From positions 1 through 34,770 of the forward strand of contig JAFTUO010000008.1 in the NCBI GenBank assembly GCA_017466215.1: 34,770 bases of DNA, read 5' to 3'. The notes under the pieces were generated by a model that saw only the letters and a list, made by a program, of their open reading frames with translations, was not told the origin of the DNA and searched no databases. Numbering within the stretch: the stretch's first letter is position 1; each line of letters begins with the position of its first letter. Positions 1 through 34,770 of this stretch are shown here, piece by piece. The translations under genes were made by a program, and so were the position numbers. This stretch comes from Oscillospiraceae bacterium (lineage in GTDB: Bacteria > Bacillota > Clostridia > Oscillospirales > Oscillospiraceae).

Positions 1-1568
1 CTCCTACCGAGGCTCCTACCGAGGCTCCCACTACTGCTCCCACCGAGCCTGAAACCGAGATGACTATGGTTGAGATCGTTGATGCTGCTTATGAGCTGGC
101 TACCGGCACCTCTATGAGCGGTACTCAGACCCTGACCGGCGTTGTCACCAGAGTGAATACCGCTTATGATTCCTACTGGGAAAACGTTACGGTTACCATC
201 CAGATCGAAGGCCGTGAGGACAAGCCCATTATGTGCTTCCGCATGAAGGGCACCGGCGCTGATGTTGTCGCTGTTGGCTACACCATCACCGTTACCGGCA
301 CCATCAAGAACTACAACGGCACCATCGAATTTGATGCCGGCTGCACTCTGGATTCCTACACCGAGGGCACTGCTCCCGAGGATCCCACTGCCGGCATGAC
401 CATGCAGGAGATCGTTGACTACGCTTACACTCTGGAAGCCGGCGGCTTTGTCGACGGCAAGACCCTGACCGGCACGATTACCGCAGTCGACACTGCTTAC
501 GACAGCGAATATGAGAATGTTACCGTTACCATCGTTGTTGAGGGCAAGGAAAACAAGCCCATCAAGTGTTATCGCATGAAGGGCAACGGTGCCAATATGA
601 TCGGTGTTGGCGATACCATCACCGTTACCGGCACACTGATCAACTACAACGGCGTCATCGAATTTGATGCCGGCTGCACTCTGGATGCTTACACCCTGAA
701 TCAGGAAAGCGGTGAGCAGGACCCTAGTGATGTCAACTACGTTTACGGCAGTTACAGCGGTTATAGCAATGTGATCCTGAACTGGGGCGAGCGTGGCGTA
801 GTTGCGACCGGTCTTTCTCCCAATGCAAAGGCTTTCTACACCAGCAACAACACTTCCTACGCTGCTCTGTCTGCTCTGTCCGGCAGCAGCACGGTATCCA
901 GTGTTCCCGACAGCGCGCTGTACAGCGAACTGCAGGAGCTGATGACAGAAAACCACACCAAGCAGACTTCCTACGGTGACACTCGCTATCTGTACTGCTT
1001 CACCGATTGTGAGAATTCTGATAATTCCAGCATTTCCTGCTTCTATACTGGTAACGATCTGGATTCCGCATGGGATTCCGGCACTACCTGGAACCGTGAG
1101 CACTGCTGGCCCAAGAGCAAGACCGCTGCCGGCGATGCCGATAACAGCAGCACCGGCGAGGTCGGTGACATTATGACTCTGCGTCCCACCACCGCCAACG
1201 TCAACTCCAGCCGCGGCAATAAGGCCTACGGCGAGAGCAGCGGTTACTACGATCCCAATGGCAGCCTGGGCAGCAACGGTGCTGACCTGCGCGGCGACGT
1301 GGCCCGTATCGTTCTGTACACCTACGTCCGTTGGGGCAACACCTCCTATATGTGGGGCTCCGAGGGCGTTATGGAGAGCAAGGACGTCCTGCTGGATTGG
1401 ATCGAGGTTGACCCCGTTGACACCTGGGAGCTGGGCCGTAACGACTCCGTTGAGTCCATCACCGGCACCCGTAACGTCTTCGTTGACTACCCCGAGCTGG
1501 CCTTCGTGCTGTTTGGCGAAGAAATTCCCACCACGATGACCACTCCCTCCGGCAGCGCAGCTGCTTGA
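1..1568 (+). CDS. Secreted endonuclease I family nuclease with two OB-fold-like repeats (5' partial)
   Basis: The frame is open to the window edge (first full codon at base 3), so the N-terminus and any signal peptide are missing. Visible order: a PTEAP-type Pro/Thr/Glu linker (3-59), two similar modules of about 100 residues starting at bases 60 and 396 and both ending in DAGCTLD, a spacer, then an endonuclease I (EndA/Vvn/YurI-like) domain at about 960-1550. The nuclease shows NREHCWPKS, whose Glu-His pair is the catalytic and metal motif of the family, then LRPTTANVNSSRGN, which holds the second metal-ligand Asn, and the late RN..VDYPEL block. The usual D.HHL.P segment is changed to DIMTLRP. 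The modules resemble the OB-fold repeats of the B. subtilis extracellular nuclease YhcR (family knowledge, not tested). The linker and repeats suggest export; likely role is sugar-nonspecific cleavage of environmental DNA/RNA. A strong terminator follows. Confidence 0.85.
   Translation, partial: PTEAPTEAPTTAPTEPETEMTMVEIVDAAYELATGTSMSGTQTLTGVVTRVNTAYDSYWENVTVTIQIEGREDKPIMCFRMKGTGADVVAVGYTITVTGTIKNYNGTIEFDAGCTLDSYTEGTAPEDPTAGMTMQEIVDYAYTLEAGGFVDGKTLTGTITAVDTAYDSEYENVTVTIVVEGKENKPIKCYRMKGNGANMIGVGDTITVTGTLINYNGVIEFDAGCTLDAYTLNQESGEQDPSDVNYVYGSYSGYSNVILNWGERGVVATGLSPNAKAFYTSNNTSYAALSALSGSSTVSSVPDSALYSELQELMTENHTKQTSYGDTRYLYCFTDCENSDNSSISCFYTGNDLDSAWDSGTTWNREHCWPKSKTAAGDADNSSTGEVGDIMTLRPTTANVNSSRGNKAYGESSGYYDPNGSLGSNGADLRGDVARIVLYTYVRWGNTSYMWGSEGVMESKDVLLDWIEVDPVDTWELGRNDSVESITGTRNVFVDYPELAFVLFGEEIPTTMTTPSGSAAA
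60..692 (+). repeat. Tandem OB-fold-like domain duplication inside the nuclease gene
   Basis: Two in-frame copies with a period of 336 bp. Copy 1 starts MTMVEIVDAAYEL at 60 and copy 2 MTMQEIVDYAYTL at 396. Both continue LTG..T.V.TAYDS...NVTVTI..EG, then G.TITVTGT..NYNG.IEFDAGCTLD. The similarity is also obvious at DNA level, suggesting a fairly recent duplication or maintenance by recombination. Confidence 0.85.
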
Positions 1569-1584
1569 TCGCAAAACAAAATAG

Positions 1585-1619
1585 AAAATACCCAAGGGTG
1601 AAAACCCTTGGGTATTTTT
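1585..1619. terminator. Intrinsic terminator after the nuclease gene, probably bidirectional
   Basis: Perfect 14-bp stem (1586-1599 with 1604-1617) with a GAAA loop and T-rich flanks on both strands. It ends the nuclease transcript and could also stop the surE operon arriving from the right. Confidence 0.9.
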
Positions 1620-1630
1620 GTAGGTATGAA

Positions 1631-1734
1631 TGTCATTGTGAACCAGTGACCGATGTCACTGGTGTGGCAATCCCCAAAATGGAGAGAGAATTGTCAACTA
1701 TATGACCGAAATGTTTGTAAATTTGGGAATGACA
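1631..1734. repeat. MITE/REP-like intergenic element, copy 1
   Basis: The element runs from TGTCATTG to GAATGACA, giving short terminal inverted repeats (TGTCATT/AATGACA). Inside is a hairpin CCAGTGAC-CGAT-GTCACTGG followed by GTGGCAATCCCC. A second copy at 30095-30217 has the same layout with a different stem sequence. There is no coding capacity. It ends three bases before the stop codon of surE. Confidence 0.75.
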
Positions 1735-1736
1735 TA

Positions 1737-2459
1737 TCAGTTATTCAATTCTTTTAATTGCGCATACACAGCCGGGTCGGCACGGTTAATGGTCATAGGC
1801 ATAATGGAGATGTAGCCGCTCATCACGCAGTCGCTGTCCAGCGTCAGATCGTTTTGATTTTTGTATACGCATTTGCCGTGGGGCATATACATATCGTTTC
1901 CTTCGTGAATAAAATCATCAGAATAGAAATGACCGCCTTGGCGCGTAATGCGAATACCCTTGGCATCGGGGACGACATTGACGTTGTACAGGTCGCAAAG
2001 CTCCATCAGCTTATGCTCCCGGAAGAATTCCAGCACCTGATCCAGCGGCTCGATGGCCCGGTCGTAGAATTCAGGGCCGGTGGAGATGGCCACAGCCTTC
2101 AGTCCTAAGGAAACGGCCTCAAAAACCGCGCCAGCCGTGCCGGAGTACATAATGTCGCGGCCCATATTGAAGCCACGGTTAATGCCGGAGATCACCAGAT
2201 CGAACTGCATCTTCATACCCAGGACGGCATAGCGGATGCAGTCGGCAGGGGAGGAGTCCACGGTGTAGGCAGAAAGACCGGGCTCAAGCTCTACCTTTTT
2301 GACCTCAAAGGGCTTGTGCAGCTCGATGCTTTGGCTCTTGCCGCTTTGTTCGTATTTCGGGACGACAACGGTAACATCTCCCAGCTTCTGACACCATTTG
2401 ACCAGCGGTATCAGCTGGGTTGCACTGACGCTGTCGTCGTTTACTACCAGTATTCTCAT
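1737..2459 (-). CDS. surE: 5'/3'-nucleotidase SurE
   Basis: SurE family phosphatase (240 aa, normal length), which removes phosphate from nucleoside monophosphates and can trim short polyphosphate or oligonucleotide substrates in the cytoplasm. Metal-site motifs are visible: NDDS at residues 7-10 (family NDDG, so Gly10 is Ser here), SGKS at 39-42, DSSPADC at 68-74 and SGINRGFN at 91-98. The ATG at 2459 is preferred over a TTG six bases upstream because the GAGGA ribosome site overlaps that TTG. The start overlaps the stop of the upstream DHH gene as ATGA, so the two are translationally coupled. It is the last gene of a three-gene operon of nucleotide phosphoesterases. Confidence 0.92.
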   Translation of the reverse strand: MRILVVNDDSVSATQLIPLVKWCQKLGDVTVVVPKYEQSGKSQSIELHKPFEVKKVELEPGLSAYTVDSSPADCIRYAVLGMKMQFDLVISGINRGFNMGRDIMYSGTAGAVFEAVSLGLKAVAISTGPEFYDRAIEPLDQVLEFFREHKLMELCDLYNVNVVPDAKGIRITRQGGHFYSDDFIHEGNDMYMPHGKCVYKNQNDLTLDSDCVMSGYISIMPMTINRADPAVYAQLKELNN

Positions 2460-3442
2460 AGCCAATCCTCGTGTGTTTCTTTATATTCCTTAACCAGGGC
2501 GTCGGCCTCCTGCAGAAGTGTCTGCATTTCCTCACGGCTGTATACCGTGGCGCCGCTGGCGCAGGCGTGACCGCCGCCGTTATGCTTTTCTGCGATGGGG
2601 TTGATATGGACAAAACGGGAACGCAGACGGACACGGATAGCGCCGTCGGCATTGCCGGTATCAATAAATACGATCCAGCTGATGCAGCCGCGGATCTTAT
2701 CCATCGTGTTGACGCAGGCGCTGGCCTGCTCAAGGGTCAGGTTAAATTTCTCCTGCATCGCTTTGTCAACATACAGATATGCCACGCCGTTTTCTGTGAT
2801 CTGCATCTGTTCATAGACATATGCCTTGAACTTCAGATATTCGAAGTCTTCCAGGTATAGCTGCGCGAAGAGCATATCGGTGTCGATGCCTGCGTCCAGC
2901 AAGGTTGCAGCGGCGCGCATCGTGTCGCCGTTGACGCTGCCGTACTTGAAGCGGCCGGAGTCTGTAACCATACCGGTATACAGATAGGTGGCAGCGGCGG
3001 AGGTGAGCACCAATTCATCCCGGAAGGTCTGATAGAAATCTACAACGATCTCACAGCAGGAGGAACGTTCCTCTTCTACCCAAACCAAATCACCATAGGT
3101 TTCAATGGGGATGTGGTGGTCGATCTTGATCAGCTCCTTGCAGAACTGGTAATTCTTGTTGGAGATCCGATTTTCGGATGCCGTATCCAGCACGATGCCA
3201 AGAGCGCCGCAGTATTCGCTGGGAATTACCGGCGCATCATCAGGGCCCAGGAATTCCAAATATTCGGCATAATCATCGTCGATCAGATAGACTTCCTTTT
3301 CCGGCCAGGTGGCGCGGATCAATTCCTTCAGACCCTTGGTTGCACCGACGCAGTCGCCATCGTTGCGGATATGCCGGAACAGGAAAATCCGGTCGTATTC
3401 TTTGATTTTCTGAAGAATTTTCTGTTTAATTTCTAAATTCAT
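2456..3442 (-). CDS. DHH/DHHA1 phosphoesterase, NrnA-like (paralogue 1)
   Basis: Bifunctional oligoribonuclease/PAP phosphatase-type protein of 328 aa. The DHH domain has HIRNDGDCVG (24-33), LDTAS (Asp86), KIDHH (106-110) and TGMVTDSGRF (Asp161), which together make the two-Mn site. The DHHA1 domain has GGGHACASG at 289-297. NrnA-type enzymes degrade 2-5 nt nanoRNAs, pAp or pApA (family knowledge); the exact substrate cannot be read here. Compared with the usual H.NPDGDAIGS motif the first block is atypical (Asn for Pro27, Cys for Ala31). The start at 3442 overlaps the stop of the neighbouring paralogue as ATGA, and the 3' end overlaps surE the same way. Confidence 0.9.
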   Translation of the reverse strand: MNLEIKQKILQKIKEYDRIFLFRHIRNDGDCVGATKGLKELIRATWPEKEVYLIDDDYAEYLEFLGPDDAPVIPSEYCGALGIVLDTASENRISNKNYQFCKELIKIDHHIPIETYGDLVWVEEERSSCCEIVVDFYQTFRDELVLTSAAATYLYTGMVTDSGRFKYGSVNGDTMRAAATLLDAGIDTDMLFAQLYLEDFEYLKFKAYVYEQMQITENGVAYLYVDKAMQEKFNLTLEQASACVNTMDKIRGCISWIVFIDTGNADGAIRVRLRSRFVHINPIAEKHNGGGHACASGATVYSREEMQTLLQEADALVKEYKETHEDWL

Positions 3443-4380
3443 TTGTTTTCTCCAATCATAGCGTCCAGGTCGGCCAGCATTGCCATCGCGGTTGCCTTGT
3501 CGGCTACAGTTGCACCGCTGGCCTTGGCGTGGCCACCGCCGCCGTACTTGACGGCAATGGGGTTGATGTTATACTTGCTGGAGCGCAGCTCGCAAAGCAC
3601 GCCGTTGGGCGTCTCGGTGAAATTGACCCAGATATCCACGCCCTTGGTGTCGGACATCGTGCCCACCATACCCCGGGATACGGTGAAGGTATCCACGTTC
3701 AGCTCCTGCAGCTCCTCCAGGGTCGTGTAGATATAGGCGACGCTGTTTGCCGTAAAATTGACCTTGAGGATGAACTTTGCCTTCAGCAGCTTGGAGGAAA
3801 AGTCATCTGCGTACAGATTGCGGTACAGCTCGTTGGTATCGAATTCCTGCTCCATCAGTTTGGATGCCAGGCGGAAGGTGCGGGCATTGGTGCTGTCATA
3901 GCGGAAGCGGCCGGAATCCGTGATCATACCGGTAAACAAGGCCTTGGAAGCCAGAAGATTCAATTTAAGGCCTGATTGAACAGCAAACTCCGTAACAAGA
4001 CCGCAGCAGCTTTCAAAACTGGTGTCAACCACTTCGATATCCGCGATCTTTTCACAGAAAATGTGGTGATCGAAGCGGATGGTTTTCGCGGCAAGCTGAT
4101 ACCGGTCGTCATTTATCATCGACTTAGAGCCGCAGTCCAGAATAATGGCCAGAGCGCCGTCGTAGGCGCTGTCGGGAATCTCGTCCATCTGCGCGCCTTC
4201 GATAAATCCGTAATAACCGGGGGCGTCGCCCACCATATATACCTGCTTGTGAGGAAAGTTTTCCAAAAGGATCTGCTGCATACCAACCTGGCTGCCAATG
4301 GCGTCGCCATCCGGACGGCCGTGACGATGCAGAATTATCCGCTCATAACTTTGAATCGTTTGTAGAATTTCGTGAAACAT
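3439..4380 (-). CDS. DHH/DHHA1 phosphoesterase, NrnA-like (paralogue 2)
   Basis: First gene of the operon (313 aa) and paralogous to the next gene, but with more canonical motifs: HGRPDGDAIGS (20-30), LDCGS (81-85), RFDHH (102-106), TGMITDSGRFRY (about 150-161) and GGGGHAKASG (280-289). It is predicted to be a cytoplasmic Mn-dependent exonuclease/phosphatase acting on nanoRNA, pAp or linear cyclic-dinucleotide products. The frame extends upstream to 4452, but ATG 4380 has a GAGG site at the right distance and begins where the family does; the upstream part lies in the promoter region. Two adjacent coupled paralogues suggest divided substrate ranges or a heteromer (inference). Confidence 0.9.
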   Translation of the reverse strand: MFHEILQTIQSYERIILHRHGRPDGDAIGSQVGMQQILLENFPHKQVYMVGDAPGYYGFIEGAQMDEIPDSAYDGALAIILDCGSKSMINDDRYQLAAKTIRFDHHIFCEKIADIEVVDTSFESCCGLVTEFAVQSGLKLNLLASKALFTGMITDSGRFRYDSTNARTFRLASKLMEQEFDTNELYRNLYADDFSSKLLKAKFILKVNFTANSVAYIYTTLEELQELNVDTFTVSRGMVGTMSDTKGVDIWVNFTETPNGVLCELRSSKYNINPIAVKYGGGGHAKASGATVADKATAMAMLADLDAMIGENK

Positions 4381-4392
4381 TGTAGACCTCGC

Positions 4393-4421
4393 TTGTAAAC
4401 TGCATAATAATGTCGTATAAT
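4393..4421 (+). promoter_or_regulatory. Promoter of the 5'-3' exonuclease gene
   Basis: TTGTAA (4393-4398), a 17-bp spacer, then TATAAT (4416-4421). It is face to face with the DHH operon promoter, so the two probably compete or are co-regulated. Confidence 0.65.
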
Positions 4422-4423
4422 AT

Positions 4424-4452
4424 ATCATATCATACATTCCGTCTTTTCGCAA
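4424..4452 (-). promoter_or_regulatory. Promoter of the DHH-DHH-surE operon
   Basis: On the minus strand TTGCGA (4447-4452), a 17-bp spacer, then TATGAT (4424-4429). A second possible pair is TTTACA/TATGAT shifted five bases. It overlaps the promoter of the divergent exonuclease gene. Confidence 0.6.
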
Positions 4453-4481
4453 TGTAAAGATGACAGAAAAAAGGTGATCGG

Positions 4482-5330
4482 TTGGAAAATATACATATTT
4501 TGCTGATTGACGGCAGCAATCTGCTGTTCCAGATGTTTTACGGTATGCCTGCGCGGATCATAGGCCGGCAGGGAAGACCGATCCAGGGAACGCTGGGCTT
4601 CATCGGTGCGTTGCTTAAAGTCGTCCGCAAATTGGAGCCTACCCATCTGGCGGTGCTGTTCGACGGAGAGACGGAGAATCCCCGCGGCAAGCTGGACGAA
4701 AACTATAAGGCAAACCGGGAAGATTACAGCGCCCTGCCGGAGGCTGAGACTCCGTTCTCCCAGCTGCCGGATATTTACGCTGCGCTGGATCATCTGGGGA
4801 TATGTCATCGGGAGACCTGGGAATGTGAAACGGACGATTGGATGGCATCCTATGCTCTGGGTTTGGGAAAGACCCACAAAATGACCCTGATGTCCCAGGA
4901 CAGTGATTATTTCCAGCTCATTACGGACAAGGTGTCGGTTTTGCGGTATCGCGGCGATAATTCTGTCCTTTGCGATCCGGCCTATATTCGGGAAAAGCTG
5001 GAGATCGAGCCGGAGCAGTATGGCGATTATAAATGCCTTACCGGGGATGCGTCGGACAACATTCGGGGCGCGGATAAGGTTGGACCGAAAACGGCTGCAC
5101 AGCTTATGCGGCAGTTTGGCACTTTGCAGGCCCTTCTTAACAATGTGGATGCGGTAACAAAACCGTCTGTTCGCGAATCTGTCCGCAAGAGTGCCGACCG
5201 GCTGCTGCTAAATCAAAAGCTGATCCGACTGGAAGGGAAATATGCCGTGCCGTTTTCTTTGGAGCAGATGCTCTATACATACGATGGACAAACATCTACC
5301 CAGGTGCTGACGGCCATTGGTGTAAAATAA
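4482..5330 (+). CDS. Stand-alone 5'-3' exonuclease (PolA N-terminal/FEN-type)
   Basis: The 282-aa protein matches the 5' nuclease domain of DNA polymerase I without a polymerase part. Metal-binding acids are all present: Asp10 (LLIDGSNLL), Asp61 (LFDG), Glu116/Asp118/Asp119 (ECETDD), Asp140/Asp142 (SQDSDY), Asp189/Asp192 (TGDASDN). A helix-hairpin-helix VGPKTAAQL follows at 200-208. The start is TTG at 4482 with AAGGTGAT upstream; no in-frame ATG is available nearby. Such proteins remove RNA primers or flaps and degrade DNA from 5' ends. It is divergent from two DHH nucleases. Confidence 0.9.
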   Translation: MENIHILLIDGSNLLFQMFYGMPARIIGRQGRPIQGTLGFIGALLKVVRKLEPTHLAVLFDGETENPRGKLDENYKANREDYSALPEAETPFSQLPDIYAALDHLGICHRETWECETDDWMASYALGLGKTHKMTLMSQDSDYFQLITDKVSVLRYRGDNSVLCDPAYIREKLEIEPEQYGDYKCLTGDASDNIRGADKVGPKTAAQLMRQFGTLQALLNNVDAVTKPSVRESVRKSADRLLLNQKLIRLEGKYAVPFSLEQMLYTYDGQTSTQVLTAIGVK

Positions 5331-5362
5331 AAGGAGGTCGAATGCGACCTCCTTTTCCTTTT
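5329..5362. terminator. Bidirectional terminator between exonuclease gene and deoC
   Basis: Perfect 12-bp stem (5329-5340 with 5345-5356), loop AATG, T-rich on the plus side. It sits between two convergent genes and its end touches the deoC stop codon. Confidence 0.85.
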
Positions 5363-6047
5363 AGTATTTTCCGTCGTTGACTGCAACCTGGCCGGCTTCC
5401 AGAGCCTTGGCTACCTTAACGATCCGGGAAGTGCCCAGGCGGGATGCGCCCAGCTGGATGAACTTCTCGGCATCCTCCAGGCTGGAGATGCCGCCTGCGG
5501 CCTTGATCTTCACGTTAGGACCGACGTGCTTGGCAAACAGGGCAACGTCGTCAAAGGTCGCGCCTGCGGTGGAGAAGCCGGTAGAGGTCTTGATGTAATC
5601 TGCGCCGGCTTCAGTAACGATCTGGCACATCTTGATCTTTTCCTCATCGGTGAGCAGACAGGTCTCGATGATGACCTTCAGCAGCTTGCCGCAGCAATGA
5701 GCCTTGATCTGGCGGATCTCTTCGGTCAGCTCGTCATACTTGCCGTCCTTCAGCCAGCCGATATTGATGACCATATCCACCTCGTCTGCGCCGTTTGTTA
5801 CAGCATCGTGGGCCATAAAGCACTTGGAAGCGGTGGTGGCGTAGCCGTTGGGGAAGCCGATGACCGTGCAGATGGCCAGCTTGTCGCCTACATACTCCTT
5901 GGCCTGCTTCACAAAGCTGGCAGGAATGCAGACGGATGCGGTGTGGTACTTCATACCGTCATCGCAGATGGCCTTGATGTCCGCCCAGGTGGCGGCCTGA
6001 GAGAGCAGCGTGTGGTCGCATTTTGCAAGAATTTCAGAAAGTTCCAT
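5361..6047 (-). CDS. deoC: Deoxyribose-phosphate aldolase
   Basis: Class I aldolase that splits 2-deoxyribose-5-phosphate into glyceraldehyde-3-phosphate and acetaldehyde, the last step of deoxynucleoside catabolism. At 228 aa it is normal length. The Schiff-base lysine is Lys153 in YIKTSTGF; Asp91 (DEVDMVIN region) and Lys182 in KIKAAGGI are the other active-site residues. AAGGAG precedes the ATG. It is third in an operon after the nucleotidase/kinase fusion and the 5'-nucleotidase, with a 15-bp gap. It is separated from deoD-deoB rather than in one deo operon, but only about 4 kb away. Confidence 0.96.
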
Positions 6048-6062
6048 AGTAAATTCTCCTTT

Positions 6063-7592
6063 TTATTGTTCAAACCCGCCGTCTCTGGCGTACTGCGCCA
6101 AAAGATCCCGGGCAAATATATCTGCGTCGTAGCGGTCAATTTCTGTCAGTTTGTTTGGTCCATAAATGGAAGAATAGCTGTCCACAACAACATAGTAAGT
6201 CCCGTCGGGGTCTATGTTATTTCTTAGCTCCGCACCGTAAGTGCCGTAGCTGATGAAATATCTGTCGTTGGAGGTCTCAAAGAAGCGGGACTGCAGATCC
6301 CGGCCCTTGATGGAGCAAAGCACCAGCTGATTGTCAAAGGGGAACAGGGAATAAAGCATCTTGTAGGTTACCTCGCCGGCGGCAAGATATCCCGGGTCTC
6401 TTACGGAGATAAAGCCGCCGCCCAGAGCAATGTCGTAACGATCGCCCCAGATCGCCATACCCGCCTCATAGTAGAGGTTGGCTACCGTTTGCTGCATATA
6501 TCTGCCGTTGCGATTATAGGCGTTATTGCCCAAAACTTCATTGCCGATGCTGACCTGGTCTGCGTATTTATCAAGGAGCTGCTCAACGATGGGATGGTCT
6601 TCTTCCCGGGTGTAGGACTTGGTGGGAACAAGCTCGGCAGATTGTACCTTGCTGCTTCCGTTGGCGATGTTGATCGCGACTTCAACCCGGCTGATGCCCT
6701 CGTTATCGCCGCCACCCTGGAGATGGTAAACACCATAGCTGTCGGTCAGTATGTATTTTTGATGGGTATGCCCCTCAAAAACCAAGTCTACATAGCCGCC
6801 GGACAGGGAAGTGTCATAGTAAGAGGCGAGCTGCTTATCGCTGACAGAGGTCGTCGAGGATTTGCTGGAGCCCAAGCCGTCGTGGAGCAGATACACGATA
6901 AAATCTGCGCCGCCTGCGCGTAATTTGTCGGATTCCGCTTTAACCAGCTTGGTCAGCTCTGTGCCGGTCTTAAAGTAGACATCCTCAACCTTATCCGCAG
7001 CGATGGAAGAGTAGCAATCGCCGATAGCACCGATAATGCCGATCTGGATCGCGCCAAGATCCACCACCGTGGAGCTTTCGCAGTAGCTAACCTGCTGATC
7101 AGTCTTCCGGTCATAGATGTTGATGGCAAGGAAGGGGAACTGGGCAGATTTGTCATTTTCTTCGATGGGGGATTCGCCCCAGTCGTATTCGTGATTGCCC
7201 ATTGCCATAGCGGCGAAGCCCATTTCGTTCATCCAATCGGTCATAATAAGACCTTCAGTAAGATTGGATTCCGAGCTGCCCTGCCACATATCGCCGGTGC
7301 TTAGGAAGATGGTGTGTTCTTCAGCTTTCCGGGCGTTTTCCAGATAGGTGCTTAGCTCATCCAAACCGGGATGGGTGTCTGCGTCAGCCAGCTTGCCGTG
7401 AATGTCGTTGAGGGTATAAAAATCTACCACGACCAGAAGAAACTGGCTGCACCGGTCGCAAAAACCGTCGTCGCCTGCATCAATATGACCGTCCGCACAG
7501 CTGGGTGCAGTCGGGGCTGGATTTGCTGCTGCACAGCCTGTCAGTAGCAGGCAAACCGCCAAAAGAATGCTAATTTTCTTTAATAAGTTCAA
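6063..7592 (-). CDS. 5'-nucleotidase/metallophosphatase lipoprotein (UshA/YfkN-like)
   Basis: Surface-anchored 509-aa protein. An N-terminal lipoprotein signal ends in LLLTGC (Cys20). A short Cys-rich segment C..GHID.GDDGFCDRC (32-48) follows, of a kind seen in extracellular clostridial proteins. The calcineurin-like phosphoesterase domain has Asp63/His65 (LNDIHG), Asp101 (STGDMWQGS), Asn133-His134 (GNHEYDWG), a later LLHDGL and GHTHQ. The C-terminal half fits the 5_nucleotid_C substrate domain. Likely reaction: extracellular nucleotides to nucleosides plus phosphate. The start is TTG at 7592, with AGGAG about ten bases upstream and no ATG before the signal peptide. It is the middle gene of the fusion-nucleotidase-deoC operon. 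Confidence 0.88.
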   Translation of the reverse strand: MNLLKKISILLAVCLLLTGCAAANPAPTAPSCADGHIDAGDDGFCDRCSQFLLVVVDFYTLNDIHGKLADADTHPGLDELSTYLENARKAEEHTIFLSTGDMWQGSSESNLTEGLIMTDWMNEMGFAAMAMGNHEYDWGESPIEENDKSAQFPFLAINIYDRKTDQQVSYCESSTVVDLGAIQIGIIGAIGDCYSSIAADKVEDVYFKTGTELTKLVKAESDKLRAGGADFIVYLLHDGLGSSKSSTTSVSDKQLASYYDTSLSGGYVDLVFEGHTHQKYILTDSYGVYHLQGGGDNEGISRVEVAINIANGSSKVQSAELVPTKSYTREEDHPIVEQLLDKYADQVSIGNEVLGNNAYNRNGRYMQQTVANLYYEAGMAIWGDRYDIALGGGFISVRDPGYLAAGEVTYKMLYSLFPFDNQLVLCSIKGRDLQSRFFETSNDRYFISYGTYGAELRNNIDPDGTYYVVVDSYSSIYGPNKLTEIDRYDADIFARDLLAQYARDGGFEQ

Positions 7593-7608
7593 TTTAATCT
7601 ACTCCTGC

Positions 7609-8712
7609 CTATTTCAGGATCTGCTGCAGCTGCTCCAGAGCCTCGTCATAGCTGTCAAAGCTGATGACGTAATCACAAAGCGCGGCATTCTTCTCCTCGT
7701 ACTCAATGGCGGTCAAACGGTTGACCTTATCCTCAATGGAGGAATTTTTCTTCAGAATACTGGTCATCAGGGCTTTTTTATTGCGCTTGATATAGATGGC
7801 GGTAACATTCTTAAAATGGGTTTTCAGGGAAATCGCACCGCAGATATCCATTGTGGTCATTACCCGCTTGCCGCTTGCCAGGATCTTCTGGATGTCAGCC
7901 TTCTTGGAGCCATAGGCGTGGCCGGCATACATCGTAGACTGGAACATCTCACCGCTGGCGCACATATTCCGGAAATCTGTCTTGGATACATAGGTGTACC
8001 ACTGATTTTCCTCCAGCGCGGTGGGGTCTTTGGTGGTGTAGCTGGGAAGCTGTTCGAAATCCTGATTTTTCGACAGGAAGCGGGTGGCGATTTTGGACTT
8101 GCCGCTGCTGGACGGACCGACCAGCACGACGATATCCGGATCTTCCTGGGATTCCTGCTTGACCGAGTAGCTTTCCGCAATGACCTCAACGATTTTTAAG
8201 AATTCGTCATAGTGATTCACTGCCAGCATACCGGTGGCCTCCTGATTCCAGGGACGGCGCATCAGAATGGGATATTTGGCGTTAGAGGTCAGAATGTTGT
8301 GCAAAGCGTCATCAAACAGAATGTCGGTATGGATATTCTCTTTCCGGGCACCCATATAGATGTGATTTGCAGGGATCTCCGGGAACTCCTCCATAATCCG
8401 CTGGGCGCGGATGCCCATAAACTGGGGAGGTACAGCGGTGCAGATGAAAACATCCGTCATCTGGGTGAGCTTGCGGACGAATTCCTTGGCGCCTTCGTAG
8501 ACCGGCTGGGTGCGATAAAATTCCGGATCGCTGAAATAGGGATAGATGCTGTCTGCCCGGGTACCCAGCTTGCCCCAGGCTTCTTTTTCATAGATGGTCA
8601 TCGGGGGGTCAAATTTGTACTTTTCATTGGCCAGACGGATGGCATACGAGGTGCATTCCATCAGAAGATCGTCTACATCCAATGCGGTAGAAAGCCTGTA
8701 TTTCCTGCTCAT
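7609..8712 (-). CDS. Fusion: HAD-type 5'(3')-deoxyribonucleotidase plus guanylate-kinase-like domain
   Basis: Two recognisable halves in 367 aa. Residues 1-180 look like the NT5C/YqfW HAD family: motif I DVDD (Asp12, Asp14), motif II FICTAVPP (Thr92), Lys124 and motif III DILFDDA (Asp134/135). Residues 190-367 look like guanylate kinase: P-loop GPSSSGKS (199-206), SYTTKDP (224-230, against the usual S.TTR.PR), GEMFQ...AYGS (254-269, against GEF.E...YGT). Substitutions at the GMP-binding Arg and Glu positions suggest a changed nucleotide substrate or a regulatory role. A good AGGAGG precedes the ATG. It is the first gene of the operon with the 5'-nucleotidase (16-bp gap) and deoC, so a nucleotide-related role is likely. 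Whether the halves oppose or cooperate is unknown. Confidence 0.8.
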   Translation of the reverse strand: MSRKYRLSTALDVDDLLMECTSYAIRLANEKYKFDPPMTIYEKEAWGKLGTRADSIYPYFSDPEFYRTQPVYEGAKEFVRKLTQMTDVFICTAVPPQFMGIRAQRIMEEFPEIPANHIYMGARKENIHTDILFDDALHNILTSNAKYPILMRRPWNQEATGMLAVNHYDEFLKIVEVIAESYSVKQESQEDPDIVVLVGPSSSGKSKIATRFLSKNQDFEQLPSYTTKDPTALEENQWYTYVSKTDFRNMCASGEMFQSTMYAGHAYGSKKADIQKILASGKRVMTTMDICGAISLKTHFKNVTAIYIKRNKKALMTSILKKNSSIEDKVNRLTAIEYEEKNAALCDYVISFDSYDEALEQLQQILK

Positions 8713-8773
8713 AAGCTTACCTCCTTACTTAAAGATTGATGCACGTGCTGTGCGCGGAAACTCAGGTGAAAAA

Positions 8774-8812
8774 GCAGCTTCTCGTGTTTGATACAGAAAC
8801 ACGGAAAGCTGC
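8774..8812 (-). promoter_or_regulatory. Terminator-like hairpin in the 5' leader of the fusion-nucleotidase-deoC operon
   Basis: Outer 7-bp stem GCAGCTT/AAGCTGC and inner 7-bp stem CGTGTTT/AAACACG, with a 2x2 internal loop and a 7-nt loop. On the transcribed strand it is followed by TTTTT. It starts only a few bases after the predicted transcription start and lies about 60 nt before the ATG. It could be an attenuator or a 5' stabilising hairpin. Confidence 0.55.
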
Positions 8813-8821
8813 ACACAATTT

Positions 8822-8849
8822 ATTGTACAGCATATTGGGAAAAAATCAA
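8822..8849 (-). promoter_or_regulatory. Promoter of the fusion-nucleotidase-deoC operon
   Basis: On the minus strand TTGATT (8844-8849), a 16-bp spacer, then TACAAT (8822-8827), between the RNase gene terminator and the leader hairpin. Confidence 0.55.
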
Positions 8850-8877
8850 GTTTTTTGTGATATTTTCCAGCAAAATA

Positions 8878-8910
8878 TAAATCAGCGGAGCAAAAATACT
8901 CCGCTGATTC
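8878..8910 (-). terminator. Terminator of the barnase-like gene
   Basis: Perfect 10-bp stem ATCAGCGGAG/CTCCGCTGAT (8881-8890 with 8899-8908) with a T-rich tail on the minus strand, just after the stop of the RNase gene. Confidence 0.8.
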
Positions 8911-8918
8911 TTTGCTTG

Positions 8919-9842
8919 TTAATTGCCAAGCAGGGAATCGTAGCTCACATGTACGTAAGGTGTCGGACTGCACTGGGTTTTGCTGTCGAAAACGCCGCCG
9001 CCGGTAATATTGCCAAATGTTTCACCCCAACCACCGTAATAGTTCAGATATTCGGTGAAATCGTTGTAGTGATTGTGGGTATAGAACACGAAGACCTCGT
9101 GGGCTTCATATGTTCCGTTGCCGTTGATGTCCTTCTTCGTGTAGACCAGCCGGGCAGCGCCACGGACGATGGACTTGCCGTTGTTATAGAGCTTGGGCGA
9201 ATAGCCGGGTGTAGCAGTGCCCGTGGTGCCGATGTCCATTTCATAATAGCGGAAGCCTGCGCCGTTTCCAGGAAGCTCCGGCTCATAGGGGTACTTCTCG
9301 GGGTTATTCTTATACCAGGAGTGATTCAGACGCAGATATTGCCCCCATTTATTGCCGGCGGGCTTTGCGCTTTTCTTGGTTGTGTAGTTTGCGGGAAGAT
9401 TTTCATCACCGCCGAAGGCGTACATATACGCTGCAACCTCTTCCAGGGTGATATAGCCGCCGCCTTTATAGATGCGCATCACTTCGTTGCCCTTGCTGTC
9501 GGTTACGACGTAGGTGTTTCCGCCGTCTTCATAATGCCGGTCTGTATTGTGAATATAAAGATCATCAGAGGTGGGCTGGTAGTCAGCTCGTGTAAACTGC
9601 TGCTGCGGTACTTCCAAAGAGCCGGAGAGGAAGCCGTGTTCAGATCTGTACAATGCATCCTGCAAGCTTGTGGCGGGGGTATAGTTGCTGTAAAATTCCT
9701 CTGCACTCATACCGATGTAAGGATCGGACAGCGGGACGGTGGCGCTGGTGGGAGGAGTTGTCGGTGTCGCGACCGGCACTTGCGGCGCGCAGGCGCTGAG
9801 CAGAAGCAGCAAAAGAAGAATAACGGATATTATTCGTTTCAT
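8919..9842 (-). CDS. Barnase-family ribonuclease lipoprotein
   Basis: 307 aa. A lipoprotein signal ends in LLLLSAC (Cys18), followed by a Thr/Pro-rich tether, a middle region and a C-terminal domain like barnase (microbial RNase N1 family). Alignment by eye: LPANYTTKKSA against LPDNYITKSEA (Lys156 = barnase Lys27), ELPG then RYYEMDIG against WREADI (Glu201 = Glu73), RGAARLVY against RNSDRILY (Arg227/Arg231 = Arg83/Arg87), FVFYTHNHYNDFT against IYKTTDHYQTFT (His258/Tyr259 = His102/Tyr103). All catalytic residues are present, so it should cleave RNA, preferring G, outside the cell. ATG 9842 has GGAG upstream; a TTG at 9857 is rejected because it lies at that site. No barstar-like gene is adjacent. 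Confidence 0.82.
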   Translation of the reverse strand: MKRIISVILLLLLLLSACAPQVPVATPTTPPTSATVPLSDPYIGMSAEEFYSNYTPATSLQDALYRSEHGFLSGSLEVPQQQFTRADYQPTSDDLYIHNTDRHYEDGGNTYVVTDSKGNEVMRIYKGGGYITLEEVAAYMYAFGGDENLPANYTTKKSAKPAGNKWGQYLRLNHSWYKNNPEKYPYEPELPGNGAGFRYYEMDIGTTGTATPGYSPKLYNNGKSIVRGAARLVYTKKDINGNGTYEAHEVFVFYTHNHYNDFTEYLNYYGGWGETFGNITGGGVFDSKTQCSPTPYVHVSYDSLLGN

Positions 9843-9887
9843 AATTGATTTCTCCAAAGTAATTATAATAAGTACATTGTATTGCGT

Positions 9888-9916
9888 AGTATACCATAAT
9901 TCTGCAAATAACGCAA
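9888..9916 (-). promoter_or_regulatory. Promoter of the barnase-like gene
   Basis: On the minus strand TTGCGT (9911-9916), 17-bp spacer, TATACT (9888-9893). It is back to back with the deoD promoter. Confidence 0.6.
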
Positions 9917-9940
9917 CGGATTCTTCCTTTCGTTTTATTA

Positions 9941-9969
9941 TTGATTTTCTTCACGAATAACTGTATAAT
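9941..9969 (+). promoter_or_regulatory. Promoter of the deoD-deoB-cdd-udp operon
   Basis: TTGATT (9941-9946), 17-bp spacer, perfect TATAAT (9964-9969), about 30 bases before the deoD start. No clear operator palindrome was seen. Confidence 0.7.
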
Positions 9970-10001
9970 AAATAAAAACTATAACAAGGAGAGATGAATT
10001 T

Positions 10002-10754
10002 ATGAATAAGTTTCCTGCAACTCCCCACATTAATGTTTTGGATGAGATCGGCTTCGGCAAAACCGTGCTGATGCCCGGCGATCCTCTGCGGGCAAAGATG
10101 ATCGCTGAGACGTTCCTGGAGGATCGTGTACTGGTAAACAATGTCCGCGGTGTCAACGGCTACACCGGTTATTACAAGGGTGTAAAGGTTTCTGTTATGG
10201 CATCCGGTATGGGCATGCCTGCCATTGGCATTTATTCTCACGAGCTGTTTACGATGTTTGGCGTTGAGAATATTATCCGCGTCGGCTCTGCCGGCTCTAT
10301 CCAGGAGCATATTAAGCTGTATGATCTGGTGATCGGCCAGGGCGCCTGCACCGATTCCAACTGGGCCTCCCAGTTCCATCTGCCCGGCACTTTTGCGCCT
10401 ATCGCTTCCTGGGAGCTGGTTACTGAGGCTGTCAAGGCGGCTGAGGCCAACGGCGCAACGTATCACGTTGGCAATGTCAACTCCTCTGACGTGTTCTACG
10501 GAGATCACGTTGGCGTGCCCGAGGGCTTGGACAGCGTCTATGGTCTGAAGAAGATGGGCGTTATGGCGCTGGAAATGGAAGCGGCGGCTCTGTATATGAA
10601 CGCTGCCCGCTATGGCAAGCGCGGCCTGTGCATCTGCACCATCTCCGATCACGTGCTGACCGGCGAGCTGACCAGCGCGCAAGAGCGTCAGAATTCCTTC
10701 ACCACGATGATGAAGGTGGCGCTGGATGTGGCTGTAGCAATGGAGAACAAGTAA
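10002..10754 (+). CDS. deoD: Purine nucleoside phosphorylase, DeoD type
   Basis: Hexameric-type phosphorylase splitting purine (deoxy)ribonucleosides with phosphate into base and (deoxy)ribose-1-phosphate in the cytoplasm. The 250-aa length is slightly above the usual ~235. Visible motifs: VLMPGDPLRAK for phosphate binding, RVGSAGSIQ, the substrate loop ALEMEAAALY, and ISDH with the catalytic Asp. AAGGAG precedes the ATG. It is first in a four-gene salvage operon; its sugar-phosphate product is the substrate of the next gene, deoB. Confidence 0.96.
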   Translation: MNKFPATPHINVLDEIGFGKTVLMPGDPLRAKMIAETFLEDRVLVNNVRGVNGYTGYYKGVKVSVMASGMGMPAIGIYSHELFTMFGVENIIRVGSAGSIQEHIKLYDLVIGQGACTDSNWASQFHLPGTFAPIASWELVTEAVKAAEANGATYHVGNVNSSDVFYGDHVGVPEGLDSVYGLKKMGVMALEMEAAALYMNAARYGKRGLCICTISDHVLTGELTSAQERQNSFTTMMKVALDVAVAMENK

Positions 10755-10778
10755 AACCTACCTTTATGAGGTGATTGA

Positions 10779-11945
10779 ATGAAGCGTATCTTTTTGATCG
10801 TGCTGGATTCCTGCGGTATCGGCGCTATGCCCGACGCTGCCAGCTTTGGCGATGTGGGCGTGAACACGTTGGCAGCTTGCGCTACATCTGACAAGCTGCA
10901 CATCCCCAATATGATTGCAGCCGGTCTTGGTAATATTGACGGCGTTTCCTGCCTGCCGGAGACTGCCGCGCCTGCCGGCGCTTATGCCCGGCTGACGGAG
11001 CGCTCCAATGGCAAGGACACCACCATTGGCCATTGGGAGATCGCCGGCATCGTATCTGAAAATCCGCTGCCTACCTATCCCGACGGTTTTCCTGAGGAGG
11101 TGCTTGCGCCTTTCCGCGCGGCCACCGGGCGGGGTGTTCTGGCCAATGCGCCCTGGAGCGGTACGGCGGTTTTGGATGCCTACGGCGAGGAGCATATGCG
11201 CACCGGCGATTTGATCGTCTATACCTCGGCGGACTCTGTGTTTCAGATCGCTGCCCACGAGCAGATCGTTCCGCTGGATAAGCTGTATGAATACTGCCAT
11301 ATTGCCCGGGATCTGCTGAAAGGCAAGCACGGCGTGGGCCGCGTGATCGCCCGTCCGTTTGTAGGAACAGGGAAGGGGGCATTTCAGCGCACCTCCAACC
11401 GGCACGACTACTCCCTTGAGCCGCCGGCTGAGACGATGCTGGATGCCATCAAGGAAGCCGGTCTGGACGCCATTGCTGTGGGCAAGATCCACGATATCTT
11501 CGCCGGCCGCGGCGATACGGAGTATGTGTATAATAAGTCCAATGCCGACGGTATGAGTCACACCGCCGACTATGCCAAGAAGGATTTCCACGGCCTGTGC
11601 TTCGTGAATTTGGTGGATTTTGATATGGTCTACGGACACCGCCGGGATATCGACGGCTATGCAAATGCCCTGTCTCAGTTTGATGCCTGGCTGGGTGAAT
11701 TTGTGAAGACCCTGGGTGATGACGATCTGGTGATGATCACCGCGGACCACGGCTGTGATCCTGCCTACACGGCAACTACCGACCATACCCGTGAGTATGT
11801 GCCGCTGCTGGTGCTGGGCAAGGGCGTAAAACCCGTTAATTTGGGAACGAGAAAGAGCTTTGCGGATATTGCCGCAACGGTAACAGATCTGCTGGGCGTG
11901 GATTTTGAAACGCCCGGAACAAGCTTTGCAAAGGAGATCCTGTGA
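10779..11945 (+). CDS. deoB: Phosphopentomutase
   Basis: Mn-dependent alkaline-phosphatase-superfamily mutase converting (deoxy)ribose-1-phosphate to the 5-phosphate; the deoxy product feeds deoC. The 388-aa length is typical. VLDSCGIGAMPDA at the N-terminus carries the first metal Asp, GKDTTIGHWEIAG the phospho-accepting Thr, and ITADHGCDP and TDHTREYVP the C-terminal metal ligands. GAGGTGATTGA provides the ribosome site. Its stop overlaps the cdd start by one base (TGATG). Confidence 0.97.
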   Translation: MKRIFLIVLDSCGIGAMPDAASFGDVGVNTLAACATSDKLHIPNMIAAGLGNIDGVSCLPETAAPAGAYARLTERSNGKDTTIGHWEIAGIVSENPLPTYPDGFPEEVLAPFRAATGRGVLANAPWSGTAVLDAYGEEHMRTGDLIVYTSADSVFQIAAHEQIVPLDKLYEYCHIARDLLKGKHGVGRVIARPFVGTGKGAFQRTSNRHDYSLEPPAETMLDAIKEAGLDAIAVGKIHDIFAGRGDTEYVYNKSNADGMSHTADYAKKDFHGLCFVNLVDFDMVYGHRRDIDGYANALSQFDAWLGEFVKTLGDDDLVMITADHGCDPAYTATTDHTREYVPLLVLGKGVKPVNLGTRKSFADIAATVTDLLGVDFETPGTSFAKEIL

Positions 11946-12352
11946 TGACTGCTGAAAATCTGATTGCGCTTGCCAAGGAAGCAATGCAAAAGGCCTATGC
12001 GCCGTATTCCGGCTACAAGGTGGGTGCTGCGCTGCTGTGCGCCGACGGCACGGTGTATCAGGGCTGCAACATTGAAAATGCCGCTTTTGGCCCTACCAAC
12101 TGCGCTGAGCGCACCGCCATTTTCAAGGCAGTCTATGACGGCCATCGGGACTTCACCGCCATCGCCGTTTGTGGCGGCAAGGATGGCGTGATCACCGGTT
12201 CGTTCCCACCCTGCGGCGTCTGCCGTCAGGTGATGCGGGAGTTCTGTGAGGATGATTTTATCATCTATATGATTGATGCTGATGTCGGCTATAAGACCTG
12301 CACGCTGGCAGATCTGCTGCCTTACAGCTTTTCACCCAAGAATATTGGCTAA
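11945..12352 (+). CDS. cdd: Cytidine deaminase
   Basis: Small homotetrameric-type cytidine/deoxycytidine deaminase (135 aa) producing uridine or deoxyuridine. The zinc site is intact: CNIENAAFGPTNCAERTA with the Cys-Ala-Glu catalytic unit, and PPCGVCRQVM with the two further Cys ligands. The ATG at 11945 is preferred over GTG 11942 because AAGGAG at 11931-11936 is then at eight-base spacing. It sits between deoB and the uridine phosphorylase gene, matching the route cytidine to uridine to uracil. Confidence 0.96.
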   Translation: MTAENLIALAKEAMQKAYAPYSGYKVGAALLCADGTVYQGCNIENAAFGPTNCAERTAIFKAVYDGHRDFTAIAVCGGKDGVITGSFPPCGVCRQVMREFCEDDFIIYMIDADVGYKTCTLADLLPYSFSPKNIG

Positions 12353-12364
12353 GGGGGAAATAGT

Positions 12365-13132
12365 ATGCAAGCAACGGAAAAACAGTTCCATATTCAATGC
12401 GTGGAAGGCGATGTGGGCAAATATGTGATACTGCCCGGCGATCCGGGTCGGTGCGAAGCCATTGCCCGCCATTTTGACAACCCGGTACATATCGGTATGA
12501 ACCGGGAGTATAATATCTGGACCGGTACGCTGCTGGGCGAGAAGGTGTCTGTCTGCTCTACCGGCATCGGCGGCCCGTCCGCGTCCATTGCGATGGAAGA
12601 GCTGGTCAATATCGGCGCGGATACGTTCATCCGGGTCGGCACTTGCGGCGGCATCCATCTGGACGTCAAGCCCGGTGATGTGGTTGTTGCCACCGGCGCG
12701 GTGCGCTATGAGCATACATCCTTGGAATATGCACCCATCGAGTATCCGGCAGTTGCAGACTTTGATATTACGGCTGCGCTGAAGGCTTCCGGTGAGGAAC
12801 TGGGCTTCGATACCCATACCGGCGTTGTGCAGTGTAAGGATTCGTTCTACGGCCAGCATTCGCCGGAGAAATCGCCGGTTTATTATGACCTGCTTAACAA
12901 ATGGGAGAGCTGGAAGCGTCTGGGCGTCAAGGCCAGCGAAATGGAATCTGCGGCCCTGTTTGTCGTGGCAAATGCGCTGGGCGTGCGCTGCGGATCTTGC
13001 TTCCACGTGATCTGGAATCAGGAGCGGGAAAAGGCAGGCCTGTTTATGCCGATGACGGAGGACACCTCCGGCGCGATCAAGGTTGCCATCGAGGCGCTGA
13101 AGAAGATCATCACGGCAGACAAGGCAAAATAA
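12365..13132 (+). CDS. udp: Uridine phosphorylase
   Basis: NP-I family phosphorylase (255 aa) related to E. coli Udp. [13 protein letters not shown] binds phosphate, [16 protein letters not shown] and RVGTCGGI are family blocks, [12 protein letters not shown] gives the substrate-specific loop, and SEMESAALF the ribose-binding Met-Glu. It yields uracil and ribose-1-phosphate, which deoB can process. A purine-rich AAGGGGGAAA site precedes the ATG by few bases. It is the last gene of the deoD operon, followed by a strong terminator. Confidence 0.92.
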
Positions 13133-13143
13133 AAGATAATAGT

Positions 13144-13177
13144 AAAGCCACCACTCAAACAGAGTGGTGGCTTTTTG
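13144..13177 (+). terminator. Terminator of the deoD-deoB-cdd-udp operon
   Basis: GC-rich stem AGCCACCACTC/GAGTGGTGGCT with a 5-nt loop followed by TTTTT. Confidence 0.92.
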
Positions 13178-13211
13178 ATGTTGTACTTGCTTTGGAAATT
13201 TGTACTGTCTT

Positions 13212-13883
13212 TCACTCAACCTTATATTGCATACACGGTCTGCCGCCGGTTTCGTAATTCATTTCTCCAATCACTTTTCCCGATTCGGCAAGATAATTCA
13301 TATATCTGCGCACGGTTACGCCTGTAAGATTTACTTTTTCGGCAATTTCGTCGCCGGTAAACCAACAGTTCGCATTGGCTTTCAAATACTCCATAATCAG
13401 TTCGAGCGTTTTTTCCTGAATACCTTTCGGGAAAAGATCATCGCTTTTCTTTCGAGCGTTATCAATAATATGGTCAATGCTCTTTTGATTCAACGTATCA
13501 ATATCCTTGAGCGCATTGTTTTGCGCGATATATTTTTCAAGCGCCATTTGAAAGCGGTCAAAGGTAAAAGGCTTTACAAGATAATCCACAATGCCAAGGT
13601 GTAAAGCTTCTTCCAGGGACTCACGCTCGTTTGCTGCCGTTACCATAATGGCATCCACGGTGATTTGATTATTACGGATTTGTCTTAGCGTCTCAAAACC
13701 GTCCATTTTCGGCATAAACACATCCAAAATCAAAAGATCCACGGCGTTGTTTTCAAGAAAATCAAGAGCACTCAGACCGTCGCTACACTTCCCGACGACT
13801 TCAAAGTTCTTGTTTCTCTTTATGTATTGTTCGTTTATCATTGCGACCATCGGGTCGTCTTCTACGATCAAAACCTTATACAT
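13212..13883 (-). CDS. CitB/DcuR-family response regulator
   Basis: 223 aa. The receiver domain (1-120) has Asp9/Asp10, phospho-acceptor Asp54 (LLILDVFMPKMDG), Thr82 and Lys104 (LVKPF). A linker leads to a C-terminal winged-helix-like HTH (about 173-205: DEIAEKVNLTGVTVRRYMNYL) typical of the CitB/DcuR/DctR group. It is partner of the upstream kinase, overlapping it by eight bases; GAAGGAG precedes the ATG. The pair is more AT-rich than the surrounding genes. Confidence 0.93.
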   Translation of the reverse strand: MYKVLIVEDDPMVAMINEQYIKRNKNFEVVGKCSDGLSALDFLENNAVDLLILDVFMPKMDGFETLRQIRNNQITVDAIMVTAANERESLEEALHLGIVDYLVKPFTFDRFQMALEKYIAQNNALKDIDTLNQKSIDHIIDNARKKSDDLFPKGIQEKTLELIMEYLKANANCWFTGDEIAEKVNLTGVTVRRYMNYLAESGKVIGEMNYETGGRPCMQYKVE

Positions 13884-15501
13884 TTTTGTTCTCCTTCACG
13901 AAACTGACCGAGAAAGAAGTTCCCACGCCTTCCTGCGACTCCACCGTGATTTTACCGCCGAAGTTTTCTACCATTGCTTTTACTTGATGAAGTCCCGTAC
14001 CTCGGCCTACGCCCTTGGTGGAAAATCCATTTTCAAAGATGCGTTCCATATCCTCCGTTTTAATACCGCTGCCTGTATCGTCAACGGTAATCAGCACAGC
14101 ACCGGGTTTTGAGTAAATTCCAAACATCAGCTCTTTGTGGTCCTTATAGCCGGCAGTTTCGTTCATTGCATCAAAGGCATTGTCAAGCAGATTGCCGATA
14201 ACGGTTATCAACATTTCAGAGGGAAGACTCATATCTGCTGCAGAATAGTAACAGCCTTCACGCAGTACAAAATTTACGTTGAGCTCGGAGGCTCTTGCAA
14301 TTTTTCCGATCAGAAGCGCCGCAACTGCCGGCTCGCTGACAGCGTTCATAACCTTGCTGATATTTTCACGTTGAACCATCGTGATGTTTTGGATGTAGGA
14401 GCTTGCATCCTCATACATTCCCATCTGAATAAGACCGAGAATAACGTGAAGCTTATTGGTGAAATCGTGATTATTGGCGCGCATTGAATCAACAAGATAC
14501 CGCGTTCCCGAAAGTTCTTCCATCAGTTTCGTGTATTCGGCCCGGTTGTGAAGAATTGCAACTGTTCCTACCGTGATGCCGTCTTCCTTAATCGGTACAC
14601 GGTCAAGAATAATGTCTGCCTTTGTAAGATTGATGTTTCTTTCCTTATCGCCGTTTTTTATGTTACGGGAAAGAATATCGTCCCCAATAACATCCACACT
14701 CTGCCCAACAAGGTTATTCAGGGGATGATCGCAAAGCATACGAATTGCGGATTCATTGGCAAATTGAATCATTCCGTTTGTATCGAAGGCAAGAATGCCT
14801 TCGGCCAAGGTTTCAAGGATATTATCACGCATTTTATACATTGCAGTAAACACATCCGGCTCATAACCCATAAGGCTCTTTTTGACCTTTCCCGAAAGTT
14901 CTCCTGCAATAATCAGTTCAATTAAAATCGCAACGACAGTGATGATAAGAAATATAAACAACATCTGTGCTGTTTCGGTCTTGATGTTTTTCATCAGCAT
15001 AATTGCCATAACTACACCGACGTACTCGCCATCCTCGTTATACACAGCGGCATAAGCACGGCGCTGATTACCCGAAGGTCCGGTTTCATCCACAGCGTAA
15101 TAGCCGTCAGTATTACTCTCAAAGTCAGGCATATTACCGTCATACTTTGTGCCGATCAAAGTGTGATTGGAATGGTACATTCGAATGCCATCTTTATTTA
15201 CTACGGAGATAACGTCAATATCGTCGAGGGTGTCTTTTAAGGTGTCAAGATACTCAGAGAAAACAACTGGATCATCATTGCTCAGACCTTTGCCGGTCAG
15301 CATCGGAGAATTAGCAATCGCCTCTGCTACGTTTTGAAGGTTTTGATCTCGCTTCTCGGTTTCAAAATGAATATTGATAAGCGTTCCTGCGACACCTAAA
15401 ATCAGTGCCAAAGAAATAATCAATACAAGCTGAGTTCGAAAGAATAGCTTCTGAATACCCATCAGCGATATTCTTTTTGTGGTGTTCTTTTGCGTGTCCA
15501 T
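13876..15501 (-). CDS. CitA/DcuS-family membrane sensor histidine kinase
   Basis: 541 aa. TM1 is about 24-44, an extracytoplasmic PAS-like (sCache) sensor about 45-177, TM2 about 178-200, a cytoplasmic PAS about 225-320 and a kinase core after that. The phospho-acceptor is His345 in RANNHDFTNKLHVILGLIQ, the H-box form of this family. The ATP site shows NLLDNAFDAM (Asn441), DDTGSGI (474-480) and GRGTGL (499-504). The sensor has the DG.R.YHSNHTLIGT block resembling the carboxylate-binding segment of CitA/DcuS, so a small carboxylate ligand is possible but unproven. It is divergent from the PQ-loop/SGNH-like pair, its likely regulatory target. Confidence 0.92.
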   Translation of the reverse strand: MDTQKNTTKRISLMGIQKLFFRTQLVLIISLALILGVAGTLINIHFETEKRDQNLQNVAEAIANSPMLTGKGLSNDDPVVFSEYLDTLKDTLDDIDVISVVNKDGIRMYHSNHTLIGTKYDGNMPDFESNTDGYYAVDETGPSGNQRRAYAAVYNEDGEYVGVVMAIMLMKNIKTETAQMLFIFLIITVVAILIELIIAGELSGKVKKSLMGYEPDVFTAMYKMRDNILETLAEGILAFDTNGMIQFANESAIRMLCDHPLNNLVGQSVDVIGDDILSRNIKNGDKERNINLTKADIILDRVPIKEDGITVGTVAILHNRAEYTKLMEELSGTRYLVDSMRANNHDFTNKLHVILGLIQMGMYEDASSYIQNITMVQRENISKVMNAVSEPAVAALLIGKIARASELNVNFVLREGCYYSAADMSLPSEMLITVIGNLLDNAFDAMNETAGYKDHKELMFGIYSKPGAVLITVDDTGSGIKTEDMERIFENGFSTKGVGRGTGLHQVKAMVENFGGKITVESQEGVGTSFSVSFVKENKNV

Positions 15502-15539
15502 AGTTTTTCTTTCCTATACACAGATGATTTTCGTATATT

Positions 15540-15568
15540 ATTTTACCATAAATGAACGTGTTTTTCAA
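15540..15568 (-). promoter_or_regulatory. Promoter of the sensor kinase/regulator operon
   Basis: On the minus strand TTGAAA (15563-15568), 17-bp spacer, TAAAAT (15540-15545). Confidence 0.6.
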
Positions 15569-15577
15569 TTTCTCTAC

Positions 15578-15599
15578 CTTTCAAAAGGACTTTTGAAAG
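15578..15599. promoter_or_regulatory. Perfect palindromic operator candidate between divergent promoters
   Basis: Arms CTTTCAAAAG and CTTTTGAAAG (10 bp each, perfect) with a GA centre. It lies ten bases upstream of the kinase -35 box and about 50 bases upstream of the divergent -35 box. This is a good candidate site for the adjacent CitB-like regulator (inference). Confidence 0.6.
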
Positions 15600-15648
15600 T
15601 AAAAAAAGCGAGTAAAATTGAGTTTTTGTGTTTCTATTTTTCAAAAAA

Positions 15649-15677
15649 TTGTCTTTCATACTTCCCAGTGCTATCCT
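15649..15677 (+). promoter_or_regulatory. Promoter of the PQ-loop/SGNH-like operon
   Basis: TTGTCT (15649-15654), 17-bp spacer, TATCCT (15672-15677). The boxes are imperfect, consistent with an activator-dependent promoter. Confidence 0.45.
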
Positions 15678-15711
15678 GTTTGCGAAATCAATAACGCAAA
15701 GGAGAATGATT

Positions 15712-15999
15712 ATGGGATCAATTTTAGAAACCGTTATGCTTGTTTGTTTCGGCTTTTCCTGGCCGCTGAACGTTATTAAGGCATACAAAGCGAAAACCGC
15801 AAAAGGAACGAGTCTGCCGTTTATTTTGCTTATCATCACCGGTTACATAGCAGGAATTTCCGCAAAGCTTATTTCGGGCCAGATCAATTATGTACTGATT
15901 GCTTACATACTGAATTTGGCAATCGTGTCCGTTAATGTAATCGTGTATTTCCGCAACGTCTCGCTTGACAAGAAACGTTTGCAAGGATTGGAGGCATAA
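15712..15999 (+). CDS. PQ-loop/SemiSWEET-like small membrane protein
   Basis: 95 aa with three predicted membrane helices (about 2-20, 36-55 and 62-82). The helix 1-2 loop reads SWPLNVIKAYKAKTAKGTSLPF, the PQ-loop pattern of SemiSWEET/MtN3-type transporters with Leu in place of Gln. Such half-transporters dimerise and move sugars or other small solutes; the substrate cannot be read here. ATG 15712 has AAGGAG at seven-base spacing; ATG 15706 is too close to it. The next gene begins three bases after the stop. Its position opposite a CitA-like sensor suggests regulated uptake of a small solute. Confidence 0.75.
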   Translation: MGSILETVMLVCFGFSWPLNVIKAYKAKTAKGTSLPFILLIITGYIAGISAKLISGQINYVLIAYILNLAIVSVNVIVYFRNVSLDKKRLQGLEA

Positions 16000-16001
16000 C
16001 A

Positions 16002-16589
16002 ATGCAAGAGGCAGAAATTAAAAACTACACAAAGCTTAACGCTCTTGCTGAGCAAGGCGGCATTGTAATTTTCGGTTGCGGTGAGGACAAAAATATCCCC
16101 ACCTGCGAACTGTGTCAGGCTTTTGCCGTGGAGCAAAAGGTCTATAATCGCAGTTTTGAAAGCATTTCCATAAAGGATGCTTTGTGTGTATATAAGGAAA
16201 CCATAGATGCTCTTTCTCCAGAAACGGTTCTGTTGCATATCGGTGAAGCGGATGTGGACTTCTTTGCAGAAAGCTCTGCTGAGTTTGATAATAAATATCG
16301 CGAACTCATCGTATACATCAAGTCGCAAAACAAAAAATGCAGAATTGCAATTGTATCATTGAAAAACTATGATAGCGATACGCAGATTGGAGAAATGAAT
16401 AAGCACTTGAAATACATTGCAGATTCGGAACAATGCGAATACGGCGATATTGCAACAAAGAAAGTATGGAATCCCAAGGCAACAATGGACGCCGCATTCT
16501 TTGTTTATTCCATCGGGTTTGTTCGCAATCTCAAAAACAAGCGTCCTTTATATGATCTTGTAAAAATACTGTTTTGCTATAACGCATAA
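16002..16589 (+). CDS. SGNH-like protein with degenerate catalytic motif
   Basis: 195-aa cytoplasmic protein with no signal peptide or membrane segment. The order of blocks recalls an SGNH/GDSL hydrolase: IVIFGCGEDKN (22-31, where GDS would be expected), VLLHIGEADVDF (76-87, resembling the block with the catalytic Asn), then a KYRELIVYIKSQNKKCRIAIVSL segment. The nucleophilic Ser is absent and no C-terminal D..H pair is seen, so it is probably not an active esterase; family membership itself is tentative. It follows the PQ-loop gene with GGAGG before the ATG, so they are co-transcribed. It is AT-rich like its neighbours. Confidence 0.55.
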   Translation: MQEAEIKNYTKLNALAEQGGIVIFGCGEDKNIPTCELCQAFAVEQKVYNRSFESISIKDALCVYKETIDALSPETVLLHIGEADVDFFAESSAEFDNKYRELIVYIKSQNKKCRIAIVSLKNYDSDTQIGEMNKHLKYIADSEQCEYGDIATKKVWNPKATMDAAFFVYSIGFVRNLKNKRPLYDLVKILFCYNA

Positions 16590-16627
16590 GATCGAAAAGC
16601 CAGTGAATGACTAAGTTAAGAAAAATT

Positions 16628-16661
16628 AAAGTGCCGAAACGTAGTGTTTTCGGCACTTTTT
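16628..16661. terminator. Bidirectional terminator between SGNH-like gene and tRNA-Arg
   Basis: 12-bp stem AAGTGCCGAAA/TTTCGGCACTT with a seven-base loop, T6 on the plus side and a T-rich tail on the minus side. It ends the plus operon and the convergent tRNA gene. Confidence 0.9.
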
Positions 16662-16738
16662 TGGCACACCAGAAGGGATTCGGACCCCCGACCTTCCGCT
16701 TAGGAGGCGGATGCTCTATCCAGCTGAGCTACTGGTGC
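16662..16738 (-). tRNA. tRNA-Arg (anticodon CCU)
   Basis: 77 nt including an encoded CCA. The acceptor GCACCAG pairs with CTGGTGT (one G-U). The anticodon stem TCCGC/GCGGA holds the loop CTCCTAA, giving anticodon CCU for AGG codons. D-loop G18G19 are present and the variable loop is five bases. The T-loop reads TCCGAAT, so position 55, almost always U, is C here. Confidence 0.95.
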
Positions 16739-16753
16739 ATAAACTCTCGAAAC

Positions 16754-16782
16754 ATTGTAACGGATATTTCAAAAACTGTCAA
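16754..16782 (-). promoter_or_regulatory. tRNA-Arg promoter
   Basis: On the minus strand consensus TTGACA (16777-16782), 17-bp spacer, TACAAT (16754-16759). Confidence 0.8.
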
Positions 16783-16853
16783 TAAAATTTGGTAGTATTT
16801 CCGCTGCATAATGCATATACTGGCAGGAAAACCGATAGAAGGGGGGACAAAAT

Positions 16854-16934
16854 ATGCCGGAAAATGACAAGGAAAAAACTGACCTGGATGATCTGATTTT
16901 TGATGATGATGACGGCGGGCCAAGCCAGCGGTAA
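16854..16934 (+). CDS. Candidate 26-aa acidic small protein
   Basis: ATG preceded by GAAGGGGGG, coding for a 26-residue highly acidic peptide (MPENDKEKTDLDDL, then IFDDDDGG and SQR), stop at 16932-16934. It lies alone between tRNA-Arg and prfB. The good ribosome site and ordered acidic composition favour a real gene, but nothing in it identifies a function and no clear promoter was seen. Confidence 0.4.
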   Translation: MPENDKEKTDLDDLIFDDDDGGPSQR

Positions 16935-16963
16935 CATATATTGGCGGTTTTTAGGAATTCCTC

Positions 16964-16992
16964 TTTACAGAAGCAGATTTTTCGGCTATAAT
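16964..16992 (+). promoter_or_regulatory. prfB promoter
   Basis: TTTACA (16964-16969), 17-bp spacer, perfect TATAAT (16987-16992), about 45 bases before the prfB start. Confidence 0.7.
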
Positions 16993-17036
16993 ATTTGGCG
17001 AATATGCAAAAATCTACGAAGTGAGTGTATAGATGT

Positions 17037-18164
17037 ATGAATATCGAATTTGACAGCTATAAGCAAAAGCTCAACGATATCAAGCCCGCGCTGGACGATC
17101 TGGCGGATTCGCTGAATCTGGAGGGGCTGCGCAATGAATTGGAGCGCTACCAGGCGATGCAGGAAGCCCCCGGCTTCTGGGATGACCCTGAGAAGAGCCA
17201 GAAGATCGTTATGAAATCCAAGCAGGCGCAGAACAAGGTAGATCGCTATGCAAAAATGGTCTCCACCTGGGAGGATCTGATGACCATCTGCGAGATGGCG
17301 GCGGAGGAGGATGACGACTCTATGCTGCCGGAATTGGTGGAGGGTTTTGAGATTCTGACCAATGAGATGGAGTCCTGCCGTCTGGAGACCCTGCTGACTG
17401 GCAACTATGATGCCAACAATGCCCTGATGAGCTTCCACGCCGGCGCTGGCGGCACAGAAGCCCAGGACTGGTGTCAGATGCTGTACCGGATGTATACCCG
17501 CTGGGCGGAGCAGCACGGCTTTAACTACAAGATCCTTGACTATCTGGAAGGCGATGAGGCTGGCCTGAAATCTGCGGATATTCTGATCGAGGGTACAAAT
17601 GCCTACGGCTTCCTGAAGGGCGAAAACGGCGTTCACCGTCTGGTGCGGGTCTCTCCCTTTGACGCCAATGCCCGCCGGCAGACATCCTTTGCCGCCATTG
17701 AAGTCATTCCCGAAATTCAGGATGACAGCAATGATGTGGAGATCCGTCCTGAGGATTATGAGATGCAGGTGTTCCGTTCCTCCGGTGCAGGCGGTCAGCA
17801 TATCAACAAGACTTCCTCAGCGGTGCGTTTGATCCACAAGGCTACCGGCATTGTCGTCGCTTGCCAGACTGAGCGCAGCCAGTTCCAGAACAAGGAAAAC
17901 TGTCTGCGTATGCTGCGGTCTAAGCTGGTGGAGATCAAGGAGCGTGAGCATCTTGATAAGATCTCTGATATCAAGGGCGTGCAGCAGAAGATCGAGTGGG
18001 GCAGCCAGATCCGCAACTATGTCTTTATGCCCTACACCCTGGTCAAGGATACACGCACCGGCTGCGAAACTGCCAATGTCAATGCGGTTATGGATGGCGC
18101 GCTGGATCCCTTTATTCAGAGCTATCTGAACTGTTTGGCCACCGGAAACTGGGTTACCAAATAA
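17037..18164 (+). CDS. prfB: Peptide chain release factor 2
   Basis: RF2 terminates translation at UGA and UAA. The 375-aa protein carries the SPF stop-codon recognition tripeptide (206-208, RVSPFDA) and the GGQ peptidyl-hydrolysis motif (252-254, GAGGQHINKT). The ATG at 17037 gives the usual EFD.YK N-terminus but has only a weak ribosome site (AAGTGAG); a GTG at 17025 in the same frame is an alternative. The gene is open in one frame: the conserved CTT-TGA-C programmed frameshift site is absent where it normally lies, before the LNLEGL segment. Confidence 0.93.
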   Translation: MNIEFDSYKQKLNDIKPALDDLADSLNLEGLRNELERYQAMQEAPGFWDDPEKSQKIVMKSKQAQNKVDRYAKMVSTWEDLMTICEMAAEEDDDSMLPELVEGFEILTNEMESCRLETLLTGNYDANNALMSFHAGAGGTEAQDWCQMLYRMYTRWAEQHGFNYKILDYLEGDEAGLKSADILIEGTNAYGFLKGENGVHRLVRVSPFDANARRQTSFAAIEVIPEIQDDSNDVEIRPEDYEMQVFRSSGAGGQHINKTSSAVRLIHKATGIVVACQTERSQFQNKENCLRMLRSKLVEIKEREHLDKISDIKGVQQKIEWGSQIRNYVFMPYTLVKDTRTGCETANVNAVMDGALDPFIQSYLNCLATGNWVTK

Positions 18165-18190
18165 AAATCTGCAAAAAATCAAAAAATCAC

Positions 18191-18219
18191 TTGAAATTTA
18201 CGTTTTACTGTGCTATTAT
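18191..18219 (+). promoter_or_regulatory. secG promoter
   Basis: TTGAAA (18191-18196), 17-bp spacer, TATTAT (18214-18219). Confidence 0.6.
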
Positions 18220-18261
18220 TTATTGGCTATGTAATACACCCGTGGAGGGAGGTAAAGGAAT

Positions 18262-18501
18262 ATGTTGACCGTTTTGAAGTATGTCAATATCGCTTTGGTG
18301 GTTCTGAGCGGCGTTGCTCTGATTCTGGTTGTTCTGTTTCAGTCCGGCAAGGAGTCCGGTATGGGCGCCATCACCGGCAAGAATGAAACATATCTGAGCA
18401 AGAGCAAGTTCGGCAGCCTGGATAAGGTCCTGGCTTCCGCTACGAAGTGGATCGTTCTGGTTTGGGCAGTTCTGACTCTGACTCTGCACCTCTTCCCCTA
18501 A
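18262..18501 (+). CDS. secG: Preprotein translocase subunit SecG
   Basis: 79-aa SecYEG accessory subunit with two membrane helices (about 5-26 and 57-77). The cytoplasmic loop carries the family block QSGKESGMGAITG and a following KSKFGSLDKVLASAT. GGGAGGTAAAGGA precedes the ATG. It is monocistronic: it has its own promoter and a terminator follows. Confidence 0.93.
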   Translation: MLTVLKYVNIALVVLSGVALILVVLFQSGKESGMGAITGKNETYLSKSKFGSLDKVLASATKWIVLVWAVLTLTLHLFP

Positions 18502-18514
18502 TGACATAAATATG

Positions 18515-18546
18515 ACCGCAGGGCTTGTTCCCTGCGGTTGTTTTTA
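18515..18546 (+). terminator. secG terminator
   Basis: Stem ACCGCAGGG/CCCTGCGGT with a six-base loop, followed by TGTTTTT. Confidence 0.9.
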
Positions 18547-18575
18547 TGGACTTTTTCGCTGCGCTGTGGTATGCT
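18547..18575 (+). promoter_or_regulatory. pepD promoter
   Basis: TGGACT (18547-18552), 17-bp spacer, TATGCT (18570-18575). The -35 match is moderate, and the -10 lies about 30 bases before the pepD start. Confidence 0.45.
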
Positions 18576-18604
18576 AAAGAAAACAAAGCAGAAAGGTGAT
18601 TGCT

Positions 18605-20047
18605 ATGGAAAATTATAAGCTAGCCGGGCTTGAACCCCAGGCAGTATTTCGTTATTTTGAGGAAATTTGCGCCATCCCCCACGGAAGTGGTAATACAAAA
18701 ATGATCAGCGACTATCTGGTATCCTTTGCCAAGGAGCAGGGTATCCGCTATATCCAGGACGACTTAAACAACGTGATTTTGTTCGGTGAGGCAACGCCTG
18801 GCTATGAGGACCATCCGCCCGTTATTTTGCAGGGGCATATGGATATGGTCTGCGAAAAGGACGCCGATTGCCCCATTAATATGGACACCGATGGGCTGGA
18901 CATTGCCCACGATGACACCTGCATCTACGCCAAGGGTACGACCCTGGGCGGCGATGACGGCATTGCAGTAGCTTATGCACTGGCATTGCTGGCAGATAAA
19001 AGCATTCCCCATCCGCCGCTGGAGGTCATCATCACCGTGGACGAGGAAACGGGTATGTACGGCGCTGCCGGCATTGATCTGACCATGCTCAAGGGCAGAA
19101 CGATGCTGAATATTGACTCTGAGGATGAAGGCATCTTCACCGTCGCTTGCGCTGGCGGTGCAAGAGCAACTTTGACTCTGCCGGTAGAGCGCAGGGCGGT
19201 GTACGGCCCGTGCGTGAAGCTAAATGTGGACGGCCTGCAGGGCGGTCATTCCGGCGTGGAGATCCACAAGAAGCGGGCCAATGCCAACAAGGTGATGGGC
19301 GAGCTTCTCAGCCGGGTCCAGAATCTGATGCCCGTTTGCATTACCAAGCTGGAGGGCGGCGCGAAGGACAACGCGATCCCTCGCTCCTGCACCGTCACGC
19401 TGGTGGCACTGGGTATGTATATCGAGCGGATCAATGAGGTTACGGCACAGCTGGAGCAGGAGATCCGGGAGCAGTACGATGAGCCGGATGTTCATATCTG
19501 GGGCGACGATGTGGATGCGCTGGGCGGTAACGCTCTGACCACCGAGTCTTCTGCAAAGGTGATCGCGATGCTCAATAGCGTGCCCAATGGCGTGCAGGCC
19601 TGGAGCGCAGATATTCCCGGCCTGGTGCAGACCAGTCTGAATCTGGGTGTTCTGCGGCTGGATGAGCAGCTGCGTATGACCTTTGCGGTGCGCAGCAGCG
19701 TCAACCAGGAAAAGCGCGACCTGCTTGGTCAGCTGAAGGGAATCGCGGATATGTTTGACGGCGGCTACAGTGATACCGGCGATTATCCCGCCTGGGAGTA
19801 TAAAAAGGATTCCAAGCTCCGGGATCTGATGGTGAAGATCTTTACGAAGCAGTATGGTAAAGCACCGGAAGTGGTGGCCATCCACGCCGGTCTGGAGTGC
19901 GGCTTACTCAGCGATAAGCTGCCGGGACTGGACTGCGTTTCCATCGGCCCGGATATGCACGATATCCACACCAGCCGGGAACGGCTGGAGATCGAATCCA
20001 CCCGCCGCACCTGGGAATTCCTGCTGGAAATCTTAAAAGCACTATAA
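18605..20047 (+). CDS. pepD: Aminoacyl-histidine dipeptidase (peptidase M20C)
   Basis: 480-aa cytosolic dizinc dipeptidase (PepD/Xaa-His dipeptidase) hydrolysing carnosine-like and other dipeptides. Metal and catalytic residues: QGHMDMV (His78, Asp80), GGDDGI (bridging Asp in 117-118), VDEETG (Glu147 general base, Glu148), NIDSED (Asp171), and a C-terminal GPDMHDIHTSRERL with the last His. The inserted lid/dimerisation domain has GLQGGHSGVEIHKKRANANK. ATG 18605 has GAAAGG at eight-base spacing; the GTG at 18596 overlaps that site. It is a single-gene unit ended by a bidirectional terminator. Confidence 0.95.
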   Translation: MENYKLAGLEPQAVFRYFEEICAIPHGSGNTKMISDYLVSFAKEQGIRYIQDDLNNVILFGEATPGYEDHPPVILQGHMDMVCEKDADCPINMDTDGLDIAHDDTCIYAKGTTLGGDDGIAVAYALALLADKSIPHPPLEVIITVDEETGMYGAAGIDLTMLKGRTMLNIDSEDEGIFTVACAGGARATLTLPVERRAVYGPCVKLNVDGLQGGHSGVEIHKKRANANKVMGELLSRVQNLMPVCITKLEGGAKDNAIPRSCTVTLVALGMYIERINEVTAQLEQEIREQYDEPDVHIWGDDVDALGGNALTTESSAKVIAMLNSVPNGVQAWSADIPGLVQTSLNLGVLRLDEQLRMTFAVRSSVNQEKRDLLGQLKGIADMFDGGYSDTGDYPAWEYKKDSKLRDLMVKIFTKQYGKAPEVVAIHAGLECGLLSDKLPGLDCVSIGPDMHDIHTSRERLEIESTRRTWEFLLEILKAL

Positions 20048-20049
20048 AG

Positions 20050-20080
20050 AAAATGACCTGCGATAGCAGGTCATTTTTTG
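20050..20080. terminator. Bidirectional terminator between pepD and the flippase gene
   Basis: Stem AAATGACCTGC/GCAGGTCATTT with a GATA loop, followed by TTT on the plus strand. The 3' arm overlaps the stop codon of the convergent flippase gene. Confidence 0.85.
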
Positions 20081-21555
20081 TATATCAGTCCTTTGATCCA
20101 CCGGATATCTTCCCGGCTGAGAATGCGCATTAAAAAAAGCAGGCACAGCAAAATGATCACATACGCCGCTGCACGGAAGACCGCGCCAGTAACAAAATGG
20201 CAAATCCACAGCGCCAGTATCGCCGCAACCAGGGTCAGCAGCGGGATACGCAAAGGAATTCGTTGCACTGTAATACGCAGCAATCGGCGCAGGCTGAAGC
20301 AAAAATTGATCACGTGGGTTACAAGAAAGCTTAAAAAGTAGCCAAATATGCCGTATTTCGGCAGCAAAAAGTAGAGAAATGTTACATCCATTGTGTTGGT
20401 CAGGATGTTGTAGCGAACGGATGCCTTTTGTTCGCCCAGACCTTTGATCATTGCGTCCGTAACGCCGTCGCAGTAGAGCATAACCGCAAGCAGGGAAAAC
20501 CAGCGAAGATATGTACCGGCTTCCTTGCTCTTGTACAAACTCAGGCACAGATCATCTGCGGTAAGGAACAGAATGCCGCCGCATAGCGTGCCGTACAGCA
20601 GCGCGACCCGCAAACTCTTTTTCACCAGATAGTTGATGCGCTCAGTGCTGCCGGCAGCCCGGCAGCGGGCAAGCTCGGGGATCAGAAGCTCCGTCAGCCC
20701 GAACAGGATCGCCATAGGGAAGGTTAGGATCGGGAATACCATTCCGCACACCGTGCCGAAGGCTGCCAGAGGGGAAAGCGAGCCGGAATACAGCGCCAGA
20801 CGCTTGGGGACCATCAGATTCTCCACCGTGGAGATCCCGGTACGCAGATCGTCAGCCAGCGCCAGGGGAATGGCAGTCTGGGTCAGCTGGCGGGCCACGG
20901 GAAGCCGCTTCGGCTGCTTGGGGTGTTCCAGTACTCGTAAGACAACAAGGCTTACCAGGGTCAGGCAAGCCCCCATACCGCTGCCCATCACCACAGCCTG
21001 GCAGGATCTAGCTGCATCGTGGCCAGCCCATAGAGAAAGAAGCATAATCGTGCAGACCATACAGCAAAATTGCTCCGCTACCTCCACGGCGGCAAGCGTA
21101 CCGATTCGGTTTGCACCGGTGAAATAGCCCACCATTACGCCGGTCAGGCAACTGATCGGCAGAAATGCGGCAAACAGCCGCAGGGAAGATACAGTCTCGG
21201 GATTGCCGATCCAGCTTTTTGCGATTTGCGGCGCAAAGATATACACAGCGCCACCAACAGCGGCGCTGCAGATCACGCTGTACGCGATGCAGCCCGACAG
21301 CACCCAGGTAACATTTTCCGGTCGTTTTTTGCCGATCTGCTCGGCGGTCAGATACATCGTGGCGGTGCGGATGCCGGCCATTCCCGCTACCATTGCCATT
21401 GAACCAACGCTCATTACCAGCTGCAGCAGGCCGATGCCCTCTGCACCGATCCGGGAGGACAGATACACCTGAAAGGATGTCCCCACCAGCCGCAGCAGTA
21501 GATTCACAACCGTCAGCAGCAGGGCACTGTAGAAAATAGGAAGCTTCTTGGGCAA
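20071..21555 (-). CDS. SpoVB-like MOP-superfamily flippase/polysaccharide exporter
   Basis: 494-aa polytopic membrane protein with about 12-14 helices, of the SpoVB/MurJ/Wzx (MVF) superfamily that flips lipid-linked sugars or exports polysaccharide. SpoVB acts in spore cortex formation, but this protein cannot be assigned to sporulation from sequence alone. The N-terminal LLLTVVNLLLRLVGTSFQVYLSSRIGAEGIGLLQL segment begins the first helices and is typical of the family. The start is set at TTG 21555, because AAGGAGG is eight bases upstream; the upstream GTG at 21576 would precede that site. The ribosome site is buried in a strong hairpin with the segment after the nth stop. Probably co-transcribed with nth. 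Confidence 0.82.
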   Translation of the reverse strand: MPKKLPIFYSALLLTVVNLLLRLVGTSFQVYLSSRIGAEGIGLLQLVMSVGSMAMVAGMAGIRTATMYLTAEQIGKKRPENVTWVLSGCIAYSVICSAAVGGAVYIFAPQIAKSWIGNPETVSSLRLFAAFLPISCLTGVMVGYFTGANRIGTLAAVEVAEQFCCMVCTIMLLSLWAGHDAARSCQAVVMGSGMGACLTLVSLVVLRVLEHPKQPKRLPVARQLTQTAIPLALADDLRTGISTVENLMVPKRLALYSGSLSPLAAFGTVCGMVFPILTFPMAILFGLTELLIPELARCRAAGSTERINYLVKKSLRVALLYGTLCGGILFLTADDLCLSLYKSKEAGTYLRWFSLLAVMLYCDGVTDAMIKGLGEQKASVRYNILTNTMDVTFLYFLLPKYGIFGYFLSFLVTHVINFCFSLRRLLRITVQRIPLRIPLLTLVAAILALWICHFVTGAVFRAAAYVIILLCLLFLMRILSREDIRWIKGLIYKK

Positions 21556-21560
21556 AACAG

Positions 21561-21599
21561 ATCCCTCCTTGTCCACACTCTATGCGGATAAGGAGGGAT
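21561..21599 (-). promoter_or_regulatory. Hairpin sequestering the flippase ribosome-binding site
   Basis: 14-bp stem with one G-U pair (21561-21574 with 21586-21599) and an 11-nt loop. The 3' arm of the RNA contains AAGGAGG, the ribosome site of the flippase gene; the 5' arm begins six bases after the nth stop. No U-tract follows, so it is unlikely to be a terminator. It fits coupling of flippase translation to nth translation or another RNA-level control. Confidence 0.6.
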
Positions 21600-21604
21600 T
21601 TATG

Positions 21605-22234
21605 TCAGGGGTTAAATTGCTTGCAATAAAATGCCAGCGGGCATTCGGCGCACTTTGGGGATCTTGCGGTGCAGACTTCTCTGCCAAAGAGAACAATGCG
21701 GTGACAGAAATCGGAGCTTTCCTCCGGCGGCAGAATCTTGCGAAGCTGTTTTTCCACCTTTTCCGGGTCTTTGCTTCCATCAGTCAGCCCCAAACGGCCG
21801 CAGATGCGGATACAGTGGGTGTCGCAGACCACGCTGCCGGGTACGGCGTAGAGATCACCAAGCAGAAGATTTGCGGTCTTGCGGCCCACGCCGGGGATCT
21901 TCAATAATGATTCCATATCGTCCGGTACTTTTCCACCGAAATCTGAAAGCAGCATTTGGCAGCCCAGCACGATATCCCGGGCCTTGTGTTTGTAAAAGCC
22001 GCAGGAATGGACGTATCGTTCAACGTCAGCAACATCGGCGCTTGCCATTGCCTCCAGGGTGGGATAAGCGGCAAAAAGGGCGGGGGTAACCAGATTGACC
22101 CGGGCGTCGGTGCATTGGGCAGACAGCCGCACAGCAATCATAAGCTCATAGTCCTTGCTGTAGTGCAAAGCACAGGCAGGTTCGGGATATTTTACTTTCA
22201 GGGCTTCGATAATGGCGCTAATCTTTTTCTGCAT
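21605..22234 (-). CDS. nth: Endonuclease III
   Basis: Base-excision repair DNA glycosylase/AP lyase acting on oxidised pyrimidines (209 aa). The helix-hairpin-helix LLKIPGVGRKTANLLL holds catalytic Lys119, and SVVCDTHCIR holds Asp138. The 4Fe-4S ligands fit C-x6-C-x2-C-x5-C exactly (Cys188, 195, 198, 204). The ATG at 22234 has AAGGAGG upstream; the frame extends 35 codons further without family sequence. It lies between an SSB-like gene and the flippase gene. Confidence 0.96.
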   Translation of the reverse strand: MQKKISAIIEALKVKYPEPACALHYSKDYELMIAVRLSAQCTDARVNLVTPALFAAYPTLEAMASADVADVERYVHSCGFYKHKARDIVLGCQMLLSDFGGKVPDDMESLLKIPGVGRKTANLLLGDLYAVPGSVVCDTHCIRICGRLGLTDGSKDPEKVEKQLRKILPPEESSDFCHRIVLFGREVCTARSPKCAECPLAFYCKQFNP

Positions 22235-22292
22235 AAGAGCACCTCCTTTTTCCCCATAATAGCACAAACTACGGGGAAAGGAAAGATGCAAT

Positions 22293-22904
22293 TTATGCCT
22301 CGTCTTCGATGATCTCGGCGCTGAGCGCTGAAATCTCATAGGCTGTGCGCTCGATCGGGCCGTCTTCCGTCAGCTTTGTGTAGATGCGGCTTTGCAGCCG
22401 TCCGTGGATACAGATCTGATCTCTGATACAACAGCGGGAGATCTCCTGTGCCGTTCTGCCCCAGAGGATGCAGGGCAGGTAATCTGCGCGGCGAAATGCC
22501 CGGGGGATCGCCAGCATCACATCGCAGATCTCTCTGCCTAAAGGCGTCCGGCGGAAGATGGGCTCTTTGCAGATAAGCCCTGATACCACCACTTCATTGA
22601 CAGGATCGGCATCCTCAGCCACGATATTGGAGGCGAAAATAAAGATCAACAGATGCCGTACGCCGTTTGTGCGGCTGTTGTGGGAGCGGATCTGCCCGGT
22701 TACGGTGAGCATTTCGCCGCCGCTTAGGTCGAAGCTGTTCATAACCGTCTCCGGGGCGATCACCGGCAGGATATCCACAGCGCCGGACAGTCTGGGGATC
22801 TCCAGGGTGAAGCGGTAAAACCGCTTTCCGTGGTTTTCGTGGGAAAACTCCGGCAGCTCCCGCAGACTGCCGCAGACCGTGATTTGATTGACTGTATGTT
22901 CCAT
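22293..22904 (-). CDS. Two-OB-fold single-strand-DNA-binding-like protein
   Basis: 203-aa protein with two SSB/PriB-like halves. Residues 1-100: NQITVCGSLRELPEFSHENHGKRFYRFTLEIPR then MLTVTGQIRSHN. Residues 104-200: NEVVVSGLICKEPIFRRTPLGREICDVMLAIPR then QICIHGRLQSRIY. Each half has the N-x-V-x-G-x-L and G-x-I/L-x-(S) strands of an SSB OB-fold. It lacks the acidic DDDIPF-like C-terminal tail of housekeeping SSB, ending EIIEDEA. Probably binds ssDNA or acts in repair/replication; the exact role is unknown. GAGGTGG precedes the ATG. It is 58 bp upstream of nth on the same strand. Confidence 0.7.
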   Translation of the reverse strand: MEHTVNQITVCGSLRELPEFSHENHGKRFYRFTLEIPRLSGAVDILPVIAPETVMNSFDLSGGEMLTVTGQIRSHNSRTNGVRHLLIFIFASNIVAEDADPVNEVVVSGLICKEPIFRRTPLGREICDVMLAIPRAFRRADYLPCILWGRTAQEISRCCIRDQICIHGRLQSRIYTKLTEDGPIERTAYEISALSAEIIEDEA

Positions 22905-22954
22905 AGTACCACCTCAAGTTCAGATGTATGGAACATCTTATGCGCTAAAAAACA

Positions 22955-22985
22955 AAAAAGACCGCTCACGGGGAGCGGTCTTTAT
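22955..22985 (-). terminator. Terminator of the tdh-kbl operon
   Basis: Stem AAAGACCGCTC/GAGCGGTCTTT with a five-base loop, followed on the minus strand by TTTGTTTTTT. Confidence 0.9.
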
Positions 22986-22994
22986 TATGACAGA

Positions 22995-24182
22995 TTACAG
23001 ACCCATTTCAGCCTTGACTTCGCCGAAGCACCGGATGGCAAAGTCCAGATCCTCCTTGGTGTGGCCGGCAGAGATCTGGGTGCGGATGCGATCGCGCTCC
23101 TTGGGAACGACGGGGTAGCAGAATGCGACAACATACACGCCCTTGTCCAGCATACGGCGGGCAAACTCGTGAGCGACCTTGGGATCGTAGAGCATCACGG
23201 GAACGATGGGATGCTCACCGGGCAGCAGATCAAAGCCCAGCTTTTCCATACCGGCCCGGAAGTATCGGGCATTCTCGTGGACCTTATCCCGCAGAGCGGT
23301 GGATTCCTCCAGCAGCTCAATGGTGCGGATAGTAGCAGCGCAGATAGCGGGCGCTACGGTGTTGGAGAACAGGTACGGACGGCTGCGCTGGCGCAGCAGA
23401 TCAACGATGGGCTGACGGGCAGCGGTGTAGCCGCCGGAAGCACCGCCCAGAGCCTTACCGAAAGTACCGGTGATGATGTCGATGCGATCCATAACACCGC
23501 AGTACTCGGGTGTGCCGCGGCCGTGGTCGCCCATAAAGCCAACTGCGTGGCTATCGTCCACCATTGTCAGGGCATCAAACTCGTCGGCCAGATCGCAGAT
23601 GGCCTTCAGGTTGGCGATATAGCCGTCCATAGAGAAGACACCGTCGGTGGCGATGAGGATCTTCTTGCAGCCACTCTCTCTGGCATCAACCAGGCAGCGG
23701 CGCAGGTCATCCATATTGTTGTTCTTGTAGCGATAGCGCTTGGCCTTGCACAGACGGACACCGTCGATGATGGAGGCGTGATTCAGCTCGTCGGAAATAA
23801 CGGCATCCTCAGCGCTCAGCAGCGTCTCAAACAGACCGCCATTGGCATCGAAGCAGGAAGAATACAAAATGGTATCATCCATACCCACGAAGGAGGAGAT
23901 CTTCTTCTCCAGATCCTTGTGGATCTGCTGGGTGCCGCAGATGAAGCGGACGGAGCTGAGGCCAAAGCCCCAGTTGTCATAGCTTTCCTTGGCGGCGGCG
24001 ATCAGCTCGGGATGGGCAGAAAGGCCAAGATAGTTGTTGGCGCACATATTGACAACGCCGTTGGTCTTGGTAGTGTCAATGCGGGAGCGCTGGGGGGTGG
24101 TGATGATGCGCTCGTCACGCCAAGTGCCTGCTTCGCGGATGGCATCCAGCTCCTGGGTGATCGCGGTGAGTGCAGATTTCAT
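22995..24182 (-). CDS. kbl: 2-amino-3-ketobutyrate CoA ligase (glycine C-acetyltransferase)
   Basis: PLP-dependent alpha-oxoamine synthase (395 aa) that cleaves 2-amino-3-ketobutyrate with CoA to glycine and acetyl-CoA. The Schiff-base lysine is Lys243 in [21 protein letters not shown] carries the pyridine-ring Asp and His, and [12 protein letters not shown] and [10 protein letters not shown] are family blocks. ATG 24182 has GGGAG at seven-base spacing; ATG 24188 forms an ATGA overlap with tdh but stands one base from that site. It works with the adjacent tdh product. Confidence 0.96.
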
Positions 24183-24184
24183 AA

Positions 24185-25234
24185 TCATTCTCCCTTCTTG
24201 GTGGTCCAGTCCAGAACGACCTTGCCGGAGCGGCCGCTGTTCATAGCTTCAAAGCCCTTCTCAAACTCAGTGTAGTGGAAGCGGTGGGTGATGACAGGGG
24301 TCAGATCCAGACCGCCCTGCACCATATAGCTCATCTGGTGCCAGTTATCCATCTTCCGGCCGTAGATGCCCTGCAGGGTCAGACCCTTGGTGATGATGGT
24401 GTTCATATTCAGGCTCACGGGCTTGTTGCTGATGCCCAGCAGGGAGATCTTACCGCCATTACGCATAGAGCCGATCATCTGCTCCAGAGCCATACCGTTA
24501 CCGGACATCTCAAGACCCACATCGAAGCCCTCGGTCAGACCCTGCTTGTGCATAATCTGAGTCAGGTCTTCCTTAGCGGTGTTCACTGCGGCGTCAACGC
24601 CCATTTTTCTGGCCAGATCCAGACGGTAATCGTTAACATCGGTGATGATAACCCGGCGTGCACCGGCAAACTTGCAGATACCGGCGGCGATGATGCCGAT
24701 AGGACCTGCACCGGTGATCAGAACGTCCTCACCAACCAAATCAAACATCAACGCGGTGTGGGTGGCGTTGCCGATGGCGTCGAAGAATGCGACGACATCC
24801 TCCGGCAGGGATTCGTCAATGATGACCACGTTGGTCTCGGGAATGCACAGATACTCGGCAAAAGCACCGTCCCGGTCAACGCCGACGCTGACGGTATCTT
24901 TGCACCACTGGATATTGCCGGTGTGGCAGTTACGGCAGTGGTGGCAGGTCAGGTGGCCTTCGCCGGACACACGCTGGCCGACCTTCAGGCCGGTAACGCC
25001 TGCGCCCAGAGCTGCGATCTCGCCCACATACTCGTGGCCGATGGTCATCGGGGCCTTGATATGCTCCTGCGCCCAGGGATCCCAGTTGAAAATATGTACG
25101 TCTGTACCGCAGATAGCGGTCTTGTGTACCTTGATCAGCACCTCACCGGGACCGGGGGTGGGGACGGGTACTTTGCGCAGCTCCAGACCGGGACCTGCGA
25201 CGGGTTTTACGATGGCATCCATAAGCTTTTCCAT
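24185..25234 (-). CDS. tdh: L-threonine 3-dehydrogenase
   Basis: Zinc-dependent medium-chain dehydrogenase (349 aa) oxidising L-threonine to 2-amino-3-ketobutyrate with NAD. The catalytic zinc site has Cys42 ([13 protein letters not shown]), His67 and Glu68 (GHEYVGE); the structural zinc loop has Cys97, Cys100, Cys103 and Cys111 ([11 protein letters not shown]). The nucleotide fold shows [23 protein letters not shown] precedes the ATG. It forms an operon with kbl, giving the threonine-to-glycine plus acetyl-CoA route. Confidence 0.97.
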
Positions 25235-25267
25235 AGCTGAGCCTCCAAAATTTGTATTTCTGTTTCC

Positions 25268-25296
25268 ATTTTATCACAGTATACCGGCGCTTTCAA
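25268..25296 (-). promoter_or_regulatory. tdh-kbl promoter with flanking inverted repeat
   Basis: On the minus strand TTGAAA (25291-25296), 17-bp spacer, TAAAAT (25268-25273). An 8-bp inverted repeat, GTATACCG (25279-25286) and CGGTATAC (25306-25313), brackets the -35 box and could be an operator. Confidence 0.6.
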
Positions 25297-25334
25297 GTAG
25301 TCAGACGGTATACGGTGCAATTAAAATTTATCCT

Positions 25335-27236
25335 TTATCGCTTTTTCTTATTTTGCGGTTTTTGGGCAGGGCGTTTGCCGCCTGCGGGACGGGGAAGCGG
25401 CTTCTTTACCGCCGATCTGGGCGGGGGAGCAGAATGGGTGGTTCTGGGCGGAATTGCCCGGATCAGACACTTGGGTCCTGAGCCGATCAGATCCTCCCGG
25501 TGGGCTTTGAGAAGCGCTTCCTTTACCAGGTAATAGTTCTTGGGATTGCGGTACTGGATCAAGGCTCGCTGCATAGCCTTTTCGTGGGGGTCGGTGGGGA
25601 CGTATACTTTTTCCATCGTCCTGGGGTCAATGCCGGTATAGTACATCACCGTGGACAGCGTGGAGGGCGTGGGATAGAAATCCTGCACCTGCTCCGGGTT
25701 ATAGCCCATTTCCCGAATGTACTCTGCCAGCTCGATGGCTTCTTTCAGCGTAGAGCCGGGGTGGCTGGACATCAGGTAGGGGACAAGGTACTGATTCATC
25801 CCGTACTGCTTGTTCAGGGCATAGTATTTGTCCACAAAACGGTTGTACACCGCATTTCTGGGCTTGCCCATCCGGTCAAGGACTGCGTCGGAAACGTGCT
25901 CCGGTGCGACTTTTAACTGGCCGGAAATATGGAACTGCACCAGCTCCTTAAAGAACGTATCCTTTTTATCTGTCAGCAGGTAATCAAAGCGAATACCGCT
26001 GCGGACAAATACTTTTTTGATACCGGGAATTTTCCGCAATTTGCGCAGCAGCGCCACATAGTCCGAGTGATCGGCTTTGATGTTCTTGCAAGGAGTGGGG
26101 TAGAGGCATTGCCGTCCGCCGCAAGCGCCCTTACTTAGCTGCTTTTCGCAGGCAGGATGACGGAAATTGGCAGTCGGGCCGCCCACATCGTGGATATAGC
26201 CCTTGAAATCCTTGTCCTTAGCCATCAATTCCGCTTCCTTGAGGATGGAATCGTGGCTGCGGGTCTGGATGATGCGCCCCTGGTGGAAGGTCAGCGCGCA
26301 GAAAGAGCAAGCGCCGAAGCAGCCCCGGTTACTGACCAAACTGAACTTGACCTCCTCGATAGCAGGTACGCCACCGGCCTTGGCATAGCTGGGATGCCAG
26401 GTGCGCGCGTAGGGCAGGTCGTAGACGGCATCCATCTCAGCAGTCGTTAACGGCTTTTGCGGCGGATTCTGGACAACAAACAGGCTGCCATAGGGCTCTG
26501 CAAGCCGTTTGGCGGTAAAGGGGTCGCAGTTGCTGTACTGCTGCTTAAATGACTCGGCGTATTTGCGCTTATTCGCTTTCAGCTCGTCGTAAGACGGTAG
26601 GATCACGGTGGGCAGGGAATCGTCCAAATCTGCGGTTTTGAATACCGTGCCGTCGATGTAAGTGATGTCTTTCACATCCATACCGGAATTTAAGGCATCC
26701 GCGATCTCAACGATGCTTTTTTCGCCCATACCGTACATCAGAAGATCGGCCTGACTGTCCAGCAAAATAGAGCGCTTCAATGATTCAGACCAATAGTCGT
26801 AATGGGCCAAGCGCCGCAGGCTGGCTTCAATACCGCCGATGAGGATTGGGACATTTTTGTAGGTCTGGCGGATCAGATTACAGTAAACTACGGTGGCATA
26901 ATCCGGCCGTTTGCCCATCACACCGCCGGGAGTAAAGGCGTCGGTTTTGCGCTTATGCTTGGTAACGGAATAGTGATTCACCATCGAATCCATATTGCCA
27001 CCGGACACCAAAAAGCCCAGTCGGGGCTGACCGAAAACGTCGATGGACTTGGGATTTTTCCAATCGGGCTGGGAGATAATACCCACGCTGTAGCCGTGGC
27101 TTTCCAGAACGCGGCTGATGATGGCGTGACCGAAGGATGGATGGTCCACATAGGCATCGCCGATGACATAGACAAAGTCGCACTGTGTCCAGCCCCGTGC
27201 CAGCATATCCTCTTTGCAAATGGGAAGAAAGTGCAT
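25335..27236 (-). CDS. YgiQ-type (UPF0313) radical SAM protein
   Basis: 633-aa member of the YgiQ/UPF0313 family. The 4Fe-4S/SAM motif CxxxCxxC is CFGACSFC (Cys306, 310, 313). N-terminal blocks [19 protein letters not shown] and [17 protein letters not shown], and C-terminal [11 protein letters not shown] and [21 protein letters not shown], are characteristic; the tail is Lys/Arg/Pro-rich. The reaction of this family is not known to me. GGAGG precedes the ATG, and a TATAAT lies about 30 bases upstream on the minus strand (attata, 27263-27268) without an obvious -35. It is monocistronic, as a terminator separates it from the membrane-protein gene upstream. Confidence 0.9.
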
Positions 27237-27294
27237 AGTAATCCTCCGGTAGTTTTTTTGTTATTATAGCACTTATTGTTTAGAAAGGAAAGAA

Positions 27295-27325
27295 TAAAAT
27301 CCGGGAAGTCAGCGACTTCCCGGAA
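27295..27325 (-). terminator. Terminator after the small membrane-protein gene
   Basis: Stem CCGGGAAGTC/GACTTCCCGG with a three-base loop and a T-rich tail on the minus strand. Confidence 0.85.
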
Positions 27326-27329
27326 AAGA

Positions 27330-27749
27330 TTAAGCAGGATAGCAGTTAATGATCCAAAGCAGCAGCGGCAGTACCAGACTGAACACGCTGACAAGCCAGG
27401 GAGTCAGCACCCGCTTGGAGCAGAACATCAGCAGCAGGCACAGCGCGGTGATGGCGATGGGGCCCAGAACAGCGATACCGCGGCCGACCACAAAGTCAAA
27501 CGTGCCGTCGATCTGCAGGCCGAAGCCTACCTGCTTGGGCAGGGCGCTCATATTGCGGATCGCCAGGATCACAGCGCCAAGTGCTACGGGAATGGCCAGG
27601 ATGAACTGCTTGAATTTCACAGCAAAATCCCAGACCTTCGTGGCGGTGTTGCCAACTTTGCGGAAAAAGCTGCCTACCTTTTCACGGGTGGGGGCGGAAT
27701 TTTCCATAAAGGCATCCCACTTCTTTGAAATTGATTCCATAAAGCTCAT
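27330..27749 (-). CDS. Small membrane protein of unknown function
   Basis: 139 aa. An amphipathic charged N-terminus (1-45, MSFMESISKKWDAFMEN...) is followed by three hydrophobic segments (about 47-64, 92-110 and 115-134). TGGAGG precedes ATG 27749; the frame extends 21 codons further without support. I do not recognise the family. It follows coaX on the same strand 65 bp downstream, with its own terminator. Confidence 0.7.
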   Translation of the reverse strand: MSFMESISKKWDAFMENSAPTREKVGSFFRKVGNTATKVWDFAVKFKQFILAIPVALGAVILAIRNMSALPKQVGFGLQIDGTFDFVVGRGIAVLGPIAITALCLLLMFCSKRVLTPWLVSVFSLVLPLLLWIINCYPA

Positions 27750-27814
27750 AAAATACCTCCAAGGGTACAGTTGCATTTGCGTTATTCTACCACAATGCTC
27801 AGCAATATGCAAGC

Positions 27815-28582
27815 TTAGCGTTTATTGTCCCGGTACAGTGCGGCAAGGCCCTTAACTATCAGATCCTTGTCGTAGATCATCGGGGTCTTACAAAGAGGGA
27901 CGATGAATTTGGCGATGCCGCCGGTGGCGATGACAGTGCATTTTTGTCCCAGCTCCGCTTCCATCCGCTCCACCATTCCGTCCAGCATACAGGCGTTGCC
28001 CATCATAATGCCGCTGCGCATACAGTCGATGGTGTTGCGGCCGATGGCCTTTTTCGGCTGATCCAGTTGCAGGCCAGGCAGCAGGGCGGTGCGCTCCGTC
28101 AGAGCATCCAGAGAAATTTTGACACCGGGGCAGATGCAGCCGCCGATGAGAGCGCCGGTCTCGTCCAGTACGGTCATTGTGGTGGCGGTACCCATATCAA
28201 TAACGATCAGCGGCGGCTTGTGCTGCCGAAGTGCGGCCACGTTCCCCACCACCAGGTCAGCACCGGTCTGGGAGGGATTTTCAATTTTGATGTTCAGGCC
28301 GGTCTTCAGACCGGGGCCAACCACCAGACTAGCCTTGCCGGTGAGTTTTTTGATCGCTGTTTGCATAGAATTCAACACCTGAGGCACGACAGATGCGATA
28401 ATAGCACCCTCGATATCCTCCGCTGCGATGTGGTAAACATCCAGAATTCTGCTCAAGTCAATGCAGTATTCATCGGAAGTTTTGGTGGCATCGGTGCGAA
28501 GCCGGGCTTCCATCAGGATCTTATCGTCTTCAACACCGCCCAAAACAATGTTGGAATTGCCAATATCAACAGTCAGGATCAT
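27815..28582 (-). CDS. coaX: Type III pantothenate kinase
   Basis: First enzyme of CoA synthesis, phosphorylating pantothenate. The 255-aa protein has the ASKHA-fold blocks: DIGNSNIVLG (6-15, phosphate 1, Asp6), GADLVVGN (107-114, catalytic Asp109), DMGTATT (129-135, phosphate 2) and ATGGIAKFI near the end. Its start overlaps the stop of the phosphodiesterase gene as ATGA, so the two are translationally coupled. Confidence 0.95.
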   Translation of the reverse strand: MILTVDIGNSNIVLGGVEDDKILMEARLRTDATKTSDEYCIDLSRILDVYHIAAEDIEGAIIASVVPQVLNSMQTAIKKLTGKASLVVGPGLKTGLNIKIENPSQTGADLVVGNVAALRQHKPPLIVIDMGTATTMTVLDETGALIGGCICPGVKISLDALTERTALLPGLQLDQPKKAIGRNTIDCMRSGIMMGNACMLDGMVERMEAELGQKCTVIATGGIAKFIVPLCKTPMIYDKDLIVKGLAALYRDNKR

Positions 28583-29073
28583 TTCATTTCCTCCAAATCT
28601 TTTAGCCGCAGGATCTCGCAGCTGCGGATTGCATTATCTGCGGTTTCAATCACGGCAACGCTGCCCTCAGCGCTGTTGCAGGCGCCGGGATTGACGATCC
28701 AAAGATCGCCATCTTGCCGGCAGTCGGCTATGTGGGTGTGGCCGTATAGGACAGCCTGCGCATTCATCTGTCTGGCATCGGCCAGAAGCCGGCTCAGGCC
28801 GGATTTTACGCCGTGCATATGTCCGTGGGTCATGTAGAATTTCACGCCGCCGATGCCGTAGCAGAAGATCTGAGGCGTATCGGGTGGACAGCGGTAGCGG
28901 TCGCAGTTGCCGGGCAGCATATGAAAGCGAATATGGCTGTATTCATCCGCCAGGGTCTCGGCGTTGTCGTAGTGATCGCCCAAGTGGACGACGGCATCCG
29001 GCTTGATCGAGTCCATCGCCAGACGCATATAGCGCATCGTGCTGTGGGAATCGGACAAAACGAGAATTCTCAT
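28579..29073 (-). CDS. YfcE/MJ0936-like metallophosphoesterase
   Basis: 164-aa single-domain calcineurin-like phosphodiesterase. Metal ligands: Asp8/His10 (LSDSH), VHLGDHYDN, GNCD, THGHMHG and GHTH. The VPP/YfcE group is small and cytosolic and hydrolyses artificial phosphodiesters; the natural substrate is unclear. The ribosome site (AAAGGGTTGGTGAA) is weak. It is coupled to coaX by a 4-bp overlap. Confidence 0.88.
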   Translation of the reverse strand: MRILVLSDSHSTMRYMRLAMDSIKPDAVVHLGDHYDNAETLADEYSHIRFHMLPGNCDRYRCPPDTPQIFCYGIGGVKFYMTHGHMHGVKSGLSRLLADARQMNAQAVLYGHTHIADCRQDGDLWIVNPGACNSAEGSVAVIETADNAIRSCEILRLKDLEEMK

Positions 29074-29154
29074 AGTTCACCAACCCTTTCACCACTGCAT
29101 ATAGTATAACACAACATATCTATTATAGCAGGAAAATGGACAGGAGGCAATGAT

Positions 29155-29388
29155 ATGCAGAAAAAAACTGAGGGATTTGACGAATTTTCCCTGCGTCAGG
29201 CTGCCACTATGGCCAAAAGCGAGGCAGGACAGCAGTTAATGGGCCTGCTTCAGAGCCAGCACGGCGACAAGCTCCAGGATGCGATGCAGCAGGCGAAAGC
29301 GGGAAACTTTGCTCAGGTGAAGGAAATGATGGAAGCCATGATGGCTTCAGAACAGGCCCAGCAGCTGCTGAAAAAGATGCAGGAGTAG
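29155..29388 (+). CDS. Small helical protein of unknown function (cluster gene 1)
   Basis: 77 aa, rich in Gln, Met, Lys and Glu with no signal peptide or membrane segment. Heptad-like amphipathic stretches (AATMAKSEAGQQLMGLLQ; QVKEMMEAMMASEQAQQLL) predict a helical bundle or coiled interaction. AGGAGG at seven-base spacing supports the ATG. It is followed after three bases by the next small gene. I do not recognise the family. Confidence 0.7.
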   Translation: MQKKTEGFDEFSLRQAATMAKSEAGQQLMGLLQSQHGDKLQDAMQQAKAGNFAQVKEMMEAMMASEQAQQLLKKMQE

Positions 29389-29391
29389 ACT

Positions 29392-29739
29392 ATGGACGGC
29401 ATGGAAGATAAGCTGAACGCGATCCTGGGGAATCCCCAGATGATGCAGCAGATAATGTCTATGGCCCAGGCGATGGGCCAGCAGGAAGAGCAAAGGAAAG
29501 AACCGCCACCGCAAAACAATGCAGGCGGATTGGACCTGGCGATGATCCAGAAGCTCAGCGGCATTGCAAAGCAGTCCAGCATCGACAAAAATCAACAGAA
29601 TTTGCTCAGAGCCCTGAGCCCATACCTGAGCCGTGAACGGATCGCAAAGCTGGAAAGGGCGATGCGGGCTGCAAAGATCGCCGGTATCGCATCAACAGCT
29701 CTGGCCGGCTCAGGCATATCATTACTATCAGGCAGGTGA
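29392..29739 (+). CDS. Small helical protein of unknown function (cluster gene 2)
   Basis: 115 aa. The N-terminus (MEDKLNAILGNPQMMQQIMS) has an NP..M..IM pattern like STI1-type helical motifs. A Pro/Asn linker (PPPQNNAGG) follows, then a C-terminal helical block (LLRALSPYLSRERIAKLERA) and a short hydrophobic end. The N-terminal part resembles gene 1 in composition, so they may interact. It overlaps neither neighbour but is tightly packed (3 and 4 bp gaps). Function unknown. Confidence 0.7.
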   Translation: MDGMEDKLNAILGNPQMMQQIMSMAQAMGQQEEQRKEPPPQNNAGGLDLAMIQKLSGIAKQSSIDKNQQNLLRALSPYLSRERIAKLERAMRAAKIAGIASTALAGSGISLLSGR

Positions 29740-29743
29740 AGCT

Positions 29744-30079
29744 ATGTATAATCGTTACATCCCACAGCCCGACGGCTCATATCGCCGAAATCACGTCCCG
29801 GACCCACCGCCTCTACGGCGGCCAGCACCACCGCCGGAAATAGAATGTCCGCCGCCACCCCAGCCAGAGTGTCCACCGCCACCGATCAGCGAGAAACCGC
29901 AGCACAGACCGCCCTGCCAGCAAAGTACCGGGGCGGGGGATTTCCTGCGCCGTTTGCTGCCCAAGAATCTGGATACCGGAGACTTGATGGTGATCATTTT
30001 GCTGCTACTCATGGCAGGGGACTGCGCCGAGGATAAAAATACAGCGCTTTTAACTTTGGCACTGTATCTATTTATGTAA
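29744..30079 (+). CDS. Proline-rich protein with hydrophobic C-terminal segment (cluster gene 3)
   Basis: 111 aa. Residues 1-60 are Pro-rich and Cys-containing (PPPLRRPAPPP, ECPPPPQPECPPPP); residues 66-76 are basic (DFLRRLLPKNL); residues 77-111 are DTGDLMVIILLLLMAGDCAED then a second short hydrophobic stretch. There is no N-terminal signal, so it may be tail-anchored or peripheral to the membrane. The ribosome site is GGCAGGTGAA before ATG 29744; the frame extends upstream inside gene 2. Last of three tightly packed genes. Function unknown. Confidence 0.65.
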   Translation: MYNRYIPQPDGSYRRNHVPDPPPLRRPAPPPEIECPPPPQPECPPPPISEKPQHRPPCQQSTGAGDFLRRLLPKNLDTGDLMVIILLLLMAGDCAEDKNTALLTLALYLFM

Positions 30080-30094
30080 AATGTAAAATATTTC

Positions 30095-30217
30095 TGTCAT
30101 TGCGAGCCGGTCCGTAGACCGGCGTGGCAATCTCCTGGTATGATCTTTTTAGTTGACGCAAACTTGGTCTATTGTATCAGGGGATTCCCACGGTCGCTTC
30201 GCTCCCTCGGAATGACA
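30095..30217. repeat. MITE/REP-like intergenic element, copy 2
   Basis: The same layout as the copy at 1631-1734: TGTCATTG end, hairpin GCCGGTC-CGTA-GACCGGC, GTGGCAATCTCC, and GAATGACA at the far end after GGGATTCCCACGG...CTCCCTCGG. The hairpin is kept with a different sequence and the same four-base loop composition. It lies between cluster gene 3 and the trpS terminator. Confidence 0.75.
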
Positions 30218-30225
30218 GTAAAGAA

Positions 30226-30254
30226 ACGGCAGTACCGATCGTTGGTACTGCCGC
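30226..30254 (-). terminator. trpS terminator
   Basis: Perfect 10-bp stem CGGCAGTACC/GGTACTGCCG (30227-30236 with 30244-30253) with a seven-base loop and a T-rich tail on the minus strand. Confidence 0.85.
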
Positions 30255-30263
30255 TATTTGTAT

Positions 30264-31277
30264 TTACTTTGCGACGAAGCCGACTTTTTTATAGACCTTG
30301 CGCAGAGTCTTTTCGGCAACATAGCTGGCCTTCTGAGCGCCATCGCGGAAGATACCTTCCAGATAGCCCTTATCCTTCATCAGCCGGGTGGCTTCTTCCC
30401 GGATGGGGCGCAGCATTTCCACAACTGCTTCACCAACGGCAGGCTTGAACTTGCCGTAGCCACTGCCGGCGAATTCGGCTTCGATCTCATCATAGGTCTT
30501 GCCGGTAACGGCGCTGTAAATGGTCATCAGATTGGCAACGCCGGGCTTGTTTTCCTTGTCATAGCGGACGCAGTTCTCAGTATCGGAGTCGGTGATGGCC
30601 CGCTTAAACTGCTTCATAATCACCTCAGGGGCATCCATCAGCAGCACACGGCCGGTGTCCTCATCCTCAGACTTGGACATCTTGGCAGTGGGATTGGTCA
30701 GGCTCATAATTCTCGCGCCCACCTTGGGTACATAGGGCTCAGGAATCTTGAACACATCGCCGTAAACGCCGTTGAAGCGGCGGGCGATGGTGTGGCACAG
30801 CTCCACGTGCTGCTTCTGATCCTCACCAACGGGGACGTAATCCGGCTGATACAGCAGAATATCCGCTGCCATCAGGCTGGGGTAAGTAAACAGACCGCCG
30901 TTGATATTGTCAGCATTCTTGGCAGACTTGTCCTTGAACTGGGTCATACGGCTCAGCTCGCCGAACATCGAGTAGCAATTTAAGACCCAGCCCAGCTCTG
31001 CGTGCTGGTGCACGTGGCTCTGGATGAACAGGGTGTTCTTCTCCGGGTCAAGGCCGCAGGCGATGTACTGGGCCAGCTGCTCCAGCGTGCGACGACGCAG
31101 GGAAGCGGGGTCTTGGCGCACAGTAATAGCGTGCAGGTCGGCCATAAAATAAAAGCAATCAAATTCATCGGCACGCTCTTTCCAGTTCTTGATCGCGCCA
31201 AGGTAGCTGCCCAGGGTCAGATCGCCGGAGGGCTTAATGCCGGAGAGCATTCTTTTCTTTGCAACAGTTTCTTCCAT
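30264..31277 (-). CDS. trpS: Tryptophanyl-tRNA synthetase
   Basis: Class I aminoacyl-tRNA synthetase charging tRNA-Trp (337 aa, usual length). The HIGH-equivalent is PSGDLTLGSYLG (16-27); KMSKS is at 199-203; GEDQKQHVEL is the family adenylate/Trp block. GAGGTGATC precedes the ATG. The leader from the predicted promoter is about 30 bases, too short for a T-box riboswitch. It is divergent from gltX with back-to-back promoters. Confidence 0.96.
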   Translation of the reverse strand: MEETVAKKRMLSGIKPSGDLTLGSYLGAIKNWKERADEFDCFYFMADLHAITVRQDPASLRRRTLEQLAQYIACGLDPEKNTLFIQSHVHQHAELGWVLNCYSMFGELSRMTQFKDKSAKNADNINGGLFTYPSLMAADILLYQPDYVPVGEDQKQHVELCHTIARRFNGVYGDVFKIPEPYVPKVGARIMSLTNPTAKMSKSEDEDTGRVLLMDAPEVIMKQFKRAITDSDTENCVRYDKENKPGVANLMTIYSAVTGKTYDEIEAEFAGSGYGKFKPAVGEAVVEMLRPIREEATRLMKDKGYLEGIFRDGAQKASYVAEKTLRKVYKKVGFVAK

Positions 31278-31314
31278 AATGGGATCACCTCGTTATTTTC
31301 CATATCATATCCGC

Positions 31315-31343
31315 ATTTTAACACACGCAGCAGAAAAACGCAA
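31315..31343 (-). promoter_or_regulatory. trpS promoter
   Basis: On the minus strand TTGCGT (31338-31343), 17-bp spacer, TAAAAT (31315-31320). Confidence 0.6.
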
Positions 31344-31350
31344 TCAAAAA

Positions 31351-31379
31351 TTGACTTTAGTGGCGGAAGATGGTATAGT
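31351..31379 (+). promoter_or_regulatory. gltX promoter
   Basis: TTGACT (31351-31356), 17-bp spacer, TATAGT (31374-31379). Its -35 box is only seven bases from the divergent trpS -35 box. Confidence 0.75.
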
Positions 31380-31413
31380 AAACGGAGAAATTTTGAGAAT
31401 TGAGGTAATCACG

Positions 31414-33057
31414 ATGGATTATCAAGCTTTAGCGCAGTTGCTTTTTCCCGATGTTACGGATACCCCCGAGATGCTGGAGGAGAAATACCCCGTGAGAAAT
31501 CTGCCGGAGGGTGCAGTTGTTACCCGTATGGCACCGTCTCCCACCGGGTTTGTCCACCTGGGCAATCTGGTGCAGGGTCTGACCGCGGAGCGTATGGCCC
31601 ACCAGAGTGGCGGCGTTCTGTTTTTGCGGGTAGAAGATACCGATGCCAAGCGGGAAGTCCCCGGCGCAGTTGAGGTGCTGATCGACACCTTAAAGCACTA
31701 CGGCATCCAGTTTGACGAGGGCGCTACCCACGACGGCGACAACGGCATTTACGGCCCTTACCGCCAGAGACAGCGTGCAAATCTTTATCACGTATATGCC
31801 AAGAAGCTGGTAGAGCAGGGGATGGCATATCCCTGCTTCTGCACCGAGCAGGAGCTGGCTGCTATGCGGGAAAAGCAGGAGGCTAACAAGGAAACCACAG
31901 GATACTACGGCAAGTATGCAATGTGGCGGGATCGCTCTCTGGAAGAGATCCAGGCGCAGCTGGATGCCGGCGCCCCCTGGGTGCTGCGCTTCCGCAGTGA
32001 AGGCTCTATTTCTAACCAGTTCAAGTTTGACGACCTTGTGAAGGGCAAACTGACCATTACGGAAAACGATGTGGATCACGTCCTGCTGAAGTCTGACGGC
32101 ATTCCCACCTACCACTTTGCCCACGCAGTTGACGATCACCTGATGCGTACCACCCACGTTGTCCGTGGCGATGAGTGGCTGGCCACGTTGCCGTTCCACA
32201 TTCAGCTGTTCCGCGCATTGGATTTCAAGCTGCCCAAGTATGTCCACATTGGACCGCTGATGAAGATGGACGGCACATCCAAGCGTAAGCTCTCGAAGCG
32301 CAAAGACCCGGAGCTGGCACTGACCTTCTATAAGGCAGAGGGCTTCCCCGTTAAAGCGGTTTATGAGTATATTATGACCATCCTTAACTCCAATTTCGAG
32401 GATTGGCGCAGAGCCGAGCCCGATAAGGAAGCAACGGAGTTTAAGTTCAGCCCCAAGAAGCTGAATCCTGCCGGCAGCCTGTTTGACTACGCTAAACTGA
32501 CCGACGTTTCCAAGAATGTCATCTCCAAGATGGACGCGGAAACGGTGTATGCGCTGCTGCTGGAGTGGGCCCTGGAGTTTGATCCTGACTTTGCTGCAAA
32601 GCTGGCCGCGGACAAGGACTTCGCTGTGGCGATCCTGGCCATCGGCCGTGGCGGCAAGAAGCCGAGAAAGGACCTGGCCACCTGGAAAGAGGCCAAGCCC
32701 TATATGGGCTTCTTCTATGATGATTATCTGGAAGCCCCTGTCTTTGACGAGAAGTTTGACAAGGCGACCGTCAAGACCGTTCTGGAGAAGTTCGTGGCAT
32801 CCTATGACCCCACAGACGACTCTGCCGCCTGGTTTGAGAAGGTCAAGGAGATCACCACCGCCATCGGCTTTACCACCGATATGAAGGCCTACAAGGCCGA
32901 TCCTGCCGCATTCCCCGGAACGGTGGCAGATGTGTCCACCTTTATCCGCCAGGCGGTTACCGGCAAGACCAACTCCCCGGATCTTTACACCGTGATGCAG
33001 ATCCTGGGCAAGGAGCGCTCTCTGGAGCGGATCGCAAAAGTCATCGCAACACTGTAA
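31414..33057 (+). CDS. gltX: Glutamyl-tRNA synthetase
   Basis: Class I synthetase charging tRNA-Glu (547 aa; longer than the ~470-500 aa common form, a length I associate with clostridial GltX). The HIGH-equivalent is APSPTGFVHLGN (ending at about 51) and the KMSKS-equivalent is KLSKRKDP at about base 32300. YPCFCTEQEL in the zinc-binding region keeps two Cys. The ATG at 31414 has TGAGGTAAT upstream; the long upstream frame runs back through the promoter and into trpS and is not coding. Whether it also charges tRNA-Gln cannot be read. Confidence 0.95.
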   Translation: MDYQALAQLLFPDVTDTPEMLEEKYPVRNLPEGAVVTRMAPSPTGFVHLGNLVQGLTAERMAHQSGGVLFLRVEDTDAKREVPGAVEVLIDTLKHYGIQFDEGATHDGDNGIYGPYRQRQRANLYHVYAKKLVEQGMAYPCFCTEQELAAMREKQEANKETTGYYGKYAMWRDRSLEEIQAQLDAGAPWVLRFRSEGSISNQFKFDDLVKGKLTITENDVDHVLLKSDGIPTYHFAHAVDDHLMRTTHVVRGDEWLATLPFHIQLFRALDFKLPKYVHIGPLMKMDGTSKRKLSKRKDPELALTFYKAEGFPVKAVYEYIMTILNSNFEDWRRAEPDKEATEFKFSPKKLNPAGSLFDYAKLTDVSKNVISKMDAETVYALLLEWALEFDPDFAAKLAADKDFAVAILAIGRGGKKPRKDLATWKEAKPYMGFFYDDYLEAPVFDEKFDKATVKTVLEKFVASYDPTDDSAAWFEKVKEITTAIGFTTDMKAYKADPAAFPGTVADVSTFIRQAVTGKTNSPDLYTVMQILGKERSLERIAKVIATL

Positions 33058-33060
33058 AAA

Positions 33061-33096
33061 AGAAACCTCCAACGATTACTCGTTGGAGGTTTTTAT
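33061..33096. terminator. Bidirectional terminator between gltX and rpe
   Basis: 13-bp stem AAACCTCCAACGA/TCGTTGGAGGTTT with a TTAC loop, T-rich on the plus side and adjacent to the rpe stop. Confidence 0.9.
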
Positions 33097-33746
33097 TAGC
33101 TTTCCAGAGATTTGACAAAGGCGCTCTTGTCTTCTGCCTTGTAGAATGCAGAGCCGGCGACCAGCACATTTGCACCGTTTTCCTTGCAAATTTCTGCGGT
33201 AACCACATCCACACCACCGTCCACTTCCAGGTGGCAGCCGGGCTTGTGGGTGTCGATCATTTCCTTCAGAGTCTTCAGCTTAGGCATCATATCTGCCATA
33301 AACTTCTGACCGCCAAAGCCGGGCTCAACCGTCATCACCAGCACCAGATCGCACTTGTGCAGGTAGGGGAGAACGGCCTCTGCCGGAGTCTTGGGCTTGA
33401 CCACAATGCCGGGCTTAACGCCGTTGGCAATGATCTTGTCCAGGGTCGCATCAATATTTTCGGGGGTGTCAGATTCCACGTGAATGGTTAAGTAATCCGC
33501 GCCGGCTTTGCAGAATTCGTCCACATAGCGGATGGGCGTGTCGATCATCAGATGCACATCCAGCACCATATCGGTGATGGGCCGCAGCGCCTTGACCATC
33601 GAATAGCCAAAGGTGATATTGGGAACAAAATGTCCGTCCATAATATCTACGTGCAGCCATTTTGCGCCGGCAGCAGCAGTCATTTCAATATCCCGCTGCA
33701 GATTCACGAAGTCAGCAGACAGCATAGAAGGGGAGATAATCGCCAT
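33096..33746 (-). CDS. rpe: Ribulose-phosphate 3-epimerase
   Basis: 216-aa TIM-barrel enzyme interconverting ribulose-5-phosphate and xylulose-5-phosphate. Metal/active-site residues: His32, Asp34 and Met36 in WLHVDIMDGHFVPN, His65 (LDVHLMI), VEPGFGGQKF for phosphate binding and EVDGGV with the second catalytic Asp. The ATG at 33746 has AAAGGAGG. A longer frame reading MVELVDSLDSGSSVHC... runs through the tRNA-Leu gene and must not be taken as the N-terminus. It lies downstream of the tRNA-Leu terminator and could link pentose phosphates from nucleoside salvage to glycolysis. Confidence 0.96.
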   Translation of the reverse strand: MAIISPSMLSADFVNLQRDIEMTAAAGAKWLHVDIMDGHFVPNITFGYSMVKALRPITDMVLDVHLMIDTPIRYVDEFCKAGADYLTIHVESDTPENIDATLDKIIANGVKPGIVVKPKTPAEAVLPYLHKCDLVLVMTVEPGFGGQKFMADMMPKLKTLKEMIDTHKPGCHLEVDGGVDVVTAEICKENGANVLVAGSAFYKAEDKSAFVKSLES

Positions 33747-33770
33747 AACAGTACCTCCTTTGAAAGTAAA

Positions 33771-33802
33771 AAGAAATCCGGAGGCGAGTGCCTCCGGATT
33801 TT
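33771..33802 (-). terminator. tRNA-Leu terminator
   Basis: 12-bp stem AAATCCGGAGGC/GCCTCCGGATTT with a four-base loop and TTTCTTTTT on the minus strand, ending just before the rpe ribosome site. Confidence 0.85.
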
Positions 33803-33890
33803 TGGTGGGCGAGGCGGGACTTGAACCCGCACGTCCGCAGTGAACACTAGAACCTGAATCTAGCGAGTCTACCAATTCCACCACTCGCCC
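33803..33890 (-). tRNA. tRNA-Leu (anticodon CAG)
   Basis: 88 nt including encoded CCA. Acceptor GGGCGAG/CTCGCCC, discriminator A, anticodon stem CTAGA/TCTAG with loop TTCAGGT (CAG, reading CUG codons), long variable arm typical of tRNA-Leu, T-loop GGGTTCAAGTCCC. Confidence 0.97.
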
Positions 33891-33918
33891 ATATGTAGCT
33901 GAGCTTTACAGCCCCCGT

Positions 33919-33947
33919 ATCATACCACGTTATTTTCGAATTGTCAA
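33919..33947 (-). promoter_or_regulatory. tRNA-Leu promoter
   Basis: On the minus strand consensus TTGACA (33942-33947), 17-bp spacer, TATGAT (33919-33924). Confidence 0.85.
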
Positions 33948-33977
33948 CAGGAAATTTGATTATTTTTCAAGAAATTT

Positions 33978-34172
33978 TTAGTCCTTGTAATAGAGCAGGC
34001 AATGGCAGAAACCTTTGAAGTCCGGGTCAGCGATCTGCTCGCGGAATTCCTTGCAAATGCACTTGTTCTCCTCGGTGCGCTCCAGTCTGCAGGGGCAGTA
34101 GCCGCCGGTACGCTTCAAGCCCTCCCGGATGGTTGCAACCATTTCCTTGTCTTCATTTAAGCGAACAGCCAT
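33978..34172 (-). CDS. Stand-alone ferredoxin-thioredoxin reductase catalytic-domain-like protein
   Basis: 64 aa with three Cys-X-Cys pairs: CPC (26-28), CIC (38-40) and CHC (56-58). Their order CPC...CxC...CHC is that of the 4Fe-4S/disulfide active site of FTR catalytic chains. It lacks the longer N-terminus of plant FTR. Likely a small redox protein reducing a disulfide partner with ferredoxin or another donor; the partner is unknown. GGGAG at seven-base spacing supports ATG 34172 over ATG 34175. TTGACA and TATAAT occur upstream but only seven bases apart, so they are not a normal pair. Confidence 0.82.
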   Translation of the reverse strand: MAVRLNEDKEMVATIREGLKRTGGYCPCRLERTEENKCICKEFREQIADPDFKGFCHCLLYYKD

Positions 34173-34226
34173 CATTTCACTCCCTTTCAAAATCATTATA
34201 GCAAATTTGTCAAGGGCGGAGGATAA

Positions 34227-34247
34227 GGCGGAGTGAGAGGGATTTGA
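34227..34247 (-). repeat. Partial copy of tRNA-Ser 3' end (attachment-site-like), distal copy
   Basis: 21 bp identical to 34377-34397, which is the 3' end of the tRNA-Ser gene (T-arm, acceptor and discriminator). The distance is exactly 150 bp. Between the copies lie the tRNA terminator and a nested hairpin module. It fits an integrase target-site duplication or a remnant of an inserted element. Confidence 0.6.
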
Positions 34248-34318
34248 TTTTCTACGGAAAAGCCACGGCGGTTGCAACAGTCCACCGGTCTGTTGCTAAG
34301 AGTCGTCTTTCAAATCCC
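34239..34318. repeat. Nested inverted-repeat module beside tRNA-Ser
   Basis: Outer 9-bp arms GGGATTTGA (34239-34247) and TCAAATCCC (34310-34318); inner 7-bp arms GCAACAG (34274-34280) and CTGTTGC (34290-34296) around a 9-nt loop. The outer arm is part of the tRNA T-arm sequence. No convincing gene: the plus frame through it runs on into the antisense of tRNA-Ser. Confidence 0.55.
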
Positions 34319-34338
34319 ACGCACATAAATACCTTACC

Positions 34339-34376
34339 AACAAGAAAAGCACACCGTTTGGTGTGCTTTTCTTGTT
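34339..34376 (-). terminator. tRNA-Ser terminator
   Basis: 17-bp stem (34339-34355 with 34360-34376) around a GTTT loop (AAAC on the transcript). The 3' arm on the transcribed strand is T-rich (GCTTTTCTTGTT). It directly abuts the tRNA CCA end. Confidence 0.85.
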
Positions 34377-34467
34377 GGCGGAGTGAGAGGGATTTGAACC
34401 CTCGCGCGCTTTTTAGACGCCTACTCCCTTAGCAGGGGAGCCCCTTCGGCCTCTTGGGTATCACTCC
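34376..34467 (-). tRNA. tRNA-Ser (anticodon GCU)
   Basis: 92 nt including encoded CCA. Acceptor GGAGTGA/TCACTCC, discriminator G, anticodon loop CTGCTAA (GCU, reading AGC/AGU), long variable arm AGGCGTCTAAAAAGCGCG, T-arm GAGGGTTCAAATCCCTC. Confidence 0.97.
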
Positions 34468-34498
34468 GTAGCCGAAAGCAATATTTGATTGCCAAAGT

Positions 34499-34527
34499 AT
34501 TCTAGCATACCCCCCGAGGTTTGTCAA
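34499..34527 (-). promoter_or_regulatory. tRNA-Ser promoter
   Basis: On the minus strand consensus TTGACA (34522-34527), 17-bp spacer, TAGAAT (34499-34504). Confidence 0.85.
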
Positions 34528-34564
34528 GCCGTATTTCAGATCGGCAGAGAGATTATTTTCCATA

Positions 34565-34602
34565 TAAAAACAAGACCACCCATTTGGGTGGTCTTGTTTT
34601 TC
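34565..34602 (-). terminator. Terminator after the partial surface-protein gene
   Basis: Stem CAAGACCACCC/GGGTGGTCTTG with an ATTT loop; T-rich on the minus strand. Confidence 0.88.
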
Positions 34603-34605
34603 ATT

Positions 34606-34770
34606 TTACCGCTTGATACTAGCGCTAGGTGTGAAGCTGCTCTTATAGCTGCCACTGTAGGCGCGGACAGTGTACTGATAGGTTACGCCTGCCTTGGCCG
34701 TGGTGTCGGTGTAGCTTACTGCTGTGGTGGTCTTGATCTGCGTCCAGCCGGACCACTTGCCGCCGGAGTA
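34606..34770 (-). CDS. C-terminal end of a probable secreted protein with fibronectin-III-like repeat (partial)
   Basis: Open frame from the window edge to TAA at 34606-34608, 54 residues: YSGGKWSGWTQIKTTTAVSY, then TDTTAKAGVTYQYTVRAYSG and a tail ending SASIKR. The pattern W..I.TT....YTDT....G.TY.YTVRA..G..KS matches the repeat ends common in clostridial extracellular proteins with Fn3-like or related modules. The catalytic or binding part lies outside the window, so no function can be given. Confidence 0.7.
   Translation of the reverse strand, partial: YSGGKWSGWTQIKTTTAVSYTDTTAKAGVTYQYTVRAYSGSYKSSFTPSASIKR

Follow-up and report, generated by a model that had tools for sequence, protein, structure and literature searches.

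A probable nucleic-acid utilisation locus, divided between two contigs, in an Oscillospiraceae draft genome

Introduction

Loci for feeding on nucleic acids are already known from marine wall-less bacteria and, partly, from mycoplasmas (accessible sections of PMC10470597, PMC8289736 and PMC3585158). In Hujiaoplasma nucleasis zrk29, DNA and RNA promote growth and many genes of one such locus are upregulated on them (excerpt of PMC10470597); among these precedents, growth or expression data appear in the accessible parts of PMC10470597 and PMC8397711. For the Mycoplasma P80-SNase-ABC operon MAG_5030 to MAG_5070, import of nucleic-acid precursors has been proposed (excerpt of PMC3585158). Our search of one open-access library for work on nuclease, extracellular-DNA or ABC-transporter loci of Oscillospiraceae/Oscillospirales returned a single, unrelated paper.

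The locus presented here resembles each of these systems in part. Going by the description, it and the H. nucleasis locus each combine ABC transporters with NrnA and a ribonuclease that acts outside the cell, but the available sections of that report name one NrnA and other partner genes (PMC10470597). Like the DNA-degradation loci of Ca. Izemoplasmatales, it co-locates several extracellular nucleases, a thermonuclease, phosphohydrolases and ABC transporters, and it includes a large nucleic-acid-binding nuclease; those loci, from a different lineage, are described with a phosphate ABC transporter and a lamin-tail protein (excerpts of PMC8289736 and PMC8397711), whereas the present locus has OB repeats with Endonuclease I, paired NrnA-like proteins, SurE, a barnase-type ribonuclease, a fusion protein termed here NT5C-GK, and deo genes. 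Compared by gene content, the Mycoplasma operon likewise combines a binding lipoprotein, an SNase lipoprotein, an ATPase and two sugar-type permeases in one polycistron, but the accessible part of its report describes no endonuclease I, NrnA pair, SurE or deo genes (PMC3585158). Our locus is most likely a variant of the known nucleic-acid-degradation loci, new in its make-up.

Gene content of the window

The window, i.e. the whole stretch of DNA analysed (34,770 nucleotides), is contig C91 of the source draft genome (G000), starting at contig base 1. Its positions 3-13132 hold 13 consecutive ORFs, all assigned by Pfam and NCBIfam signatures to nucleic-acid, nucleotide or deoxyribose metabolism (Table 1). 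The first-pass annotation had described such a run, and every ORF was recovered, at or close to the position stated, with the family signature given to it; the deoD-deoB-cdd-udp-deoC set that it had also recognised is borne out by the curated NCBIfam cut-offs, which all five proteins exceed. The one gene it had left unnamed encodes the fusion of NT5C and Guanylate_kin domains. As it had also noted, no nucleoside transporter was recognised in the window (ORFs inspected by eye; Pfam scan of the left half).

Table 1. Coordinates and signatures of the 13 consecutive genes at the left end of the window
Feature	Position	Strand	Signatures
Giant, probably exported nuclease, C-terminal part	3..1568	+	PF04231, 75.4 bits; no other Pfam match
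SurE-type 5'/3'-nucleotidase	1737..2465	-	PF01975, 147.7 bits; TIGR00087, 143.8 bits (cut-off 135.1)
NrnA-like oligoribonuclease/pAp phosphatase, paralogue 1 (DHH1)	2456..3442	-	PF01368, PF02272
NrnA-like oligoribonuclease/pAp phosphatase, paralogue 2 (DHH2)	3439..4452	-	PF01368, PF02272
Stand-alone 5'-3' exonuclease, PolI-type 5'-3' domain	4482..5330	+	PF02739, PF01367
DeoC, deoxyribose-phosphate aldolase	5361..6047	-	TIGR00126, 239.9 bits, above cut-off
5'-nucleotidase lipoprotein, UshA-like	6063..7592	-	PF00149 (Metallophos), PF02872 (5_nucleotid_C); lipobox LTGC by eye
NT5C 5'-deoxynucleotidase-family domain fused to guanylate-kinase-like domain (NT5C-GK)	7609..8712	-	PF06941, 57 bits; PF00625, 78.9 bits
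Barnase-type ribonuclease lipoprotein	8919..9857	-	PF00545, 25.2 bits (cut-off 24; weak); lipobox by eye
DeoD, purine-nucleoside phosphorylase	10002..10754	+	TIGR00107, 268.8 bits, above cut-off
DeoB, phosphopentomutase	10779..11945	+	NF003766, 520.9 bits, above cut-off
Cdd, cytidine deaminase	11942..12352	+	TIGR01354, 148.6 bits, above cut-off
Udp, uridine phosphorylase	12365..13132	+	TIGR01718, 306.1 bits, above cut-off

The SurE and DHH1 genes overlap by 10 bases and DHH1 and DHH2 by 4; the spacers on either side of the 5'-nucleotidase gene measure 15 (to deoC) and 16 bases (to NT5C-GK), and the successive distances from deoD to udp are 24, -4 and 12 bases.

Both DHH proteins carry the DHH and DHHA1 domains and the DxD, DHH and GGGH motifs of NrnA. 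DHH1 aligns to the solved NrnA 5j21 with E 6e-62, keeping the D-x-D, DHH, DSGRF and GGGH stretches, and DHH2 with E 3e-56, also with the motifs kept; the two are 39% identical. As they score 230.5 and 227.7 bits, below the NF053633 equivalog cut-off of 350 bits, we call them NrnA-like. The 5'-3' exonuclease gene lies near DHH2 in several relatives. The NT5C-GK fusion is conserved across 25 aligned homologues; no conserved home was found for it, as no neighbour is universal in 80 loci of relatives, and only 8 of these have the RDD-ABC-SBP-SNase module described below. Of the 16 loci from other families, 4 have a barnase-type homologue (53-57%) placed after the large protein and before SurE; Pfam names nothing in the L224 homologue, the one of the four that was scanned, and the window gene has no solved-structure match at E<=0.01.

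The giant nuclease gene and the second contig

Base 1 of the window is a contig end inside the giant nuclease gene, whose frame enters from that end; the N-terminus is thus cut off and the export signal lies outside the window. The remaining part comprises two OB-like repeats, picked out by eye and from their resemblance to relatives, together with the Endonuclease I catalytic domain. It is the sole Endonuclease I match found in the G000 genome, and its reading frame runs off the start of C91. A second contig, C57, carries another copy of NT5C-GK, a PHP gene, RDD, an ABC ATPase, two permeases, an SBP lipoprotein, an SNase lipoprotein and a giant frame of 1,794 aa from its ATG, also open at the contig start, which is probably the N-terminal part of the window endonuclease. 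The ends of C57 and C91 share no exact overlap of 10-150 bases. In the sister genome G118, this entire arrangement is on one contig, facing SurE-NrnA-NrnA; the intact homologue of the giant protein there has 1,505 aa, with OB and Endonuclease I matches and no lamin-tail match at E<=0.01. Genome G157 is split in the same way as G000, locus L238 ending inside the giant gene and another contig beginning inside it. We infer that C57 and C91 are neighbours in the source genome.

The first-pass annotation had advised looking upstream of base 1 for further exported nucleases or a transporter. Both were found, namely the SNase lipoprotein and the ABC importer, on C57 in G000 and contiguous in G118. 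The locus holds several genes for predicted extracellular nucleases, encoding the SNase lipoprotein, the giant OB/Endonuclease I protein and the barnase-type lipoprotein (export signals by eye). In G000 the nuclease genes are spread over two contigs; in G118 the SNase and Endonuclease I proteins share one. Ten proteins occupying the slot between SNase and SurE in six loci were scanned, and a recognised nuclease domain was found in one (L227), the others having OB domains, other domains or none, and the L230 protein resembling an FAD protein; the large-nuclease role is thus borne out only at loci in which Endonuclease I is present.

The ABC importer

The genes for the ATPase, two permeases, SBP and SNase are contiguous on one strand (C57, 5400-11265), with the ATPase first and the SNase last, an order unlike that of the Mycoplasma operon. 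In G118 and further genomes, too, the transporter is contiguous with the locus. None of the listed NCBIfam equivalog cut-offs is reached by the SBP, its nearest families being UgpB and sugar binders, so the cargo named below is a predicted one. A Bmp-type nucleoside binding protein was considered as the missing importer and rejected, as G000 has no match; there is also none in G117 and G157, and two each in G118 and G111.

Recurrence and apparent transfer of the module

The module was found in two further families of Oscillospirales, i.e. in three altogether. In these other families SNase follows SBP in all 16 loci. Nine of them have SurE-NrnA further downstream, encoded on the opposite strand, and 6 of the remaining 7 are cut by a contig end. 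Seven loci of the same genus are also cut near SurE.

Within the genus, the NrnA query matches 31 of 111 genomes, with none at E<=1e-30 in the other 80 drafts. SBP is present in 28 of the 31 NrnA carriers versus 3 of the 80 other genomes (G137, with a 42% SBP match, was dropped; G006, with only a DHH1-like gene, and G111, with a contig-end fragment, were kept as carriers), the Fisher test on this table ignoring relatedness among genomes. Independent pairs were counted for ordered pairs of five traits over the supported branches of a 53-genome tree of deo/cdd proteins, where fewer than six pairs cannot reach 0.05. Among the trait pairs listed, NrnA and SBP changed the same way in a mean of 2.4 of 3 pairs and opposite ways in 0.0, Endonuclease I and SBP in 1.7 and 0.4 of 5, both too few for significance, and Endonuclease I and 5'-nucleotidase in 1.2 and 0.7, again from under six pairs. 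With so few independent gains or losses, much of the NrnA-SBP association may reflect shared descent.

The transporter tree, from a quick search and with G476 on a very long branch, mixes the families: 8 label changes are needed where the minimum possible is 2. Such mixing suggests horizontal transfer, similar loci apparently having been exchanged between bacterial families. A phage or plasmid origin is unsupported, as a pattern scan of viral_contigs yielded no relative of NT5C-GK or SBP and a plasmid search no SBP match at E<=1e-30. Named records with the locus or its NT5C-GK gene are often labelled ruminant gut.

The deo genes and the extent of the locus

DeoD, DeoB, Cdd, Udp and DeoC are present as in known deo/cdd/udp operons, but here deoC is split off beside the 5'-nucleotidase gene and the operon adjoins the nuclease locus. 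We examined 51 deoB loci, from among 100 same-genus genomes having deoB, over up to ~9 kb per side (less at contig ends). The order deoC-deoD-deoB-cdd is kept in 45 of the 51, unlike in the window, and none has NrnA, SurE, 5'-nucleotidase, barnase or Endonuclease I within the stretch read; the closest deo/NrnA pairing is in G141 (L129), where the NrnA triad lies ~11 kb from deo. The deo genes are usually a separate operon, which joined the nuclease locus in the window subclade, where they stand at it in several different gene orders. They also occur at the locus in G251 and G436 of another family, apparently having reached it there independently.

Taken with the finding that most carriers have the 5'-nucleotidase and barnase genes on contigs apart from SurE-NrnA, this result for the deoB loci would fit ordinary salvage operons that have come to lie side by side by accident, the genome being small, and that share no function. 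We consider this unlikely, since the segment with the endonuclease, SurE and NrnA makes up one half of a recurrent locus, at which deo genes stand in several orders in the window subclade and also in G251 and G436. Parts of the run recur together in relatives, which argues against chance. The proposal that all 13 genes form one feeding system consequently stands in part: the endonuclease, SurE and the two NrnA-like genes belong to a recurrent locus with the SNase lipoprotein and the ABC importer, but the block of 13 genes as a whole is no ancient unit, and by the refuting condition of the first-pass annotation its deo part is scattered in these relatives.

Proposed function

Based on these observations, we suggest that the locus probably serves nucleic-acid utilisation, the window holding one half and C57 the other. 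From the gene content we infer export, the enzyme activities and induction by nucleic acids. Outside the cell, the giant OB-repeat endonuclease, the SNase lipoprotein and the barnase-type RNase would cut DNA and RNA, and the 5'-nucleotidase lipoprotein would remove phosphate from the freed nucleotides. The binding lipoprotein and the ABC importer, of the carbohydrate/UgpB type, would import the products. Inside, the nucleases and phosphohydrolases encoded at the locus (two NrnA-like proteins, the RNase RNM-like PHP, the 5'-3' exonuclease and SurE) would convert short oligonucleotides and nucleotides to nucleosides, which DeoD, Udp, Cdd, DeoB and DeoC would break down to bases and sugar-phosphate fragments.

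Exported nucleases serve in competition, biofilm or phage-DNA destruction in other bacteria, and those of this locus could mainly destroy foreign or matrix DNA, with feeding secondary. This is very improbable, as an importer and intracellular degraders of oligonucleotides and nucleotides would be needless for a purely destructive role.

As to the cargo of the importer in the proposed feeding locus, it is quite conceivable that oligonucleotides are fully degraded outside and that nucleosides or nucleobases are carried, in which case the role of the NrnA pair, SurE and NT5C-GK would be limited to recycling the cell's own nanoRNA and nucleotides. The 5'-nucleotidase lipoprotein in the window agrees with this, and in the G000 draft, where no Bmp-type binding protein was found, the importer could fill that gap; such transport was inferred by Wasmund et al. 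and proposed for the mycoplasma and Izemoplasma loci, according to the accessible parts of these reports. On the other hand, a 5'-nucleotidase turned up in no more than 15 of the 31 NrnA carriers, and a housekeeping recycler absent (E<=1e-30) from 80 of 111 same-genus drafts, and occurring almost only alongside SBP, would be odd. In a bolder and rather uncertain reading, intact short oligonucleotides (nanoDNA/nanoRNA) released by the exported nucleases would be taken up, the paired NrnA-like proteins, the RNase RNM-like PHP and SurE would be their dedicated intracellular degraders, and this unit would spread horizontally among gut-bacterial families.

Elsewhere, NrnA is regarded chiefly as an enzyme that recycles nanoRNA and pAp. 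Its occurrence in this genus almost only with the nuclease/ABC locus gives clear and testable grounds for thinking that an ABC transporter may bring short oligonucleotides into cells. The locus recurs across three families of a single order and has apparently been passed between them. With it, gut bacteria may digest DNA and RNA extracellularly and feed on the imported fragments.

Gene content of the window and the probable other half of its locus

Mechanical ORF calling followed by Pfam and NCBIfam identification upheld the first-pass annotation of thirteen consecutive genes of nucleic-acid and nucleoside metabolism (see table). They include three tight units: SurE-DHH1-DHH2 (the DHH genes being NrnA-like), DeoC-5'-nucleotidase-NT5C-GK and DeoD-DeoB-Cdd-Udp. 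SurE, DeoC, DeoD, DeoB, Cdd and Udp passed curated NCBIfam cut-offs. Both DHH proteins match NrnA along their length but fall under the equivalog cut-off; aligned to the solved NrnA 5j21, they keep the catalytic motifs. The barnase-type gene has a weak Pfam match (25.2 bits, cut-off 24). Export of the locus proteins was judged by visual inspection of signal and lipobox sequences. After udp, on the opposite strand, lies a DcuR/DcuS (MalK-like) two-component pair with NCBIfam scores below the cut-offs.

The gene previously left unnamed encodes an NT5C-family domain fused to a guanylate-kinase-like domain (NT5C-GK). In 25 homologues D12, D14, T92, K124 and D134, presumably HAD motif residues, are invariant, as are G199, S201, G204 and K205 of the P-loop. 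Guanylate kinases contact the GMP phosphate through two arginines; both positions are replaced in NT5C-GK, so its kinase substrate may be other than GMP. The fusion is scattered among Clostridia and Anaeroplasma/Acholeplasmatales records.

The advice to search upstream of base 1 for further nucleases or a transporter proved fruitful. The genome (G000) is a 1.56 Mb draft, 83% complete, in 93 contigs; the window is contig C91, and its base 1 is a contig end that truncates the first frame, leaving the C-terminal part of a larger protein. Contig C57 carries a second NT5C-GK copy, a PHP gene, RDD, ABC genes, a binding lipoprotein (SBP), SNase and then a giant frame of 1,794 residues with OB-like repeats, open at the contig start; in all of G000, an Endonuclease I domain was found only in the window. 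A search for identical end sequences of 10-150 bases shared by C57 and C91 gave none. Genome G157 has its contig break within the same gene, where C7 ends and C9 begins, and G118 carries the giant nuclease gene whole (1,505 aa) on a single contig, in the order NT5C-GK, PHP, RDD, ABC, SBP, SNase, nuclease, SurE-DHH1-DHH2, exonuclease, DeoD, DeoC, 5'-nucleotidase. C57 and C91 are therefore likely to be adjacent, which would place the SNase and the ABC transporter genes next to the window.

Positions and gene orders of features of the locus
Feature	Genome, contig or locus	Position or order
13 ORFs	window	3-13132
NT5C-GK	window	7609-8712
NT5C-GK, second copy	G000:C57	12909-14042
DcuR/DcuS-like pair	window	13212-15501
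dGTPase-like HD protein	L117	8158-9375
Slot protein	L116	12033-13883
Slot protein	L130	8721-10055
Deo genes at locus, window subclade	G117	DeoD-5'NT-barnase
Deo genes at locus, window subclade	G118	DeoD-DeoC-5'NT
Deo genes at locus, window subclade	G157	DeoD-5'NT
Deo genes at locus, window subclade	G111	DeoD-5'NT-NT5C-GK

The importer module and its variable slot

Pfam recognised PHP, RDD, ABC_tran, two BPD_transp_1, SBP_bac_8 and SNase in the module, and OB and Endonuclease_1 in the giant G118 protein. The NCBIfam models closest to the PHP protein are RNase RNM and 3',5'-nucleoside bisphosphate phosphatase (150 bits for each, against cut-offs of 375 and 400), and the one closest to the SBP is UgpB (55 bits, cut-off 411); the nearest solved structure to the SBP is the sugar-binding protein 7c0v.

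In the genus, the order on the SurE side is RDD - ABC ATPase - permease - permease - binding lipoprotein - SNase lipoprotein - large OB-repeat protein. Of the 29 NrnA loci fetched, 13 show this run: 12 include SNase within the stretch, and the thirteenth, L124, breaks off in the binding protein. Eleven of these have the run facing SurE from the other strand; the two exceptions, L123 (G104) and L124 (G029), have it after SurE on the same strand, separated from it by NT5C-GK. In seven other loci (L113, L115, L119, L125, L127, L128, L129) the contig ends at most 2.4 kb from SurE, and in the remaining nine the run is absent next to SurE. In several NrnA loci, within and outside the genus, a dGTPase-like HD protein (NCBIfam scores below cut-offs) directly follows DHH2.

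Ten proteins occupying the slot between SNase and SurE in six other loci (L116, L130, L227, L230, L233, L224) were scanned with Pfam. A recognised nuclease domain (Endonuclea_NS_2) occurred in one, from L227, and OB in two; four had a weak Pfam family or none, and one (L230) resembles an FAD-dependent protein. Given these mixed domains, the slot content varies, and the constant nuclease of the locus is SNase. The L227 protein also has a dockerin-like domain; other fillers are OB-only or lack a clear Pfam match, and unrecognised nucleases may be among the slot proteins. L236 (G008:C52) has two SBP genes upstream of SNase, with an OB-protein-like stretch between them.

Distribution within and beyond the genus

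Among 111 genomes of the genus, DeoB occurs in 100 and NrnA query matches in 31. The SBP was found in 28 of the 31 NrnA carriers versus 3 of the 80 others (G137, whose match is 42%, is left out), the 5'-nucleotidase lipoprotein in 15 versus 1, the barnase-type gene in 13 versus 1 and Endonuclease I in 20 versus 7. This co-occurrence is weakened by the kinship of the genomes and by incomplete drafts, mostly draft bins, in which absences may be gaps. On a 53-genome tree from deo/cdd proteins, built as a kinship control, the NrnA label requires 8 changes, 3 of them forced by supported branches. Independent pairs, too few for a test in each comparison, averaged 2.4 changing the same way and 0.0 the opposite way for NrnA and SBP (3 pairs). 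Endonuclease I was less consistent, with 1.7 and 0.4 against SBP (5 pairs), 1.2 and 0.7 against 5'-nucleotidase, and 1.7 and 0.7 against barnase.

Of 394 sampled genomes of the order, 26 gave SBP matches, including G000 and G006: 15 matches outside the genus, all in families f19 and f20, are 60-74% identical, that of G476 (f19) is 44% identical, and the eight remaining genomes reach only 34-36%. A phylum sample of 398 genomes gave G000 and one 35% match. In all 16 loci fetched outside the genus (the 15 and G476), SNase follows SBP (33% identical in G476), and in nine SurE-NrnA follows on the opposite strand; of the other seven, six stop at a contig end and L231 runs about 6 kb further without SurE-NrnA. 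In four loci (L224, L225, L228, L229) the large protein and SurE flank a homologue of the window's barnase-type gene (53-57%), Pfam naming no family for that of L224, and 5'-nucleotidase with NT5C-GK lies upstream of RDD in two loci (L233, L234). In G251 the locus is followed by DeoC and TK; in G436 it comes after DeoC-DeoB-Cdd.

A combined ABC/SBP tree of 34 loci, made by a quick method, mixes the genus, f19 and f20 (8 label changes, least possible 2), supported branches forcing 5 changes each for f19 and f20 and 3 for the genus. In one example, G277 and G331 of f19 cluster (support 100) with G104, a member of the window's genus, and NT5C-GK directly precedes RDD in all three. The simplest reading of this mixture would be horizontal transfer of the locus between families, the alternative being old duplications with losses.

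Relation to the deo genes and proposed function

The thirteen-gene block did not hold up as a conserved unit. In 51 of the 100 deoB loci of the genus, which were fetched, no nuclease or NrnA-locus gene was found near deoB within the stretches read; 45 show the order deoC-deoD-deoB-cdd, 19 have thymidine kinase nearby, and up to 14 have clusters resembling, by eye, Bmp-type nucleoside ABC transporters. The window has DeoC-5'NT-NT5C-GK-barnase, then DeoD-DeoB-Cdd-Udp, its relatives carry other combinations (see table), and deoB-cdd lie away from the locus in G117 and G118 (L201, L202). That the same functions have come together in differing orders would argue for selection for a joint role.

We propose that exported nucleases would cut DNA and RNA, that the SBP/ABC system would import the products, and that NrnA-like enzymes, PHP, exonuclease and SurE would complete the breakdown of oligonucleotides and nucleotides within the cell; Deo/Udp/Cdd enzymes would then direct bases to salvage and deoxyribose or ribose phosphate to glycolysis. 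The NrnA family degrades 2-5-mers. Oligonucleotides are favoured over nucleosides as the candidate cargo by two observations: the importer locus codes for two intracellular NrnA-family enzymes, and in the genus NrnA matches are nearly confined to genomes that have the importer. As a search for Bmp genes in G000, G117 and G157 found none, the importer of the locus could be the principal route of entry in these genomes.

Published reports describe DNA-degradation loci of Izemoplasmatales that combine extracellular nucleases, phosphohydrolases and ABC transporters (PMC8289736), with cluster genes up on DNA and growth promoted (PMC8397711); a Hujiaoplasma nucleasis locus that holds an extracellular ribonuclease, NrnA and ABC transporters and of which many genes are induced on DNA and RNA (PMC10470597); and a mycoplasma polycistron of binding lipoprotein, SNase and sugar-type ABC genes (PMC3585158). 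By these descriptions, the present locus differs in lineage and in its Endonuclease I with OB repeats, paired NrnA-like genes with SurE, barnase-type gene, NT5C-GK and deo genes. Given these precedents, it would be a variant of known nucleic-acid-degradation loci with ABC transporters, and what appears to be new is the lineage and the gene set.
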